From an uncultured Alphaproteobacteria bacterium (GTDB lineage Bacteria > Pseudomonadota > Alphaproteobacteria > Caulobacterales > Caulobacteraceae): 64,000 nucleotides of DNA. Location of the stretch: positions 1-64,000 of the forward strand of contig CAIVVM010000038.1 in NCBI GenBank assembly GCA_903909375.1, written 5' to 3'. Shown one piece after another: positions 1-64,000 of this stretch. Numbering within the stretch: the stretch's first letter is position 1; the number at the start of each line of letters is the position of its first letter. Under the pieces are notes generated by a model. That model was given only the letters and a program-made list of their open reading frames with translations, was not told the DNA's origin and ran no database searches. The position numbers and the translations under genes are program-made.

Positions 1-309
1 ACCACCCGGCTGATGCAGGTGGCCTCCTGGCTGCTGGTGCAGCGCGCCGTGCGTGAGGGTGACATGGCGCCGGCGGCGGCCTGCGAGGACCGCTATCGCC
101 TGAACGCCGACACGGTGGTCCGTGCCGAGGTACTGGCCCCACGCACCGAACTGCCCACCAGCCTCACCCGTCTGGCCGATCGGGCGGAGCGCCTGTACGA
201 GCGGGTGCGCCATCTTGACCGCCGCATGTATGTCGAGAACCCGGCCGACGAGCGCACCAACGCCGTGCTGGGCCAGATGAACCGCCTGAAGACCGCGTTC
301 GGGAGTTAG
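1..309 (+). CDS. DUF1465 family protein, 5' end outside window
   Basis: The reading frame is open from the first base, so the start lies upstream. The first methionine inside the window is at 13, and about 102 residues are visible. The sequence is charged and helical, with a conserved-looking tail (ERLYERVRHLDRRMY, then NAVLGQMNRLKTAF) that I recognise from DUF1465, a small alphaproteobacterial family. Members are often encoded near rpmE, as here, where rpmE lies convergently 176 bp downstream. A regulatory role has been suggested for the family, but nothing in this fragment shows a DNA-binding motif. Family assignment is from memory of the motif. Confidence 0.7.
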   Translation, partial: TTRLMQVASWLLVQRAVREGDMAPAAACEDRYRLNADTVVRAEVLAPRTELPTSLTRLADRAERLYERVRHLDRRMYVENPADERTNAVLGQMNRLKTAFGS

Positions 310-485
310 GCGCGGGGCGCAGCGCCAACCGGCGCGGCCAGTTCGAACGTCCCAGGCGTCCTCCTCGGATTACACACCGCCACAATCAGCAACGCCGCGA
401 AGGTTGCCCCTCGCGGCGTCTGGGATTCTACTCGTTCCAGCTCTGCATCCCGGCCTTCGCCGGGATGAGACCTGCTAGCGCCGGC

Positions 486-710
486 TCACTTGCGGGTGAA
501 GGCGCCGAACTTGGCGTTGAAGCGCGAGACGCGGCCGGCGCGGTCGAGCAGCTGGTGACCGCCGCCGGTCCAGGCCGGGTGGGTCTTGGGATCGATATCC
601 AGGTTCAGCGTGTCGCCCGGCTTCCCGTAGGTTGAGCGCGTCTGGTAGCTGGTCCCGTCGGTCATCACCACGGTGATGAAGTGGTAATCGGGGTGCGTGT
701 CTTGTTTCAT
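486..710 (-). CDS. rpmE: 50S ribosomal protein L31
   Basis: A 74-residue protein starting [19 protein letters not shown], which is the classic L31 opening, with the PAWTGG and SRFNAKFG signatures. It is a component of the large ribosomal subunit. It has no cysteine, so this is the zinc-independent form usual in alphaproteobacteria rather than the CxxC form. The frame could be extended upstream to 824, but the family length and the N-terminal motif fix the start at the ATG complementary to 708-710. It is transcribed divergently from the ABC exporter, with about 115 bp between the starts. Confidence 0.95.
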
Positions 711-826
711 CGAACGGGCGCCTGACGTAAAGGTGCGGCCAAATTTGGAACGGGCGCCGGATAGGGCCGCCCGAAGGAAGCCGCGCGTATAGAGAAACGT
801 GTGGGTGAATGCAAGGTACGACACCG

Positions 827-2671
827 ATGAGTGAGGCCGGAGCCGACATTTCCGCCCCGGGGCGACCCAGCGCGGGCCAGGCGCTGGCCCAGAACCTGTC
901 CGAGGCCGCCGCCAAACGGGGCCGCAGCCGTAACATTGGCGCGCTGCGCAGACTGGCGCCGTTCGCCCGGGCGCACTGGGGCGACGCCAGCCTGGCCGGG
1001 TTGTTCCTGATCCTCTCCACCTGCGCCACCCTGGGCATATCCGGCGCGATCCGGTTGCTGGTGGATCACCTGACCGACAAGGGTCTGGATCCGTCTACGG
1101 TGGACCAGAAATTTCTGATCCTGGGGGCGGTGGCTGTGGGTCTGGCGATCTCGACTGCCGGTCGGTTCTTTTTTGTCACCAAGGTCGGCGAGCGGATCGT
1201 GGCCGATCTGCGCAAGGCTACCTATGCGCATATTCTGACGCTGGATCCGTCCTATTTCCTGAAGACCCGCACCGGTGAGGTGCTGTCGCGGCTGACCACG
1301 GACATCGCCATCGTGGAAAGCCTGGTGGCCACCTCGGTCTCGGTGGCGGCGCGCAACTTCCTGATGCTGGTGGGAGCCCTGATCCTGCTGGTGTTTGTCA
1401 GCGCCAAACTGACCGGCCTGGTCCTGCTGACCTTCCCGTTCGTGATCGCGCCGGTGTTCCTGTTCGGCCGGCAGGTGCGCAAGCTGACGGCCTCGGCCCA
1501 GGACCGGTTCGCCGACGCGGTGGGGGCGGCCGGCGAGAGCCTCGATGCGCTGGAAACCGTGCAGGCGTTTGGTCGTGAGGGGGCCGCCGCTACGCGATTC
1601 GGCTCGGCGGTCGAGCAGGCCTTCCAGGCCCAGCTACGGCGGATTTCCACCCGCGCCCTGATGACAGCGGTGGTGATTGTCCTGGTGTTCGGCGGGGTGG
1701 TGGGCGTGTTCTGGTTGGGCGTCCACGCGGGCCTGCGCGGCGAGATCACCTGGGGGGCGTTGTTCCAGTTTGCGTTCCTGTCGGTGATGGCGGCTGCTTC
1801 TGTCGGGGCGCTGGGCGAAACCTGGGGCGAGGTACAGAAGGCCGCCGGGGCCATGGAGCGGGTGGGTGAACTGCTGGACGCGCGGCCCGGGATCGCGCCG
1901 CCGGTCCATCCCACGCCGCTGCCGGTTCCCGCGCGCGGTGAGGTGGCCTTTGAAGGCGTCACCTTCGCCTATCCCGGGCGGCCCGATCTGCCGGCGCTGA
2001 AGGACTTCGACCTGATCGTCAGGCCCGGCGAGCGGGTGGCGCTGGTGGGCCCTTCGGGCGCTGGCAAGAGCACGGTCTTCCGGCTGTTGCTGCGGTTCTA
2101 TGATCCGCAGAGCGGGCGGGTGCTGATGGACGGCGTCGACCTGCGTGAGGCCGAGCCTGCCGAGGTGCGCGCGCGGCTGGCGCTGGTGGCGCAGGAAAGC
2201 CCGCTGTTCTCCGGCTCGGCGCTGGACAATATCCGCTACGGGCGCGAGGCGGCGACGGAAGACGAGGTCCGCGCCGTGGTCCGCGCCGCCCAGGCCGAAA
2301 CCTTCCTGGCCGCCCTGCCGCAGGGCCTCGACACTCCCATCGGCGAACGCGCCCGCACGCTCTCCGGCGGCCAGCGTCAGCGGCTGGCGATTGCGCGGGC
2401 CCTGGTGCGCGAGGCGCCGATCCTGTTGCTGGACGAGGCGACCAGCGCGCTCGACGCCGAGAACGAGCAACTGGTGCAGCGCGCGCTGGATGCGGCCATG
2501 AAGGGCCACACGACGCTGGTGATCGCCCACCGCCTGGCCACGGTGCTGAAGGCCGACCGGATCGTGGTGATGGATGGCGGCCGCGTGGTGGAGCAGGGAA
2601 CCCACACCGATCTGGTGGCGAAGGACGGCCTCTACGCGCGGCTGGCGGCGCTGCAGTTCGAGGCGGCTTAG
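827..2671 (+). CDS. ABC exporter, fused membrane and ATPase domains (MsbA-like)
   Basis: A half-transporter of about 614 residues. The first 330 residues carry a six-helix ABC membrane domain. The C-terminal ATPase has a Walker [10 protein letters not shown] near residue 408, the ABC signature LSGGQRQR near 512 and Walker [13 protein letters not shown] near 534. It acts as a homodimer in the inner membrane and exports lipids or hydrophobic compounds. The MsbA/ABCB type is clear, but the substrate is not. I start it at ATG 827, which has a CAAGG sequence 10 bp upstream; ATG 809 is an in-frame alternative. A palindromic repeat region lies just downstream. Confidence 0.9.
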
Positions 2672-2694
2672 GGCTACGGGTGTCATCTCTCACG

Positions 2695-2845
2695 GGTGTC
2701 ATCCCGGTTTTGGCGCAGCCAAAGACCGGGACCCATACACACAGTATCAGCCCGCAGGTTCGCGGCGTCGCCGTCGCACCGTCTCCTGCCAAAGTGGAGT
2801 CTACGGGTCCCGGTCTTTCGTTTCACGAAAACCGGGATGACACCC
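2695..2845. repeat. Paired palindromic units forming a long inverted repeat
   Basis: The arm at 2695-2734 (GGTGTCATCCCGG then ACCGGGACCC) recurs inverted at 2805-2845, with only the central loop bases differing. Each arm is itself a hairpin of the form CCGGTTTT-loop-AAAGACCGG. The repeat sits between two convergent genes (ABC exporter and glycerophosphodiesterase). It probably works as a REP-like or bidirectional terminator structure, although no T-tract follows the stems. Confidence 0.75.
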
Positions 2846-2856
2846 TTGGGATGGCG

Positions 2857-3936
2857 TCAGTTCGGTGGATGCAGCGTCCAACGACCTTTCCCGGACAAGA
2901 AATAGTCGCGCGCCTTGACGGCCATCTCCGGGAAATCACTGAACACGCCGTCTACGCCCGCAGCGAACAGTCCGTGGAGTATGACTCCAACGTCGCCATG
3001 TGTGGCGGGGCTTGTTCCTCTTTGCAGTGCCTTTGGCAGGAACGCATTCTCTGCGCGCACAGTCCAGGGATGTACCGCCAAGCCGACTTTGTGTGCGGCA
3101 TCGACCAGGCCGGTAGAAATGGGGACGCCCGCCACCGGAGCGTCTGTTTGAATTTGCGTCACCAGCGGCCACTCTGGCCCCAGACCCTCGGCGAAGGCGG
3201 CGATGGCCTTGATACCGGCGGCGGATTTCACATCGACGGGGGCGGGACCCTGGCTCACCAGCATCACCCGGCGGGCCTTGCCGACCAGGCCATAGGCCTT
3301 CAGGGGCGCAACCTCGAAACACTGGACGAAGACAGGCGCCGTGCGGCTGTTCAGGTCGTTGGCCTTCAGCATGTCCGCCAGCCGCTGCTCCATCGGCAGG
3401 CCGATGCCGGCGAAGTAGGTCGGGTGCTTCATCTCCGGATAGGTGCCGATCACGCGGCCCACGCGGCGGCTCTCGGCCTTCGCCAGGTCGATCACCTCCT
3501 GATAGGTGGGGATCACGTCCTGGCCGTCGAACTTCGCGCTGCCGGGCCGCAACTGCGGCAGCCGCTCCCGCGCCCGCAGGGTCTTGAGTTCGGCGAGGGT
3601 GAAGTCCTCGGTGAACCAGCCGCTGAGCTTTTCGCCGTCGATCACCTTTTCGGTCTTGCGGGCGGCGAACTCGGGGCGGGCGGCCACATCCGTCGTGCCA
3701 CCGATCTCGTTCTCGTGGCGGACCACGAAGTGCCCGTCTTTCGTCAGCACCAGGTCAGGCTCGATGAAATCACAGCCCTCCGCGATGGCCAGGCGATAGG
3801 CCATCAGGGTGTGCTCGGGCCGTTCGCCGCTGGCGCCGCGATGGGCGATGACCAGGGGCTTTGAAGTCGGCTGGGCAAGGGCGGGCATGGCGGCGGCGGC
3901 CAGGGTTGCGGCGGTGAGGGTGCGACGTGTGATCAT
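2857..3936 (-). CDS. glpQ: Glycerophosphodiester phosphodiesterase, exported
   Basis: About 359 residues. The N-terminus MITRRTLTAATLAAAAMPALA is a twin-arginine-like signal peptide cleaved near AQP. The GDPD core follows: HRGASGERPEHT (catalytic His about 32, Arg 33), FIEPDLVLTKDG (metal-binding Glu 59, Asp 61) and the second histidine in VVRHE (about 74). It hydrolyses glycerophosphodiesters in the periplasm to glycerol-3-phosphate and an alcohol. ATG 3936 is preferred because the signal peptide starts cleanly there; ATG 3945 would add three residues. It lies 16 bp downstream of suhB on the same strand, so the two may be co-transcribed. Confidence 0.88.
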   Translation of the reverse strand: MITRRTLTAATLAAAAMPALAQPTSKPLVIAHRGASGERPEHTLMAYRLAIAEGCDFIEPDLVLTKDGHFVVRHENEIGGTTDVAARPEFAARKTEKVIDGEKLSGWFTEDFTLAELKTLRARERLPQLRPGSAKFDGQDVIPTYQEVIDLAKAESRRVGRVIGTYPEMKHPTYFAGIGLPMEQRLADMLKANDLNSRTAPVFVQCFEVAPLKAYGLVGKARRVMLVSQGPAPVDVKSAAGIKAIAAFAEGLGPEWPLVTQIQTDAPVAGVPISTGLVDAAHKVGLAVHPWTVRAENAFLPKALQRGTSPATHGDVGVILHGLFAAGVDGVFSDFPEMAVKARDYFLSGKGRWTLHPPN

Positions 3937-3952
3937 GACGACCATCCTAGCG

Positions 3953-4747
3953 CTACTTTGCGGCAGTCAGACGACTCAGCAGGACGGGATGGATATCCAG
4001 GTTGCCGGCGAGGATGGAGCCCGTCGACAGGATGGCCTCGCCGCCGTCTGCATCCGTTACCTTGCCGCCGGCTTCCGTCACCAGCAACAGGCCGGCGGCC
4101 AGATCCCAGGCGCCGAGATCGCGTTCCCAGTAGGCGTCGTACCGGCCCGCCGCCACCCAGGCCAGATCCAGCGCCGCCGAACCAAACCGGCGCACGCCCG
4201 CCACCCGCTGGCTCACCTGATGCAGCTCCTTCAGGAACTTCGCGTGCTGGCCGTGGCCCAGGAACGGAATGCCGGTGGCCACCACGGCCTCGTCCAGCCT
4301 CTGCCGCGCCGCTACCCGCAGGCGGTGGTCGTTGACGAAGGCGCCGCGGCCCTTTTCGGCCCAGAACAGCTCGTTGGTGATCGGATTGTAGGTCACCGCC
4401 GCCACGATGGCGCCGTCGCGTTGCAGGGCGATGTTGATGGCGAAGTGGGGTATGGCGTGCAGGAAGTTGGTGGTGCCGTCCAGCGGGTCGACGATCCAGG
4501 TGTGGGTCTTGTCGGTGCCCTCGATCAGCCCCCGCTCCTCGCCGTGGAAGCTGTAGCCGGGCCGGGCCCGCGACAGCTCCTCGAAGATCACCTGCTCGGC
4601 CTTCAGATCGGCGGCGGTGACGAAGTCGGCGGGCGCCTTCTTGGCCACCTGCAGCTCGGCCAGCTCGCCGAAATCACGATTGAGCCCCCGCGCCGCCTTG
4701 CGCGCGGCGTCGCTCATCACCTTCAGAAGGGCGGATTGGGTGCTCAC
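3953..4747 (-). CDS. suhB: Inositol-1-monophosphatase family protein
   Basis: 264 residues from a GTG start at 4747 (VSTQSALLKVM, the usual family start). A longer frame reaches 4930, but the extra part has no family similarity. The magnesium-dependent phosphatase motifs are present: GEERG (Glu about 70), WIVDPLDGTTNF (Asp 87, Asp 90) and GAWDLAAG near 214. It dephosphorylates inositol-1-phosphate in the cytoplasm; SuhB homologues are also known as partners of the rRNA antitermination complex. The repeat at 4799-4876 suggests the gene once followed the gene now at 11100-11723 directly. Confidence 0.9.
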   Translation of the reverse strand: MSTQSALLKVMSDAARKAARGLNRDFGELAELQVAKKAPADFVTAADLKAEQVIFEELSRARPGYSFHGEERGLIEGTDKTHTWIVDPLDGTTNFLHAIPHFAINIALQRDGAIVAAVTYNPITNELFWAEKGRGAFVNDHRLRVAARQRLDEAVVATGIPFLGHGQHAKFLKELHQVSQRVAGVRRFGSAALDLAWVAAGRYDAYWERDLGAWDLAAGLLLVTEAGGKVTDADGGEAILSTGSILAGNLDIHPVLLSRLTAAK

Positions 4748-4798
4748 GGTGTGAAAGATCTCGGCAGGGGATAAGGGCGCGGAACCTAGTCGCGGGGG

Positions 4799-4876
4799 CC
4801 TGCGAAGGCAAGGCGCGACGGCGGGCCCTCGCGCGGTCAGCCGGTGTCGGCGGCGGCGGCCCAGGTGGAGGGGGCG
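4799..4876. repeat. 78-bp direct repeat, left copy
   Basis: Matches 11062-11139 in the same orientation, with one mismatch that I can see (A at 4869, C at 11132). The right copy contains the last codons and stop of the minus-strand gene at 11100-11723. This left copy is therefore a detached 3' end of that gene plus its downstream hairpin (GCGCGA...TCGCGC). The two copies bracket a 6.2-kb catabolic cluster. Confidence 0.85.
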
Positions 4877-4936
4877 ATTCCGGAACTTGTGGTCCACGCC
4901 ACCAGGCCAACGGCCGCGCCGAACGCCCAACTCTTC

Positions 4937-6046
4937 CTAGCCGTCTTCATGCTGGCCGCCCTGTTTCGAGGCGAGAGAGGCCATTATGGCGACACTTGGC
5001 GCGATCGCGTTGTCGACCAGGCCGCGCCAGGCGGCCGTCACCGCGTCGGGCCCATGCTCCTGGCGGATGTCGAGTATGCCCTTCAGGCCCGCCGACATGC
5101 GTGTGGCCTCTGTCTGAGCGCGGCGCATAATCTCGCCCGGACCCCAATCGACGTCACGCTTGGCGAACTGGGCCGGCGCGAAGAAGAAGGCATGCGGCGT
5201 CGCGGCATGCTCGGGCCGATAGCGGCCAGCTCCCCAATGGGTCGCGCCAACGGCGCAGCTGAGCTTGAGGTTCGCGCCGAACCGGGCGTGAATGGCCGCG
5301 ACAACATCACCATCGCCGGACATGTCGACGAATGCGGTCGAAAGGTTCGGGTCCATGGCGCTGATGGCGTCGTAGGTGACGACCTGATCGCAGGTTCCAA
5401 GGCCCGTGACGAAGCCGACATTGCCTGGTGACGTCAGGCCGATGACCCGCGGGCGGACGTCGCCGTGGCGTGAGAGCAGGTTGCACAGGCCCAGGCCGGT
5501 CTTGGAGGACGCGCTGCCGACCAGAACCTGGTCTGCGCCGAAAAATCCATTGTCGACCAGATAGTCGTAGAGGACGTAGGAGGTCGAAAAGAGCGGGAAG
5601 AGCAGGCACCGTTCGTCTTCCATGGCCGTCAGCGCGGGCGGATCGCCGCTGGTGCGCTGATAGTTGTTGTAGATGGCCGGCAGGTCCGCGCGATGGGCGG
5701 CGCCGTCGGAAAAGCTTCGGTCGGTCGCAGCGGCCGGCCGCATCACGACGTGGCTCGCCATGGGAAGGAAGCCCCAGATGCGCTCGCCCACGACAACGTC
5801 TGGTGCGCGCGAGGCGACAACGTCGGCAAACCCCCAGACGGGGACGATCCCCCAGGGTTCCGCCACCGGGAAGAATTTCCAGTAGCCGATCATGTCGCCG
5901 GAGAGGGCGTAGCTGACATTGTTCGCGGTCATGGCGAACCTGTCGATCGCCACGAGGATCTCGCCGTCTGCCAGTTCAGGCGTCTCGACGGAAACGGTTC
6001 GGGCTTCGGAGAAGGCCGAGCGGCGCACCTGGACCTGGGTGATCAT
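4937..6046 (-). CDS. DUF2855 family protein (MDR/quinone-oxidoreductase-like)
   Basis: 369 residues starting MITQVQVRRSAFSEARTV, preceded by an AGGA box 8 bp upstream. The frame extends further to 6178, but that part overlaps the upstream gene. The layout matches DUF2855, which resembles a zinc-free medium-chain dehydrogenase/reductase: an N-terminal GroES-like part with AIDRFAMTANNVSYA, then a Rossmann-like part with LVGSASSKTGLGL. Its reaction is unknown. It is the last gene of a four-gene minus-strand operon and overlaps the membrane protein gene by 4 bp (ATGA). Linkage to a dehalogenase suggests a role in xenobiotic or ketone metabolism, which is inference. Confidence 0.75.
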   Translation of the reverse strand: MITQVQVRRSAFSEARTVSVETPELADGEILVAIDRFAMTANNVSYALSGDMIGYWKFFPVAEPWGIVPVWGFADVVASRAPDVVVGERIWGFLPMASHVVMRPAAATDRSFSDGAAHRADLPAIYNNYQRTSGDPPALTAMEDERCLLFPLFSTSYVLYDYLVDNGFFGADQVLVGSASSKTGLGLCNLLSRHGDVRPRVIGLTSPGNVGFVTGLGTCDQVVTYDAISAMDPNLSTAFVDMSGDGDVVAAIHARFGANLKLSCAVGATHWGAGRYRPEHAATPHAFFFAPAQFAKRDVDWGPGEIMRRAQTEATRMSAGLKGILDIRQEHGPDAVTAAWRGLVDNAIAPSVAIMASLASKQGGQHEDG

Positions 6047-6495
6047 GTTGTGAGTTCCTGTTGGGCGCGGCGATCGCGCAGGGAGAGAAGGAAGAAGACG
6101 GTCCCCAGCACGACGAAGACCGCACTCCCATAGTGCTCCGGCGGATGGTGGTCGCCGCGGGAGCCCTTCCAGAACCACGCCGAATAGGCGCCGAGCGCCT
6201 GCATGAGGATCGTGAGCAACAAAACCAAAGGCACAAGGGTGCGGTATCTCATGGCGATGATCAGGATGAGAATCCCGAACGGGATCTGCATGGCCCCGTA
6301 CCAGGCGAAGATCGCGATGATGGTGTCGGCGCGGGTCGAAAGGTCGACGCCGCCGATGACGCCCGCGCCGCCGTCAGGGAGAAAATAGTGGATCATTCCC
6401 GGCACGATGGTCGTCACGGAGGACAGGGCCAGGAACCAGGCGGCCAGGATGGAGCCGCGATAGGCGGCGTTTGTGCTGGGGGGGAGCAGAGCCAC
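6043..6495 (-). CDS. Four-helix membrane protein, DoxX-like in size
   Basis: 150 residues with four hydrophobic stretches at roughly 14-40, 57-85, 86-109 and 121-140, ending in a basic tail (LRDRRAQQELTT). Small four-helix proteins of this size in catabolic operons are often DoxX-like, but I do not see a decisive motif. It lies 13 bp after the dehalogenase and overlaps the DUF2855 start by 4 bp, so it is translated as part of the same operon. Function unknown. Confidence 0.6.
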   Translation of the reverse strand: MALLPPSTNAAYRGSILAAWFLALSSVTTIVPGMIHYFLPDGGAGVIGGVDLSTRADTIIAIFAWYGAMQIPFGILILIIAMRYRTLVPLVLLLTILMQALGAYSAWFWKGSRGDHHPPEHYGSAVFVVLGTVFFLLSLRDRRAQQELTT

Positions 6496-6508
6496 GGTGG
6501 AAGCCTCC

Positions 6509-7408
6509 TCAATTCACGTCGAGAAAGGGAATGATGTTGGCAAGGAGTTCATCCGGCGCGTCTTCCTGGAGGAAGTGGTTGGCGGTCGGGATGTTCTGGT
6601 GTTTCTGACCGGCCGCGCCGGGAATGTAGGCCTGCGCCCGCTTGTCCCACCCCTGCGCCACCGGATCGAGGTCTCCGAAGAGCGTCAGGAAGGGCTTGTC
6701 GAAGCTGGCAAGCCTGGCCCAGGCGTCGCGGTTCAGCGGCGCACCGGGGTTGTCTGTCTGGACCGCGATCAGGACCGGAAACTGGATGATGCCCGCTTCA
6801 TAGTCCGTTGACGGAAACGGCGCCCGGTAGGCCGCCAGCTCGCCCTCCGTGAGCTTGCGCTGCATGCCGGCTTCCAGCATCTGCCAGGGGAAGGCGGTCG
6901 CGGCGTGCATCATGCCGACCCACATCTTCATGAATTCGCTTTCGCCCTCGCCAAGCGGGAGGCCCGTGTTGGCGGCGATCACACGGGCGAAGCGTTCGGG
7001 GTGCTGCGCTGCCAGATAGAGACCGATTGTGCCGCCCCAGTCCTGGCAGAAGAGGGTGATATCGGTAAGGTCCATCTGGCTGAGCCACTTGCCCATCCAG
7101 TCGTAGTGCCGCGCCTGGGTGTAGTCGCTCTTGGCCGCCGGCTTGTCCGACCGTCCGCAGCCGACGAGGTCGACGGCGATCACCCGGCGCCCGGTGGCGA
7201 GCAGGCCGGGGATCATGTGGCGATAGAGGTATGCCCAGGACGGATTGCCATGCATCAGCAGGATCGGCGGGGCGTCGCGCGGGCCCTCATCAACACAGTG
7301 GATACGGATTTCGGTCCCGTCGTTGTCCTTGACGGTCATGTAGTGGGGGGCCCACGGGAAGTCGGGCAGGCTATCGAACCGATCGTCGGGCGTGCGCAGG
7401 ATTTTCAT
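6509..7408 (-). CDS. Haloalkane dehalogenase-type alpha/beta hydrolase
   Basis: 299 residues, the usual size of the family. HGNPSWAYLYRHMIPGL near 53 gives the oxyanion/halide region. FCQDWGG at 120-126 gives the nucleophile Asp 123 and the halide-binding Trp 124. LFGDLDPVA supplies the likely acid Asp, and TANHFLQED the catalytic His near 278. This is the subfamily I pattern of DhlA/DhmA relatives. These enzymes cleave carbon-halogen bonds in the cytoplasm with water as co-substrate. It is the second gene of the minus-strand operon. The natural substrate cannot be read from sequence, and related folds include fluoroacetate dehalogenases and epoxide hydrolases. Confidence 0.8.
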   Translation of the reverse strand: MKILRTPDDRFDSLPDFPWAPHYMTVKDNDGTEIRIHCVDEGPRDAPPILLMHGNPSWAYLYRHMIPGLLATGRRVIAVDLVGCGRSDKPAAKSDYTQARHYDWMGKWLSQMDLTDITLFCQDWGGTIGLYLAAQHPERFARVIAANTGLPLGEGESEFMKMWVGMMHAATAFPWQMLEAGMQRKLTEGELAAYRAPFPSTDYEAGIIQFPVLIAVQTDNPGAPLNRDAWARLASFDKPFLTLFGDLDPVAQGWDKRAQAYIPGAAGQKHQNIPTANHFLQEDAPDELLANIIPFLDVN

Positions 7409-7453
7409 GGATTCACTCCAGTCTGAAGGTCGTGTGTCAGCCGAAGCCGGCCG

Positions 7454-8101
7454 TTAGATCTGTGTGGTGGACAGCAGCTGGGCGACCTGTGCCAGGGCGG
7501 CGGCGAGGGCCAGCGAGAGACCAACCCAGACCTTTGGACCCGCAAGGGTCATGATCATTGGACGGGTCGGGAAATTGAACGTCTGCGGCATGGCGGCGAA
7601 CTTGAACGCGTGGGCGCCGCCGAAGCGCGGATTGCAGACCAGATGAGCGATGTCGCGCCGGCTTCGGTAGCGCATGTAGCTCACCATCGACCACTCAGGG
7701 ACCTCCTTGAGCCCCCAGGTGTCGACCATGCCGCCAATGCGGCGTGCCGCCAGAGCCGGGTGGCCGCCCCGGGCGAACAGCGCCGGCATGAACATGCGCG
7801 TGTATCCCGCCATGATCTCACGCGCCGGACGCATGCGTCCGGTCACAGGATCGGCGACGTCGCCGTCGGACATGCGAATGACGTTCAACATGAAGAACTC
7901 GCGGCCATCATCCTCCTCCAGAAACCGCTGTAGGACCGGCATTTCGTCCTGGTCGCCGTGGCCGACATTGTTGGCGCGCATTCGCGTCATCAGCGCTTCG
8001 ATCTCCGCCTTTGACAGGGGGCCACGCCAGTTGACGTACCAGCCCAGGAAAATCGCGTAGCCCACAAGTGCGACGCCCCAGACCCAGAAACTCCCCATCA
8101 T
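7454..8101 (-). CDS. Unknown protein with terminal membrane segments
   Basis: 215 residues from ATG 8101, chosen because a GGAGG box lies 5 bp upstream; the frame itself opens at 8131. There is one hydrophobic helix at the N-terminus (FWVWGVALVGYAIFLGWYV) and another at the C-terminus (WVGLSLALAAALAQVA). The soluble middle contains FFMLNVIRMSDG and SMVSYMRYRSRRD, which have the feel of a ferredoxin-like dimeric alpha/beta barrel domain, but I cannot name a family. It is first in the operon with the dehalogenase and is preceded by a strong operator. Confidence 0.6.
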   Translation of the reverse strand: MMGSFWVWGVALVGYAIFLGWYVNWRGPLSKAEIEALMTRMRANNVGHGDQDEMPVLQRFLEEDDGREFFMLNVIRMSDGDVADPVTGRMRPAREIMAGYTRMFMPALFARGGHPALAARRIGGMVDTWGLKEVPEWSMVSYMRYRSRRDIAHLVCNPRFGGAHAFKFAAMPQTFNFPTRPMIMTLAGPKVWVGLSLALAAALAQVAQLLSTTQI

Positions 8102-8154
8102 CCGGCCTCCAGCGCCAGCAACCCCGATCAAACCACAGGAGGTTCAATCCGTGG

Positions 8155-8185
8155 AATATATTGACAGTATGTATGTCGATATATT
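8155..8185. promoter_or_regulatory. TetR-type operator upstream of the dehalogenase operon
   Basis: Arms AATATATTGACA (8155-8166) and TGTCGATATATT (8174-8185) form a dyad matching at 11 of 12 positions around a 7-bp spacer. It lies 54 bp upstream of the first operon gene (start 8101) and downstream of the tetR gene that ends at 8286. The AT-rich arms contain -10-like sequence. It is most simply the binding site of the TetR protein encoded next door. Confidence 0.7.
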
Positions 8186-8285
8186 GCGCAATAGAGTTTG
8201 GCAACAGCGGCTGTCGACCTTGGCGGCCAGGCATCCGGAGCCGGCGGCCAGATCAGATGATTGCCGCCAGGACCGGCTTTGGTGC

Positions 8286-8903
8286 TCAGTCGCCCAGCAA
8301 GCGGCTCACCGCGGCGACGATCGTCATTTTGCTCTGTTTCGCGCTCAGGCCCTGCGTGCGACGAAGTCTGAGCCAGCCCTCCATGGACGTCAGCAGATCT
8401 ATCGCAGCGGCAACCTCGGGCCGTGCTTCCACCTCCGGCAGAAAGGTGAGGAGTTGGCGCCGTTGCTGAGCCGCGAACTGAGCCCTGGCGCGCTGGAGTG
8501 TTGGCGAACTGTGCAGCCGGATTTCACCCGACAGATAATAGGCGGTTATCTGCTCGAACGTGGCCGCCCTGGCCGAGACCAGCTGATCGATCCGCTGCGC
8601 CAGGGGCCCCTCGCTACAGGTCTCCGTCAGCACCGGTTGCACCAGCGAGCGGACCTTGGCGTTCATCTCCGCAAACAGCGCTTCCATGTCCTGGAAGTGG
8701 CGGAAGACCGTACGATCTCCGACGCTCGCGTACTGCGCCACGTCTTCGGAGGTTGGACTTAGATTTCCGGCGCGAATGAGGTCGAGCAGAGCGGCGACGA
8801 TCTTCTGGCGCGTCACCCGACTGCGCTCCATCCGCCCATCCAGTTCCGGGGGCGGCGTACGCCTTGTGCGTGGCGGTGTCGGCTGGGCCGTGTCCGAGGT
8901 CAT
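8286..8903 (-). CDS. TetR/AcrR family regulator
   Basis: 205 residues starting MTSDTAQPTPPRTRR. A proline/arginine-rich leader is followed by a TetR helix-turn-helix at about 28-72, with recognition region SEDVAQYASVGDRTVFRHF. The C-terminal domain is helical and specific to the ligand. It is encoded directly upstream of, and on the same strand as, the dehalogenase operon. The strong dyad at 8155-8185 between them is its probable target. The frame extends to 9491, but that part lies antisense to the other tetR gene and is not credible. Confidence 0.85.
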   Translation of the reverse strand: MTSDTAQPTPPRTRRTPPPELDGRMERSRVTRQKIVAALLDLIRAGNLSPTSEDVAQYASVGDRTVFRHFQDMEALFAEMNAKVRSLVQPVLTETCSEGPLAQRIDQLVSARAATFEQITAYYLSGEIRLHSSPTLQRARAQFAAQQRRQLLTFLPEVEARPEVAAAIDLLTSMEGWLRLRRTQGLSAKQSKMTIVAAVSRLLGD

Positions 8904-9105
8904 GAGGTGCGGATAGGAGTTGAAGCGAAGCGAGGCAAGCTGATCCCGCTGTATGGGTGCGAGTCGCATGCGGAACGTCTTGCTACATGAGAAAGCCAGG
9001 GCGCCCTGCGTCTGCGAGGATCGGTAACTGCGGTGACAGCCGCAAATCTCGGGAATGTCGACGTCCGCGAGACCCTGACCGAGTCGTTCGGCGGCGTTGC
9101 TATTC

Positions 9106-9121
9106 TGAACCGATCGGTCCA
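9106..9121. promoter_or_regulatory. TetR-type operator before the second tetR
   Basis: The dyad TGAACCGATCGGTCCA has perfect central ACCGATCGGT and one mismatched pair outside it. It ends 10 bp before the ATG at 9132 and overlaps the region just after a -10-like TATTCT (9101-9106). This placement fits autorepression of the tetR and Rieske gene pair. Confidence 0.6.
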
Positions 9122-9131
9122 TAATTCGGGG

Positions 9132-9728
9132 ATGGCGCGTCCCATCGAGTTCGATCGTCCTGAAGCCGTGAACAGGGCGATGGCCCTGTTCTGGCGTCAG
9201 GGCTATCAGGCCACCTCGCTGGCTGGCCTGCTGTGTGTGATGGGTATCAGCCGCAGCAGCTTCTATGCCGCGTTTGGCGACAAACGCCGCCTGTTCGTCG
9301 AGTGTCTCGATCTGTTCGCCCGGCACACGATGGACGTGCTGGAGCGCACCCGCGCCGGGATGCCGCCGGTCGACGCCTTGCAGGCCTTCTTCGCGCGCGA
9401 CGACCGGAGTCCATGGGGCTGCATGCTGGTGAACACGGTGCTTGAGATGGCGGGTGTCGATGACGACCTCGCCGCCCACGCCAGCCGTCACCTGGGCCAG
9501 GTGCAGCGTCTCTTCCGGACCTACCTGCAGGACGCCGGCGCCGCGCCGGCGCTCGCGGAGGACCTCGCGGCCATGTTGATGCTGGTCCTCCAGGGTGTCC
9601 GGGTGTCCAGCCGCCGGCCGCTGCCGGCTTCCGCGCGCCTGCAGTCCATCGCCACAACCTTCCGCCTGGTGCGGAACGCTATCGCCACCCCAACGGGTTC
9701 CGAACGCACAAGAGAGATCACCGCATGA
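9132..9728 (+). CDS. TetR/AcrR family regulator
   Basis: 198 residues from ATG 9132 (MARPIEFDRPEAVNRAM). The TetR helix-turn-helix spans about 10-55 (FWRQGYQATSLAGLLCVMGISRSS and then FYAAFGDKRRLF). The C-terminal part (PWGCMLVNTVLEMA) resembles the AcuR/ComR-like group that responds to small electrophiles. Its stop overlaps the Rieske oxygenase start by 4 bp (ATGA), so the two are translationally coupled. Frame extension upstream to 9033 would run through the operator and is rejected. Confidence 0.87.
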   Translation: MARPIEFDRPEAVNRAMALFWRQGYQATSLAGLLCVMGISRSSFYAAFGDKRRLFVECLDLFARHTMDVLERTRAGMPPVDALQAFFARDDRSPWGCMLVNTVLEMAGVDDDLAAHASRHLGQVQRLFRTYLQDAGAAPALAEDLAAMLMLVLQGVRVSSRRPLPASARLQSIATTFRLVRNAIATPTGSERTREITA

Positions 9729-10966
9729 GACACGAACTCCAGGTCGAGATCCTGAAAGAGCTGATGCAGCAGCTCGACGAGGGCCGGAACGTCGACGCCG
9801 GCGTGCAGTACCGCGTGCCGACGACGTCCTATGTGTGCCGCGATCACGCGTCGAAGGAGTGGGAGGCGTTCTTCCGGAACCATCCCCAGCTGATCGGCCT
9901 GTCGCAGGACCTGCCGGAGCCAGGCACGTTCTTCACCATGGACGACTTCGGCACACCCCTGCTGGCGACCCGCGACAGGAACGGCGTCTTCCGCGCCTTC
10001 GTGAACGCCTGCCGACATCGGGCCGTGAAGGTGGCCGCCGAGCCGCGCGGCAAGCAGTCGATCTTCATGTGCCCCTTCCACAACTGGAGCTACGCCAACA
10101 CCGGCGACCTCATCGCCATTCCGAATGAGGATCACTTCGGCGCCATCGACAAGTCATGCCACGGCCTCATCGCCCTGCCGGCGGTCGAGCGCGACGGCCT
10201 GCTCTGGGTGCATCCCCAGGCCGACGGTCATCTGGATGTCGACGAGCTTCTGGGCGCCGAACTGGCGGCGGAACTCGCCTCCTTCGGCCTGGGGCGCCAC
10301 GGCTTTGCAGGCGCGACGCCGATTCCCGGCGCTCTCAACTGGAAGTTCGCCAACGATACGTTCGGCGAGACCTACCACTTCGGAAAACTGCACAAGGACA
10401 CGCTGGGCCGCGTGTTCTACGGCAACAACCTGCATTTCAGGGAATTCGGGCGGCACCACCGCTTCGTGACCGCCAGCCGCGGCATCGACCGGCTGCGCGC
10501 GCTGCCGGAGTCCGAGTGGCAGGTCCTGGGCAGCACCTTCGTGCTCTACTACCTGTTCCCCAACATCCAGCTGGTCTGCAGCAGCGAGAGCGCCACGCTG
10601 ATCCGCATCTATCCCGACCCTGCTGATCCGGGTCGCTCGATCACCCAGGTCAGTTTCTACTTCTCGCCCGAGACGGCCGCCGAGGCCGCGGCCCGGGACG
10701 CCGCCAGCGTCGACCCGCGCGCCGTCTACGAATTCAACGCGCAACGGGGTCCGAGCCTGCAGGGCTCATTCGAGGTGTTCAAGAGCACCATCGAACAGGA
10801 AGACTATGTGATGGGCGCACTCCAGCAGAGGACGGCCGAGAGCGGTCAGCTCAAGGAGGTCATCCTCGGCCGCAACGAGCCGGCCCTGCACCACTTCCAC
10901 AGGAACTATCGCGAAGCCCTGAACCAGCCGCCGCTCGTGCCGGTCGGTGCACTCGAAGGGGCCTGA
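9725..10966 (+). CDS. Rieske ring-hydroxylating oxygenase, large subunit
   Basis: 413 residues. The Rieske [2Fe-2S] ligands are visible as C96-x-H98 and C116-xx-H119. The mononuclear iron site is DTFGETYHFGKLH (Asp 211, His 218, His 223), with a further acidic ligand in IEQEDYVMG near 361. The enzyme uses electrons from a reductase and ferredoxin to oxygenate or demethylate a substrate. No reductase or small subunit is encoded nearby, so it probably borrows a host electron chain or belongs to the single-subunit demethylase/monooxygenase group. Substrate unknown. Confidence 0.87.
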   Translation: MRHELQVEILKELMQQLDEGRNVDAGVQYRVPTTSYVCRDHASKEWEAFFRNHPQLIGLSQDLPEPGTFFTMDDFGTPLLATRDRNGVFRAFVNACRHRAVKVAAEPRGKQSIFMCPFHNWSYANTGDLIAIPNEDHFGAIDKSCHGLIALPAVERDGLLWVHPQADGHLDVDELLGAELAAELASFGLGRHGFAGATPIPGALNWKFANDTFGETYHFGKLHKDTLGRVFYGNNLHFREFGRHHRFVTASRGIDRLRALPESEWQVLGSTFVLYYLFPNIQLVCSSESATLIRIYPDPADPGRSITQVSFYFSPETAAEAAARDAASVDPRAVYEFNAQRGPSLQGSFEVFKSTIEQEDYVMGALQQRTAESGQLKEVILGRNEPALHHFHRNYREALNQPPLVPVGALEGA

Positions 10967-11061
10967 TCGGGGTAGCTGCGACGGCGGCCAGAGCCCCCAA
11001 ACTGCCAATTTCCGGTGCGCCGCCTGAGATTGGGGGTTGTTGCGACCGTCACCGAGATTCC

Positions 11062-11139
11062 CCTGCGAAGGCAAGGCGCGACGGCGGGCCCTCGCGCGGT
11101 CAGCCGGTGTCGGCGGCGGCGGCCCAGGTGGCGGGGGCG
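11062..11139. repeat. 78-bp direct repeat, right copy
   Basis: Partner of 4799-4876. It spans the last 40 bp of the gene at 11100-11723 and 38 bp beyond its stop. This copy keeps the gene intact, as expected when an element enters at a gene's 3' end and brings or duplicates that end. Confidence 0.85.
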
Positions 11140-11723
11140 TCTTCGCCGACGGGGTCATCTGCGCGGACAGGATCCTCATCATCTTCGCCCTGATCATCCA
11201 GGAGCCGCGCCGGGAGATCGCGCCATTGTTCGGCCAGGTCTTCGGGCAGGCCCAGGGTGCGGCAGGCGCGCCGCACCTGGGCGTCCAGGTCGGCGGTGGT
11301 GAAGTCGTCGGTTTCGGTCCAGTCGTCGATCTCACGATCCAGGCGCTCGGTGAGCGTGGCGCGGGTCTCGGCGTCGGCAGCATGGGCGTGGATCACCTCG
11401 CCCACCGCCGCCTGAAGCTCCATGATCCGGTCGCCCTCGGCGTCGTCGGCCAGCAGGTCACGTTTCTGCGCGGCCAGGTCGATCCCGGGCCGGGGTGTGG
11501 TGCGCACCCTCAGGTTTGTGGCGTCGGCGGCCAGCTTCGCCTTCAGCGCCAGAGTCTGGCGCAGGCAGCGCGAGGCCCGCTGATAGGACCGGCTGAGATC
11601 GGCGACCTCGCCGGCCTCGCTGGCGGCCATCAGCTGCGCATGAACGTGCCGGACCGCGCTGAGGTCCAGTTCGGCCAGCTCGGCCAGCATCTGTGCGTCA
11701 CGATCAGGGGTTGTCGCGGTCAT
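11100..11723 (-). CDS. Conserved hypothetical helical protein
   Basis: 207 residues, rich in Ala, Asp, Glu and Arg and almost all helical (LSRSYQRASRCLRQTLALKAKLAADA), with an acidic C-terminal third (DDQGEDDEDPVRADD). No signal peptide, membrane segment or catalytic motif. I know similar small proteins in Caulobacterales genomes but no function. Its 3' end forms the 78-bp repeat also found beside suhB, so gene and suhB were probably neighbours before the catabolic cluster arrived. Confidence 0.6.
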   Translation of the reverse strand: MTATTPDRDAQMLAELAELDLSAVRHVHAQLMAASEAGEVADLSRSYQRASRCLRQTLALKAKLAADATNLRVRTTPRPGIDLAAQKRDLLADDAEGDRIMELQAAVGEVIHAHAADAETRATLTERLDREIDDWTETDDFTTADLDAQVRRACRTLGLPEDLAEQWRDLPARLLDDQGEDDEDPVRADDPVGEDAPATWAAAADTG

Positions 11724-11850
11724 GTCCGGGAGAGGACCACAGAGCTACGACAGGTTCGGACGTAGCTTGGAGGGGTGGGTGGATTTTTTGCAGCCTTGCG
11801 GCGCTATGCCGGTGTGCGTGTGCTGATCCTGTCTCTTCAGGGCGGCCCGC

Positions 11851-11967
11851 AGGGGTTAAGTAAAGCGTCACCGTAACCCCTAGATCCCAAAGTGGGGCCA
11901 AAAGTGGGGCCGAGCCCTCAATCGGTCAATTTAACCAACGAAAATAGATAGCATTGGCGGAGCGAGA
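11851..11967 (+). other. Non-coding stretch with tandem repeat and possible att-like site
   Basis: The 11724-12277 gap holds no convincing gene. Within it, an 8-bp inverted repeat AGGGGTTA/TAACCCCT occurs at 11851-11881. A tandem AAAGTGGGGCC with 12-bp period occurs at 11889-11911. TTGGCGGAG begins at 11954, and it equals the first 9 bp of the island's tRNA-end repeat. The layout (12-bp-period direct repeats about 54 bp before a GGCGGA core) parallels the island's composite sites but with different arm sequence. It may be the edge of an older island covering 12-17 kb. From about 12000 the DNA is AT-rich with no other structure that I see. Confidence 0.3.
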
Positions 11968-12277
11968 GCGACCCCCAACCAACTCTCTCAGTTATATATC
12001 TGTTTTAAAACATTTTTTCTCTAACGCGGCCGTTCGCTGGCGCTTTCTGAATAGCAACAAATCTGGGATATATGCCACAATTGGTCGTCCATGTCCGACC
12101 CATCTGGGTCGCTCAGCGACGATTGGCGATATCCTGAAACCGGTCGTTGAAACGATCAAGCTAATGACGGCAACGGGCTACAAGCCGCCACAGCGTGTTT
12201 CATGATCAGTCGCGCCAATCCACAAGGCTAGGCGCACTTGCCATGCCATACCCCGGTGCCGGAGCTGCCGTTCAGCT

Positions 12278-13180
12278 TCAGATCCTCAGAAAGGCCGCTG
12301 CTTCCATGAGAGCTCCGTCGGCCTCGGTTATATTTCCGATGAAGGCCTGCCAAACGTGCGGCATGTCCGGCCACAGCGACAGGCGCATCGGCACGCCGAG
12401 CGCCCAAGCGCGTTGTGCCAAGACTAGCGCCTGCCCGCGCAGGGTCTCGGCCGCGCTCACCTGGATCAGTGTCGGCGGCAGCTGTGTCAGCCGCGCGTCG
12501 GGCGCAAGCAGCGGGCTGATCGCCGGATCGTCCGGATCGCGGCCCGGAGCGTAGAGCTCGGCCACTAACCCCATCGCATCACTCGCGACAGCGGGATCGT
12601 CCGGCTCGCCGGCGAACCCTCCAGTGACAGGCGTGATCGCGAGGAAGGGGCTCAGCAGCACCACGCGGTCGGGGCGCGGGACATCCGCCAGCGGAGCAAG
12701 GCCGAGGGCCACCACCGCCGCGAGATTGCCTCCCGCCGAATCCCCGGCAAGCGCCAGCCGCCTCGCCCGGCCCGGCCCTTCCGGTCCGTTCGCTGCGGCA
12801 TGCGCCAGCGCCGCAGCCGCATCAGTAAGACCTGCAGGGAACGGATGTTCGGGCGCAAGCCGGTAGCCGGCCACTAGGACCGCCTGCTCAGCCAGCAACG
12901 CCAACTCCGCCGCGATCGCGCGGTGGCTGGCCAACGAGCCCGCCACCCAGCCACCGCCGTGGAGGTAGACGATGCGGCCGTCCCCGGCAGCGGGCGGCAC
13001 CAGCCACTCGGCCGCCATGGTCCCGATCCGCACCGGCACCACCTGGCAGGCGGCTAGTCCCGCGCCGCTGCACCCCATGCCGTAGCCTTCGACCTTCGCG
13101 CGCATAGCGCTGACGGGGTCGGCACCCCCGTCCGGTTCCTGCCGGAGGTGCGCAAAGATCTCTGTCAGTTCGGGGCGCAT
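12278..13180 (-). CDS. HSL-family alpha/beta hydrolase (esterase)
   Basis: 300 residues from ATG 13180 (MRPELTEIFAHLRQ). It has the hormone-sensitive-lipase signature HGGG at 74-77, the nucleophile elbow GDSAGG with Ser 148, the acid in the DPDDPAISPLL region and His near 279 (MPHVWQAF). It hydrolyses short-chain esters or acylated small molecules. No signal peptide, so it is cytoplasmic. It lies 5 bp downstream of a TonB-dependent receptor on the same strand, suggesting import of an ester substrate followed by hydrolysis. The long frame to 13957 is antisense noise inside the receptor gene. Confidence 0.85.
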   Translation of the reverse strand: MRPELTEIFAHLRQEPDGGADPVSAMRAKVEGYGMGCSGAGLAACQVVPVRIGTMAAEWLVPPAAGDGRIVYLHGGGWVAGSLASHRAIAAELALLAEQAVLVAGYRLAPEHPFPAGLTDAAAALAHAAANGPEGPGRARRLALAGDSAGGNLAAVVALGLAPLADVPRPDRVVLLSPFLAITPVTGGFAGEPDDPAVASDAMGLVAELYAPGRDPDDPAISPLLAPDARLTQLPPTLIQVSAAETLRGQALVLAQRAWALGVPMRLSLWPDMPHVWQAFIGNITEADGALMEAAAFLRI

Positions 13181-13185
13181 CGCGA

Positions 13186-15363
13186 TTAGAACCGCCGCTC
13201 GATGCCAATGCCGAAGTGGCGCGGCGCCTCGAGCGAGGCCACTCGCACCGATCCCAGCAGCGGCGAGACCACTGCGAGGCTCGACAATACCCGGCGATCG
13301 GTGAGGTTGCGGGCGAAGATGTTGACCGCCCAACTGCCGTCTGCGCTGGTCCACATGGCGCCCAGATCGAAGCGCACAAAACCGCCCTGGCGAGCATCGG
13401 CCGTGTTGAACTCGGTAAAGAAATACTCCGAGCGCCACTGCATCGTGCCGTTGAAATCGAGCCTGCTCCCGCCAGCCAGATCGGCACGGTATTGCGCCGA
13501 GACCGTGCCTTGCCAGCGCGAGGTCAGCGGCAGCTGGTTGCCCGATACGTCGAAGGCCTGAAAGCCCCGGCGCTGGTCGGTCGAGACGAAGCTGCCGAAT
13601 TCGGCATCCATCCAGCTGCCCGAGAGACCGAGCGTCAGCCCGTCGGCGGGCTTCAGGCTCGCTTCCAGCTCGATCCCGTTGATGCGCGCCGAGGCGGCAT
13701 TGGCGAGGATCTGGCTGAGCGGCCCGACCTGCACGATCTGCAGATCGCTGTAGTCGGAGGTGTAGCCGGTGAAATTGAGCGTCCAGCCCGCGCCCGACAG
13801 ACGCGCGCCCGACTCGATCGTGACGTTGATCTCGGGTTCGACCGCAGGCGTGAAGGCCCCGACATTGAGCGCCCCCGATTTGAACCCGCGCGCAATCGAG
13901 CCGTAGATCAGCACGTCTTCGGACGGGGTAAAGTCGATCCCCGCCTTGCCCGACCATTCGCCCCAGCTGTCGCGCTGCTGGCCGGTGATGGTCGGGGCGA
14001 GGAAGGTCAGGAACTCGCGCGCACGCTTGGTGTCGTCGCTGTAGCGCCCGCCGATCCGCAGCGCGAATTTGTCCGACAGCGCCAGCTTGCCGTCGGCATA
14101 GGCTGCGAGTGCCTCGGTTGTCACCGTGCCGCCGCCGGCAAAGGCGTAGGGGAACGGGAAATTGAGCGGCAGCTGGGGATCGAGAAATGCCCCCGGCAGC
14201 AGCCCGTCGACCAGCGTCGTGCGCGACTGGCGGAACCGCAGCCAGGTGGCGCCCGCCAACCAGTCGAGCGATCCGCTATTGCCCTGCACATAGGCCTCGA
14301 GGCTCGACTGCGTGCTGTCGGTGTCGAGCGTGGTGGTGCTCACTTCACGCTCGGTCCCGTCCTGATCATAGGTGATCAGCCGGTCCGAGCCGCGCGTGTC
14401 GGCGATCACCACCAGCTGCGCGGCCCCGATCGGCTGTTCGAGCCGTCCGGTCACCGACCACACGTCGCGGCGGTTTTCCGCGCCCTCGCTCTTGAAGCTG
14501 CGCGGGGCGGTCGAGGGCCGGACGCCGAACAGGAATTCGGCCGGATGCGGGAAGGGATCGGCGAGGATCTTGAGAGCGGGTCCGGCATCGTTCTGGGTGT
14601 AGCCGCTGGCGGTCAACAGCAAGCGGCCTGCGCCCACCGGCACCGCGACTTGGAGGCGGCCGCCCAGACTGTCCTCGGCATCGCCCCGGTCGCGCGCGCG
14701 CGGGGTGCCGGCAAGCTCGTTGCGGGTGAAGCCGTCAAGCCGGCGATACTGCACGCTCGCGCGGGCCGTGATCCCGCCGCCGAGCGGGCCGGAGAGAACG
14801 GCATCGCCCTGCACCCGGCCGAAATCGCCCAGCTGCACGCCCATGCGTCCCTCGAAGCTGTCCGTCGGGCCTTCCGAGACGAGATTGACCGCGCCGCCCG
14901 TCGCATTGCGCCCGTAAAGCGCCCCCTGCGGCCCGCGCAGCACTTCGATGCGCGCCAGATCGAGAAAGGCCACCGCGGTCGCTTCCTGATCCGACAGGTA
15001 GACCCCGTCGGCATAGGTCGCCACACCTGGATCACCGCCGGGCGAGAAGAAGTTGTTGCCGACCCCGCGAATGAAGATCTGGGCAATCCCGAAGCTCTGC
15101 GCGAAGCTCAGGCTCGGGACCTGCTGGGCCAGCTCGGTGAGCCCTTGGTTGCCGCCCTGGCGCAGCTTGTCGCCATCGAGCACCGACAAGGCTAGCGGTG
15201 TATCCTGGACGCTGGTGTTGCGCCGTTCGGCGGTGACGATGATTTCGTCCACATCGGCCTCGGCGGCACCAGCGGCCGCGCCGCCGCCTTCCTGCGCCGC
15301 CGCACCGCTTGCCGCGACCAGCGCCAGCAGCGATGCCGCACTTCCGAAGATTGTCCTGCGCAT
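13186..15363 (-). CDS. TonB-dependent outer-membrane receptor
   Basis: 725 residues. ATG 15363 has a GGGAGG box 8 bp upstream. The signal peptide MRRTIFGSAASLLALVAASGAAAQ is followed by a TonB-box-like DEIIVTAERR, a plug domain (IFIRGVGNNFF, RGPQGALYGRNATGGAVN) and a 22-strand-type barrel ending in a C-terminal phenylalanine (GIGIERRF). It carries a ligand across the outer membrane using TonB energy. The style is that of sphingomonad and caulobacterial receptors for plant or aromatic compounds. It is divergent from an AraC regulator and followed by an esterase, so it probably serves a shared substrate. Confidence 0.92.
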   Translation of the reverse strand: MRRTIFGSAASLLALVAASGAAAQEGGGAAAGAAEADVDEIIVTAERRNTSVQDTPLALSVLDGDKLRQGGNQGLTELAQQVPSLSFAQSFGIAQIFIRGVGNNFFSPGGDPGVATYADGVYLSDQEATAVAFLDLARIEVLRGPQGALYGRNATGGAVNLVSEGPTDSFEGRMGVQLGDFGRVQGDAVLSGPLGGGITARASVQYRRLDGFTRNELAGTPRARDRGDAEDSLGGRLQVAVPVGAGRLLLTASGYTQNDAGPALKILADPFPHPAEFLFGVRPSTAPRSFKSEGAENRRDVWSVTGRLEQPIGAAQLVVIADTRGSDRLITYDQDGTEREVSTTTLDTDSTQSSLEAYVQGNSGSLDWLAGATWLRFRQSRTTLVDGLLPGAFLDPQLPLNFPFPYAFAGGGTVTTEALAAYADGKLALSDKFALRIGGRYSDDTKRAREFLTFLAPTITGQQRDSWGEWSGKAGIDFTPSEDVLIYGSIARGFKSGALNVGAFTPAVEPEINVTIESGARLSGAGWTLNFTGYTSDYSDLQIVQVGPLSQILANAASARINGIELEASLKPADGLTLGLSGSWMDAEFGSFVSTDQRRGFQAFDVSGNQLPLTSRWQGTVSAQYRADLAGGSRLDFNGTMQWRSEYFFTEFNTADARQGGFVRFDLGAMWTSADGSWAVNIFARNLTDRRVLSSLAVVSPLLGSVRVASLEAPRHFGIGIERRF

Positions 15364-15410
15364 AACACGCCTCCCCTCTGCTGTGTTTTGCGGCAAGACT
15401 AGGCTGGGGC

Positions 15411-16460
15411 ATGGCGCGCGGAAAGGACAACAGCGCGCGCGCTATGCGGACATTTTCGCTCAAATCAGTCATTGCAAAGCCTTTCCCTCTAAGCGAAAAT
15501 GACGGCGTGAGCGCGCAGATCCCCTTCGCCTTTCTCGCAACCCTGCTCGGCGAAGCGCGGGCGCTTGCGATGCTGGCCGCGGCTGGCCTGCCCGATGACG
15601 GCACCCCGATCGGTCATCTCGATTTCTGGCGGCTGCTGCGCAACAATATTGACCAGACCGGCGATGAACGGCACGCGCTCGGGCCGGATACCGTGCCTGA
15701 CGGGAGCTTCGAACTGCTGCTGGCGGCGATGCGGCTGGGGCATGATCTGGGCGACGGGCTGGTCAGGCTGGCCGCCGCTTCGCGGATTGTTTGGCCCGAT
15801 CTGCCGCTGGTGGCGCGGCGCGGCCATGACCTGCGCTTACAGGTCCCGGGCACAGGCTTGGTTCCGGCGCAGCGGCGGCTCTATCTCGAGATGGTGATGG
15901 TGGTGCTGCACACGGCGTGCTGCTGGATGGCTGGGCAGAAGCTGGAGCCGCGCCGCATCATTGCGCCGGCCGATGATGCACCGGGCAATGGCGCGCTGTT
16001 CGCCTTGCTCGGCTGCGCAGTGGTGCGGCGCGGGGACGATATAGAACTGGTCTATCCTGCCAGCGCCGCAGATGTGAAGATCGTCGCCGAACGCTTCGAT
16101 CTGTGGCCGAGCCTGCTGTTCGAGACCTATCGCCAGATCACCGCCGAGCCGCTGGCGCGCATTAGCATCGCCGAGCAAGTGCTCGGCCTGCTGTGGCAGA
16201 GCCCACTCGATCAAGCCCGCGTGGCCGGGTTGATGGGGCTGTCGGTGCCGACCCTGAGACGGCGGCTGGCCGAGGAAGGCCACAGCTTCCGCGGCCTGCT
16301 GAGCCATGTCCGCCAGCAACAGGCGCTCGCGGCCTTGAGGGCAGAGGTCGGGCTGGAGGAACTGGCCGAGCGGGTCGGCTATTCCGAGGCGCGCAGCCTC
16401 CGGCGCGCCACCCGCCGCTGGTTCGGCGCTCCGCCAAGCGCCCTGCGTAAACTGGGTTAG
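15411..16460 (+). CDS. AraC family transcriptional regulator
   Basis: Up to 349 residues. A GTG at 15507 (VSAQIPFAFLATLLGEA) may be the true start, giving 317 residues. The N-terminal two thirds resembles the OruR-type sensing domain. The C-terminus has two helix-turn-helix units: SPLDQARVAGLMGLSVPTLRRRL and VGLEELAERVGYSEARSLRRA then WFGAPPSALRK. It is divergent from the TonB receptor with only 47 bp between the long-frame starts, so it most likely regulates the receptor/esterase pair. Confidence 0.82.
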   Translation: MARGKDNSARAMRTFSLKSVIAKPFPLSENDGVSAQIPFAFLATLLGEARALAMLAAAGLPDDGTPIGHLDFWRLLRNNIDQTGDERHALGPDTVPDGSFELLLAAMRLGHDLGDGLVRLAAASRIVWPDLPLVARRGHDLRLQVPGTGLVPAQRRLYLEMVMVVLHTACCWMAGQKLEPRRIIAPADDAPGNGALFALLGCAVVRRGDDIELVYPASAADVKIVAERFDLWPSLLFETYRQITAEPLARISIAEQVLGLLWQSPLDQARVAGLMGLSVPTLRRRLAEEGHSFRGLLSHVRQQQALAALRAEVGLEELAERVGYSEARSLRRATRRWFGAPPSALRKLG

Positions 16461-16744
16461 CCGTGAGCAGATGTGTGCTTCAAAGTCGCCTTCTGATAAA
16501 TAGTGCTAGATGCGAAACGCCGGATAGATGACATTTCATCCGTCAATAAACAATCGGCAGTTCACGGCCCAGCATACGCGATAAAGCGAACGTCTGGTTT
16601 TAGCCCTCCCGTTCCAAAACCTGCCAGCCTCGAGACCACCTAGTTTCGCCCGTTTGCTGAACTTTGTGCGTGCACCGGAAGCCGACATCATCTGAGTGCA
16701 CCCCTATCCCTTTTCGAGGAAGCGGAGGCAGGCCGAGCATTTTA

Positions 16745-17164
16745 CTATTTAGTTACAAGATTTTGCATTCGCAAAATGCCGGTAGCGAAAATCTCACCGA
16801 TCTCAGCCAACCTCCCATCTGCGGTCATGGTGCTGGGATCTGGACGTCCCGGCGCCCATCGCTGCCGAGGCTGCGGCGAACGATAAAGCTGCACTACGAG
16901 ATTGGGCTTCTTTGCCAGCAGGGCAAGTAACACCTTGGCCGCCCCAGACGGCTGCCGGCGACCTTGTTCCCAGTTTACAAGGGTGCCTTCCGGAACACCA
17001 ATGCTGGCGGCGAAGTCGCTCTGAGATAAGCCGGTTCTTTGCCTGATCGCTGTCACGTCGACCGATGGTATGTTCGCATGGTGTCTGCGGGCGCTTGTGT
17101 TGTCTGCATCCAGGAAAGTGACTGTAACATTTAGCTCTTTTCGGGGTGTTGTCTGGTGCTTCAT
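16745..17164 (-). CDS. XRE/HigA-like helix-turn-helix regulator
   Basis: 139 residues (MKHQTTPRKELNV). The middle is an XRE domain of the antitoxin/NadS type: VTAIRQRTGLSQSDFAASIGV, then PEGTLVNWEQGRRQPSGAA. The last 40 residues form a less usual tail (DGRLAEIGEIFATGILRMQ). I see no convincing toxin gene beside it: 16461-16744 downstream is AT-rich and non-coding, and upstream is the island edge. A perfect palindrome 22 bp before its start is the likely operator, so autoregulation is probable. It may be an orphan antitoxin or an immunity regulator left by an element. Confidence 0.75.
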   Translation of the reverse strand: MKHQTTPRKELNVTVTFLDADNTSARRHHANIPSVDVTAIRQRTGLSQSDFAASIGVPEGTLVNWEQGRRQPSGAAKVLLALLAKKPNLVVQLYRSPQPRQRWAPGRPDPSTMTADGRLAEIGEIFATGILRMQNLVTK

Positions 17165-17185
17165 CTCTGCCTGTCATTTTTGATC

Positions 17186-17210
17186 CGACCTACGCCATTG
17201 GCGTAGGTCG
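17186..17210. promoter_or_regulatory. Perfect palindrome, likely XRE operator
   Basis: CGACCTACGCC-ATT-GGCGTAGGTCG is an exact 11-bp inverted repeat with a 3-bp spacer, 22 bp upstream of the XRE gene start (17164, minus strand). Its position before an XRE gene and the lack of a T-tract favour an operator over a terminator. Confidence 0.65.
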
Positions 17211-17486
17211 CGGCATGCAGCCAGATCAGCTTACCGACCAAACCTCTGCTTAAAAGGTTTAGTCGGCATAAATAGCTGATTTTCAGGACTTTAAGCTTCG
17301 CGATTCCGCTTGGAGTTTGTGATGCTCTTGGTAGGCGGTCGGTTCTCCAAACTCAGCCCCGGCCAGCAGGTAGATGGCGGCAAAGAGCTATTCTGTCCTT
17401 AAGTAACGGAAATTCATTGGTTTTTGAGGGGCCATGGCTATCGGCCATGATCGGGGGAGACAGTTTGTTTCGCAACTCGGTGCGTT

Positions 17487-17569
17487 GGCGGAGAGGGTGT
17501 CCGCCACTTATCGTTGTTTTTATATAACTAATGGGGATTTCTGGATCTCCCATACAACTGCCTATACGG
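17487..17569 (-). repeat. Composite att-like site 1 (island attL)
   Basis: Read on the minus strand: direct repeats CGTATAGG and TTGTATGG (second starts at 17557), then exactly 52 bp on, the core GGCGGA-CACCCTC-TCCGCC (17505-17487). The spacer CACCCTC and the right half are identical to the tRNA-Ser 3' end, so this is the functional left junction. An AT-rich stretch lies between arms and core, as at IHF-bent att sites. Confidence 0.75.
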
Positions 17570-17610
17570 ACCGTTATTTTCTCTTTTAATTCAAAGTGTT
17601 ATTGAAGTTT

Positions 17611-17693
17611 GAATCCCAATATGTCCGCCACATGGCATTGAGATTTGTTACGTTTTTCGCAATGCCAATTTCCCTGTACAAATCCCTATTCAA
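17611..17693 (-). repeat. Composite att-like site 2
   Basis: Minus strand: TTGAATAGG (start 17693) and TTGTACAGG (start 17681), then 52 bp on GGCGGA at 17629. The spacer is CATATTG and the right half is GGATTC, so only the element-side half-core is conserved. It lies 19 bp after the drmB stop and 124 bp inside site 1, in the same orientation, which is consistent with an earlier attL. Confidence 0.65.
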
Positions 17694-17711
17694 CCAACGG
17701 TGCGTTGTTCC

Positions 17712-19583
17712 TTAGTTGGGAAACAGCTCCGCGCCGTCATCCGCCATCGTGCGCACCAACAGACTGCGGTCGAGATATTGGTTGCGCCGTTCGCAGCTCG
17801 TCTCGGAGATCAGCAGGCAACTGTGACAGGCGGCGCCGTGGGTCGCCCGATCACCGCTGCGGTTGTCGGGTTCGTGGTCGGCGCAGACTGGATCATTGGA
17901 ACAGATGGAGAGGCGCTCAAGCGCGCTCTTCAGCAAGGCCGGGAAGCGAGGCGCCGCCGCGACGAGGCCGCCGAGCGTGCCCTGTGCGCCTGGCGTGGCG
18001 GTGTAGATCAGAATCCCGCAGCCATCATACGCACCAGCCGTCCGGCGGCTCGGCAGCGCATAGATCCGCTCCTTGAGAGAACTTGCGGGATAGCCGCAGT
18101 CCAGCGCGATCTCGCTCATGAGGGCGTGCGACAGGCTGTGGAGCAGGATGTAGGGCGTGCCCGGATAGTTCGGCGGCGACGTGGCGAAGCGCTTTTGCCA
18201 GTGCGCATGCCCGGCGAGCAGCTTGGCCTCACGCCCACCGACGGCGGCGGAGGCGAGCCACGCAGCGATGCGGGCAGGGTCGAAGTGGATGAACAGGCCC
18301 TCGCCAAACTGTTCGATCGCCGGGAGCCAATCAGCGCCCTGGCTGATCGGCGCGCCTCGCACTGCGAGCTGTATGTCCTCGAAATCACCCTCGCTGCTGG
18401 TCGGCGCGGCCTCGAAACGGGTGAAACCGTAGAGGCAGGAAACCTCCCTCAGCCGGTGAACTGCCACGAGGTTCAAGATCGGCGAAAGATCGATGTCGGT
18501 GACGCCAGCCCGCCAACGATCCGGGGCGAGAGTCTCCGCGTAGAGCTTGGCGTCGGGACGGTTGTGGCCGATCTGCGGTCGCCCACTGGCGAAGACCGCG
18601 AATTCCGCATGCTGGGGCGGCTTGCCGAGATCGACTTGTGCGTTTTCCTTCAAGGCGATCAACCGATCGAAGATGTCCTGGTCGTCGTAGGCGCCCAAGG
18701 TCGCCTTGATCTTCGCGTTGAACCTCTTGGCGAGCGCCACGTCCTCGACGCTGGCGACATCCGCCATCTCGCCCGCGACTTCACCTACCAGCCGCGAAAG
18801 CTCGTCCACCTCCGACGGCAGCGAGATCACCGTGTAGACCTGAGGGAAATAGGTGTTCGTGGCCGTCCGGGTCAGCAGCTTGAGGCTCTTCTCGCATCCA
18901 GCAGGATCGCGATCCTGAAGCCAAGGCCGTTCGCCCTTGCACTTGCCAAGTCGGCCGGGAAGGAAGAGATCCTTCAGCGATAGCCGCCGACCGCAGCCAC
19001 AGACGATGTTGGTGTCGGACGGGTCCGCGCTGGTGCCCCTCTCCTCCATCCACATCGGCTCGGCACAGCTCGTCACGCCATGGACCACATATCGCCAGTC
19101 GATGTCATCGAGGTGGCCGTCATCGCAGGCGCAGACGAAGCGTATGGGAGAGACTTCGCTCTTCCTGCCATCATCGAAGTGGAATCGGCGGCGCCCCTTC
19201 GGGTCCAGGTCGCCCCATTTGACGAGTTGACGGCGCCGCGACGCCTTCCCGCCTTCTCCGCCCAACTCGTCGGCCACGTCGCAGACGAACCAGCGGGGAA
19301 AGACGGGAGCGTCAACGCCGCTCGATGTGCCACGAACGCCCTCGACGACCTTCGGCGGTGTCCGGAGTGTCAGGTGCACGCCCTCCGGCAGTCTGTCCTG
19401 CGACCGCAGGAGCTGTTCCAGCCGGAAGCTCAGGCGAGGCTCATTGATGGTGCTGAAGCTGTCGCCGCTCATGTCCCAGCGCTCCAGTCCGCCCACGACG
19501 ACGGACCGCGTAGGAAGGTCAATCATCGCGCCGGGGCCGAAGGTCGAAACGAGCTGGCTGAGGCGTTGTTCGTTGCGGGCCAT
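17712..19583 (-). CDS. drmB: DISARM protein DrmB (DUF1998)
   Basis: 623 residues from ATG 19583, overlapping the drmA stop by one base (TGATG). The opening RLSQLVSTFGPGAMIDLP and the C-terminal DUF1998 region with paired cysteines (CHSCLLISETSCERRN) are typical of DrmB. In DISARM, DrmA and DrmB form the core complex that recognises and blocks incoming phage DNA in the cytoplasm. Further CxC/CxxC sites (FVCACDDGH, IVCGCGRR) suggest structural zinc. It is the last gene of the operon. The usual class 1 drmC (phospholipase D-like) is absent: the next thing is att-like site 2. Confidence 0.88.
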   Translation of the reverse strand: MARNEQRLSQLVSTFGPGAMIDLPTRSVVVGGLERWDMSGDSFSTINEPRLSFRLEQLLRSQDRLPEGVHLTLRTPPKVVEGVRGTSSGVDAPVFPRWFVCDVADELGGEGGKASRRRQLVKWGDLDPKGRRRFHFDDGRKSEVSPIRFVCACDDGHLDDIDWRYVVHGVTSCAEPMWMEERGTSADPSDTNIVCGCGRRLSLKDLFLPGRLGKCKGERPWLQDRDPAGCEKSLKLLTRTATNTYFPQVYTVISLPSEVDELSRLVGEVAGEMADVASVEDVALAKRFNAKIKATLGAYDDQDIFDRLIALKENAQVDLGKPPQHAEFAVFASGRPQIGHNRPDAKLYAETLAPDRWRAGVTDIDLSPILNLVAVHRLREVSCLYGFTRFEAAPTSSEGDFEDIQLAVRGAPISQGADWLPAIEQFGEGLFIHFDPARIAAWLASAAVGGREAKLLAGHAHWQKRFATSPPNYPGTPYILLHSLSHALMSEIALDCGYPASSLKERIYALPSRRTAGAYDGCGILIYTATPGAQGTLGGLVAAAPRFPALLKSALERLSICSNDPVCADHEPDNRSGDRATHGAACHSCLLISETSCERRNQYLDRSLLVRTMADDGAELFPN

Positions 19584-22500
19584 CAGAGATCGTCCGCATT
19601 GGCGATGGTGTAGCCGTTCGGGTCTTTCACCTTCATCCGGACGGCGGCCTCCACATCCCGCATAGAGCGCCCCGCCACAAATCGCTGGTGAGCGGCCGGC
19701 AGGCCTTCCAGGTCGGCCTCCAGAGGCTGGTGCAACAGGCGCTGGGGGCTCTTCTTGTGGCTGTAGGCAAAGGCGCTGCCTCCGACCGTTCGCTCCTCGG
19801 CAGTGTCGCGCCAATCCGTCATGATGCCATCGATCAGGGCGCCAAGCGTGGCGCGCCCTCCCGCGACGGCGGTTTCGGGCGCCCGGCTTACGATGAAGTC
19901 GCGGACCGCCTTGGCGACCTCCGGGTGGTTCACCAGCTCGCTGACAGCGGTGTCTGGAGTCATCGACGGATCCAGGTGTCGGGCAGCGCTCACTACGACG
20001 GCCGCCAACGCGCGATCAAGCGCGCGCGCCGCCCATGGCGTCACGCTGGTCGCTTCGACGGCGCGATAGAAGGTCCGGTGGAAATGGCCGAAGTGCTCGA
20101 AGTGCATCCGGTCGCGCGGCTTATGAAGGTTGAGCACCGGTACGACGAGGCCTGGCCTGTTGTGGTCGCGGCCGACCCGGCTGGTGGCCTGGATATATTC
20201 GGCGGCCGTCTTCGGTTGCCCCTGAACGAGCATCAAGCCGAGACGGGTGATGTCCAGGCCCACAGAGATCATGTTGGTGGCCAGCGCCACGTCGACGGTT
20301 TCTTCGCCCCTCAGGAATGGTGTTTCGAGGCGTTGTTTGGCCAAGGCGACCTTGTCGGTCGACTCGCGCGAGGTCAGCTCCATGACCAGTCCGATGGAGC
20401 GGTCCGCGAAAGGCTGGTCTTCAGGACTCTTTCGCCGGCGCCTGGTCCCGTAGCGGCCGGCGCGTTCGCGGACTTCGTCTTCCACGATACGGCGTGCGCC
20501 TCCCAGCTCACGCAGGGCGTTGAAGTAGCAGAGCGCAGTCAGATAGGGATCGGCGGGGCTCACCTCATCCCCGCGGGGCGGCTCGGCGACATAGGCGGCT
20601 TGGGCCGCCGCCAGGAGAGTCGTCAGAGCACGGAGGAACACGAGCTTCGGGCCGCGACCCTGCGCGGCAATGCCCATGTAGAGCCGTGCTGGATCCTGGC
20701 TTGAGGGCACTGTGCGGGCGAAAAAACTGTCGGTGCGATCGATCCCTGGTGGCGGGAATATCCGCGTAGTGGCTCGATCGAATAGAGCCTCGATCTGGTC
20801 CGTCGCTCGGCGCACCGTGGCGGTCGAGGCGACGATCTTGCAGCGGATACGGTGCCCCTCCCGATGGCGCTCCGTCAGTTGGTCAATAGCGGCTTCGTAG
20901 AGGCCGGCAACGGTGCCCAGCGGCCCTGAGATCAGGTGCAGCTCGTCCTGCACGATCAGGTCTGGCGGATCGAGCTTCCATCCATTGTCCAACGGTCGGC
21001 CTTCGCCGGGCTCCGCGGCACCGTAGAACCCGACCGCGGGGTCGAAGCGATCCACATGCCCGAAGAAGGCCCCGGTTTGCCCTTCCCACGGCAGAGCGGC
21101 AAACTTATCGACAGTCGCGATCAGGAAGGCAGGCAGCCGCCGATAGATCGGTTCATCAACAGTGAGGACAGGTAGTGGCCGCCCTCGGGTGAACTCGCAG
21201 GATATGTTGACGCAGCGGATCTCAAGGTTGGTCGGATTGACCACGTTCGGAACGCAATGGAACGAGTCCGGCGTGAACGGCGTGCCGCACCAGGGGCAGG
21301 CTTTGATCGGCGCGGGCGCCCGTTTGTCCTTGCCATCCTTGTAGCGCCGCACGCGGCCGAGGGCGGTGGTCTCGTCCGCCTTGCCCTTCTTGCCCATACG
21401 GTTCGGCGAAGCGTCGGATCCGACCCATAGACCGATCTCGATGGGCCAATCGCCCAGCAACCGCTGGCCGCGCGCATCTACATACTCGGGGTCCGTCCGC
21501 ATCAGCTCCAGCGCACAGATGACACCGGCGGCGCGGGCGAGCTGATCCAGCGTCAGCAGGCGCAAGGTGTAGCGCATGATCACTGCGACGCCGGCGCCGA
21601 GCACGCCCCCGGCGCGCAGGCGCCGCAGCGCGATCGTGAAGGCCGCGATCCCAAGATAGGCTTCCGTCTTGCCGCCGCCCGTCGGGAAGAAGAGCAGGTC
21701 GGCGATCTCGCGGTCAGGGTGTCGGCTGTCCGCCAGTCCCGAGAGATTCAGCAGAATGAAGGCGAGCTGGAACGGGCGCCACTCCGGCGTCCGCTGCTCG
21801 GCTGGGTCACCGTTCGGTCCTGCGTTGCGGCGGCGCGCGGCGCGGGCGACCGCCAGGTTCATGAAGGCGAAGGCGCGGCGCGCGGCCTCGCTGGAGGTCA
21901 GTACGTCGATCCCTGCGGCGATGCGCGCGCGGGCGATCTCCATCTCCTCTATGAGGGAACCGGCGGTCTCGCGACGCCGAGATGAGAGGTCGGCTAGCCC
22001 CGTTCTGCGTTCCCCGATCCACTCGCCATAGAGGTTCGGAAGCCCTTCCAGGGCGGCTTGCAGTGTGCTGGCATCGCGCCACGCCAGCTCGGCCAGCGCC
22101 TCCATGCCGAAGGTGACAGCCGCCTTCAGGCTGGCCTCTTCGTTGGGTGCCACCCGTTCAACCTCGGCGACTGGAAGCGGGTCGGTCCAAACGTGATCGA
22201 CCTTGCCGTCGCGATCCTGTTCGGGCGTCCACGCTGCGGCGGCGTTGCGCCCCACCGCCCACTCGCAGACATCCCGATAGTGCAGATCGGCAATGCGGAG
22301 GTCGGGATCGTTCGAGGTGAGGCCGGAGAGGTCCCGGCGCGCCTCGAAACCGGAGGGGCAAGTGAGTTCAAGTCGGGCCTGGAAGGCGTAGCCGATGTCC
22401 GCGTAGCGCCGGTGGATCTTGGCGTCTCTGCGGTTGACCAGAAAAACGGTGAGCGCCCTGACGCGTTTCGTGCCGCCATCTGTTGTCGGCACGTTGAACA

Positions 22501-23125
22501 CGCGCGCGTGGGTCTCAAGCACGAGCGCACCGCCCGGTCGCTGTTCTGACGCGCTCTCCGGAACGACGAAGGGATTCGAAGACCGACCGTCCCTGACCGG
22601 CAGGCGCAGCGTCCGGGTCTTGGCGACCCGGATCCACTCCACGTCGGGCCTCTTTGGCCGGCTGGCCGCGCCGTCTGCACCGGGCGGCGGATCGGGAGCC
22701 AGCAAGGCCAGCTCCATGGGCGGCTCGGTACGATAGTCGCCCCAGCACACCTTCGCCTCGATCTCGGTGACCGACGGATCGAGCAGGACGGTCAGGCCGA
22801 CGGACGACGGCAGGAACCGGCGGCGCGCGTTGGGCGCCTCGGGCTCGGTGTCGTCGCCGGCCGCGCCGCCGGCGCCTGCCGGATCGGGCTCCTCGACATC
22901 CAGCTCGCGCTCCTCAGGCTCACCGTCCTCGTCAGCTTCGTCCACGCCGTCGAGCGCCAGCTCATCCTCAGCGGGTGCCAGGAATCCAGTGAGATACCAG
23001 CGTGAGGGCTGCTCATTCAGCCGCTCGGCAGCCAGGTCTGCGTCCTCGGGATACGGCGTAGGACCCACAAGGTCGCGGCGAAAGGCGTTGACGATCCGGG
23101 CGCGGGTATCGAGCGAAGTGGTCAA
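19583..23125 (-). CDS. drmA: DISARM helicase DrmA
   Basis: 1180 residues. The N-terminal signature PSRWYLTGFLAPAEDE is characteristic of DrmA. Helicase motifs follow: Walker A FFPTGGGKTEAY near 478, a DELH box (IVQDELHLISGP) near 722, and a C-terminal helicase part with NMISVGLDITRLGLMLVQGQP and ATSRVGRD. It is the ATP-driven partner of DrmB. Translation seems to start at TTG 23125, which overlaps the drmMI stop (TTGA), implying coupling. The run of acidic residues near 60-90 (DEADEDGEPEERELDVEE) is a linker that may mimic DNA, which is only a guess. Confidence 0.88.
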   Translation of the reverse strand: MTTSLDTRARIVNAFRRDLVGPTPYPEDADLAAERLNEQPSRWYLTGFLAPAEDELALDGVDEADEDGEPEERELDVEEPDPAGAGGAAGDDTEPEAPNARRRFLPSSVGLTVLLDPSVTEIEAKVCWGDYRTEPPMELALLAPDPPPGADGAASRPKRPDVEWIRVAKTRTLRLPVRDGRSSNPFVVPESASEQRPGGALVLETHARVFNVPTTDGGTKRVRALTVFLVNRRDAKIHRRYADIGYAFQARLELTCPSGFEARRDLSGLTSNDPDLRIADLHYRDVCEWAVGRNAAAAWTPEQDRDGKVDHVWTDPLPVAEVERVAPNEEASLKAAVTFGMEALAELAWRDASTLQAALEGLPNLYGEWIGERRTGLADLSSRRRETAGSLIEEMEIARARIAAGIDVLTSSEAARRAFAFMNLAVARAARRRNAGPNGDPAEQRTPEWRPFQLAFILLNLSGLADSRHPDREIADLLFFPTGGGKTEAYLGIAAFTIALRRLRAGGVLGAGVAVIMRYTLRLLTLDQLARAAGVICALELMRTDPEYVDARGQRLLGDWPIEIGLWVGSDASPNRMGKKGKADETTALGRVRRYKDGKDKRAPAPIKACPWCGTPFTPDSFHCVPNVVNPTNLEIRCVNISCEFTRGRPLPVLTVDEPIYRRLPAFLIATVDKFAALPWEGQTGAFFGHVDRFDPAVGFYGAAEPGEGRPLDNGWKLDPPDLIVQDELHLISGPLGTVAGLYEAAIDQLTERHREGHRIRCKIVASTATVRRATDQIEALFDRATTRIFPPPGIDRTDSFFARTVPSSQDPARLYMGIAAQGRGPKLVFLRALTTLLAAAQAAYVAEPPRGDEVSPADPYLTALCYFNALRELGGARRIVEDEVRERAGRYGTRRRRKSPEDQPFADRSIGLVMELTSRESTDKVALAKQRLETPFLRGEETVDVALATNMISVGLDITRLGLMLVQGQPKTAAEYIQATSRVGRDHNRPGLVVPVLNLHKPRDRMHFEHFGHFHRTFYRAVEATSVTPWAARALDRALAAVVVSAARHLDPSMTPDTAVSELVNHPEVAKAVRDFIVSRAPETAVAGGRATLGALIDGIMTDWRDTAEERTVGGSAFAYSHKKSPQRLLHQPLEADLEGLPAAHQRFVAGRSMRDVEAAVRMKVKDPNGYTIANADDL

Positions 23126-26100
23126 AGGAGGGGTCCCGTCAGCCCGGCGTCATCCTGATCTTCGTCCTCATCGTCGTCAGATTCGGACGTAGGCATCAGA
23201 CCTGCCGCTCGCTCGGCAGCGGCACGCTCGGCGTTCAAGGCCAGAAGGCGCGCAAGTACCTCGTCCTTGAATGGTGTCGGCCAATCGAACCGGGTCTTAG
23301 CAGCTTTTCCCTCGTCTACTTCCTGCTCAACGAAATCCGCTGAAGCTCGATCGGCGAGGTCGTGCCAGCCGTACGCGACAAGTACGGCGCGATCGACAGC
23401 GTCGTGCAACCGACGCAGCTCCACGATTTCGGGAGCGGCTTGCGCGCGGGAGTGAAAGCGGTTGTAGGTCTTCGTCAGGCCTTCGGAGTTGAGGCGCATG
23501 AGGTTCGAGCGGTGGGCGTGATAGCTAAGTCCAGCGGCGTCGAGGTGCTCATTGGCAACGTACGATTTTGGAAAAGGGAATGTGGCGAAACAATCTGTAG
23601 GTATATATCTTTGATCATCCTTCATCGAAGCAGCAAATTTACGCGTCCATATCTCGTGAATTCTGCTTTGAAGTATTGAAAATGACGCAAAATCCTCAAG
23701 CGTAATCAAAATCAACGTGTGGGAATATACGTATCCTTTTTTTAGGAACGTGAACGAGACATGAGGTGAGGTTTGCGCGATCGCAATGATTCGCTCTAGC
23801 GGGGCAACCGCCGAATAAAGGCGGGTTCCAGGCCTTGCGTGCATCCACCAACGGTCTGGGTTTACGATTGAAGCTTGCTTCAGGCGGTCGGGCTTAACTT
23901 TTTCCTCTACAATCGCCATGAGGTCTGGCCACTTTTCCCGAACTTCGGTTTCTGGACGGGTGCCAAAGTTTATAACCCACCTGTTGTATCCCTGCTCAAC
24001 GTCTCCGTTGAGCTCTTCTCCTCCAATATATGGAAATATAACGTCAGCATTTGACGCTTGTTTCGAAAGCAGTCGATCCATTTCCGTTATACTTGTAGAT
24101 TTTCCCGTCAGCGAATTTTGATTGTCGAATGTAAATCCCATTCCTAGTACAACCGAACCCTGAAACGCCTTCCCGCGATTCTCAATTAGACGATCAGGAC
24201 TCCGATCAAAATCACCGGGAAGTAGATAAGCTGAAATTCGCCGAACCGGCTTGCCGTCGAGAAAAGCCTCCTCCGCCCGCGGGCCTTTCAAGAGGTGAAC
24301 GACCGAGACCACAACCGCTGCGTCGCCAGGCCACTTTAGTCGCCTAGTTGCGCGAACTATCGTGCCGCCGCCACCTAAAATCGTCGCGAGTCCGGTCGCG
24401 CGGGTATCCCCCTGACCGATGGTGTTGGTGGCAATCAAGCCAAACGCACCGTTCGACCTGAGCAGCGAGAAGGTACGAAGGAAGAAATGTGCGACTAGGT
24501 CGGCATTACCGTGGGCACCCTGATGTAGTGTTTGCAACCACGACAGATAACTCGGACGGTTGCCGGAAACAGTCGTATTTTTACCTGCAAAGGGAGGGTT
24601 GCCGACGATCGCATCGAAGCCCCCATTCTCGCGATTAAAGACCTCCGGAAACTCTACTGGCCAGTGCAAGGGGCGGCCCCAGCGACCAAATCTAGCCGTC
24701 GCAGCCAGGCGCGCCTCCAACCCTTCGTGCCAACCCACCTGGCCGATACCGTCGATGACTAGTCGGCGAAATTCGTCGAGTGCGGCCGTTCGGGCCTTCG
24801 GCTTCTCGCCGGCGAAAAATGCGGCGATCACACCGTCTCCAACCGAGCGTGCCACTGAAAGTCGAGCGTCCACGGCGCGGAGTTGAGGACGAAGCTCCGC
24901 CTCGATCGCGTCGTCAGCATGAGCGCGGATGCGTGCGCGGCCCTTTTCAGCCTCTTCGAGGTGCTGGCGCACCAACCCTCCCACCAGGGTCGGCGGCTTC
25001 GATCGGTCCCAATGGGTCGCGCCGATCTGGTCGAGGTCGAGTCCGACCAGACTGTCGCCGCACTTCAGGGCATGATCCAGGAAGGTGAATTCGTGGTCGC
25101 GCGCCAGAGTCGCGAGCCAGAGCGACAGGCGGGCGAGATCGACGGCGCGCGGGTTCCGATCCACGCCGTAGAGGCAGCGTTGCGCGACGAGCCGGCGGGC
25201 GTGCAGGTCCTCGTCCTCATCGGCAGGGATCGCGGGCCGCAAATCCGGCCAGTGCGCCCACGCTTGCACCAGCCGATCACCCAGCGCGCGGCACGCCTCC
25301 ACGAGGAAGGCGCCTGAACCCATAGCCGGATCGCAGACCTTGAGGTCGAGCACGTCGTCAGGTTTGGCGTCCGGCCCGATCCTCTCGAACGCTGGCTCCA
25401 GGGCATATTTGACGATCGGCGCAGTTAGGGAGCGTGGAGTGTAGTGGCTGCCGCTCCGTCGCCGCTCATCCGTAGGCTGGAGGATCGGTGTGACGGGCTC
25501 GATCGTCGCTTGACCCGGCGACCCGCGCGGATCGACCAACCGGCCCAAGGCAGCGCTGAGCTCGCCGGTGGTCGCCGCGGCTTCTACAGGCCGAGCCTCG
25601 GTCGCCGTAAGCGCGCGACCAACCTCTTCCTTGAGATGCTTGATTCGCGCCTTGCCCTTGAGCGCCACGAGCGCGTCCAGGTCCACGAACACGGGCGTTC
25701 GGTTGTTCTTGCCGGCCTTGATCGCCAGGGATCGCCCGCTCGCCAGCGCCGCCTCGAATCCCATCACGGTCTCGTAGACCGACCCGATCTGCTCCACGTC
25801 CAGCGTCCGATAGGAAAGGCGCTCGCGGCCACCGCCCCTCACGGCAAGTGTCATCAGCCCTTCGAGAATGCGCAGCAGGCAGCCATCGGACACCTCGGGG
25901 ACACGCGCCGCCTCGTCGGGAGTGGCGCGGCCCTCCAGAAACGGGAAGGCGTCGGGGTCGAACAGCTTGCCGCGCCTTGCCTGGACGAAGCGGGTGGGAT
26001 GTCCCGCGTAGATCAGCCTGAAGAGCGCCAGCAGCCGACCCCAGCCGCCCCGACGCTCATCCATCGTATCGGGGTTAAGGGCCGCATCCTCGACAAGCCG

Positions 26101-27054
26101 ACTATAGAGTCCACGGACCGAATAACTGCTCTCGTAGACGCGCACCGCGTCGAGATCGGTCCGTGACGGCAGCAGGTCCCGATCCTCGGCATAGAGGACG
26201 AACACCAGCCGCATGAGCACGGTCAGGAGCCCCTCGTAAAGGTGGCCTGGCTGGTCGGCGGCAAGCTTCCGGATCAGGTCCCGCTCGGCGGCGTCGAACC
26301 CCCGCAGCAACTCGAACAGGGCGCCGAGCACCTGTTCCGACAGGCGTGTGGACACGGCCGCCTGGGCCTCACGGCTTTCCACCAACAGCGCCGGGAGACG
26401 GAGATTGTCAGCGTCGTTGAAGAGGCGATAGGTGCCAAGGAGAAGCTTCAGACCACCCAGCATCGGTCTACCGGCAACGGCCGCCAGCGGGCGTATCGGG
26501 AAGGTCATGTGGCCCGATGTTTCGCCGCGAGGGGCGTAGGTCAGGCGGATAGCGTCATCGGCGATGGTCAGTCCCGCGAAGACGCCGGTCTCGCGGAGCA
26601 ACCGCTCGAAGCGTTGCTGGGGTTTCGCCTCCCATCCGTCGAGGCCGCGCCGCTCGTCCAGGCTCACGCCCGGGGGCTCCACGGTCACCAGCAACTGCCA
26701 GGGCGAAGGCCCGATCCCCAATTCACGAACAGCCCAAGTCGGCCGCAGCGTGATTCCATGCTCGGGCAAATGCACTTCCAGACATGGGTCGAGGTCCGGG
26801 CCATCTGGGGCACCGGCCACCTGATCCGCTCGCCAACCCAGGACCGTTTGCACGAAGGCCCAGGGGTCCGAGATCGCGGGTCCGTCGCCATCCACATCAA
26901 TCAGCTCGGCGGCCTCGGCGGTGTGGATCGGCCCCTGCGCCGTCGGTTCAAGGCCTAGATTCTTCAGAACGGACGGCGCTACCACGAGGCCCACCGGCCG
27001 GACATGGTCCAACCATTCGAGCGTCGGATCGCGATCGAAGTCGGCACCACTCAT
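23122..27054 (-). CDS. drmMI: DISARM class 1 adenine-N6 DNA methyltransferase DrmMI
   Basis: 1310 residues from ATG 27054, which overlaps the drmD stop as ATGA; a GTG at 27069 is an alternative. SAM-binding motif I is VCDPAMGSGAFLVEACRA near 575, and the catalytic motif is NPPFAGKNT near 819. This layout is that of the large Eco57I/BREX-like adenine methylases. In class 1 DISARM it marks host DNA as self. The second half has a patch with lower GC around 23560-24240 (codons ending in A/T), which suggests that the target-recognition region has been exchanged. Confidence 0.87.
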   Translation of the reverse strand: MSGADFDRDPTLEWLDHVRPVGLVVAPSVLKNLGLEPTAQGPIHTAEAAELIDVDGDGPAISDPWAFVQTVLGWRADQVAGAPDGPDLDPCLEVHLPEHGITLRPTWAVRELGIGPSPWQLLVTVEPPGVSLDERRGLDGWEAKPQQRFERLLRETGVFAGLTIADDAIRLTYAPRGETSGHMTFPIRPLAAVAGRPMLGGLKLLLGTYRLFNDADNLRLPALLVESREAQAAVSTRLSEQVLGALFELLRGFDAAERDLIRKLAADQPGHLYEGLLTVLMRLVFVLYAEDRDLLPSRTDLDAVRVYESSYSVRGLYSRLVEDAALNPDTMDERRGGWGRLLALFRLIYAGHPTRFVQARRGKLFDPDAFPFLEGRATPDEAARVPEVSDGCLLRILEGLMTLAVRGGGRERLSYRTLDVEQIGSVYETVMGFEAALASGRSLAIKAGKNNRTPVFVDLDALVALKGKARIKHLKEEVGRALTATEARPVEAAATTGELSAALGRLVDPRGSPGQATIEPVTPILQPTDERRRSGSHYTPRSLTAPIVKYALEPAFERIGPDAKPDDVLDLKVCDPAMGSGAFLVEACRALGDRLVQAWAHWPDLRPAIPADEDEDLHARRLVAQRCLYGVDRNPRAVDLARLSLWLATLARDHEFTFLDHALKCGDSLVGLDLDQIGATHWDRSKPPTLVGGLVRQHLEEAEKGRARIRAHADDAIEAELRPQLRAVDARLSVARSVGDGVIAAFFAGEKPKARTAALDEFRRLVIDGIGQVGWHEGLEARLAATARFGRWGRPLHWPVEFPEVFNRENGGFDAIVGNPPFAGKNTTVSGNRPSYLSWLQTLHQGAHGNADLVAHFFLRTFSLLRSNGAFGLIATNTIGQGDTRATGLATILGGGGTIVRATRRLKWPGDAAVVVSVVHLLKGPRAEEAFLDGKPVRRISAYLLPGDFDRSPDRLIENRGKAFQGSVVLGMGFTFDNQNSLTGKSTSITEMDRLLSKQASNADVIFPYIGGEELNGDVEQGYNRWVINFGTRPETEVREKWPDLMAIVEEKVKPDRLKQASIVNPDRWWMHARPGTRLYSAVAPLERIIAIAQTSPHVSFTFLKKGYVYSHTLILITLEDFASFSILQSRIHEIWTRKFAASMKDDQRYIPTDCFATFPFPKSYVANEHLDAAGLSYHAHRSNLMRLNSEGLTKTYNRFHSRAQAAPEIVELRRLHDAVDRAVLVAYGWHDLADRASADFVEQEVDEGKAAKTRFDWPTPFKDEVLARLLALNAERAAAERAAGLMPTSESDDDEDEDQDDAGLTGPLL

Positions 27055-30000
27055 CCGGACACCGGCCACAGGTAGACAACTCCAACCGGTTCGAGGCGGT
27101 GCGCGCGGACGGCATAGGCTTCGCGTAACCGGCGGGGCTCGGTCTCCAGCTCCCTTTGGAGCCGGTTGGTTCGGGTTTCCCAGTGTCGCTTGTCGGATTC
27201 CCGCTCGCGCCGCTCCTCGGGCACGAGATCGAGCCGGAGCTGGTCGGGGTTGAACTCTTTGGCGGCGACGGCGATGCGGTTGCGCTGCTGCTCCAGCAGC
27301 GAGGCCAGCGATTTGGCTTCATCCTCGCCGCGCTGGGCGAGCTGTTTCGTCACCTCGGCGAGGCGCGCCTCGGCGATGTCTTCCAGGGCGGGGACAAGAT
27401 CGGCAAGATCCCGCCGCATCCACGCCTGGACATTCTCGATCACCGAGGTCGGCGCTTCCCGCGCGTGGCGCAGGGCTTCTTCCAGCTGATTTAGGGTTCG
27501 TTCGTGGCCACTCTCACCCAAGGCGCGGAGCGCCGTGCGGTCGCGGGCAGCCTGCGTCCAAACGGCGGTCACCGGAAGGATTTCTTCGTGCAAGCGCGCG
27601 GCGTTCGGGCCGAAGACCGCAAGGCGGCCCATCACGACAATCCGCGGCTGGGCCCCCGGCCCGAGAACCACGGACACCCGCGACAGTCGCTGTTGGAACC
27701 CTTGGCTGAGGAACCGCGACAGTAGCCGGCGCACCAGACGATGTTCGAGGTGAACCTGGACCACATCGGGCGCATCTCGACCATCGGCCATCACCGGCGG
27801 CTCAAACGATATGCGCCGCACCGGCGCTGCGCGGCGCCAGTCGCCTACACGCTCGCCGCGCTTGCGGGGCCTCACCCTAAGGTCATCGAAGGCGTCATCC
27901 CAGCCGGTATCCCGCGCGAACGCCGGATCGGAAGTGTCAAGGCGGAACGTCGAGATCTCCCCGACCTGATCAGCCCGCGCGTCCGAAAGCTTCATTCCCG
28001 CCCGCGACAGGGCCGCGGCGGCAACGCGCTGAAGGTCGGCCGGATCGACGCCTACCCGCTCGCGCGAGCGCTCCAGGGCGCGGCGAAGCTCGTCCTGCTC
28101 CCGCAGCAGACGCTCCTGACGCACCCGCGCCTCATCGTCCATTTCCGCCTGCGCCTTTTCACGCAGAACCGGATCATCCTCGTCTCGGACCTTTTGAGCG
28201 AGCGCGGCGCCTTCACCCCGTCCGATGCCGCGCATGGCGAGCCGCTGCGTCACCCGATCTTCGATGACCTGGCCGGCGGACCCCAGCTCCTCGCGGATCT
28301 TCTCCGTCTTCCAGACCAGGGCGTCGAGCACGATGTCGGCCTCGCGCTGGATGTAGCGGAAGTAGCGACAGAACACCTCCGGCGCCGGCTGAAGCTTGCG
28401 ATCGATCCGGCCGTTGCGCTGTTCCAGACGGGCCGGATTCCAAGGCAGATCGATGTGGATGAGGTCGTAACAGCGGGATTGCAGGTTGATGCCTTCCCGC
28501 GCCGCATCGGTGCAGATCAGAATCCTGAGCGGTTCCTCGGCAGGATCGGCGTTAAACGCGCGCTTCACCTCCTCTCTCCGGTCCGAGGTCGTCGCGCCGG
28601 TGAAGACACCAATGCGGTCGTCGGCGCGGTCGGTTTCGGCGAACGCCTCCCGCAGGCGCCGCTCCAGCCAGCGGCGTGTGTCCTCGTATTCCGTGAAGAG
28701 GATCAGCCGGCGCTCATTCCAGCTGATGCCGTCGAGCATGTTTGAGCGAATCCAGCGCACCAGCCAATCGACGCGTGCGTCCGACCGGCCTGCCGCGCGC
28801 TCGGCCAACGCCAGCATCTCGTCTACGGCCGCCATTTCCGTCCGGAGGATTGGCTGCGCGGCGCCGGATAGCCCCACCGCCGAAGCCGCCTCGGCGAGCG
28901 CATCTTCCTCAGTGTCGGCCGTGGTGTCGTCCGTCTCCTGATCCGCGGCGTCGTCGGCGTTGGGCGACACGACGAACGCATCGGCAGCCAGGTCGGCCTC
29001 TTCCTGGATTTCGCCGTCGAGGGCTTTCTGGAGCGACCGGCGATGGGCTCTCAGTGTCCGGGCGAATGCCGCCACCGACGATAGCAGTCGTTGCTGGAGC
29101 CCAACGAAGGCCAGCTTCGCCATTGCCGCCTTGCGGCCCGGCAACCCGCCGATCCGTGCGTCGCGCAATTCGCCATAGGTCGCGAGGCGCTCGGCCAGAA
29201 CCAGCTCGGGAGCGTCCTCGGGGAGACCATCCAGTTGGATCGGCTCGACCACCCGCTTCGGGAACGCCCGCTCATCCAGGCGTCGGAGATCGGATTTCAG
29301 ACGCCGCACCATGACTGGTTCGAGGTCTTTCGGCCGGACCGGGACGCCACGTGTAAAGCGCTGGGGATCCAGCATCTCCAGCAGGGCCGAGAAACTGTTC
29401 GAGTGGCCGTTGTGCGGGGTCGCGGTCAGGAACAGCCGGTGCTCGAAGCGCTCGGCAAGCTCGCGGACGGCACGAGTGAGCTGGCTCGACACCGCGTAGC
29501 GGACGCCGGCCGACGGCGCGGCGTGGTGGGCCTCGTCCAGGATGAACAGGGCGCGCGCCCGGAACTCACCCAGCACGTCGCGAAGGCCGGCAGCATAGGT
29601 CTCATCCGTCAGCAGCCTGTGTGAGATGATGAACCGCGAGCCCGTCGCCCAGATGGGCACATTGAATCCGCGCTGCCGGCGCATCTCGGCCACTCGGTCA
29701 CGGTCGATGATGTCGAAGGCGAGACCGAACTTCGATTCCAGCTCATCCTTCCACTGGATGGTCATCGACGGCGGCGCGGCGATAACGATGAAGTCGGCAC
29801 GACGCCGCAGCAGCAGCTCGCGGGCTACGAGGCCCGCCTCGATGGTCTTTCCGAGACCCACGTCGTCCGCGATCAGCAGGTTCACCCGCGGCAGGCGGAG
29901 CGCCTTGCGCAAAGGGAGTAGCTGGTAGGCGTCTAGCCGGATGCCAGCCCGGAACGGTGACTGGAGAAGATCGCGGTCGGCGGCAGTGGCCGACTTCCAC

Positions 30001-30257
30001 CGAAGCGCCCGCACATGCGCTGCCAGCACCTCTGCGCTATCGGGCGCCGACAGGCCGACGGTCTCCCAACCGCTGTCATCGATGATCGAAGCGCCGACCT
30101 CGGCGTCCCAGATGACTTCCAGGGTCTCGCCGGGCGCGTCATCTGCAATGCTGGACAGTGAAAGCGTGGGGAACGAAGAGTCGGCACCGTTGGCGGCGTC
30201 CACGAGCCAGGGTCGGCCGCGGACGTTTACGAAGGCACCCTCATTGGGGACACCCAT
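27051..30257 (-). CDS. drmD: DISARM class 1 SNF2-like helicase DrmD
   Basis: 1068 residues from ATG 30257, which has AAGGG five bases upstream; a GTG at 30278 opens the frame. SNF2 motifs: LLIADDVGLGKTIEAGLV near 130, LFILDEAHHAAP near 238, FLTATPHNGHSNSF, and in the second lobe LICTDAAREGINLQS then RNGRIDRKLQP. DrmD distinguishes class 1 from class 2 DISARM. As first gene it is followed by drmMI, drmA and drmB with overlaps at every junction, so the four are one operon. Its promoter must lie within 30258-30606, next to att-like site 3. Confidence 0.88.
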   Translation of the reverse strand: MGVPNEGAFVNVRGRPWLVDAANGADSSFPTLSLSSIADDAPGETLEVIWDAEVGASIIDDSGWETVGLSAPDSAEVLAAHVRALRWKSATAADRDLLQSPFRAGIRLDAYQLLPLRKALRLPRVNLLIADDVGLGKTIEAGLVARELLLRRRADFIVIAAPPSMTIQWKDELESKFGLAFDIIDRDRVAEMRRQRGFNVPIWATGSRFIISHRLLTDETYAAGLRDVLGEFRARALFILDEAHHAAPSAGVRYAVSSQLTRAVRELAERFEHRLFLTATPHNGHSNSFSALLEMLDPQRFTRGVPVRPKDLEPVMVRRLKSDLRRLDERAFPKRVVEPIQLDGLPEDAPELVLAERLATYGELRDARIGGLPGRKAAMAKLAFVGLQQRLLSSVAAFARTLRAHRRSLQKALDGEIQEEADLAADAFVVSPNADDAADQETDDTTADTEEDALAEAASAVGLSGAAQPILRTEMAAVDEMLALAERAAGRSDARVDWLVRWIRSNMLDGISWNERRLILFTEYEDTRRWLERRLREAFAETDRADDRIGVFTGATTSDRREEVKRAFNADPAEEPLRILICTDAAREGINLQSRCYDLIHIDLPWNPARLEQRNGRIDRKLQPAPEVFCRYFRYIQREADIVLDALVWKTEKIREELGSAGQVIEDRVTQRLAMRGIGRGEGAALAQKVRDEDDPVLREKAQAEMDDEARVRQERLLREQDELRRALERSRERVGVDPADLQRVAAAALSRAGMKLSDARADQVGEISTFRLDTSDPAFARDTGWDDAFDDLRVRPRKRGERVGDWRRAAPVRRISFEPPVMADGRDAPDVVQVHLEHRLVRRLLSRFLSQGFQQRLSRVSVVLGPGAQPRIVVMGRLAVFGPNAARLHEEILPVTAVWTQAARDRTALRALGESGHERTLNQLEEALRHAREAPTSVIENVQAWMRRDLADLVPALEDIAEARLAEVTKQLAQRGEDEAKSLASLLEQQRNRIAVAAKEFNPDQLRLDLVPEERRERESDKRHWETRTNRLQRELETEPRRLREAYAVRAHRLEPVGVVYLWPVSG

Positions 30258-30402
30258 CTCACCCTTTGACGCCCTCACCGATCACCCCCGCCGCCCAATT
30301 ACCCTAGGACCGGCCCTCCGCGGGCGCAACTTGAGGATCATGGAGCGACAACCCGCGTTCGTCTAAGACTCTCGTCGGCGATCCTCAGCCTGCGCCCCCC
30401 GG

Positions 30403-30485
30403 TTGTATAGGGAATTGGGTAGAGAACCGCCAAGCGGCTACTTTCTCTGAAATTTGAAGACGCCCGGGCGGACGACGTCTCCGCC
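30403..30485 (+). repeat. Composite att-like site 3
   Basis: TTGTATAGG (30403) and degenerate TTGGGTAGAG (30415), 12-bp period. The core GGCGGA-CGACGTC-TCCGCC (30467-30485) starts 52 bp after the second arm. It lies between DISARM and the DUF6602 gene. The rest of the 30258-30606 gap shows no other gene. Confidence 0.65.
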
Positions 30486-30606
30486 ATTGTCTCGCATGCG
30501 CCGCAAGGAAGCAGTCTCCTCCGCGCGGAATTTGGACAATAAAACTGGGGCGGCTAATATGATAGGGCCCGCCCTGGTTTGACCGTGCGTGTGACTGCAG
30601 GAGAAG

Positions 30607-31497
30607 ATGGCAAAGAGCCCGAGCAAGAGCGGTACAATCGACTTGCCCGCTCTCTTCGAGGCGGCCGCACAACGCCTTTTGCTATCGGTGCGCCAAGGCC
30701 GCTTGCTCCACAAGACCAAGAACATCCGAGATGCAGGCCTTCCGCTGGAAGTCGAGTTCCGAAGCTTTCTCGGTAGCCGTCTTCCAGCGCCATTCACCGT
30801 CAGCAGCGGATATCTTTTCGACCCTCGGTCCGTGTGTACGCCACAAATAGACGCCATCGTGGTGGACGGAACGGAATCGCACGAGTTGATGCGTTCCGAT
30901 GATGGCGCCGCCTACGTGCCTTATCCCAGTGGTCGCACCCTGTTCGAAATCAAGAACTCGACTCGTGGTCTCGGGGCCCATGTAGCCCAAGTTAAGATAG
31001 TGGGCGCAGCCATCGATAAGATGCGTGCCGATGCTGCTACCCTCCGGGGCAACAGCGGCGCGCCATTTGTTGAACGTCCGCTGTCCGTCTTGGTCGTTGG
31101 CGACAGTGAAGGTGCCAAGCTCAGTCAGTTCAAGAAGATCTACACTTCAAGACTGATCGATCCCGCGCTGACGATCCTTCTCGACCGAGGCGTTATAATT
31201 GGCCGGCGCGGCGCAATGGAAGAATTCTTTGTCTATTCGGAACGCGACGGTGTCAATGTTCCATTCGCACTTGATTTCCTGTCGTTCAGATCATCTGGAG
31301 AGTGGGCAATTTGGGAACCGGAGGTCAAAGACAACAAGAGTGGGCGCGCTCTCCTATGGTTATACTTTTCAATTGTAGCTCAATTGAATTGGGCTGTTCG
31401 CGGCAATCAGGGAACCATCCGAGATTTTACCAACCAAGTGGCTCGCGACTTTCCGATGATTTTGAAGACAACGCTGTCAGCCGCAACCAAATGGTGA
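30607..31497 (+). CDS. DUF6602-like protein, probable PD-(D/E)xK fold
   Basis: 296 residues; ATG 30607 has AGGAG 5 bp upstream. The region around 70-120 has the DUF6602 pattern: a strand with PQIDAIVVDG, then RTLFEIKNS. The Asp and the Glu-x-Lys pair (EIK) are the signature residues of a PD-(D/E)xK nuclease-like fold. DUF6602 proteins are common beside restriction and DISARM genes, but their activity is not proven. It is transcribed away from DISARM and is convergent with the CHAT gene. It may be a stand-alone defence gene or an accessory of either neighbour. Confidence 0.7.
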   Translation: MAKSPSKSGTIDLPALFEAAAQRLLLSVRQGRLLHKTKNIRDAGLPLEVEFRSFLGSRLPAPFTVSSGYLFDPRSVCTPQIDAIVVDGTESHELMRSDDGAAYVPYPSGRTLFEIKNSTRGLGAHVAQVKIVGAAIDKMRADAATLRGNSGAPFVERPLSVLVVGDSEGAKLSQFKKIYTSRLIDPALTILLDRGVIIGRRGAMEEFFVYSERDGVNVPFALDFLSFRSSGEWAIWEPEVKDNKSGRALLWLYFSIVAQLNWAVRGNQGTIRDFTNQVARDFPMILKTTLSAATKW

Positions 31498-31635
31498 GGT
31501 AGAAAGAAGGTCCGTCTGTGCGCCCAGTGCGGACATTGGGGCTGCACGGGTAAGCGGTCATTGGCCGCCATTGGATGGGAACAACGTCCGCAAGCGCGCC
31601 GCGGATCGGCCTCTGGCAGCAAGGTTGCGGCTCAC

Positions 31636-33762
31636 TCAAGTTAGCAACACTGGGCAACCCCAGTTGGTCAGACTCCGCAGATCTTCGCCCGATCGGTGGA
31701 CACGCTCGAGAATTTCGGGGCAATCGGCGAACCGTTCGTCCAGAAAGGTGAGCAATTCACTAGGCTGGCGCATCAAGCCCGCGGCGGTCAGCGCCGCATG
31801 CTCCGTTGGCAGATCCTCAAGGCACGCTGCCAAAGCGGCTCCGAACGCGAGTCCAGCCGCCCAATGGACCGGCCACAGGTGCGCTACCACTCCCTGGACG
31901 CCGGAGACTAGGCTTTGCGCCAGCCCGATGCGCGCGAGGCCGCCGCGCCCTTGCGCCGTCGCACCGCTGCAATTGTTCAGAACCAGGAGACGTCTTCCGT
32001 CGGTGGGCGTACGCCATGCCAGCAGTTCCTCGAGACCAACGAGTGTCTCGTCAGGCAAATGCAAGCCAGTGCCCTCGATCGCGAACGGGTCGTGGGCACC
32101 GTGAGAGATGACCCAAAGCACATCTGGACCCGGGTCTTCATAGAACCGGCGCAGATCCGCGGCCGAAGGCGTTTCTGGCGAATTGACATCGACAGCCCAC
32201 CCGGCACGCGCGGCCACGTGGCGGATCGCTCCAAGTTCGAATTTCTCGTGCCAAGGTCCGCCTGCCCAGACAGAAATCCTTTTTAGGGGTCGGGGCCCCT
32301 GGGGGCGCTCAAAGCTGATCTCGAGCGGTGCGCCAATGCCGGCATCCTTCGCGAGTAGGGCTTGGACCGGCTCGGGTCCACTCGGAAAGACCACCACCGC
32401 TCGCGGCGACCATCCTTGCGGCAGGCGCTTCGCCAGCTCGGCAAAGCGATAGTGGCGCCTCATCGCCTCCTCTAGCGCGTAGCCGGCTGCAGCATCGACA
32501 ACGTCGAAACGGAAGCCGTCGTAGGTCGCTGCGTCATGGTCGCCATCAGCACCGCGATAATAGGACCCTAGCGCCGTGCCCGAGGCCCGCTGCATCGCGT
32601 CGTGGGTTGAAAAATCGCCTGTGCCGGTGAGCCAGCGCCCTCCGGGCCACAGATAGCCCGCGCCGCCATTGTGCGTCGGAACGATCGCCAGCAAGTCAGC
32701 GTCGGCAGGTTCGGAACCCTCCGCTCGATACCAAGCTCCGAGCAAGTCGATGAGGTCCCCGATTTCGCCCCAGTTCGTCAGCGAAAACGCCAGGGGCCAG
32801 AGGATGGAGACCCTTTGCTCGAGTACTTCAAGGCCGGACTCGCCCGGCCGCAGACCGGCCAAATATTGAGCGCGGAGACGGCTGATCTCTTCGACGATTC
32901 CAGCGCGACGTGCCGCCCAGTCATCCGGCCCTTGCAGGCCCACGGCAAGGACCTGGAGTCTTTCGTGCTCTCGAAGGATATCGGTGAAGGTTTCCAGGAT
33001 CCAATCCGCCCGAGCCCTTGCGCTTACCTCGCTGTAACGATGGGCTGGCGTGATGAACGCCATAGCGATCTGCTTACGATGTTCGGCGACCGGCACCGCT
33101 TCCAACAGGGCAAGAAGATATGCGCCCCACGCAGGGCCATCAGGCCAGTTGCGGTGTGCAGCCCAGATCGTCATCTGCACCATCGCCTCGACAGCCGCCC
33201 CGTCCGAGGGATCGAGCGCGTAGGCACGCGCGGACATTGCCCAGGCGCTTCGCGCGATGTCGGCGGTGAGTTGGTCTAGGCCCCCGAACTTGTAGGCCAC
33301 GTAGTATGTCGCGACCGCGAAGTTCGGGATGTAGCGCAAGTAGAGTCCATGTAGCTCCCGGGGCGCTTGGGGGAAGGAGAGGAAGCGATAGGCGTTCTCG
33401 TTGACCCGCTGCCCCCGGACGTGGGTGGGTGCCACCGCAGTCCATATCCAGTCGTAGCAATCGCCCATCTGGCCGGCCGACCGCGTCGCCAGGAGCGCAG
33501 GCATGCACGTTATGAAGCGAGCGCAGTCGATCGCGTCAGTCACGGTCTCGCTGGCCGCCTTGGTCCGCGCAGCCTTGAGATCCTCCGAAATAGCCTCGGT
33601 GCACGCCCAAAATGCAGGGAGGTCGGCCAGCTTTTCCGCTTGTACCGTCCAGAGCGCATCCATGAGATCGAGATCAGGTGCGCTCCAATCGAACGGAGCA
33701 TCCCACGTCAACACAGCAGGCTCGAGTGCGGCTGTTCGAGGAAAAGCGGCGGCTAGGGACAC
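31636..33762 (-). CDS. CHAT-domain caspase-like protease
   Basis: 708 residues from a GTG start. The first 400 residues are helical and repeat-like without a clear motif. The C-terminal CHAT domain has the catalytic dyad DVLWVISHGAHD (His about 554) and LLVLNNCSGA (Cys about 598), followed by VVAHLWPVHW. CHAT proteases are executioners in several bacterial immune systems, cleaving a partner when a sensor fires. It is the last gene of an eight-gene operon with an ABC-three-component core, 62 bp after the preceding stop. Its activator and substrate are unknown; the unknown proteins just upstream are candidates. Confidence 0.82.
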   Translation of the reverse strand: MSLAAAFPRTAALEPAVLTWDAPFDWSAPDLDLMDALWTVQAEKLADLPAFWACTEAISEDLKAARTKAASETVTDAIDCARFITCMPALLATRSAGQMGDCYDWIWTAVAPTHVRGQRVNENAYRFLSFPQAPRELHGLYLRYIPNFAVATYYVAYKFGGLDQLTADIARSAWAMSARAYALDPSDGAAVEAMVQMTIWAAHRNWPDGPAWGAYLLALLEAVPVAEHRKQIAMAFITPAHRYSEVSARARADWILETFTDILREHERLQVLAVGLQGPDDWAARRAGIVEEISRLRAQYLAGLRPGESGLEVLEQRVSILWPLAFSLTNWGEIGDLIDLLGAWYRAEGSEPADADLLAIVPTHNGGAGYLWPGGRWLTGTGDFSTHDAMQRASGTALGSYYRGADGDHDAATYDGFRFDVVDAAAGYALEEAMRRHYRFAELAKRLPQGWSPRAVVVFPSGPEPVQALLAKDAGIGAPLEISFERPQGPRPLKRISVWAGGPWHEKFELGAIRHVAARAGWAVDVNSPETPSAADLRRFYEDPGPDVLWVISHGAHDPFAIEGTGLHLPDETLVGLEELLAWRTPTDGRRLLVLNNCSGATAQGRGGLARIGLAQSLVSGVQGVVAHLWPVHWAAGLAFGAALAACLEDLPTEHAALTAAGLMRQPSELLTFLDERFADCPEILERVHRSGEDLRSLTNWGCPVLLT

Positions 33763-33824
33763 TGGTAAATTCCAAGCGTAGGGCTGCGACCCCAGGGATG
33801 TTGCGCTAAAGCGGCGAACTCAGC

Positions 33825-34622
33825 CTAGATGTCGTCGGTCTGTTCCGCGTCGTCGAAGGAACCTGAGAAGACCTGGTCCAACATCTTGTCGAACCGCTCC
33901 AGCTCGATCTCGCTGGGTGGTTCACCATCGGCTACCGCACGAAGCTCGTCAGCTAAGTCCCGGCGCGAGATCACGTCATATATATTTCGCCCCGCTGACA
34001 CCTCAAATTGCATCGAACCAGTGAACGAATTGATGCGGGCGTAGCCTGGAGCGTAGGCCATCATATTGGGGCGACCCAATACCTCGTGCTTGGCCAGAGA
34101 GACACGGAGCGCCTCCATACGCGCAAAGACAATATGGGTCCGGCGAAGGTCGACCCCAAGGAGCTCAAGGAGAGATGGGTCGGCCTCTGCGCGCGCAAGG
34201 AGGTCGGCGCGTATCTCGCGGTTGATATGCTGAAAGCCAACGTCCTTGCGCAGGTCAGCAATCTTCAGCGGGAGCCCGCCGTTCTTGGCCAACTTGAGCG
34301 TGTCCTTAGCCCGCGCGCGCCAAGTCCGAAGTAGCTCGTATGCGGCGAAGATCCACATCTGCGATTGCGCAGAAAGGAACATCGCCTCGGCGAGTTGAGT
34401 ACCGTCCCGACGCGCGTGAAGCCTCAGGAGGTCGCCTTCGAGGCCGGTCAGCCAGGTGTCGATTATCGAAAGATTGGTCACCTGCATCGTGAGGTATGGG
34501 TCTTCGCCCAACAGGAAGAGGCCCCGCAGCGCGGAGGTGAGCGCGTTCGGTTCGATTTGATCCTCATCAGAGAGACTACGATCGTCATCAAAGGCAGGGC
34601 CTTCAGAATCACCCTCGTGCAT
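33825..34622 (-). CDS. Unknown protein of the ABC-3C/CHAT operon
   Basis: 265 residues, acidic at both ends (DDDRSLSDEDQ, and FDDAEQTDDI at the C-terminus) with a helical middle (MWIFAAYELLRTWRARAKDTLKL). I recognise no family, no signal peptide and no membrane segment. The gene is complete, uses the same codons as its neighbours and lies between the EVK-type protein and the CHAT protease. Because it directly precedes the protease it could be its regulator or substrate, which is inference from position only. Confidence 0.65.
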   Translation of the reverse strand: MHEGDSEGPAFDDDRSLSDEDQIEPNALTSALRGLFLLGEDPYLTMQVTNLSIIDTWLTGLEGDLLRLHARRDGTQLAEAMFLSAQSQMWIFAAYELLRTWRARAKDTLKLAKNGGLPLKIADLRKDVGFQHINREIRADLLARAEADPSLLELLGVDLRRTHIVFARMEALRVSLAKHEVLGRPNMMAYAPGYARINSFTGSMQFEVSAGRNIYDVISRRDLADELRAVADGEPPSEIELERFDKMLDQVFSGSFDDAEQTDDI

Positions 34623-34745
34623 GCCGCGTGTCTCCGAAAATCGAGCCCTGGCAGGCTAGTTCATCTCCTTGTCGCCGACATATTGTAGCGACATCTGCCT
34701 CAGGCAACGAACGTAGCCATCGTAGCGGCGCACCTATGTCTCGAC

Positions 34746-36029
34746 TCAGTCCGCCTTAGCTTGATAGAGGCGCGGCGCCGCTTCCAGCTGCGCGCCCCAA
34801 TCGCCAAACTCTGCAGGGTCAACTACCGTCGGCTGGCCCGCTACCATCTCCGACCACATTCCGAGCACGAACTCAGTCTGATGCTCAACGAACCAGTCGA
34901 GTGACATGAACTCTAGGCCGAGGCGGCCGAAGAACTGAGTTGAGATCGCGATCTTCGCACCCGAGTCCAGGTGTTCCATGAGGATGATACGGTCGGGATC
35001 GTCGATCAGGCTTGTCTCCCAACCCGGTATGGACAGGCGGTCGCACACGACGGCCGCATCGACGGCCACCACGAGATACAGGTTTCCGGCCGCAAAATCG
35101 TAGAGGTCCTGCAGGTCACGGATGCTGTTGGTAAAGGGCAAATAAGGTGCCCAAGCATGGTCCATCTTGTCGCCGTTCGGCGTGAACACGATTGGTCGTG
35201 TCATGTTCAGGCTTTCAAGGAAGCAGTCGGGCAGCTTGCCAGTGAAGGTCGCCATATAGGCGAGCCCCTTTTCTGGGCAGACCGCGTTCCAACCGTCGCG
35301 GCGCGCGTTCTGGATGCAAGCGTTGAGGTCCCCAAGGCAGTCGCGATGGGGAACGCCATAGGCCACCCGCCGCACCTCCGGCATGCCGCGAAAGTCGGCG
35401 GCTACATCCTCCTTCAGGAAGGTCTCGAGAAGATGAAGCTTGGCGGCTTGCCGCTTGCCGCGTTGGTTGAGTTCCGCTCGTGACTTGACCTCCATTGGCA
35501 CGGGGTCGGCTCCGCCCAACAAGCAAACATCGCCGTAGCGGATAATGTTGGTGATGTCGCTAAGGACCGCAGGCACCTTGTGCTCGATCACTGACAAAAG
35601 CGCGCCCAGCTCCAACCGGAGCCCGTCTTTGCCGCCGATGAAGCCGGCGCTCGGCTTCACACCAAACCTGTCGCTCTCGAAGTAGGCATGCTTGAGGTTG
35701 AAGGTCGAAACGTAGGCGTAGACGAGGCCGTCGGCGACACAGCGCCAGATGAAGAGTTGACCTTCGTAGCGCTTGATCGCGGCCTCGTGGCGCGTGATCT
35801 GGTTACGCAGCCCGTGCGCCTCCGCCTTGGACCGCCGCTCGGTTTTCAGCCGGCGTTTCAAATCCTTCACAAGCGCGCGCAGGCGTCTAATATGGCCCTC
35901 GTCGTTCAGGATTTCCTTCAAAACACCGAGGTTGAGCGCACGGACGGCGTCCAAATCGTCCAGGTCGGCTTCAATAGACCGCAGCACGGCACAGAGCCGC
36001 AGGAATGCTACCTTTCGGCGGGCGATCAC
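34746..36029 (-). CDS. Coiled-coil protein with PD-(D/E)xK-like motif
   Basis: 427 residues, GTG start overlapping the previous stop (GTGA). Residues 40-95 form a basic coiled coil (RALVKDLKRRLKTERRSKAEA). The domain after it has SDITNIIRYGDVCLLGGADPVPMEVKS: Asp 167 and Glu 180-Val-Lys 182 fit the active site of a PD-(D/E)xK nuclease. The C-terminal half (residues 230-420) is not recognisable. The most likely role is DNA cleavage or DNA binding within the operon, but catalytic competence is unproven. Confidence 0.65.
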   Translation of the reverse strand: MIARRKVAFLRLCAVLRSIEADLDDLDAVRALNLGVLKEILNDEGHIRRLRALVKDLKRRLKTERRSKAEAHGLRNQITRHEAAIKRYEGQLFIWRCVADGLVYAYVSTFNLKHAYFESDRFGVKPSAGFIGGKDGLRLELGALLSVIEHKVPAVLSDITNIIRYGDVCLLGGADPVPMEVKSRAELNQRGKRQAAKLHLLETFLKEDVAADFRGMPEVRRVAYGVPHRDCLGDLNACIQNARRDGWNAVCPEKGLAYMATFTGKLPDCFLESLNMTRPIVFTPNGDKMDHAWAPYLPFTNSIRDLQDLYDFAAGNLYLVVAVDAAVVCDRLSIPGWETSLIDDPDRIILMEHLDSGAKIAISTQFFGRLGLEFMSLDWFVEHQTEFVLGMWSEMVAGQPTVVDPAEFGDWGAQLEAAPRLYQAKAD

Positions 36030-36655
36030 ACCGGAACCTCTAGCGCCGCCAGGGGCAGCGAATCGACATGACCCCAGAACCGCGCCGCCGCGCGAACATA
36101 GCGCGCGAGGTCATATGCGCTCACTCGCATTCGCTCGCTAACGGGTGGGGCTTCGGAAACGATGTCGACGTAGGCCGAGGGCGCGTAGGCCCAGAGCATA
36201 GGCGACATGCTGCGAAGCCGGTCACACGATGGCCCTTCGCCGTGCCGCACGACGTTGCCGACCAACAACAACTCCGTTAGGTCGACCTGGACGCCAAGGC
36301 GATCCAGGTCGAGTCCAGCATGGGTCGCGCACCGGGCCAACAGCGCCTCATAGCGCTGCGACTTACCCGGAGGCCGGGTGCCGCCTCCAGTGACAATCGC
36401 GCGATCCCATGCGCTCAGCTGGCGTTCGAAGACCGCCGCAATCGTCAGGGCATAAGCCTTGGCGGCCTCGTTGGCAGTGTAGTTGTCGACCTGGGCCGCG
36501 GCGCGATCCAGGAAGGCGTCGAGGTTCGGCGCGACCCCGAACGCTAGTTCGGAGTGGATCGGCAGAAGCTCAAGTCCTGGCCGCACAACCCGGTTGTAGA
36601 GCCTCAAGATGTTGGCTTGAAAGACCCTGGGCAGCTGGTGTTCAAGCGCCTGCAT
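36026..36655 (-). CDS. Unknown helical protein of the operon
   Basis: 209 residues (MQALEHQLPRVFQANILRLY). Helical, with a conserved-looking ELLLVGNVVRHGEGPS segment near 130-145. The VRHGEG string recalls HEPN-like and other small helical RNase-fold proteins, but the spacing of Arg and His does not clearly match the HEPN motif. It overlaps the next gene by 4 bp and lies 6 bp after the HEPN-type gene, so the three are probably co-translated parts of one complex. Confidence 0.6.
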   Translation of the reverse strand: MQALEHQLPRVFQANILRLYNRVVRPGLELLPIHSELAFGVAPNLDAFLDRAAAQVDNYTANEAAKAYALTIAAVFERQLSAWDRAIVTGGGTRPPGKSQRYEALLARCATHAGLDLDRLGVQVDLTELLLVGNVVRHGEGPSCDRLRSMSPMLWAYAPSAYVDIVSEAPPVSERMRVSAYDLARYVRAAARFWGHVDSLPLAALEVPV

Positions 36656-36661
36656 GGCAGG

Positions 36662-37768
36662 TTAGGCCTTTGACCCGAAGTTCTGCAGCGCCGCCCAGGC
36701 GAGGTCCTGCAGCAGGCGGCGCCACACGCCAGCTTCGGCATCCGGCGCGAGGACGCTTTGGGAGCGCAGGGTGAAGGCGGACCCGAACTTTCCGTGCACT
36801 ATCGAGTTGCGATAAGCGTAGACCGCTTCATTGAGGAGAGCCGGCCGGGCCTCCTTCACCAACCCACCAGCGACCGCCTCTTGTAAAATGTCCCGGGTCG
36901 CAATTTCTCCGAGCAGCCTGAAAATCGGGGCCTTCTCCTCACGCGTAGCGATCTCCAAGGTGCGGCGTGTAAACTCCGCATCGCTGACATTCGTGTCTCG
37001 CCGCAGGGCAGTGACTTGGGCGGCCTGCTGCATAAAGGCGTAGTATTCAAGCACGCGGTAGAACGATAGACAGGCCGCCTCGTCGTCGGAGTTCAGGCCC
37101 GCCATATAGAATCTGAGCGGGTCAAGATCAGTCACCACAGGCGACGCCCGGACAACGCCGCGGCCCGCCGGCTCGGTATCCAAGTCCTTGCCAAACTCTA
37201 GCTGGCCAAAATCGACCTGCTGGATGCCCGGCAGGAACCCGATCTCCTTTTGGTACTCAAGGAACGCGGCGATGACATATTGCTCGACGGTCTCAAGCGA
37301 GCAATTGGTGATGCGCAGGGAGGCGTTGGTGCTCCATTCCCCCCAATACTTCTCGTAGTAGACGTTCCAGAACAGCCGAGCTAGCAACGGCGACCCCTCC
37401 CCGAAGCTCGCCTCCACATTGCCGAACCGATAGGCGCGATGCGCCGGCACACCGTGGACGAAGAACTCGTGGTAATCGCCGAGGCTGAACCCTCCGAGCC
37501 GATGGATCTTGAGCTGCGGATTGGTCTGCTCGATCGTGTGGAGGTCTACGTAAAATCTGACCGCCGGAGACTCGCCTTCCCGATCGGGCCGAAAAAACGA
37601 TTTCCCGATGAACGGCCATGTGACGCGTTGGCCGCCCTCGACTTCCTGGGTCGTCAAGTTGTCGGACTCGAAGTCGCTGCCCGGAGGGTCGAACTCGAAC
37701 GGTATTGTTGGCGCGCCGTCGCCGGCGGGCGCGGGACGTTTGGGCGGCCCCCCAATGCGCTGAGCCAT
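36662..37768 (-). CDS. Protein with C-terminal HEPN-type motif
   Basis: 368 residues from ATG 37768 (MAQRIGGPPKRPAP). The frame opens at 37873, but ATG 37768 just after the ATPase stop is the natural start. The N-terminal half is beta-rich and unrecognised. The C-terminal helices contain YAYRNSIVHGKFG, that is Arg 320-x4-His 325, the RxxxxH ribonuclease motif of HEPN domains. HEPN proteins often act as toxins that cut RNA. It lies 4 bp after the ABC ATPase gene and is probably an effector or sensor of the same system. Confidence 0.65.
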   Translation of the reverse strand: MAQRIGGPPKRPAPAGDGAPTIPFEFDPPGSDFESDNLTTQEVEGGQRVTWPFIGKSFFRPDREGESPAVRFYVDLHTIEQTNPQLKIHRLGGFSLGDYHEFFVHGVPAHRAYRFGNVEASFGEGSPLLARLFWNVYYEKYWGEWSTNASLRITNCSLETVEQYVIAAFLEYQKEIGFLPGIQQVDFGQLEFGKDLDTEPAGRGVVRASPVVTDLDPLRFYMAGLNSDDEAACLSFYRVLEYYAFMQQAAQVTALRRDTNVSDAEFTRRTLEIATREEKAPIFRLLGEIATRDILQEAVAGGLVKEARPALLNEAVYAYRNSIVHGKFGSAFTLRSQSVLAPDAEAGVWRRLLQDLAWAALQNFGSKA

Positions 37769-37772
37769 GGAC

Positions 37773-39683
37773 CTAGGCCACGTGAACGTGAGTCTGGGCC
37801 TGCACGTGGACACCTGCAAGGCCGCTAAACGAGGCGCCGGTAATGATGAGCTGAGCGCCCTCGAGCGCCTCATCGCTCAGCAGATCGATGAAGGGTTGGA
37901 CTATAAAGTTCTCCTTGTCCCCAATCGACTCGCCCGAAAACTCGCCAGGAACATCGATAATTGCTAGCCCCGGATAGTGGGCCTGCCGCCGCGGGCTGAG
38001 AGATAGAAGGCCGTAGTTGTAGGCCATGAGGAAGTAGAGCGTGTCCGTGCCGCCTAGAGCGCCTTGCCATCGCTTCCGCCCGATGCGGAAGCTGACGTTA
38101 GAGCGAGACAAATCGATTTCGACCCGGCTGTGCTTCCAGGTATTCGGCCGCTCGTGATTGAGGGCTTCGAGATAGGCGTTCATACCGTTCTCGAGCCAAT
38201 CTGCCGCCGCATTGAAGTCGATCGCCCTCAGAGCCTCATCGACCTTGTCAGATAGCGGTTGGATACGCTCTTCCAAAGCCTGAATCTTTGCGGTGAGACC
38301 CTTTCCGAGTTCGAGCGCCGCCGTTACGCGATCCATCTGTTTGCCGCGCTCGGCGGCCTTACCCAGCGCAACGTCGATGGCGCTGACGTCGGCCTGGGCC
38401 AACGCGGCTACGGCCTGACGCGCTGGGCCAAGTTCGACTTCGATCGCTCGCAAGGCCTCTTCCGCCGTCCGCACTTCCTGAGCTTGCTTTTCGACATCGC
38501 GGCGAAGGACGTCGAGAAGCTCATCGGCCTCCATGAGTTCTGCACTAAGCCGTTCCTGTTCGAAACGGAGGCGCACCGCGCCGAGCCCTTCGATCTCTGG
38601 CGCTTCGGGGAGATGCTGGTGACACACGAAGCAGTGGCCGGTGTCATGGGCCGGCTTCACCAACTGGTCGCAAGCCGGACAATGGGTGACGCGCAGATCG
38701 GACAGGATGTCCCCGGCGTCGGCGGCACGATCCATCCGGTCAATCTCGTCGGCCAGGTCCTTCCGATACCTGCCGATATCCTTCAGCCGTTCCTCGGCTG
38801 CGTGGCGCTTGCGGCCAATGGAGGTAAGCGCCTCCAGTTGGTTGGCGCGCGCAAGGCTAAGCGTCTCGACCCGAGAGATTTGATCGACGGGAATTGCCCG
38901 TGTGCGGGCCGCAGTAAGGACCCGCAGGCGGTCTGCCTCAAGCTTACCGACGGAGTCTCGAAGCCGCTGTTGGGCCGCCGATATGGTCGCCTCGTTGACG
39001 CCAAGACTGACGTCTTCGGCGTCAAGCAAATCGACAGCCAGATCGTTCAGGGTTTGGGCATACTGCTCGCGACGCGCGCGCAAAGTTATGGACTCTAGTC
39101 GCAGGTTCACGAGCGTGCCGTAGTCTTCGCTATAGACACGATCGGCCAGACCCAAGAACGACAGCAGGCTTGCGTGGAATTCCGCGTCGGGTTGTTGATC
39201 GACGAGATTGCCCCAAAACCGCTGCTGCCGATGGATGTGCCGCAGCAAGCTCCGAAAGCCGAGTTCAGGCCAAGTCTGGCCGGACATCGGATTGCCCTTT
39301 GGATAGCTCACGATGGGGATCGCGAGCTTTTCCATGAGCCAATGCTGGAAATCCCGGGCAAGCATCCCCTCGCCATCAACGAAGATCTTGCCCTTGGCGC
39401 CGGGCTCCTTCCAGCGGCGCTCAATGCGGTGATGGTCCTCGCCTATCTGCAGGAACGCCCCGGCCGCGTCGTACTTCTCCCCGAGCGCCTCCGCCTCGGT
39501 GCTCTCGTATGGATTGGCACCTGGGTCTCCCAAGAGAAAGTCCAGCGTCTGCAGCCATTTGGTCTTGCCGGTATTCGGCGGCCCCACGAGGACGTTCACG
39601 CCTATGCGGAAATCCAGAGACTCCACGTTCCCGGTCGAAAGCCGCCGATCAATCGACCTAATAGAGAGAAAGACGTGACTCAT
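37773..39683 (-). CDS. SMC/Rad50-like ATPase with zinc hook (ABC-3C ATPase)
   Basis: 636 residues. Walker A GPPNTGKT at 34-41, then a long coiled coil (about 190-335 and 360-480) interrupted by a zinc-hook-like loop C335-P-A-C338 to C351-F-V-C354. The ATPase closes at the C-terminus with an ABC-signature-like ALGGTDTLYFLMAY and Walker B LAIIDVPGEFSG. This is the ABC component of ABC-three-component conflict systems, thought to sense DNA or nucleoprotein and license the effector. ATG 39683 overlaps the middle-component stop (ATGA). It carries two CxxC pairs, unlike the single CxxC of true Rad50. Confidence 0.78.
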   Translation of the reverse strand: MSHVFLSIRSIDRRLSTGNVESLDFRIGVNVLVGPPNTGKTKWLQTLDFLLGDPGANPYESTEAEALGEKYDAAGAFLQIGEDHHRIERRWKEPGAKGKIFVDGEGMLARDFQHWLMEKLAIPIVSYPKGNPMSGQTWPELGFRSLLRHIHRQQRFWGNLVDQQPDAEFHASLLSFLGLADRVYSEDYGTLVNLRLESITLRARREQYAQTLNDLAVDLLDAEDVSLGVNEATISAAQQRLRDSVGKLEADRLRVLTAARTRAIPVDQISRVETLSLARANQLEALTSIGRKRHAAEERLKDIGRYRKDLADEIDRMDRAADAGDILSDLRVTHCPACDQLVKPAHDTGHCFVCHQHLPEAPEIEGLGAVRLRFEQERLSAELMEADELLDVLRRDVEKQAQEVRTAEEALRAIEVELGPARQAVAALAQADVSAIDVALGKAAERGKQMDRVTAALELGKGLTAKIQALEERIQPLSDKVDEALRAIDFNAAADWLENGMNAYLEALNHERPNTWKHSRVEIDLSRSNVSFRIGRKRWQGALGGTDTLYFLMAYNYGLLSLSPRRQAHYPGLAIIDVPGEFSGESIGDKENFIVQPFIDLLSDEALEGAQLIITGASFSGLAGVHVQAQTHVHVA

Positions 39684-40240
39684 CGCGTGATGACCTGGCC
39701 AAGCGTTCGCTTACTGACTTCCTTGTCAAACAGTCGGTAAATTAGGTCCTTAAGGAAGGTGCCGGATTTCGATCCAAATGCCTTCTTCACCTCGCGCTGG
39801 CGCGCAATCAGATCCTGGAATGACCGTCGGGCGGCGAGCGCCTTGGCCCGCTCCTTTCCGAGGGGCGAGAGGGCGATCTGGAACGATTGCTTGTGCTTGG
39901 TCACGGTGATGAGCTGCTTGGCCTCCAGCGAGCCGAGCACCTGATAGTAGCGCTTGTCCCAGGGGCCGTAGTGGTGGCGGACCATGGAAGACTCGACAGC
40001 GTCATTCGCGCCAGGTGGCACCGCGGCACTTGGTTCGATCGCTGCGCGTGCGACCTCGAAGAAGTCGGGATACCGGGTGAAGAAGTCCAGCTTAGCCATC
40101 TTTGTCAGGCCGTCGATCCGGCCGGAGGTGCCGCAGACGTGCATCAGCAGCAGAAGTCTCGCGGCATGAAACTCCAGGATGTCGTCGGCCGCGAGCGGGA
40201 GGCTCGCCGCCTGACTTCCGAGATGTGCAAGGGACTTCAC
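39680..40240 (-). CDS. ABC-3C middle component, winged-helix-like
   Basis: 186 residues from GTG 40240, which overlaps the nuclease stop as GTGA. The frame can be extended to 40369, but that would lie within the upstream gene. Residues 20-60 (DILEFHAARLLLLMHVCG, then GLTKMAKLDFFTRYPDFF) and the wing-like YYQVLGSLEAKQLITVTK fit the short winged-helix 'middle component' always encoded between effector and ATPase in ABC-three-component systems. It bridges the two, probably by protein contacts. Assigned from size, position and pattern. Confidence 0.68.
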   Translation of the reverse strand: MKSLAHLGSQAASLPLAADDILEFHAARLLLLMHVCGTSGRIDGLTKMAKLDFFTRYPDFFEVARAAIEPSAAVPPGANDAVESSMVRHHYGPWDKRYYQVLGSLEAKQLITVTKHKQSFQIALSPLGKERAKALAARRSFQDLIARQREVKKAFGSKSGTFLKDLIYRLFDKEVSKRTLGQVITR

Positions 40241-41418
40241 AGGGTAGCCCTGTCGAACCGCAACAGGCACCGATCGGCGATGTCGTAGAGGCAGCCCTTC
40301 AGGAATGCTGACTGATCTTCGATACCGTTTGGGCGCGCCTCGTTGATGGTCTCCATTTCCGCCAGACAACGCGCGTGGAACTGGAGTCCGTCCATGTTGA
40401 TGAGGCCAGCGGCAAGGTCAGCGCCGAGCGACTGGACCTTGGACTTGACCTGATCCTTCAGCGCTTCCGCAGTGCCGGTGTCCATGTAGGTGGCTGTTCG
40501 AACCTTGGCTGCATAGCTGCGCCGAAGGTCGACCGCCAATGCGATAAGCGTTCCCGGGAGCGCCGCAGCCTGCATCTTGTCGGCGAGAGCTCCGCCGGAG
40601 GGCGCGTCGGCACCCTGGGCCAACTTTGCCAGGCGCTGCTTCCACCATTCAAGGGCATCTGCACGCGGCACAATCTTCTTCGCCTTGTCAGACGCCCACT
40701 TGGCGTCACCGGCGGCCTTCACCCAAGCCCTCATCTCATTGAGCAACACATCGATCTGCTCGATCAGCAGGGGTTGCCCCTCCCGTTGGGCGAGTGTGAA
40801 TACCCGGATCGTATTAGCCTTTTCGACGGCCTTGAGGTCGTGCCGGACATCCCAGAAGCAGTTCTTCAGCCAATAATCACAACCATTTTCCTTAGGGGAC
40901 GCCAGCCCCGGTAAGCGCTCGTTTAGGGCCGCCTCGAGCGCCGTCATCGCCTTGCAGCCAGGCTTTCGACCGTCAGCATCGGACGGATAGGTGAGCGGGG
41001 CCAAATCAGAGACGACATCGCGTAGCGTCACCAAACGGAAAGCAGCGACCTCCTCGTGCTCATCGCGGCCGATCGAGATTTCCAGGATCGATGTCCCCAC
41101 CGCATCCCTCTTCTTGCGGTGGCAAATGTCGGCGATCGACCAGAGCTTGTCGGGTTCGCCAGATTTTACCTGCACAAATTCGGCCGTCATCTGGCTCTGG
41201 CCGGCACTTGCGGTGCGAACAAGAACCAGGTCGTCGTGGGTTTCGAAGTGGATCTTGGCCAGTAAAGGATCTTCGATCATGTCGAGCAAAAAGCCGACCG
41301 CGATCTCGTCCTGATAGGTGAAGCCTTGCCGGGCGATCGGACCGCCCTGCTCCTTGGGCATGGCGTTGTCGACCGATGGCCAAATCTTCGGCTCTGGCGT
41401 CACATCAGTCTCAGACAC
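40237..41418 (-). CDS. DUF4297 (Cap4-like) nuclease fused to ABC-3C C-terminal domain
   Basis: 393 residues, GTG start at 41418; ATG 41361 is an alternative. The DUF4297 dsDNA-nuclease pattern is clear: GPIARQGFTYQDEIAVGFLL (27-46), HFETHDDLVLV (57-67) and AEFVQVKSGE with Gln 83 and Lys 85. Cap4 nucleases with this domain degrade DNA indiscriminately once activated. The remaining 250 residues are helical and correspond in position to the C-terminal domain found on effectors of ABC-three-component systems. First gene of the eight-gene operon. The promoter should lie in 41419-41729, shared with att-like site 4. Confidence 0.75.
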   Translation of the reverse strand: MSETDVTPEPKIWPSVDNAMPKEQGGPIARQGFTYQDEIAVGFLLDMIEDPLLAKIHFETHDDLVLVRTASAGQSQMTAEFVQVKSGEPDKLWSIADICHRKKRDAVGTSILEISIGRDEHEEVAAFRLVTLRDVVSDLAPLTYPSDADGRKPGCKAMTALEAALNERLPGLASPKENGCDYWLKNCFWDVRHDLKAVEKANTIRVFTLAQREGQPLLIEQIDVLLNEMRAWVKAAGDAKWASDKAKKIVPRADALEWWKQRLAKLAQGADAPSGGALADKMQAAALPGTLIALAVDLRRSYAAKVRTATYMDTGTAEALKDQVKSKVQSLGADLAAGLINMDGLQFHARCLAEMETINEARPNGIEDQSAFLKGCLYDIADRCLLRFDRATL

Positions 41419-41578
41419 GGAGCGACAGGTCGAAACGAAACTTCTGCACGCCCCCCGGCTCCACTACTATCTACCCAGACTTTAGCCGGCCGATAGGGCA
41501 TCTTACAAGTGTGTTGCCTAGAGATCTCATCCACCGAAGAGCACCGAACGTCGCTGATGATCCAAAAACATGTGCCGC

Positions 41579-41661
41579 TTGTATGGCACTTTGTATAGGC
41601 GGGCCCTCAAATCGGATATCTTGAGCTAAATCAAAGCTCGTTGTCGGATACCTTTTCCGCC
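41579..41661 (+). repeat. Composite att-like site 4
   Basis: TTGTATGG (41579) and TTGTATAGG (41591), then core GTCGGA-TACCTTT-TCCGCC at 41643-41661, 52 bp after the second arm. TTGAGCTAAATCAA lies 30 bp after the second arm, with a matching TTGCGCTAGATCAA at the same place in site 7. It separates the ABC-3C/CHAT operon from the divergent nuclease gene. Confidence 0.7.
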
Positions 41662-41729
41662 TCGCGCTAGGTGCGTGACCTGAGTCCGCCCCCCATAATG
41701 GTCACTTAGCGTCCAGTTCTCGAGATTCC

Positions 41730-43763
41730 ATGCCGATGCCGACCGAAAACCTGACCGCGCAGATCCGCGCCGGCCGACTCTCGCTTCCGACCCAGCCAGC
41801 ATTCGACCGAGCGGCCTGGCGCGCGGCCCATAGCGCCTCAGGGGCGACGCCGGTCGATGGTGCGCTCCTTCAGTCGATCCTCTGGTTTGCTGATGAGCTT
41901 GACGCCATCCGCAGCAAGATTTCCGCGCTTCGTCTAGACCGTGCTGATCGCGGCCGACTGATCGCGGAGCTCTGCGGTCGCTGCAACGGCAACCTCGTCA
42001 ACTCCGAGGCGTACGTACGCCATTCTATGGCTATCCGCCCGGCGGAGGTGTTCCCGATGGGCTCGCCCGCGCAGCTCCAAATGACCTCATCGACGGGGGC
42101 GATCGGAAACATTGACGCTTGGCGAACGGGAGCGACCGACACCCTCGGCAAGGCCCTGCAAATGGTCTTTGCCAACGACAAGGCCTCTTCGCGCGGCATC
42201 TTCGGGGTGTCGGACTCCGCGGAAGAAGCCTTCAGGCTCTTCAACCACCTCTATGTGCTCGAGTTCTACTGTGAGAAGGTGGCCTGGCAAGGCTGGCGAA
42301 TAGACCAAGAGGGTGAGAGCTACCTCCTATCGCCCCCGCAGGACGACCCCTTCGAAAGCACGACCGTGATCTCCGACTGGCGGCGCCAGCAGGAGCTGGC
42401 GGAATGGGGCATCATGGCCGCAGCGGCTTGGGCGGAGGGTCGCATTGACCCTGAACTTGTGGTTGCCCGCGCTCAACGTGCGGGTCGCGCCGCTTATGGA
42501 TGTCGGACGCAAAGCTCGGGCGACGGCGACATCCCCACGAGCTCGGTCTTGCGCCTAGAGCTGCGGAGCACAGACCTCACAGACATTTTTCATGAGCCGA
42601 TTCCGGTCTTCGGCGACGAAGCAATCACCCTTTCGGACCTTGTGGAAGCCGCTCTTCTCCTGGGAAGCCTTGCCCGCCTCGTTGTCGACGAGCTGCTTGC
42701 GCTGCCGCCAAGCGCCAAACCTCGCCAGTTCGCAGCGCCGCTCGCGGTGAGTGACCTATGTGACCTGCTGGGCCATCTTGGCTGGCACCGAAGCAAGCGC
42801 CAACGCGTCATATCGTTCTTCACCTATCGCGGCGCCTCGTACGACGGTGTCTGGTCGAAGCCTCTCGTTGCATCGGACGAAGACCACGTCATCCCAGTTC
42901 TAAGCGCCCTGGCGGCCCCCAATCTCTATCGTTCCGCCGAAGTGTGGCTGGCTGACGCTGGGGGCGATCAGCTGCAGCAGACCCGCGGCGCGCACTTCGA
43001 GGCGCGAGCGCGGACAGCCGTGACTAAAGCGATCGAGAAGCAGGCGCTAACGGATAAGGTCGCCATGGCGGCCCCTTGGTCCGTGAAAATCAACGGCGCT
43101 CGCCAGGATGTCGACCTTGCCCTCCGAATTGGGACCACGGTGTTCGTGGCTGAGGCCAAACTGAAGCGATTTCCAGCCGCACCGCGGGAGGCGGGACGAT
43201 GGATGATGGAACTGATCAAAGGCGCCGGCCAGGCCAAACGCCGAACAGACTTCCTAGGGGCGCACCCGCAGTCGGCTGCGCAGGCGACCAGTTTCGGCGG
43301 CCGGGCCCAGGCTCTCACCTTTCGGCCTTTCGTCCTGGTTTCTGGCTTCTTTGGCAGCGGTGTGTCGGTCGACGGCGTGCCTGTCATTGATCTGGACTCT
43401 CTGGTGGAATTTTTCCATCCGGGGTGCTTTCCGATTTCGGGCGAGCTCCGCCCCGGATCGATCATTCAATCGACGAGGTCCGTCCCGTACTGGCGACGCG
43501 GGGACGATCTCGCCCGCGCGTTCGCAGCTTATCTTCAGGAACCGGTGCGGGTTCGCGCCATCGAGGCGGCGTTGAAGCCGCAGCCCCGATTGATTGGGTT
43601 TCAGGCGAGCGACGGCCGTGAAATCCACATCACCGAACCCTTCGTCGACCCAGAGCCGTTCACGTTGGCGGCGGCCGAACAACTTCAGGCAGAGACCGTC
43701 GCCCGGTGGTCGAGGGCTCTTGCCGGCCTTGACGATATCGCACTGCCCACTCAGTCATTGTGA
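41730..43763 (+). CDS. Large single-gene module with PD-(D/E)xK motif
   Basis: 677 residues; ATG 41730 or 41736. The first 440 residues are unrecognised and mostly helical, with LFNHLYVLEFYCEKVAWQGW near 175. Then comes a restriction-like domain: ARQDVDLALRIG and TTVFVAEAKL, giving Asp 462 and Glu 475-Ala-Lys 477 of a PD-(D/E)xK active site. The gene stands alone between att-like sites 4 and 5, as a complete cassette. A one-gene abortive defence nuclease is the simplest reading, but no known system is matched from memory. Confidence 0.7.
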   Translation: MPMPTENLTAQIRAGRLSLPTQPAFDRAAWRAAHSASGATPVDGALLQSILWFADELDAIRSKISALRLDRADRGRLIAELCGRCNGNLVNSEAYVRHSMAIRPAEVFPMGSPAQLQMTSSTGAIGNIDAWRTGATDTLGKALQMVFANDKASSRGIFGVSDSAEEAFRLFNHLYVLEFYCEKVAWQGWRIDQEGESYLLSPPQDDPFESTTVISDWRRQQELAEWGIMAAAAWAEGRIDPELVVARAQRAGRAAYGCRTQSSGDGDIPTSSVLRLELRSTDLTDIFHEPIPVFGDEAITLSDLVEAALLLGSLARLVVDELLALPPSAKPRQFAAPLAVSDLCDLLGHLGWHRSKRQRVISFFTYRGASYDGVWSKPLVASDEDHVIPVLSALAAPNLYRSAEVWLADAGGDQLQQTRGAHFEARARTAVTKAIEKQALTDKVAMAAPWSVKINGARQDVDLALRIGTTVFVAEAKLKRFPAAPREAGRWMMELIKGAGQAKRRTDFLGAHPQSAAQATSFGGRAQALTFRPFVLVSGFFGSGVSVDGVPVIDLDSLVEFFHPGCFPISGELRPGSIIQSTRSVPYWRRGDDLARAFAAYLQEPVRVRAIEAALKPQPRLIGFQASDGREIHITEPFVDPEPFTLAAAEQLQAETVARWSRALAGLDDIALPTQSL

Positions 43764-43832
43764 CTAGAAGGATGGGCCCTAGGCCGTTAACAGGCGTCCC
43801 CGCGTCTCGTGAGAGTCAGATGCGCAACGAGT

Positions 43833-43915
43833 TTGTAGGGGGATTTGTACAGCCTCGTGCTAGCGGCAGTATTGCCGAGTCCTGTCAGGCTCCCAGGTCG
43901 GACACACCCTCCGTC
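43833..43915 (+). repeat. Composite att-like site 5
   Basis: TTGTAGGG (43833) and TTGTACAG (43845), core GTCGGA-CACACCC-TCCGTC at 43897-43915, again 52 bp. The sequence just before the core (CAGGCTCCCAGGTCGGACAC) closely matches that of site 6, so the two share ancestry beyond the core. It lies 70 bp after the nuclease gene. The rest of 43764-44058 shows nothing else. Confidence 0.65.
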
Positions 43916-44058
43916 CTGCTTGCCGATAGGCTGCCATGCGCCAGAAGCAGACATTCGTGTGGAGCTCCAAAGCAGACCTAATAAGCCGCGTGAGCCCCTC
44001 TGCTACTGTAGCAACCAGCTGATGGAACGGATGAGAGCGGCTCGTTACCTGCGGCACG

Positions 44059-44349
44059 ATGAGGGACGCGCCTAATCCAGCCGCCGAACGCGACTACATC
44101 AAGCGCTTCGGCCTCGGCCGCTGCGAGTTCCGGCTGGTGCGCGAGGAGCTCGCCCCCGAGCAGCACCGCTTCCTGGTCAAGCAGGGGCTCGCCTCCGTCG
44201 TGGTCGAACTCGACCTTGGGGCCTCGACGACGAGTCGCCGTCCTTCCGGCCGCGGCGAGACCGTGGTCCTCCTCGATCGCCTGCGGGCGAGCCTCGGCGA
44301 AGACCTCGCCCTCTGGATGGCCGCAACCGGGGCCGCCATGCGGCGCTAG
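44059..44349 (+). pseudogene. VirB4/TrbE-like conjugation ATPase, C-terminal remnant
   Basis: 96 codons. DYIKRFGLGRCEFRLVREEL and HRFLVKQGLASVVVELDL match the extreme C-terminus of VirB4/TrbE ATPases, and GRGETVVLLDRLRASLGED resembles the family tail. The expected LDDELAVLSGR between them is garbled in this frame (STTSRRPSGR), but GLDDE and AVL can be read in other frames, so small indels are present. The first 700 or so residues of a VirB4 are missing. It is a relic of type IV secretion, showing that an ancestor of this stretch was conjugative. Confidence 0.65.
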
Positions 44350-44437
44350 CCGTGGCAATGCACTCGCCAAACTTGAGCAATTGACGTTCGCCTACCGTAG
44401 GTATCAATATACCCGGGGTTGTGGAGGGGGATCCGAA

Positions 44438-45892
44438 ATGAAGCGCAGGACATTTGTCGCACTCGGGGCGGCCGGGCTGACCATGGCCGTCTCGGGTGGG
44501 GCGCGGGCGCAGACCGCGCCCCGCGAGGACATCCAGACATTCTCTCGGGATCCGGTCAAGGTGGCGGCTTTGCGACTGGCCTTCGAAAAGCTCGGTGCGC
44601 GCTCCCCGGATCAACTGGTGGGCTGGTTCAACTACGCGGCCATCCACGGAGTGCCTTCCAACGACCCAATAGCCCCCACTCTGCCGGTCTCGATGCGAAC
44701 TTACTGGCGCCAGTGCCACCGCGACGAGGGGCAGTTCTTCATCTGGCATCGCGCCTATCTAGCGGCGCTGGAGCGGAACCTGCAGACCTTGTCGGGCATG
44801 ACGGGCCTGAGGCTACCCTACTGGGACTGGTACAAGGACCCGACCCTGCCGACGATCTTCCGCGGCGAGTTCCTGGATGCGGCGCGCACGCGTCGCAACC
44901 CCCTCTACGACCCCCGGCGAGACGCGGCCGTCCAAGCCGGCCAGCCGGTGTGGACGCCCGCCTCCTCCGGTGCCATCGATCAGCCAGGCTTTCGGGAATT
45001 CCAAGCCGACCTGGGCGGGAGTGAACACGGCGACATCCACGTAGGTGTCGGTGGATGGAACGAGCAGGGCGGGCTTCCCGACATGGGCCGCGTCCCCACC
45101 GCCGCGCGCGATCCCATTTTCTGGCTGCACCACTGCAACATCGATCGGCTGCTCACCGCCTGGATCTCGCGCGGCCGCGCGGCCCCCGACCAGAGCGCCG
45201 CCTTCGACGCGGCGGGCTACAAGTTCCCTCTCGAGGGGGGCGCGGACTTCACGCCTAAGGCGGCCGCCCTCGACATGAATTCCCGCACGCCGCTCGGACA
45301 GGCCTACGAGAGCCTGGACGCGCCCTTCGTGGCCCCGCCGCCACGGCCCGTGACCAGGCCTCCGGTCACGCGACGGGTCGGCGCCGGCGCGCGCAGCATG
45401 GGGCGCGGGGCGCTGGCCCTGAATCCACCGACCAGCGTGGCGGTGCCGGCGCAGGGTCTGAGCGTCGAAATCGCCCTTCCCGCGGCCGGAGACCGCCGCG
45501 TCCGTGACGCCTTGAACGCGCCCCTCGCGCGGGCGACGAGCGTGGTCGTGGTGCTGGACAATGTGACCCTTGAACAGTCGCCGAAGGGCCTGACGGGATA
45601 CGATGTCTTCCTGAACCTGCCGGGCGGCTCCACCGCTAACCCGGCGCCATACAAGATCGGAGCGATCAGCCTCTTTAATCTGACGATGGATCATGACCAC
45701 GAGGCACCGATGGCGGCGCCGGTCTACCGGTTCCAGGTGGTGCGGCAGGTCCGCGCGCGAGGCGGCCTCACCTCCAGCCTGATCGTCACCCTCGTTCCCC
45801 GCTATGGCCCGCGCGCGGACACCGCGGCGAACCCGCCCAGCATCCGGGTGGGCGATCTGCGCGTGGAAGTCTCCGCCAATCCGGTCGAGTAG
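44438..45892 (+). CDS. Tyrosinase family copper oxidase, Tat-exported
   Basis: 484 residues from ATG 44438. A twin-arginine signal peptide MKRRTFVALGAAGL ends near AQT. The type 3 copper ligands are visible: CuA in YAAIHGVPS, QCHRDEGQF and FIWHRAYL; CuB in EHGDIHVGVGG and DPIFWLHHCNIDRL. YWDWYKDP is the usual tyrosinase WDW motif. A C-terminal beta domain follows (residues 300-484). The enzyme oxidises phenols to quinones in the periplasm. It is odd cargo for a defence island; melanin-like quinone production or phenolic detoxification are possible roles. Confidence 0.9.
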   Translation: MKRRTFVALGAAGLTMAVSGGARAQTAPREDIQTFSRDPVKVAALRLAFEKLGARSPDQLVGWFNYAAIHGVPSNDPIAPTLPVSMRTYWRQCHRDEGQFFIWHRAYLAALERNLQTLSGMTGLRLPYWDWYKDPTLPTIFRGEFLDAARTRRNPLYDPRRDAAVQAGQPVWTPASSGAIDQPGFREFQADLGGSEHGDIHVGVGGWNEQGGLPDMGRVPTAARDPIFWLHHCNIDRLLTAWISRGRAAPDQSAAFDAAGYKFPLEGGADFTPKAAALDMNSRTPLGQAYESLDAPFVAPPPRPVTRPPVTRRVGAGARSMGRGALALNPPTSVAVPAQGLSVEIALPAAGDRRVRDALNAPLARATSVVVVLDNVTLEQSPKGLTGYDVFLNLPGGSTANPAPYKIGAISLFNLTMDHDHEAPMAAPVYRFQVVRQVRARGGLTSSLIVTLVPRYGPRADTAANPPSIRVGDLRVEVSANPVE

Positions 45893-45907
45893 TGCCGATG
45901 GCAGGCC

Positions 45908-46858
45908 CTACTGTTTCGGGCAGGGCTTCCCGTCGATGCAGTCGGCCACCCAGCGCTGATATTCGGAGAGCCGAGTGTAGACCCCGAACTTGTTCTTCTC
46001 GGCGCAGCCGTCGCCCCAGCTGACGATGCCGACCAGCACCCGTCGGTCGGCCGCCGCCATGGTCAGGGGACCGCCGCTGTCGCCCTCGCAGGAGTCGGTG
46101 CCGCCCTCGGCGAAGCCTGCACACAGCATGCCGGGTGTGATCCTATCGGGCGTGGCGGCATTGCCGTCGCCGTAGGCGACGTCGTCGTTGCACTGCTTGT
46201 TGGTGACGGACTTGACGCCCGCGGCCTTGAGGTCCCGGACCATCTCGCCCTTGCTGGTCTCGGTGGCGCCCCACCCTGAGACCCGCAGGTTCGCGGTGCC
46301 GGCAACCACCGTGGCCACCGGCGTGATCGTCCTCCCGTCCGTGACCGGCCGGGACAGGTGCAGCAGCGCCGCATCGTTGTGGAAGATCGGGTCGTCGATC
46401 GGACCGTAGACCCAGTCGGGACGGACGTAGATGGCGTCCACCTCGACCCGCCGCCCCTTGTCGATGTTGGTGTGTCCGACCACCACGTCGACTGCGTCGG
46501 CTTCGGTCCCGTTGTCCACGCAATGGGCTGCGGTCAGCACCCATTGCGGTGCGACGAGCGAGCCGCCGCAGAACGGGATGCGTTCCGGGTCGTCCGTCAG
46601 ACCCATGATCAGCGCGACCTGCCACGGGTCCGAGCCCACCGGGACCGTTCGTCCGCCGAACACCTTCGGCTGCAGGAGCGGCGGTCGCCCGTCGTCCACG
46701 GCGAGCGCGTTCTGCATGCGCAGCGAGATGTTGGCGCCATAGGCCTTGGCGCGGGCGGCCTTGGCCGGCTCCGCGGCGGCGGGCGGGATGGCCATGATCG
46801 TGGCGAGAGCCAGGGCGCAGGCCAGTCGGCCAGTTATCCGCATCGTTCGGGTCCTCAT
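45908..46858 (-). CDS. Trypsin-like serine protease (S1), secreted
   Basis: 316 residues. The signal peptide ends near PAAAEP, followed by a propeptide of about 35 residues and a mature start VFGG (67-69, where animal trypsins have IVGG). The catalytic triad is His 112 (LTAAHCVD), Asp 162 (FHNDAALLHL) and Ser 261 (GDSGGP). Asp 255, six residues earlier, predicts cleavage after Arg or Lys. The start overlaps the end of the caspase gene by 4 bp (ATGA), so the two are co-translated. It could activate or be activated by the caspase-like partner in the periplasm. Confidence 0.88.
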   Translation of the reverse strand: MRTRTMRITGRLACALALATIMAIPPAAAEPAKAARAKAYGANISLRMQNALAVDDGRPPLLQPKVFGGRTVPVGSDPWQVALIMGLTDDPERIPFCGGSLVAPQWVLTAAHCVDNGTEADAVDVVVGHTNIDKGRRVEVDAIYVRPDWVYGPIDDPIFHNDAALLHLSRPVTDGRTITPVATVVAGTANLRVSGWGATETSKGEMVRDLKAAGVKSVTNKQCNDDVAYGDGNAATPDRITPGMLCAGFAEGGTDSCEGDSGGPLTMAAADRRVLVGIVSWGDGCAEKNKFGVYTRLSEYQRWVADCIDGKPCPKQ

Positions 46859-48642
46859 CGGAAAACGGTGATCCTGGCGCTGTCCACCGCGAGATCCGGA
46901 CTGCCCACCAGGAGCTTGACTGCGTCGGCGGAGGCGCCGCGCGACATCAGCAGTCGCTTCAGCCGGACGCTGCGCGCATAGGCTTCCTGCTGGGCGAGGC
47001 CCGGCTGATCCTGATGCGCCGGCGCGACTTCCACCTGAACGATGGCCCGCGGGTCGGTGATCGGAGTGAGGCTGAGCGCGGCGAGCGTCGACAGCAGGGC
47101 CGCGTCGTCCGGCGCGGTCGAGAAGTCGACCAGAACCGGCGGCCCCGGCAGGGCGCTCGCCGTCTTCACCCCGTCGATGAAGCCGATCGTCCCGTCTGAC
47201 AGTTCGACTTTGGCTGTGTCGCCAATCTGCGAGAGCAGCCGGACTTCTCCGCCGACCGCGACGCCGGCGATCCGGTCGCTGAGGAACGGCACGCGGAAGG
47301 GCAGCAGACGACGGGTGCCGAAGACGTTGGCGGACCGTCCGACGACGACCACCCGGTCGGATTCGCCGGACGACGCGGCCGAAGGGGTTTCCACGCGCCC
47401 CCTGACGATCGGTCGCGCGGCCGCCAGCGCCGCCGCCGCGACGGCGGCGGTCGCGTTAGCGTTCGCGGTGGTCTCAGCGCTCAGGACCGCGAGCCGGGAA
47501 CGCGCGTTGGCGGCGTAGCCGCTGACGCGGTTGTGCCGAAGGTAGAACTGTAGATCGTTGATCGGCTGGCGGGCCGACAAGGTCTCCACCGCGTCCTGCC
47601 AGGTCACGGCCTCCTTCTCGAGGTAGTGGTCGTCGGCGCGCAGAGCGTAGTCGGGCGCGCCGTAGCTGCTCAGCCAGGGCTTCTGCTTCTGGCCGGTCCG
47701 ATGGTCGACCTCGCGCTGGACCGTGCTGAGGTCAGAATAGACGACACGTCCGGGTCCGCCGATGTGCTGCACCAGGTTGCGCGTGAAGATGCTCCCGAGG
47801 TCGGGGGTGTCGCCCCGGAAGAGGCTGTAGGCCGACTTCCCGGAGGCGGCGGCGTAGCTGACGATGAGCTGGCTCGAGTCGACGGGCGCGAGGCCGACGG
47901 GCCGCGGCGGCGCGGGCGGTGTCGGACTGGGCGGGCTTTCGGAGACGAGCGACACCGGGATCGTCGAGCCCAACCGCGCGGCCGGACGCGAGGCCACCTC
48001 GATGCTTTCGTCGATGGGATCGATGAAGGTGTCGAAGTCGGCCGCGTCGTCGACGAATGGATCGTTGCGGCAGGCGTCTAGGATGACGACGCCGAGTCCG
48101 GCCTGCGCCTTCTCCAGCCGTTCGAGGATATGGGAGAGCGGCACGAACACGAAGTCCGCGGGGTTCTCGGCGTCCGGCGGCCTGCCGTCCGAGGGCACCA
48201 GGTAGTTGGCGCTGCCGCGCTCGACCCCGTGGCCGCTGAAGTAGACCATCACCACGTCGCCGGGCGAGACCTGCGCGGTGAACGCCTTGAAGGCGTCGAG
48301 AAAGCCCTGGCGGGTAAGATTCTCTTCCTCGGGCTTGAGCTCCCAGACCCTGAAGCCGAGATCCGCGAGCGTGCGGCGCATCAGGCGACGATCATTCGCC
48401 GGCGTGCTCAGCGGCGCGGCCCTGGCGTAGGACCCGATGCCCACGACGAAGGCCCATCTCGGGGGCTCCACCCGCGCCCGCGCCCACTCCGGAAGACGCG
48501 ACAGGTCCACGGAAGCCGCCTGAACGGTCGCGGGCATCGAGGCCAGCAGCAGGGAGGCACCCGCGATCGCCATTGCCCTGCGCGCCAGGCGATGTCGTGA
48601 TCCTCCGATGGCCGAACGAACGCTCTCATGAGATGCTGTCAT
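46855..48642 (-). CDS. Secreted caspase-like (C14) protease with C-terminal OmpA-like part
   Basis: 595 residues from ATG 48642. A signal peptide (ASLLLASMPATVQA) ends near residue 42. The caspase p20-like domain follows, with the dyad VYFSGHGVERGSANY (His 138) and VVILDACRNDPF (Cys 191). A proline-rich linker, a region with Ala-rich helices, an SH3-like stretch (VGGEVRLLSQIGDTAKVELSDG) and an OmpA-like end (VRLKRLLMSRGASADAVKLLVG) complete it. The product should act in the periplasm, perhaps anchored to peptidoglycan. It is co-translated with the trypsin. Confidence 0.85.
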   Translation of the reverse strand: MTASHESVRSAIGGSRHRLARRAMAIAGASLLLASMPATVQAASVDLSRLPEWARARVEPPRWAFVVGIGSYARAAPLSTPANDRRLMRRTLADLGFRVWELKPEEENLTRQGFLDAFKAFTAQVSPGDVVMVYFSGHGVERGSANYLVPSDGRPPDAENPADFVFVPLSHILERLEKAQAGLGVVILDACRNDPFVDDAADFDTFIDPIDESIEVASRPAARLGSTIPVSLVSESPPSPTPPAPPRPVGLAPVDSSQLIVSYAAASGKSAYSLFRGDTPDLGSIFTRNLVQHIGGPGRVVYSDLSTVQREVDHRTGQKQKPWLSSYGAPDYALRADDHYLEKEAVTWQDAVETLSARQPINDLQFYLRHNRVSGYAANARSRLAVLSAETTANANATAAVAAAALAAARPIVRGRVETPSAASSGESDRVVVVGRSANVFGTRRLLPFRVPFLSDRIAGVAVGGEVRLLSQIGDTAKVELSDGTIGFIDGVKTASALPGPPVLVDFSTAPDDAALLSTLAALSLTPITDPRAIVQVEVAPAHQDQPGLAQQEAYARSVRLKRLLMSRGASADAVKLLVGSPDLAVDSARITVFR

Positions 48643-48873
48643 GCCGCATGCCCCGCCCGCAGCGCATACGGATTGCAACCTTCCGTACCTCACCCTGAGA
48701 CTTGCACGCGACTGCCGGCGGATCAACCCGCTGACCCCCGATCTTCCACAGCTTCGGGTGCGCAGACGCCTGCGGATGGATCGGCATGGGGTTGATCGAG
48801 TATCGACCAACTATTGCGGGTTGCGCTTCGGCCAACGCTGATGTTCCCTGTGCGCGGGAAGCAGGGGGTGCTC

Positions 48874-50505
48874 ATGAAATCCAGGATTCTGGCGCTTGCG
48901 AGCGCGACGTCGGCTGCCGCCTTGCTGTCCGCGTGCAGCACGACATCGGTTGTCACCTCGACCAAGGTCGAGGCCGAAGCGTCGGCCGAAAAACTGGGCA
49001 AGCGGACCGTCTATCTCAACTACTTCCTCCCGCAGTCGGTACTCACCGTCAGCCTCAAGAAGGCCGGCGGGGGCGGGGACGACAAGAAGGACACGCCGCC
49101 CACCGTGACCAACACCAATACAATCACGATCCAGAACGGCAAGCCGATGGAGAAGCCGAGGGAGCCGAAGCCGGAGGCAGCCGCGGCCGCCGAGCCGGAT
49201 CCCAAGAAGACGGCCTGCGATATGCTGCGTGAGGGTTACAAGAAGGAACGCGAGGCGCAGATTCAGTTTGTGGCCAACTGGCCGAACCGGATCGCCGAAC
49301 TCCAGGCCGTTGCCAGCGGGCGTCTGGTCACCGCGGCAGAGCAGGAAGCCGCTCTGAAGGCCTACAATGCGCTGGTGGCCGACGTCGCGACGGCGAACGC
49401 CCGCGTCGACAAGGCTGCGCTGCTTGCCCAGGGTCTCAACGACGCCTGTCCCGTGAAGGTGGCCATCGAGGTGACGCTGTCCGTTGAGCCCGACACTAAC
49501 GAACCCTATGCCCTCCTGGTGGAGGACGACGACGCCTCGGCGGACACGGTCAGCGCGAAGGTCGACGCCAAGGGACTGCTCACCTCGGTGTCTACAACAG
49601 CTGACGAGCGCACGGGCACGATCGTCACCGCGAGCCTCAAGTCCGTCGGGACCGTCCTCGGAGCCTTCAGCCCCGGCGACCTCAAGGCGATCGGCGACGC
49701 CAAGGTCCTGGGCGTCAGCGGCCTTACCCGGGACGGCGGTCGAGCCGGCGGACCGGATCCCGCTTTCCCCCAGAAATTCAGGGCCCAGGTGGCCGAGCTG
49801 GCTGGAAAGGCTCCCATGATGATCCCGGAGCTAGGCCCTAAGCTGCCGGACTACGATCTGCGCTACCGCGTGAGCGAACTGCTTCCAAAGGACGCCACGA
49901 CCGGCGGAATCCGCTTCGCCCAAACCGGCTACGGGATGCATCTGACATGCAGCGCCATGCCCGGCGATCAGGCTCCCGACGAGCCCGAACAGAAGGGCGC
50001 CAAGCGTCTCAAGGCGAAGCAGGGCGTGCTGGTGTCCCTCCCGCGCGCTTGCGACATCGTCGTCGGCAAGGTCACCCAGGGTAGCGATGCGCCGAAGAGC
50101 CTGGCGAACTACACCGAGCAGCGGCGGACGTTCGCCTCGGTGGTCGACAGCCGCTACCCGCTCCGCGCGCCGCTGCTGCGCACGCAGCTCATCACTCGCA
50201 AGCATGGCTACGAGTTCGTCGATGGGCGGATCACCTCGGTGATCTACGAGAAGCCCAGCTCCACCGAAGCTGCCGTCGCCCTCCCCGGCGCGGCCGTGGG
50301 CGCACTCTTCTCGGGCGTGGTCAGCGGGATCCAGGGCCCGCAGTCCGTGACGAAGGCCCAGGCCGAACGGCTGGACGCCCAGGCGGCCGCCTACACGGCC
50401 GAGGCGGCCCTCATCGAGGCTCGCACCAAGGCCCAGGACGCTGCCGACAAGGCCGAGAAGGCCAAGGCGGAGGCGGCCAGCGAGGCCGCCACCACCGAAG
50501 AGTAG
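48874..50505 (+). CDS. Unknown lipoprotein, divergent from the caspase/trypsin pair
   Basis: 543 residues from ATG 48874. A lipobox (AALLSAC) near residue 22 predicts lipid attachment. The body has an Ala/Glu/Lys-rich region, a predicted beta-rich middle (VAIEVTLSVEPDTNEPYALLVEDDD) and a C-terminal coiled coil (LDAQAAAYTAEAALIEARTKAQ). No known family is recognised. It shares an intergenic region of 231 bp with the caspase gene, suggesting a three-gene envelope system. It may be the sensor or substrate of the proteases, which is inference. Confidence 0.7.
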   Translation: MKSRILALASATSAAALLSACSTTSVVTSTKVEAEASAEKLGKRTVYLNYFLPQSVLTVSLKKAGGGGDDKKDTPPTVTNTNTITIQNGKPMEKPREPKPEAAAAAEPDPKKTACDMLREGYKKEREAQIQFVANWPNRIAELQAVASGRLVTAAEQEAALKAYNALVADVATANARVDKAALLAQGLNDACPVKVAIEVTLSVEPDTNEPYALLVEDDDASADTVSAKVDAKGLLTSVSTTADERTGTIVTASLKSVGTVLGAFSPGDLKAIGDAKVLGVSGLTRDGGRAGGPDPAFPQKFRAQVAELAGKAPMMIPELGPKLPDYDLRYRVSELLPKDATTGGIRFAQTGYGMHLTCSAMPGDQAPDEPEQKGAKRLKAKQGVLVSLPRACDIVVGKVTQGSDAPKSLANYTEQRRTFASVVDSRYPLRAPLLRTQLITRKHGYEFVDGRITSVIYEKPSSTEAAVALPGAAVGALFSGVVSGIQGPQSVTKAQAERLDAQAAAYTAEAALIEARTKAQDAADKAEKAKAEAASEAATTEE

Positions 50506-50506
50506 C

Positions 50507-50671
50507 GTGGTCGCCCGGGGACTCCGCCGCTTGATCCAGCAGGCCCGGATCGCGCTCGGCCAGCTCGACGAGCTCCGCACCCAGGTCGCTGAGATGAGGA
50601 AGCTCTTGCGGCATTTCTCCGACGTCCGCAACGATTCAGAAGCCGGCCAGCTTGTATGGTGGTTTGTATAG
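50507..50671 (+). CDS. Possible small coiled-coil protein ending in the att arm
   Basis: A 54-codon frame with a GTG start one base after the lipoprotein stop. The first 37 residues are helical and coiled-coil-like (RRLIQQARIALGQLDELRT). The last residues and the stop (LVWWFV-stop) are encoded by the direct repeats of att-like site 6. A similar frame at site 4 would end PLVWHFV-stop. It may be a real translationally coupled gene, or an accidental frame whose 3' end was replaced by recombination. Confidence 0.35.
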   Translation: MVARGLRRLIQQARIALGQLDELRTQVAEMRKLLRHFSDVRNDSEAGQLVWWFV

Positions 50672-50734
50672 GTCCCCGTCAGCGTCTGAATTGCTAAGCG
50701 TTATCAGGGCTCCACGTCGGACACCATATCCGCC
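50652..50734 (+). repeat. Composite att-like site 6
   Basis: TTGTATGG (50652) and TTGTATAGG (50664), core GTCGGA-CACCATA-TCCGCC at 50716-50734, 52 bp from the second arm. The right half plus flank reads TCCGCCA, like a tRNA 3' end. It separates the protease/lipoprotein module from the NucS-like module. From 50735 to 50985 I see no gene. Confidence 0.7.
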
Positions 50735-50985
50735 ATGTGTTCATCTGGACGGCTATGTCGCAGCCGACGCCAGCCTGATTCCGAGCCGCTCCGCCGCGCC
50801 GCGAACTGTGCATTCCTGCACATGTCTGGTCATGTCAGCTTGGGAGAGGAACCTATGCGCGTCTGCAAATCCTGCATAGAAACTCGCAAAGTCTATACAC
50901 ATGGATGCCTCTCCGACCCTCTTGGAGGGTGCGTGAACTGGCGGCGAACGTTGAGGAACAGCTAGCTCGTCTGCGCGGGCGGCGC

Positions 50986-52194
50986 TCATGGGGCTTCTAA
51001 AGCGAGCCGCTTCAGAAACGGCCGAAAGACATTCACGTAGGCGTTCAATGTATCGCGCATCCACGCCCTTGCGTCGTCGTCGCTGGCAAAGGCTTGCTGT
51101 GGACGAACGATTCCAAAGTACGACTGGCCGTCCGAATTGGGACGCACCTCCGAACCCACTGGGAGGTCTGCGAGGATTTGCTCCCTGAAGTCATGCAGCA
51201 GCGGCGTAAGCGTCTTCAGGCTTGCGCTTCCGCCTTCAATCAGGGTGACGCCGTATTCCTTTTTGGCGGCGCTGCTGTAGGCGAGCAACCAGACGTTTGG
51301 CCAGGGTAGGGGCACCCGCAGATTGTTGCGCCAGAACAGCCGGGGATGATCCTGGTCAGGATCGTCGAAGGTCATATTGACCACCGGCGCCCACCAAGCT
51401 GTATGAGCGGCCTTGTCGCCTTCACTCACCTTTGTCGCCACTGTTTCCGTCCGGATCGGCGCCGAAAGTTCCTCTTCCGCGTCGCCGGCGACGGGTTCGC
51501 CCTTCGGATCCCTCAGGACGACGACCGTCCGCTCAATGTTTGTCGTCCGGGCGACGATGCGAGGCTGAACCGCGATGGCGCCATCTGGAAGGCCGTACAG
51601 CGCCACCTCGACAAGGCCCAAGGCGAAGCCGCTGGCCGCATTCCGGTTGATGAGTTCTGCCAAGGCGCCAACGTCTTCACGAATGCCGTCACCGGCGATG
51701 ATCAGCATGAACCGCCCATGCCGGAGCGCAGCTGCAGTGGCGTCAATGAACACGTGCTCGACCAGGCCCGGGTTGCTACGCTTTGCCAGCTCGAAAGGGG
51801 CATTTCCTTGCATCCCAGTCGCCATCGCGACCTGGCGCTGGAGGTCCGAGTACGACCATCGCCGGATTGCTCGAGCGTAGTCGAGGATTTGAGCGACCAC
51901 CTCACGGCGGGCCTCGGGGTTCTTCCAAAGCTTGCACTCCAGGAAGGTCAGTCGCCCGTGCCCGTTGATGTAGAGGTTGTCGACCCTCCCAGCCTCTGTC
52001 CGGAGCTCTCTGCAGAGCGGGGTCAGCGGGCCGAATGACGGATCGAGGTCACGGATCGGGAGGAGCTCCGGATAGGCAAAGAGCGTTTCCTGCAGCCGAG
52101 CCTCGTCCCAACCTTCCTTCTGTCCCAGAAGCATTCGCTCGCCACGAGCCGGAGGCTCACCCTCCCGCTCGAAAAGAAAGAACTCACCGAACAT
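50986..52194 (-). CDS. NucS/DUF91-like nuclease-fold protein
   Basis: 402 residues from ATG 52194 (MFGEFFLFEREGEPP); the frame opens at 52278. The first 115 residues follow the RecB-like/NucS pattern: GRVDNLYINGHGRLTFLECKLW with Asp 72 and Glu 86-Cys-Lys 88, then VVAQILDYARAI with Gln 102 of the QxxxY motif. The remaining part is unrecognised. Such proteins bind or cut DNA and are frequent in defence islands. The gene is alone on its strand and divergent from the small gene at 52264. Confidence 0.7.
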   Translation of the reverse strand: MFGEFFLFEREGEPPARGERMLLGQKEGWDEARLQETLFAYPELLPIRDLDPSFGPLTPLCRELRTEAGRVDNLYINGHGRLTFLECKLWKNPEARREVVAQILDYARAIRRWSYSDLQRQVAMATGMQGNAPFELAKRSNPGLVEHVFIDATAAALRHGRFMLIIAGDGIREDVGALAELINRNAASGFALGLVEVALYGLPDGAIAVQPRIVARTTNIERTVVVLRDPKGEPVAGDAEEELSAPIRTETVATKVSEGDKAAHTAWWAPVVNMTFDDPDQDHPRLFWRNNLRVPLPWPNVWLLAYSSAAKKEYGVTLIEGGSASLKTLTPLLHDFREQILADLPVGSEVRPNSDGQSYFGIVRPQQAFASDDDARAWMRDTLNAYVNVFRPFLKRLALEAP

Positions 52195-52263
52195 CCTAGC
52201 CCCCGGGACCTGCTGCTTCGCCGGGACATTGCCCCGGTTCCAGTGCCATGGCGTTATGGCAGC

Positions 52264-52572
52264 ATGGACATTGTACAACTGTCATGTTTCGTAGCGAGCC
52301 AGCAGTGGCATTTCGCCAAGACGATGCCCCAATGGCCCCACTGGTACTGCCTGAAGAAGGAGGCCCAGGACGAGGGCGTGTTCGAAGCCTTTGTCCGGCA
52401 CATCCAATCAGAAGGCTACGAGGCCGAGTTCAGGCCGGAGAATCGCGAGGCCTGGGCGCGACGGCATTACCTGGATCTTGGCGAATTTCACTACTGGACG
52501 ATGAATCCGGATGTCCCCTCGACCTCGCTCATCAACCGCGCCCGTCACCCCAACGTGGCGGTGCGCACATAG
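52264..52572 (+). CDS. Small conserved hypothetical protein
   Basis: 102 residues from ATG 52264 (MDIVQLSCFVASQQWHFAK); ATG 52243 is an alternative. The segment WHFAKTMPQWPHWYCLKKEA and the later FHYWTMNPDVPSTSLINRA are strongly conserved-looking, and I have seen such small proteins in mobile regions of many bacteria, but no function is known to me. No signal peptide. It is divergent from the NucS-like gene with 69 bp between starts. From 52573 to 52826 there is no gene that I can support. Confidence 0.6.
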   Translation: MDIVQLSCFVASQQWHFAKTMPQWPHWYCLKKEAQDEGVFEAFVRHIQSEGYEAEFRPENREAWARRHYLDLGEFHYWTMNPDVPSTSLINRARHPNVAVRT

Positions 52573-52826
52573 GAAGGTCGAATTTAGTCGGCATCTCAGC
52601 ATCGGCGGCACAATTCGGATCGTACTGCGCAGCGCATGTTAGCGACCTCGACCCCTCTATGGGTTTGGCCAACCGCGAATTCGCAATGTCACACTTGGCA
52701 TATCCGAGGAAATGTAAACCCGAGTGTCGGCGACACGCTTCTGTCCGCTGAGACCCGACTAGGCTCCGATAAGCGAATCCTATAGTCCGCCGCGCCTCTG
52801 GCTGGCCTTGAGCGGACCGAACCCTA

Positions 52827-55094
52827 ATGACGACCGACAGGCGGAACCCTGCATCTGCCCGAATGCTCGGCGACTTCCTGTCAAAGCGCGCCGCGCCGCT
52901 GTTTCCGCCGCTCGAGCTGGAGCGCCTCCGCGTTTACCTGCTCGGGCTTCTGGCGCGCGCGGAACGAGTGCCGGCAATCGGCCGCGGCTTCGACTGGTCG
53001 CGCATAGCTGCCGCGGCAAACGTCGATAGAGACTTGGTGATCCGGGCCAGGGATGTGCTTCGCCCGGGCTTGGTCGTCCTCCAACGAGAGATTGCCAAGG
53101 CGCCAGCGACGAAACGAGCGGCCGCCATTGCAAAGGGCCGCCGGCCCGCCACCATCAAGCCTGCCACCAACAATGTCGCCAGTCGCACTCGTGGGCCGCG
53201 GAAGGCGATCGAACCGTTTCCCGAACCTACCGCAGGGGCCTGGGACGACCCCGAGACATTCCACGAAGCGCTGGCGCTGCACATGCGTCGGCACAGGGAC
53301 TCCTGCCTGCATCTCTGCCGCGCGATCCTGCGGGACGGCGAGACACTCGAGAAGTCTACGATCGTGGTGTGGCGCAGCGGGCGGAAGGCGCCGCGCAGTG
53401 TCGCGAGCCTCGAATTCCTGCAGCGGATCAAGTGGCGCTACCGCCTCCCCAATGGCTACTTCAAGGCCAAGCTGCCGCACCGGGCCCGGGCGACGACCGG
53501 CCATGTGCTGACCGGTATTTCCGGCGCCGAACAGCGGCGCCTTGCCTGGCACCTGCCCGATGATTTCGCCGAGCGTCCGATCGCCGAACAGGAGGAGATC
53601 CTGGAGTGGGTGCGCCGCGTCGTGATCTCCGGCTCCACGGAGTTTCGACGCTACCAGGCCAACGCCGTGAAGCTGCGCTACGCCGTGCGGTTTGCAACGT
53701 TGCAGTCCAAAAAGCCGCAGGTCGCCTCCGCCAACGACGACGAGGCTCCGTTGGACGAGACAGATCCGGACCTCTTGAACGGAACGGTACGTGCTCCACC
53801 CGCGCTCTCCGCCGAAATGACTGAGCTCGTCGGGTTCAAGACATCGACCCTGACCGCGCTAGGCTACCAGCGGCGGGGGGTCTGGGGCGACGAGACGGCC
53901 GCCCAGAAGGTCGAGCACCTGGGCCTCATGTTCGGTGCCTTGGCCGGATCAAGCCGCGGCGCTGTCCGGGGCCACGATGTGCCCCTTCGCGACCTGACCT
54001 TTGGCCTCCTCGTGTTTCCGGTCGTCTGGGACTGGTACGTCCAGTGGCGAGAGCGCCGCCGTGGCCTCTACACGGCATGGGAGGTGGACATGCTGCGGGT
54101 TGCAGGCGCCCTGACAGGGCCGGCAGCCGGGTGGATCACGCAGACGCCGCAGCTGGCGCAGCGCCTGAAGCCAATACCGGGCCTGGTGACCCAACTCGAC
54201 ATCGAGGCAGCTCAAGCTGACTGGCCCGCGGCCTGCGCATTGGCGCATGCGCACACCCTGGCTCGGGCAAAGGAAATCCAGCGGGTGGCGCGTGTTCACC
54301 GCGATCCCTTCGAGCCGATCCTGGCCGTGCTCGAGGCCGAGAGTCCGGCCGGTGAATACCGCCGCATCGCCGATGAGATCGTGCGGCTCATGCCGGATGC
54401 CCGACGGTACTCGAAGTCCAGGGCCGAGGCGGTCAGGTCCCTGCTACTCATCCGCCTGGGGCTGCATCTAGGCCTGCGCCAGCGCAATCTCCGGGAACTT
54501 CTCATCTGCCCGCGTGGCCGTTCACCGACGCCAGAGCGCCAGCTCGAGCAGGCTCGTCGCGGCGAAATGCGCTGGAGCGAAAGGGACGCCGGATGGGAGG
54601 TCCTGATCCCGGCTGCTGCCTTCAAGAACGCCAATTCGTCGTTCTTCGGGGGGCGGCCCTTCCGGCTCCTGCTGCCAGACCTGGGCGGCCTCTACAGCTA
54701 CATCGACGAATGGCTGGCCGACCACCGCCAGCGATTGCTCGGTCGCGCGAGGGACCCGGGCACGTTCTTCGTGAAGACCGTGAAGACCTCGAGCGCCAAT
54801 GCAGCCTACGACCAGAACACCTTCTACGAGGCCTGGCGGCTGACCACCCAGCGCTACGGCATCTACAACCCCTACACTGGGCGTGGCGCCATCCGGGACT
54901 TGCTTCCTCACGGGCCGCACAACGTCCGCGACGTGCTGGCCACGCACATCCTGAAGAAGACGGGGTCCTATGAGCAGGCCAGCTACGCCATCCAGGACAC
55001 GCCCGACATGGTGGCCAAGCACTACGGCCGGTTCCTGCCGCAGGATAAGGCCGCGCTGGCGGCCGAGATCCTGAACAAAGTCTGGGCGGCCTGA
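52827..55094 (+). CDS. Giant tyrosine-recombinase-like protein
   Basis: 755 residues, about twice the size of a usual integrase. The C-terminal 220 residues carry the recombinase catalytic residues: LGLHLGLRQRNLREL (Arg about 550), HNVRDVLATH (His-x-x-Arg about 697-700) and AKHYGRF (Tyr about 733). The N-terminal 520 residues have basic and helical regions without a standard core-binding domain that I recognise. It could act on the composite att-like sites around it, or be a domesticated DNA-binding factor. The neighbouring gene at 55160 follows on the same strand after 65 bp. Confidence 0.75.
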   Translation: MTTDRRNPASARMLGDFLSKRAAPLFPPLELERLRVYLLGLLARAERVPAIGRGFDWSRIAAAANVDRDLVIRARDVLRPGLVVLQREIAKAPATKRAAAIAKGRRPATIKPATNNVASRTRGPRKAIEPFPEPTAGAWDDPETFHEALALHMRRHRDSCLHLCRAILRDGETLEKSTIVVWRSGRKAPRSVASLEFLQRIKWRYRLPNGYFKAKLPHRARATTGHVLTGISGAEQRRLAWHLPDDFAERPIAEQEEILEWVRRVVISGSTEFRRYQANAVKLRYAVRFATLQSKKPQVASANDDEAPLDETDPDLLNGTVRAPPALSAEMTELVGFKTSTLTALGYQRRGVWGDETAAQKVEHLGLMFGALAGSSRGAVRGHDVPLRDLTFGLLVFPVVWDWYVQWRERRRGLYTAWEVDMLRVAGALTGPAAGWITQTPQLAQRLKPIPGLVTQLDIEAAQADWPAACALAHAHTLARAKEIQRVARVHRDPFEPILAVLEAESPAGEYRRIADEIVRLMPDARRYSKSRAEAVRSLLLIRLGLHLGLRQRNLRELLICPRGRSPTPERQLEQARRGEMRWSERDAGWEVLIPAAAFKNANSSFFGGRPFRLLLPDLGGLYSYIDEWLADHRQRLLGRARDPGTFFVKTVKTSSANAAYDQNTFYEAWRLTTQRYGIYNPYTGRGAIRDLLPHGPHNVRDVLATHILKKTGSYEQASYAIQDTPDMVAKHYGRFLPQDKAALAAEILNKVWAA

Positions 55095-55159
55095 ACTGGT
55101 GTGAGCTCTCTGGAGAAGGGCTGTGGCTATCGGCTTAGTCGATCCGCTAGGGTTGCCAC

Positions 55160-55855
55160 ATGAGAACGATCCAGCCTGAAGGGCAGCGTGGGAGCCGGAA
55201 ATGGATCCAGCGGGCTGTAAACGAGCGCTGGACGGTGCTGGAAAGGCCGATCCTCCGGGCCGTGCGCGGCGGCCCCGTCAGGTGGGCCTCACCGTTAGCG
55301 ACCGACGAGTTCGCCCAGTATAGCGGCGCCGACTTCCTGGAGCGCATCGGTCACGGTGATTTGGGCGGTGCGCTCAATGCGTTCTGGCCTACATCCGGAC
55401 CAAGTTGGGACGCGCTTGGCGTGACCCCAGACGGCGCTGTCATTCTGATTGATGCGAAAAGCAGCCTTGCTGAGATGTGCTGGGCCGGACCGATTCCAGC
55501 GAGGCAGTCCCGGGCACGATCCGAACTTGTACTGCAGGGCGTGGCTCGCCGGCTTGGGTCCCGGTCCGGCCGTGAGGCTTGGTGTGCGCAGTTCTACAGG
55601 CTGGCCACGCAGATCGCGCACCTCGAGTTCCTCCGATCCAATGGCGTCCCGGCCTGGCTTGTGCTGGTGGATTTCGTCGGCGACCAGGACCTGCGCGGAC
55701 CCCGCAGCGCAGAGGCTTGGCGAGCCGCATACTCGATTGCGTTCAACCTTCTCGACCTGAGGCACGCGCATCCGCTGAGGCGCTTTATACTCCACGTCAA
55801 TCCGGACGTATCAGACGTGCCACCACCCTTCGCCGGACAGCTGCAGTTCGTATAG
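55160..55855 (+). CDS. Conserved hypothetical, PD-(D/E)xK-like
   Basis: 231 residues. Glu 50 (ATDEFAQY), Asp 84 (PSWDALGVTPDG) and Asp 98-Ala-Lys 100 (VILIDAKSSLAE) reproduce the D-(D/E)xK arrangement of restriction-like folds. The C-terminal half is helical with a buried-looking VPAWLVLVDFVGDQD. It is the last gene of its module, and its final residues and stop (QFV-stop) are encoded by the first arm of att-like site 7. That makes the boundary between gene and site overlapping rather than adjacent. Confidence 0.65.
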   Translation: MRTIQPEGQRGSRKWIQRAVNERWTVLERPILRAVRGGPVRWASPLATDEFAQYSGADFLERIGHGDLGGALNAFWPTSGPSWDALGVTPDGAVILIDAKSSLAEMCWAGPIPARQSRARSELVLQGVARRLGSRSGREAWCAQFYRLATQIAHLEFLRSNGVPAWLVLVDFVGDQDLRGPRSAEAWRAAYSIAFNLLDLRHAHPLRRFILHVNPDVSDVPPPFAGQLQFV

Positions 55856-55930
55856 GGACTTGTATAGGCACAGCGCCAAGGCGAAAATGTTGCGCTAGAT
55901 CAAGCGCGATTGGCGGAGGCCTGCTCCGCC
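55848..55930 (+). repeat. Composite att-like site 7
   Basis: TCGTATAGG (55848) and TTGTATAGG (55860), core GGCGGA-GGCCTGC-TCCGCC at 55912-55930, 52 bp after the second arm. TTGCGCTAGATCAA lies 30 bp after the second arm, as in site 4. It is the junction between the recombinase module and the replication/integration module. Confidence 0.7.
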
Positions 55931-55949
55931 TATAACAAGGATTCTTGTT

Positions 55950-56224
55950 CTAATCGGCTGTCGGAGCCGCAGCACGCTTCTTCCGCCTGGAGATCGCGAT
56001 CCAGCCATGCCAACGGCCGAAAGCCCGCCGAACACTGGGGCCAGGTAGTTGTGCCATGCCGAGGGTCCCATGAAGTATCCCTCGGCCACCTCACCGTAGA
56101 GCGCCAGGATGCCAATGCCCAAACCAGATCGACTGCCGACCGGTTAGCCCCCTACACCTCCGAAGAAGATGTCCGGCAAAGACACGGCCATATGTTCCAA
56201 TAGGAAGGCGATCAGAGTGGTCAT
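55950..56224 (-). pseudogene. Small membrane protein with a nonsense and a frameshift lesion
   Basis: ATG 56224 has a GGGGG-type ribosome site. The frame reads MTTLIAFLLEHMAVSLPDIF and stops (TAA) after 26 codons. The same frame continues with a hydrophobic GLGIGILALYGEVAEGYFMG and HNYLAPVFGGLSAVGMA. A shift of one base then restores a plausible end (WIAISRRKKRAAAP-stop). Together this describes a roughly 90-residue two-helix membrane protein broken at two places. The first 26 codons could still be made as a micro-protein. Confidence 0.4.
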
Positions 56225-56331
56225 GGCTTTCCCCCTCGCAAGCCTAGCCTGAAGTCGATTGGGAGCTTGGCAATGACGCCCGGTCTCGGCCTGGCTGAGC
56301 TCCTGCGAGCCAAACAGGCCTCCACGCGGGC

Positions 56332-56808
56332 TCAGGACGACCTCGCCTGCAGCAAGCTCTCGAGGTCCGTTCGCTTGATCAGCACGCGGGCGCCTATCTG
56401 GTTCGTCTCTAAGCGCCCCTCGCCAATGAGCTTGTACAAGGTGCTTCGGCTCACGCCGATGAACTTGGCCGCATCCTTCATGGAAAGACTGTGGGCGGGT
56501 GTCACACCGGGATTGCGGTCGCGAAGCTGTGCTGCCACGCCATCGACGATGCGCTCGACGAGCGCGTCGTCGGCCTTTCGAGATACCGACGCCAGATGAA
56601 CAGCAGCGGGCAAGCTTCCCACGAGGCGATCCAGCTCGGTCCGCCTCCACCGAGTGAGAGGGAGGCCGAGGTCCACAGGACGAACCCCCGCCTTCTCCAC
56701 CACCAGCGCGAAGGTGCGCTCATCGAGGGAGAGGTAGCGAGCGGCCAGCTCCGTCGCCAAAAGGATCGGCCAATTCGGGAGGAGGGGTTCGAGAGGTGTG
56801 CGGCCCAT
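56332..56808 (-). CDS. Excisionase/AlpA-like DNA-binding protein
   Basis: 158 residues from ATG 56808. The C-terminus is a MerR/HTH_17-type winged helix: LSMKDAAKFIGVSRSTLYKL then GEGRLETNQIGARVLIKRTDLE. The N-terminal 60 residues (LLATELAARYLSLDERTFAL, LTRWRRTELDRLV) look like a second, degenerate copy of the same fold. Such proteins control excision or replication of integrated elements. It belongs to the replication end of the island, 65 bp after the next minus-strand gene. Confidence 0.75.
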   Translation of the reverse strand: MGRTPLEPLLPNWPILLATELAARYLSLDERTFALVVEKAGVRPVDLGLPLTRWRRTELDRLVGSLPAAVHLASVSRKADDALVERIVDGVAAQLRDRNPGVTPAHSLSMKDAAKFIGVSRSTLYKLIGEGRLETNQIGARVLIKRTDLESLLQARSS

Positions 56809-56873
56809 TGCAAACTATCCTCCTGGTTCGTCCTTCGCCACATTTGGTCCCGCCGACGCGCGCTTTCGAACCC

Positions 56874-57239
56874 TCAACGGGCGCGCCTCTCCGCCTCCAG
56901 CGCTTTGAAGGAGTCGGCCACGCGCATGACCCTCTCCAGCCGCTCGAAGTAGTCGAGCCGCGAAAGCGGGTTGTCGTTGTAGAGCCAAAGGTGTTCGTGA
57001 GTTTTGGTCCAGACGCCTGTCATGAGCACGGGGTCGCGCCTGAAAACCACGGCGTCATCGAGATAGGTCGCATAGTCGACCCGTTCGCGGGAGATCACCC
57101 CGAGCGGCTTGTAGTCCCTGTTCACGGGCAAGAAGACGTGGCGGCGCCGAGGATGTTCCAGCCTGACAAATGCGTAAGGCAGAAAGTGGCGGAACCAGCG
57201 GTTATCGCCCGTTAGGTCGGCGGCTTGTCTAGGCGTCAT
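56874..57239 (-). CDS. Unknown small protein
   Basis: 121 residues (MTPRQAADLTGDNRWFRHF) rich in aromatic and basic residues, with HPRRRHVFLPVNRDYKPLGV near 30-50 and a charged helical end. No family, signal or membrane segment is recognised. It lies in the replication module between two DNA-binding proteins. From 57240 to 57453 there is only short sequence with no gene that I can support. Confidence 0.5.
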   Translation of the reverse strand: MTPRQAADLTGDNRWFRHFLPYAFVRLEHPRRRHVFLPVNRDYKPLGVISRERVDYATYLDDAVVFRRDPVLMTGVWTKTHEHLWLYNDNPLSRLDYFERLERVMRVADSFKALEAERRAR

Positions 57240-57453
57240 GCCGGCTCAATAAGCCCCAGTTCGCCTGCATGTCGACTCCGCTCCATGTTTGGTCGTCCGC
57301 GCGCGCGTAGTGGTCGGAAAATGCAATGCGTCGCTGAATGACATGAATCCCCGCGTACCACCTCTAGCGGGGGACGCGGAGATGACCGCACGTTCGCCGG
57401 AGCTGATCGCCAAGCGCGCGCGCGCGAGCTTGTCCTGAAAGTCTGGGAGTTCC

Positions 57454-57909
57454 CTACACCAACGCGAAACTGCGGATCGTCCGCTCAGAGACCTTCCACT
57501 TCTCGGCCAGGCGGCGGTAGCCAACGTGCCGGGGATCACCGAGAGGGTAGGCTTCGTGCTCGTCGCGGATCGCTTCGACCTGGGCGTTGCTCAGCTTGGC
57601 CCGTGCATGGTCCTGTCCGATGCGCTGCGTCCCGCTCTCATTCAGGGCTACAAATCGCCGTGAGGGGTGGCCCACCTGGACGAGCCCGTGGCCGTCCCAG
57701 AGCTGCGTCAAATTGGTCGGCTCGGTCCCAACGGTCCCAACCTCTTCCCTATGTGTCCTACAGATACCCATTTCATTATATTTCTCTCTCTCCCAGTCTA
57801 TAATAGGAGAAGAGGTTGGGACGGTTGGGACTGCGTTGTTCTGCAAGGGCTTTTCGCCGCTTTTGAGGTTGGGACCAGGTCGGGACGAGGTTGGGATTTT
57901 GGCCATCAC
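57454..57909 (-). CDS. Small helix-turn-helix protein coupled to the primase
   Basis: 151 codons with a GTG start whose last bases overlap the primase stop; a start at the internal ATG near 57771 (MGICRTHREEV) is possible. The last 50 residues (AKLSNAQVEAIRDEHEA, then YRRLAEKWKVSERTIRSF) form a helix-turn-helix. The first half is dominated by a DNA repeat that encodes PTVPTSS and EEVGTVGTEP, so it may be constrained by DNA function more than by protein. Role unknown; perhaps copy control of the element. Confidence 0.5.
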   Translation of the reverse strand: MMAKIPTSSRPGPNLKSGEKPLQNNAVPTVPTSSPIIDWEREKYNEMGICRTHREEVGTVGTEPTNLTQLWDGHGLVQVGHPSRRFVALNESGTQRIGQDHARAKLSNAQVEAIRDEHEAYPLGDPRHVGYRRLAEKWKVSERTIRSFALV

Positions 57910-57970
57910 GAGCGCCCTTCTCGCGTTCTGCGATCCTTGGGTGTCGCCACCAGGTCGCTAGAGGTTGGGA
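57726..57970. repeat. Iteron-like GAGGTTGGGA repeats
   Basis: GAGGTTGGGA occurs at 57812, 57865, 57887 and 57961, and inverted (TCCCAACCTC) at 57735. Weaker copies (GGTTGGGAC at 57823, AGGTCGGGAC at 57877, TCCCAAC at 57726) lie between. The inverted copies at 57726-57747 can pair with 57810-57831 as a long hairpin. The cluster spans the 3' end of the primase gene and the start of the next gene, a usual place for a replication origin. Confidence 0.6.
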
Positions 57971-60263
57971 CCCAAACGCGCGATGTGCGACCCCCGAGTT
58001 TGCGCTGGATTTGCACCATCCCGCAGGCCTTTAGAACCGCCGAAGCGCGCATCTGGTCAGGACGCTTGATGCGCCCGTCGTCGAACCCGAGGAGATCGCG
58101 CAGCACCCGTTCGCTGGTCAGCGTGCCGCAGTTGCGCAGGGTCAGGACGTGGCCGTGCTCGTCCTCACCGATCTCGTCGTCGAGCCCCTTGGTGACCGTG
58201 TCGAACCATGGGTCCACGTACTCGAACGCCTTGCGCTCGGCCTTGGCCAGCGTCTCGACCCGCTCGAACGCGATGCCGCTCTCCAGGAACACCTCCCGCG
58301 CCTCGGCCCAGAGCTGGAGCCGGTCGTCCACGATCTTTTGCGTGTCGATGATGCCGAGGATCAGGACGGGCAACCAACGCCGCTGTCCCATATGCGCCTG
58401 GAGGAACTCAGGGTCGTTGGTGGTGCCGTAGAACACGAGCCGCCGCGCCAGACTGATCGCGTACTCCTTGAATTTGGGGGTCCACTTCTCGAACCTGCGG
58501 GTCACCCAGGACAGCACGCCCTCCGCATCGCGGGCGCTGATCCCGCGCAGCTCAGCCAGCTCGCCGACCAGGCACCCGCGCATCAGCCTGGAGAGCTTCT
58601 CGTCATCGAGCCCCAGGTTGAACTCTGTGAAGAAGTCCTCCTTGGGTGCGATCAGGCTGACCGCCGTGGATTTCCTGGTCCCCTCCTCGCCCACCAGCAC
58701 CGGGACCATGTCCACCTTGCATCCAGGATCGAGCACGCGGCCCGCCTGGGCGGTCCAGGAATATTCACCGAGTGCCCTGGTGTAGGGCGTGTCCTTGGTC
58801 TGCATGTAGTTGGGCCAGAAGAGGTGGATGCGGGGCACGCCGTCCCAGGGCGGCACCAGGACCTTCAGCCAGTGCTCGGCCGCGTCGAACTGGTTGCGGT
58901 TGCCGATGATCTCCAAGGCGTCCCGCATCTTCTCCTTGCCGATCTCGTTCTTGAAGCCGAGGGCCTCCAGCCTGATCCGCAGCTCGCCCGCGTCAGCGTC
59001 GGTCATCTCGCGCCACTGGCCAGGGAAGTCGGCGACCATCAGCTCACCTCGGAAGTGGTCGAACGACAGGTCCACCTCGCACGACTGCGGGGCACCGAGC
59101 CCCAGCACCACGTTCTCCAGGCTGGTCTCGATCTGGTCGTTCTTGAAGCGCTTGAAATTGGGCTGGATCGCGTCGGGATCGCGTTTCAGGGCCGCGACCA
59201 GTTCCTTCGACTTAGTCGATGCGCCTGGGGCGGCCTTCGCGTAGAGGGCGGCGACATCCGCGTCCTTGCGCAAGTCCTCGAACTCGGAGGCCTTGACGGG
59301 CTTGTAGCCCACCGCCGTCTTGAAGTCGGCGTCGGTATGGCCCGAGCAGCCGGCGTGGCGGCAGGAGAAGTGGCCGTTGCGGTAGCCCGATGTGCCGGCC
59401 AGGAGCCAGCTCGTCTGCGTTTCCCCGTTGTCTGAGCCGTGCCCGCCGCTCCAGGGGCACTCGACGTAGAGCTGGCCCTTGCCCTCAGCCAGGACCAGGC
59501 CCTCCTCGATCAGGTGCTCGGCCACCGGGTCCTCGACGTTCAGGTCCTCGATCATGGTGGGCGGGTGTCGCGCCGAGGCCTTCCAGGTGGCGACCGCGTA
59601 CTCCTCCTTGAGCCGCTCCATCATGCGTTCGAGCTGGGCGATCTTGACCGCCGGCACGTCTGCCCGCTTCGGGAGCCCGTCGCGCCACTCGTAGGGCACG
59701 CCCGAGGTGTGGGTGCCGGCCGCGATGAACTGCTGACCCGTGGCGAGCAGCTCGACCAGCCAGCGCTTGGTCTTGCCCTCCTCCTGCCACTCCTTGACCG
59801 GGAAGGCGTCCTTGCTCAGCTCCCCCTCGGCCAGCACCAGGAGCAGCCGCTTGCCGCTGTTCGATCTGATCCGGCAGGGTGCCGTGTCGATCCCGAGCAG
59901 CTCCAGGGCGCGCGCCTCGATCTCGTCCGCCAGATCGTCGTCGTCCACGTCGATGTCGATGGCGCGGAACCGCCTGGTCTGGAGGCAGATGCCGAAGTCG
60001 GGAACCTTCGCCCAGGCTTCGATGTTGAGGACGGTGGTGACGTGATCTGTCCAGTCGGTGAACCCGATGGCCAGACCGTCCTGATTGAAGAGCGAGGGCG
60101 TCTTGCCCACCGCCTTCATCTTGGTCCTCGGACTAAGCTCTGCCGTGGGGTTGCTCACCACCGGCAGTAGCTCGGTCTTGGCCAAAATCTTGAAGCGCGC
60201 CCATGCCTCGGGCGTCGCTCCCCATCGCCGCACGTCCACCGATCCATCGGGTTTCGAGGCCAT
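57906..60263 (-). CDS. Prim-pol/VapE-type replication protein
   Basis: 785 residues from ATG 60263 (MASKPDGSVDVRRWG). The N-terminus is an archaeo-eukaryotic primase/polymerase: GLAIGFTDW and the catalytic FRAIDIDVDDDD near 115, then RIRSNSGKRLLLVLAEG. A cysteine/histidine segment (YVECPWSGGHG, HFSCRHAGCSGH) is a zinc-binding element. The C-terminal half is a VapE/VirE-like helicase with Walker A VLVGEEGTRKSTAVSL near 550, then GELAELRGISARDAEG. It would start and drive replication of the excised island. It sits 4 bp after the AlpA gene. Confidence 0.85.
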   Translation of the reverse strand: MASKPDGSVDVRRWGATPEAWARFKILAKTELLPVVSNPTAELSPRTKMKAVGKTPSLFNQDGLAIGFTDWTDHVTTVLNIEAWAKVPDFGICLQTRRFRAIDIDVDDDDLADEIEARALELLGIDTAPCRIRSNSGKRLLLVLAEGELSKDAFPVKEWQEEGKTKRWLVELLATGQQFIAAGTHTSGVPYEWRDGLPKRADVPAVKIAQLERMMERLKEEYAVATWKASARHPPTMIEDLNVEDPVAEHLIEEGLVLAEGKGQLYVECPWSGGHGSDNGETQTSWLLAGTSGYRNGHFSCRHAGCSGHTDADFKTAVGYKPVKASEFEDLRKDADVAALYAKAAPGASTKSKELVAALKRDPDAIQPNFKRFKNDQIETSLENVVLGLGAPQSCEVDLSFDHFRGELMVADFPGQWREMTDADAGELRIRLEALGFKNEIGKEKMRDALEIIGNRNQFDAAEHWLKVLVPPWDGVPRIHLFWPNYMQTKDTPYTRALGEYSWTAQAGRVLDPGCKVDMVPVLVGEEGTRKSTAVSLIAPKEDFFTEFNLGLDDEKLSRLMRGCLVGELAELRGISARDAEGVLSWVTRRFEKWTPKFKEYAISLARRLVFYGTTNDPEFLQAHMGQRRWLPVLILGIIDTQKIVDDRLQLWAEAREVFLESGIAFERVETLAKAERKAFEYVDPWFDTVTKGLDDEIGEDEHGHVLTLRNCGTLTSERVLRDLLGFDDGRIKRPDQMRASAVLKACGMVQIQRKLGGRTSRVWVPTSSDLVATPKDRRTREGRS

Positions 60264-60267
60264 CGGC

Positions 60268-60456
60268 CTAGACCGTGGCAAGGCGTTCCAGGAAGGCCGC
60301 CACCTCCGTCGCGGGGACCAGGGTACGTCTCCCCGCCTTGAGCGTCTTGATCCGGCCAGCGCCGATTTCACTGTAGACAGTGGTCTTGCCGAGCCCGAGG
60401 ACTTGGCAAAGTTCAGCGATCGAATAGGCCGCCTTGGTGGGCGAGACTTGTGTCAT
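60268..60456 (-). CDS. AlpA-family regulator/excisionase
   Basis: 62 residues (MTQVSPTKAAYSIAELCQVL) forming a single HTH_17/AlpA winged helix: IAELCQVLGLGKTTVYSEIG then KTLKAGRRTLVPATEVAAFL. AlpA proteins switch on integrase expression or act as directionality factors. It lies between the integrase and the primase, the standard order in P4-like islands. 60457-60594 is non-coding. Confidence 0.82.
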   Translation of the reverse strand: MTQVSPTKAAYSIAELCQVLGLGKTTVYSEIGAGRIKTLKAGRRTLVPATEVAAFLERLATV

Positions 60457-60594
60457 TTCAGACCTCCTCGGCGTCGGCTATCGACGCGTCGGAGGTCAAA
60501 CTCTCATTGATTCGCGCCAGTAAGCGCACCCCCCAGGGGACCCGCTGGCGACCCCCGGAATCTTGGCGAACCGCCGCAGTGCCGCGCCGTTCAG

Positions 60595-61941
60595 CTAGGC
60601 TGCGTTGCGCAGGCCCTGCTTCGACGGCTTCGCGCAGAACTTCGCCCACTCCGCCATGAGCTCCTTGCGCCGCTGGAACAGGTCGCCTCGCGCATAGGCT
60701 GCCTCGGTCTTGTCGCCCACCACATGAGCCAACGCACGCTCGGCAAGTTCGGTTGGGAAGGTCGTCGTCTCAGAAACCCAGTCCCGGAACGTCGACCTGA
60801 AACCGTGCGCGGTCACGTCGCCGAGCTTCATACGTCGCAGGAGCATCAGGAAGGCCATGTTCGAGAGTGGCTTGCCCGGTCGGGAGCCGGGGAAGACGAG
60901 TCCCATCGGGTAGGTGTCGGTCGGCTTGAGCTTCTTGAGCAGCGCCTGTGCGGGGACGGACAAGGGCACTCTATGTTCGCGGCCAGCCTTCATCCGTTCC
61001 GCAGGAACGATCCAGACGCCCGCTTTCAGGTCGATCTCCGACCACTTCGCGCCGATCACCTCGCCGGTTCGGGCGGCCGTCAGGATAGCGAACTCCAGCG
61101 CCCGGGCCGAGGTGCTCTCCATGGCGCGTAGATTCGCCATGCAGGCCCCCATCTTTGTGGCAGGCAGCGCCGCGTGATGCTTGACACCACGCACCTTGGA
61201 GACGGCCGGCAGCGCCAGCTTCAGGTTGCCGCGCCACGCCGCCGGATTGTCGCCAATCCGCAGGTTCTTCACCCGGGCATAGTCGAGGATGGTCTCGATT
61301 CGCCCCCGAAGGCGGCTTGCCGTCTCAGGCCTCGCCTCCCACAGCGGAACGGGGCTCTTGTCCTTCACGACTACATCCTGCCGCAACACCTTGAGCACCG
61401 CTGCGGTGTCGATGTCACCGACGATCGAGGTGCCGATGAGGGGGTATGCGTAGGTCTCAAGCGTCGCGGTCCATTGCGCGGCGTGCTTCGCGTTCGTCCA
61501 CTTCACCTGGTTCGAACGCAGGTACTCACCCGCCACCTGTTTGAAGGTGATTGCACGGGCCACCCGGGCGATGCGTTCGACCCGCTCAGCGTCCTTCACC
61601 GACAGCGGATCCTGTCCCTTGGCCTTCAGCGTCCGGGCCTCCGCGGCGGCCTTGCGCGCGTCCGCCAGCTTGATTGCGGGGAAGGGCCCCAAGCCCATCA
61701 TGCGGGCCTTGCCGTGCAGCATGTAGCGGTAGACCCAGCTCGCCGTCGGGAGCTCCCCATCCTTGCCTCGCCGGCCGTCAAGGGCGAGGTACAGGCCGCC
61801 ACCGTCGTGGAGGTAGCGCATTCCTCTACAAACGCGCTTGGTGGCCTGTTCGATTCCGACCTGGGAAAGCCTGTTGATCTGGCGGGCCACCCTATACATC
61901 CCCCTATACAAGTCTGAGCCGGGTTGCTGGCGTTTGGGCAC
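60595..61941 (-). CDS. int: P4-type tyrosine integrase
   Basis: 448 residues from GTG 61941; a shorter start at ATG 61899 (MYRVARQINRLS) fits the family start better. The N-terminal DUF4102-type arm-binding domain has YLHDGGGLYLAL. The catalytic residues are in TAARTGEVIGAKW (Arg), HGFRSTFRDW (His-x-x-Arg), ALAHVVGDKTEAAYARGD (His and Tyr nucleophile). It integrates the island at the tRNA-Ser 3' end, 116 bp away. The first codons overlap the direct repeats TTGTATAGG also seen in the seven composite sites, so arm binding may repress its own gene. Confidence 0.92.
   Translation of the reverse strand: MPKRQQPGSDLYRGMYRVARQINRLSQVGIEQATKRVCRGMRYLHDGGGLYLALDGRRGKDGELPTASWVYRYMLHGKARMMGLGPFPAIKLADARKAAAEARTLKAKGQDPLSVKDAERVERIARVARAITFKQVAGEYLRSNQVKWTNAKHAAQWTATLETYAYPLIGTSIVGDIDTAAVLKVLRQDVVVKDKSPVPLWEARPETASRLRGRIETILDYARVKNLRIGDNPAAWRGNLKLALPAVSKVRGVKHHAALPATKMGACMANLRAMESTSARALEFAILTAARTGEVIGAKWSEIDLKAGVWIVPAERMKAGREHRVPLSVPAQALLKKLKPTDTYPMGLVFPGSRPGKPLSNMAFLMLLRRMKLGDVTAHGFRSTFRDWVSETTTFPTELAERALAHVVGDKTEAAYARGDLFQRRKELMAEWAKFCAKPSKQGLRNAA
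61891..61911 (-). repeat. Arm-type direct repeats on the integrase side
   Basis: Minus strand TTGTATAGG (start 61911) and ATGTATAGG (start 61899), 12-bp period, same orientation as the arms at attL. There is no core 52 bp downstream. Instead the tRNA core lies about 145 bp upstream, so this is the other arm of the attachment site, inside the integrase start region. Confidence 0.65.
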
Positions 61942-62056
61942 GAACCGTGACGCGCGTCAGCGAACGATGGATTCAGAATAACATAAGTAGAGTCAAGGAC
62001 CTAATGGTCGCCAGCGGTCGCCGGCGGGCCTCCACGAACGTTCGAAATTCAGGAAT

Positions 62057-62146
62057 TGGCGGAGAGGGTGGGATTCGAACCCACGATACCCTTCCAGGTA
62101 CGCCGCATTTCGAGTGCGGTACTTTCAACCACTCAGCCACCTCTCC
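62057..62146 (-). tRNA. serU: tRNA-Ser (anticodon CGA)
   Basis: 90 nt with encoded CCA. The acceptor stem is GGAGAGG paired with CCTCTCC, followed by G and CCA. The anticodon arm CCGCA-CTCGAAA-TGCGG shows anticodon CGA. A long variable arm (GTACCTGGAAGGGTATC) and the T-loop GGTTCGAATCC are present. The island occupies the sequence directly after the 3' end; the gene stays intact because the element restores that end. The symbol follows enterobacterial usage for CGA and may differ here. Confidence 0.93.
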
Positions 62147-62241
62147 AGAGCCAGCAAACGGGACCACAAGGGGCCCCGTCGAGCGAGCGCGGAACCTAAT
62201 CATCGCGGCCCGGGGGCGCAAGGGGGCAGTTGGCGCGGATT

Positions 62242-62694
62242 TCAGCGGGGGTAGAGGATCATCTGGGTGCAGCGGAAGACGGCCATGATCTTGCCGGTGG
62301 TGGCGTTTGTGGCCTCCGCGTCCCAGACCTGGGTCATGCGGCCGCCGTGCAGCAGGCGCGCCTCGCAGGTGACCTGTTCGCCGATCCTGGCGGTGCCCAG
62401 GTAGTTGGTCTTGATCTCGACGGTGGTGAAGCCGCTGGCGCCCTCGGGCAGGGAGGCCACGCAGCCGTAGCCGCAGGCGCTGTCCACCAGGGCCACGACA
62501 GAGGCGGCGTGCAGGAAGCCGTTGGCCGCCATGTGCTGCTTGCCCACGGTGAAGCCGCCGGCGGCGTGGCCGTTGGAAACATCCTGCCACGCGATGCCGA
62601 GTTCGCCCGGCAGGGTGCCCTTCTGCCGCTCTTCGAACAGGGCCGCCTGATTGCCTTCGAGCATGGTGGTGATCTCCGTCGGGTGTCGGGACAT
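62242..62694 (-). CDS. PaaI-type hotdog thioesterase
   Basis: 150 residues from ATG 62694 (MSRHPTEITTMLEGN). The hotdog fold signature is clear: GFTVGKQHMAANGFLHAASV then ALVDSACGYG, with the Asn/Gly-x-x-His loop and the Asp of the catalytic helix, and VEIKTNYLGTARIGEQV. It hydrolyses acyl-CoA or aryl-CoA thioesters in the cytoplasm. It is divergent from an acyl-CoA ligase with 102 bp between starts, and the two probably act on related acids. This is the right-hand host region after the tRNA. Confidence 0.85.
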   Translation of the reverse strand: MSRHPTEITTMLEGNQAALFEERQKGTLPGELGIAWQDVSNGHAAGGFTVGKQHMAANGFLHAASVVALVDSACGYGCVASLPEGASGFTTVEIKTNYLGTARIGEQVTCEARLLHGGRMTQVWDAEATNATTGKIMAVFRCTQMILYPR

Positions 62695-62796
62695 GGGAAA
62701 CTGACGTGGCGAAAGCCAAGGGTAATTCAGCCGGCTTCGGCCTTGCCTGCGGAGTCGGGGGCGTCGAGAGTGGCGGCGAAGCACGGGGCGGATGCG

Positions 62797-64000
62797 ATGA
62801 CCGACGAGATGATCTCCTTTGGCGCCAAGCTGGCGCTGCATGCGGCGCGCGGGCCGGATGCGCCGGCGGTCAGCTGCGGGGCAGAGACGCTCACCTATGG
62901 GCAGCTGCATCGCCTGTCGAACCGCCTCGCCCGGGGCCTGGCGGCCCGCGGGGTGAAGTTCGGGGATCTGGTGACTGTGGGCCTGCCCAACTCCGTGGGG
63001 TTCGTGGCGATCTGCTACGGGATCTGGAAGCTGGGGGCCACGCCGCAGCCGGTGTCGTTCCGGCTGCCCAAGGGGGAGCTGCAGGCGATCATTGCGCTGG
63101 CGAAGGCGCCGCTGGTGATCGCGGAGTTTACCCACGAGGTCGACCGCCCGGTGGTGTCTGTGGCCGATCTGCTCGCCCTCTCCGATGATGACAGCGACCT
63201 GCCCGACCAGATCCCGCCGATCTCGAAGGCGCCCACGAGCGGGGGATCAACGGGCCGTCCGAAGCTGATCCTGGCGGGCCAGCCGGGGCTGTCGCTGAAG
63301 GAGGCGACCGAGGTTCCGTTCTACGGGATCCGCACGGGCCAGACGGTGCTGCTCCCGGCGCCGCTCTATCACAACGCCCCGTTCACCCTGACCATGAGCG
63401 CGACCCAGGCGGGGGCCCATGTGGTGCTGACGCCGCGGTTCGATCCGGAGGGCACGCTGGCGGAGATTGCAGCGCGCAAGGTGGAATGGCTCTACCTGGT
63501 GCCGACCATGATGAACCGGATCTGGCATCTGCCCGAGGATGTGCGCGACCGGTACGACATTTCGAGCGTTCACACGCTCTGGCACATGGCGGCGCCCTGT
63601 CCGCCCTGGCTGAAGGAAGCCTTCATCCACTGGATCGCGCCAGGCGAGGTGATGGAGCTCTATGCGGGCACCGAGGCCCAGGCGATCTCGATCATTTCGG
63701 GTTCGGAGTGGCTGACGCACCGGGGATCAGTGGGCCGCGTGGCCGTTGGCGAGATGAAGGTGGTGGGGGAGGACGGCGCCGAACTGCCGCCCGGCGAGGT
63801 GGGCGAGATCTACATGCGCCGGGCCCCGGGCGTGGCGGAAACCTACAGGTATCTGGGCGCCGACGCGCGAACGATCACGGACGGATGGGAGAGCCTGGGC
63901 GACCTGGGGTCTTTCGATGCCGAGGGCTATCTCTATCTGGCCGACCGGCGCACGGACATGATCCTGGTGGGCGGCTCCAACGTCTATCCCGCCGAGATCG
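62797..64000 (+). CDS. AMP-forming acyl-CoA synthetase, 3' end outside window
   Basis: At least 401 residues from ATG 62797 (MTDEMISFGAKLALHA), running off the window. The adenylation motifs are seen in order: the P-loop-like PTSGGSTGRPKLI near 150, LYHNAPFTLT near 190, the ELYAGTEAQ motif near 290, and TDGWESLGDLGSFDAEGYLYLADRRTDM near 360, then GGSNVYPAEI. It activates a carboxylic acid as acyl-AMP and transfers it to CoA. The style is that of the bile-acid and fatty-acid CoA ligase group. Substrate unknown. Confidence 0.85.
   Translation, partial: MTDEMISFGAKLALHAARGPDAPAVSCGAETLTYGQLHRLSNRLARGLAARGVKFGDLVTVGLPNSVGFVAICYGIWKLGATPQPVSFRLPKGELQAIIALAKAPLVIAEFTHEVDRPVVSVADLLALSDDDSDLPDQIPPISKAPTSGGSTGRPKLILAGQPGLSLKEATEVPFYGIRTGQTVLLPAPLYHNAPFTLTMSATQAGAHVVLTPRFDPEGTLAEIAARKVEWLYLVPTMMNRIWHLPEDVRDRYDISSVHTLWHMAAPCPPWLKEAFIHWIAPGEVMELYAGTEAQAISIISGSEWLTHRGSVGRVAVGEMKVVGEDGAELPPGEVGEIYMRRAPGVAETYRYLGADARTITDGWESLGDLGSFDAEGYLYLADRRTDMILVGGSNVYPAEI

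Follow-up and report, generated by a model that had tools for sequence, protein, structure and literature searches.

A tRNA-Ser island with anti-virus cargo and att-type sites of its own integrase between gene modules

The island and its seven composite sites

The window, the whole stretch of 64,000 nucleotides that was analysed, contains a mobile DNA island with anti-virus systems as cargo and, between the gene modules, copies of the landing site of its own integrase. Its features are given below, with the strand where one was assigned.

17487-17569, minus: site m1, the attL, with arms, spacer and core GGCGGA-CACCCTC-TCCGCC (core at 17487-17505)
17611-17693, minus: site m2, core GGCGGA-CATATTG-GGATTC, in attL orientation; the second half resembles the tRNA half of type-B ends
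17712-30278, minus: DISARM module drmD-drmMI-drmA-drmB, flanked by outward-facing m2 and p1
30403-30485, plus: internal site p1, overlap CGACGTC, facing the integrase
30486-41578: module 2, a DUF6602/PD-DExK gene, a BovA-like gene and Lamassu/Hachiman-like genes
41579-41661, plus: internal site p2, overlap TACCTTT
41662-43832, plus: module 3, a single 677-aa gene that matches no family of Pfam, PADLOC-DB or NCBIfam
43833-43915, plus: internal site p3, overlap CACACCC, second half TCCGTC
43916-50651: module 4, tyrosinase, trypsin-like protease, caspase and a 563-aa gene
50652-50734, plus: internal site p4, overlap CACCATA, between convergent ORF ends
50735-55847: module 5, ORFs 50986-52278, 52827-55094 and 55160-55855
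55848-55930, plus: internal site p5, overlap GGCCTGC, where backbone and cargo meet
57906-60371, minus: Prim-Pol/VapE-like replication protein, island backbone
60595-61941, minus: tyrosine integrase with arm-binding, central and catalytic domains
61891-61911, minus: P' arms, a pair of repeats like the site arms, across the start of the integrase gene (int)
62057-62146, minus: tRNA-Ser(CGA), with the attR core at 62058-62076

The integrase has the domains PF13356 (which we take to be the DUF4102 group), PF22022 and PF00589, as expected of an arm-binding integrase of the P4/SXT type. The overlap CACCCTC is common to m1 and the tRNA-Ser gene and, in the related genome G065, an empty site was found in which tRNA-Ser(CGA) is followed by the sequence running from 17499 to 17455 in the window (45/45 match); both identify m1 as the true attL of a genomic island at tRNA-Ser. 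The six other sites are internal and their overlaps are unlike that of the tRNA. The overlaps of the two outer ends were identical in 18/18 islands with both ends seen, a count to which seven type-A islands and a further three of type B contributed, all of them matched, so overlap matching seems to matter to the recombinase.

The seven sites consist of an arm pair and a core with constant geometry: the two arm repeats start 12 bp apart, and 52 bp separate the start of the second repeat from that of the core. When a weight matrix made from six sites was used to find the seventh on both strands of the 64 kb, each site scored between 18.3 and 54.7 bits and the best other position -2.3. This bears out what the initial annotation had described, including a 7-bp centre that differs at every site and arm repeats of this kind that overlap the integrase start. 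The core that it proposed, GGCGGA-N7-TCCGCC or one half of it, holds overall, with the exceptions of GGATTC as second half of m2, TCCGTC in p3 and GTCGGA as P-side half-site in p2-p4. Similarly, its placement of the sites at module boundaries stands for p1-p4 and m2, located in gaps between gene blocks according to the gene list compiled in this analysis; p5, where backbone meets cargo, runs into the final 8 bases of ORF 55160-55855. Altogether these data support that the window sites are att-type sites of the island's own tyrosine integrase.

Internal sites in related genomes and islands

A search with mismatches, as the initial annotation had proposed, was carried out in 297 genomes for two arms plus two half-sites with up to 3 mismatches, a setting that recovers 5/7 window sites and misses m2 and p3. 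The full pattern appeared in only two of them, the window's own (G000) and G041 from the same genus, both carrying this integrase (70% alike); five other genomes of the genus, with integrases 54-61% alike, were without it in the same search. The exact patterns gave 0 matches in IMG/VR. The window modules found matches in 39 and 6 of 101 genus genomes, own genome counted and scores limited to the top two places in each genome, and 15 stretches from 13 genomes had neither site nor perfect core. Among the genus genomes no relative was found in which these modules adjoin such sites, no module exchange was seen among the window's relatives, and the DISARM module had no match in plasmids. A 49% relative is the E. 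coli serU integrase, whose gene with its upstream flank was at least 80% covered in 381/5426 genomes; in the four records scanned there were no internal sites, the one exception being L271, where the DNA upstream of int gave a weak, partial match.

Internal sites do recur in some other islands of the integrase family, 7/24 in one scan and 2/9 in another, most scanned islands being without them; a further scan with the int arm motif likewise gave none in the majority of islands, and many of its loci reached only 10 kb beyond int. The arms of the sites vary with the integrase, their motif being TTGTATAGG for the window and G041, TGGYGGGTT for Burkholderiaceae, TGATGGGT for L050 and TTAGGGGAT for L021. 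With an arm pair, a spacer in which a TCA box is conserved, two half-sites and a 7-bp overlap, and with arms that match the motif of their own integrase, the internal sites are one-armed att-type sites. They are not complete attP copies, since the 400 bp next to each of p1-p5 contained no P' arm pair. We counted 19 internal sites in several lineages; a putative half-core site in L017, a weak match to the arms alone in G270, where no core accompanied it, and a 15.9-bit hit in L061 are not included. Sixteen of the 19 face the integrase regardless of the island's direction at the tRNA, in both island types (A and B), and therefore a single module has, in most cases, a facing site at just one of its ends. 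This applies to modules 2-5 of the window, as p1-p5 share one orientation. Oppositely facing sites with varied spacers bound the DISARM module (m2/p1), the cargo of G041 and the segment from site 2 to site 3 of G735/G900.

Conservation of the sites and alternative explanations

In pairwise comparisons identity was 0.78/0.77 in the arms and 0.83/0.87 in the half-sites vs 0.38/0.31 in the spacer, which is near random. Judged by this comparison, the parts that Int should bind (arms and half-sites) are under constraint. The overlaps at corresponding internal junctions of three islands of Burkholderiaceae, G735, G784 and G900, on which the junction statistics rest, were 0.77 identical vs 0.33 in the remaining 50 pairs (p 5e-5 by label permutation; 0.0009 when the site-3 pair is dropped; 0.011 with two independent pairs). 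Furthermore, the overlap was conserved above the spacer at these junctions (20/28 vs 63/173, Fisher p 0.0007 for pairs not all independent; p 0.015 for two independent pairs). None of the window's internal overlaps was shared by any island examined.

Recombination products were not observed. Homologous blocks ended within 30, 60, 100 and 200 bp of 2, 5, 6 and 6 of 10 sites vs 2.0, 2.6, 3.4 and 4.8 expected (p 0.64, 0.078, 0.058 and 0.29), at most a weak enrichment of breakpoints. At site 1 of G735 and G784 a 40-bp flank is kept and the genes differ on both sides, and the identity between G735 and G900 at site 3 jumps from ~63% to ~85% at the 50-bp bin holding the arm start. The close pairs L010/L013 and L022/L147 differ in cargo, yet no such site was found in them.

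Several att sites also split CIME/tandem accretion islands into segments, and accretion predicts common overlaps and an orientation set by the tRNA, both of which fail here. The initial annotation was right that simple tandem accretion does not account for the five inverted sites, and we reject it because the orientation of 16/19 sites goes with the integrase in both island types and the overlaps are unlike that of the tRNA. A related explanation is that elements with the same integrase inserted in or beside the island and lost int, leaving att sites that mark the joints and are no longer used. Consistent with it, m1 and m2 are in tandem, 124 bp apart, arm pairs outside the int-proximal core are found in G735, G626, L010 and L148, as after tandem insertion, G532 has at best a decayed site at the position of G735 site 1, and the six internal overlaps of the window are slightly tRNA-Ser-like (mean best 5.0 of 7 vs 4.3, p 0.02; for the other 11, p 0.36, two G900 overlaps found later being excluded). 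However, 0/17 internal overlaps equal any of 37 tRNA-Ser overlaps, so old tRNA-Ser ends are not supported as their source; the orientation tracks int and not the tRNA, and p1-p5 lack a nearby P' arm pair. Plain fossils are rather unlikely because arms and half-sites stay intact around a nearly random spacer.

Another alternative is that Int binds the sites without recombining them, as a half-intasome acting in transcription control, as an insulator or as a roadblock between modules, and the overlap would therefore be free to vary. In L021, L050, G532 and G735 site 1 the P arms are 9-35 bp before likely gene starts, like the P' arms before int, and the overlaps are arbitrary relative to the tRNA. 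Against this, p4, the G041 internal site (G041i) and G735 site 3 each sit where two ORFs converge, and the overlap is kept above the spacer at corresponding junctions; we consider binding alone quite unlikely, and a role as promoter sites only is unlikely since several sites are between ORF ends. The common orientation of p1-p5, which places each of modules 2-5 between direct site repeats, would fit an integron-like array in which neighbouring sites recombine, single modules leave as circles and enter at the backbone-proximal site, and mismatched overlaps are tolerated. Nevertheless, the identity of the outer overlaps points to a need for matching, and no overlap is used twice within the window, G735, G784 or G900, what makes such an array very improbable. 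Besides, integrons, with attC sites that act as folded single strands, have an IntI-type integrase without an arm-binding domain, whereas the window integrase has one.

Known systems and a possible role for the internal sites

Tn916-like elements have mismatched coupling sequences, so that their outer-end overlaps differ, unlike the identical ones found here. The island resembles P4/SXT-type tRNA islands in its arm-binding integrase, the tRNA 3' end as attB and the same overlap in attL and attR, and adds internal one-armed att sites at module joints to what is described for those islands (PMC8138268). We found no description of such sites in the open-licence literature. For the defence hotspots of P4-like satellites, elements that carry exchangeable defence cargo as is proposed for the island, the suggested route of exchange is recombination when elements co-infect or are co-induced, homologous recombination supplying the second event; the terms 'att site' and 'recombination site' are absent from the text of that study (PMC9122126). 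A close parallel is provided by the Acinetobacter plasmid dif modules, which are bounded by oppositely facing tyrosine-recombinase sites with central spacers that vary between sites (PMC13141974). Differently from these, the island sites are 83 bp long, have arm repeats and match their own integrase, while dif uses the host XerCD (PMC13141974); the XerC/XerD layout is 11-6-11 bp and the window core 6-7-6 with arms. In addition, the elements here are tRNA-Ser islands, in which module exchange is a proposal.

The different 7-letter code at each site suggests an integrase able to trade modules from one related island to another. By analogy with the dif modules, whose exchange takes place between sites with similar spacers, we infer, at close to an even chance, that the internal sites are addressable junctions at which the integrase drives the exchange of modules. 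Two related islands sharing a cell would recombine at a junction with a common overlap, and a second crossover at another common junction would swap the module between them (integrase-mediated cassette exchange). Differing overlaps inside one island would prevent self-scrambling, and the tRNA-matching overlap of attL and attR would be reserved for integration and excision. The DISARM, Lamassu-like, protease and other modules may have been gathered in this way. The initial annotation had taken the sites as functional or fossil att sites through which defence modules were joined or can be exchanged; their att-type nature and m1 as attL were corroborated, and such exchange did not show among the window's relatives.

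Extending the proposal, it is possible, at somewhat below an even chance, that this tRNA-Ser island or satellite family of Alpha- and Betaproteobacteria has an integrase with two jobs, integration by the tRNA overlap and site-addressed module exchange by internal one-armed att sites with overlaps as addresses, which would be a natural recombinase-mediated cassette exchange building defence islands. An integrase that labels the joints between modules with sites of its own would offer a concrete mechanism, testable by sequencing the junctions, for the way in which defence islands gather and trade complete systems, and module borders could then be located from sequence alone.

Outer ends and cargo of the island

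The genomic island in the window spans approximately 17487 to 62076. Each composite site consists of an arm pair (P arms), a spacer and a core of two 6-bp half-sites around a 7-bp overlap.

Sites and end features of the island
17487-17569, minus strand: composite site m1, left end of the island
17611-17693, minus strand: composite site m2
30403, 41579, 43833, 50652 and 55848, plus strand: composite sites p1 to p5
57906-60371: Prim-Pol/VapE-like protein, inward of the tRNA-Ser(CGA) gene with the integrase
60595-61941: tyrosine integrase (Int), inward of the tRNA-Ser(CGA) gene
61891-61911: P' arms, repeats of the P-arm type, next inward from the tRNA-Ser(CGA) gene
62057-62146, minus strand: tRNA-Ser(CGA), right end of the island

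The 3' end of the tRNA gene reads GAATCC-CACCCTC-TCCGCC-A and m1 reads GGCGGA-CACCCTC-TCCGCC. Since this overlap is common to both, and in G065, a genome of the same genus, the DNA left of m1 directly follows tRNA-Ser(CGA) (45 of 45 bases), m1 is attL and the tRNA end attR, the two outer ends bounding the island. In another genome (G077, locus L219, 5955-6372) the counterpart of a 418-bp segment that reaches from the left into m1 (window positions 17082-17499) follows tRNA-Ser(TGA), not tRNA-Ser(CGA), at 83% identity.

The cargo includes a DISARM set (drmD-drmMI-drmA-drmB) and BovA-like, LmuA/B/C-like and HamA-like genes. In module 4 a caspase-like protease (46855-48810, matching 'caspase' in PADLOC-DB) adjoins a trypsin-like protease (45908-46858), which matches an LmuA model of that database only weakly. 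Of 39 genus genomes with any match, about 30 had DNA matches of 69-80% to a region of about 240 bp (44080-44320).

Composite sites in the window and in other islands

The invariant geometry proposed in the initial annotation was found in all seven sites, with two 9-bp arms of 12-bp period and the core 52 bp from the start of the second arm. A leave-one-out test gave the omitted sites 18.3-54.7 bits, against a maximum of -2.3 at any other position. Sites p1-p4 and m2 occupy gaps separating gene blocks; p5 shares 8 bases with the end of an ORF. Sites m1 and m2 are directed away from the integrase and p1-p5 towards it, and no P' arm pair was found within 400 bp of p1-p5.

Of 297 genomes, two had the full pattern (at most three mismatches): the window's own genome and G041. 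The latter belongs to the same genus, and its integrase is the closest among 101 genus genomes (70% identical); five other genus genomes, with integrases 54-61% alike, were without the full pattern. In G041 the tRNA is followed by int, the primase, an int-facing internal site (overlap GACAGGC), the cargo and then attL (overlap CACCCTC). In the wider family an arm pair of 12-bp period lies before or over the int start; 51 of 69 islands have a pair whose repeats agree at 8 or more of 10 bases, and the arm motif varies from integrase to integrase. Searching with each integrase's own arms detected internal sites at loci L021, L050 and L069. Burkholderiaceae islands were then obtained by searching with the L069 integrase; the 24 islands scanned include that of L069 (as G532), L050 and L067. 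An outer P-core end was seen in 18, and seven islands contained 11 internal sites, scoring 29.3-43.9 against a best of 17.2 in 2.59 Mb of shuffled sequence. A separate scan of nine islands gave seven internal sites in two of them, including m2.

Together with L021 this makes 19 internal sites, 16 of them facing int and three facing away (m2 and site 3 of islands G735 and G900; binomial p 0.004, or 13/15, p 0.007, with corresponding sites counted once). Some islands lie one way round at their tRNA and some the other, and the internal sites of either kind face int, so this orientation belongs to the element. Loci L010 (about -217 to -121 before int) and L148 (about 226 bp before int) carry a complete P-core-P' beside int, either attP-like or a tandem junction.

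A segment of roughly 88 bp recurs at 85-88% identity in four Burkholderiaceae islands and is better conserved among them than int; it may be a site of packaging or of replication.

Relative positions of the 88-bp stretch
G532: 4925-5010
G735: 5036-5121
G784: 4805-4890
G900: 4873-4964

Single tail genes of the Dit-like, baseplate-hub and tail-fibre kinds are carried by the short tRNA-Ser islands G735, G784 and G532, which would fit satellites trading tail parts.

Conservation of arms, half-sites and overlaps

Mean pairwise identity in arms, half-sites and spacers was 0.78, 0.83 and 0.38 for nine sites, two being attL, from the window and G041, and 0.77, 0.87 and 0.31 for the Burkholderiaceae set including L050 (11 internal sites). 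All these means are biased towards arms and half-sites, the parts by which sites were picked. In pairs of corresponding sites (site 1 and site 2), identified from their flank or neighbours, 10-24 of 43-44 spacer bases were equal, compared with 14-16 of 18 arm bases and 11-12 of 12 half-site bases. The initial annotation had allowed for functional or fossil att sites; that the spacers are near random while arms and half-sites stay intact favours ongoing Int binding over decaying remnants. The internal sites are real, cognate in motif, constrained and distinct.

The overlap was identical at the two outer ends in all 18 islands of the 24-island set for which both were seen; the tRNA adjoins the P end in 11 of these islands and int in seven. 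The 17 internal overlaps tested all differed from each of 37 tRNA-Ser overlaps, and no overlap was common to two sites within the window, G735, G784 or G900. Corresponding junctions, set by neighbouring genes or flank independently of the overlap, had similar overlaps: GAAACGC (G735) and CAGACGC (G784) at site 1, CCGATGA (G735), AGGATGA (G784) and ACTATGA (G900) at site 2, and GACTGGC in both G735 and G900 at site 3. Mean overlap identity was 0.77 at these junctions versus 0.33 for the remaining 50 pairs (p 5e-5 by label permutation; 0.0009 when site 3 is omitted and 0.011 on two independent pairs). For sites 1 and 2, 20/28 overlap positions were conserved versus 63/173 in the spacer, counted over pairs of which the three of site 2 are not independent.

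Proposed module exchange at the internal sites

Site 1 of G735 is flanked by a Dit-like tail gene and a DUF5681 gene. In G784 the neighbours of site 1 are a baseplate-hub-like gene and a gene whose start is unlike that of DUF5681 and which was not detected as a homologue; 31/40 bp of the flank are identical. In G532 the Dit-like and DUF5681 genes are adjacent without an intact site between them. At site 3, G735 and G900 change from about 63% identity over 13 left bins to about 85% over 13 bins from 9350, the arm starting at 9389. Across 10 sites, block ends lay within 30 bp in two (2.0 expected), 60 bp in five (2.6, p 0.078), 100 bp in six (3.4, p 0.058) and 200 bp in six (4.8), an enrichment that is suggestive at best. 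Two close pairs of loci, L010/L013 and L022/L147, differ in cargo, yet no such site was found in them. We prefer exchange to pure Int binding, from a few junctions in three islands, mainly because the overlap is conserved, as needed for partner matching and not expected of a binding-only site.

By analogy with the lambda attL site, two Int molecules would link the arm pair to the two half-sites across a bend. Where two co-resident elements each had such a site with a matching overlap, the pair would recombine, and two such events would swap a module. In the open-licence literature searched, including passages of PMC13141974, PMC9122126 and PMC8138268, no att-like linkers inside islands were described for integrases of tRNA islands. 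Relative to the dif modules of Acinetobacter plasmids (PMC13141974), the proposed island system would be an arm-dependent, island-encoded counterpart.
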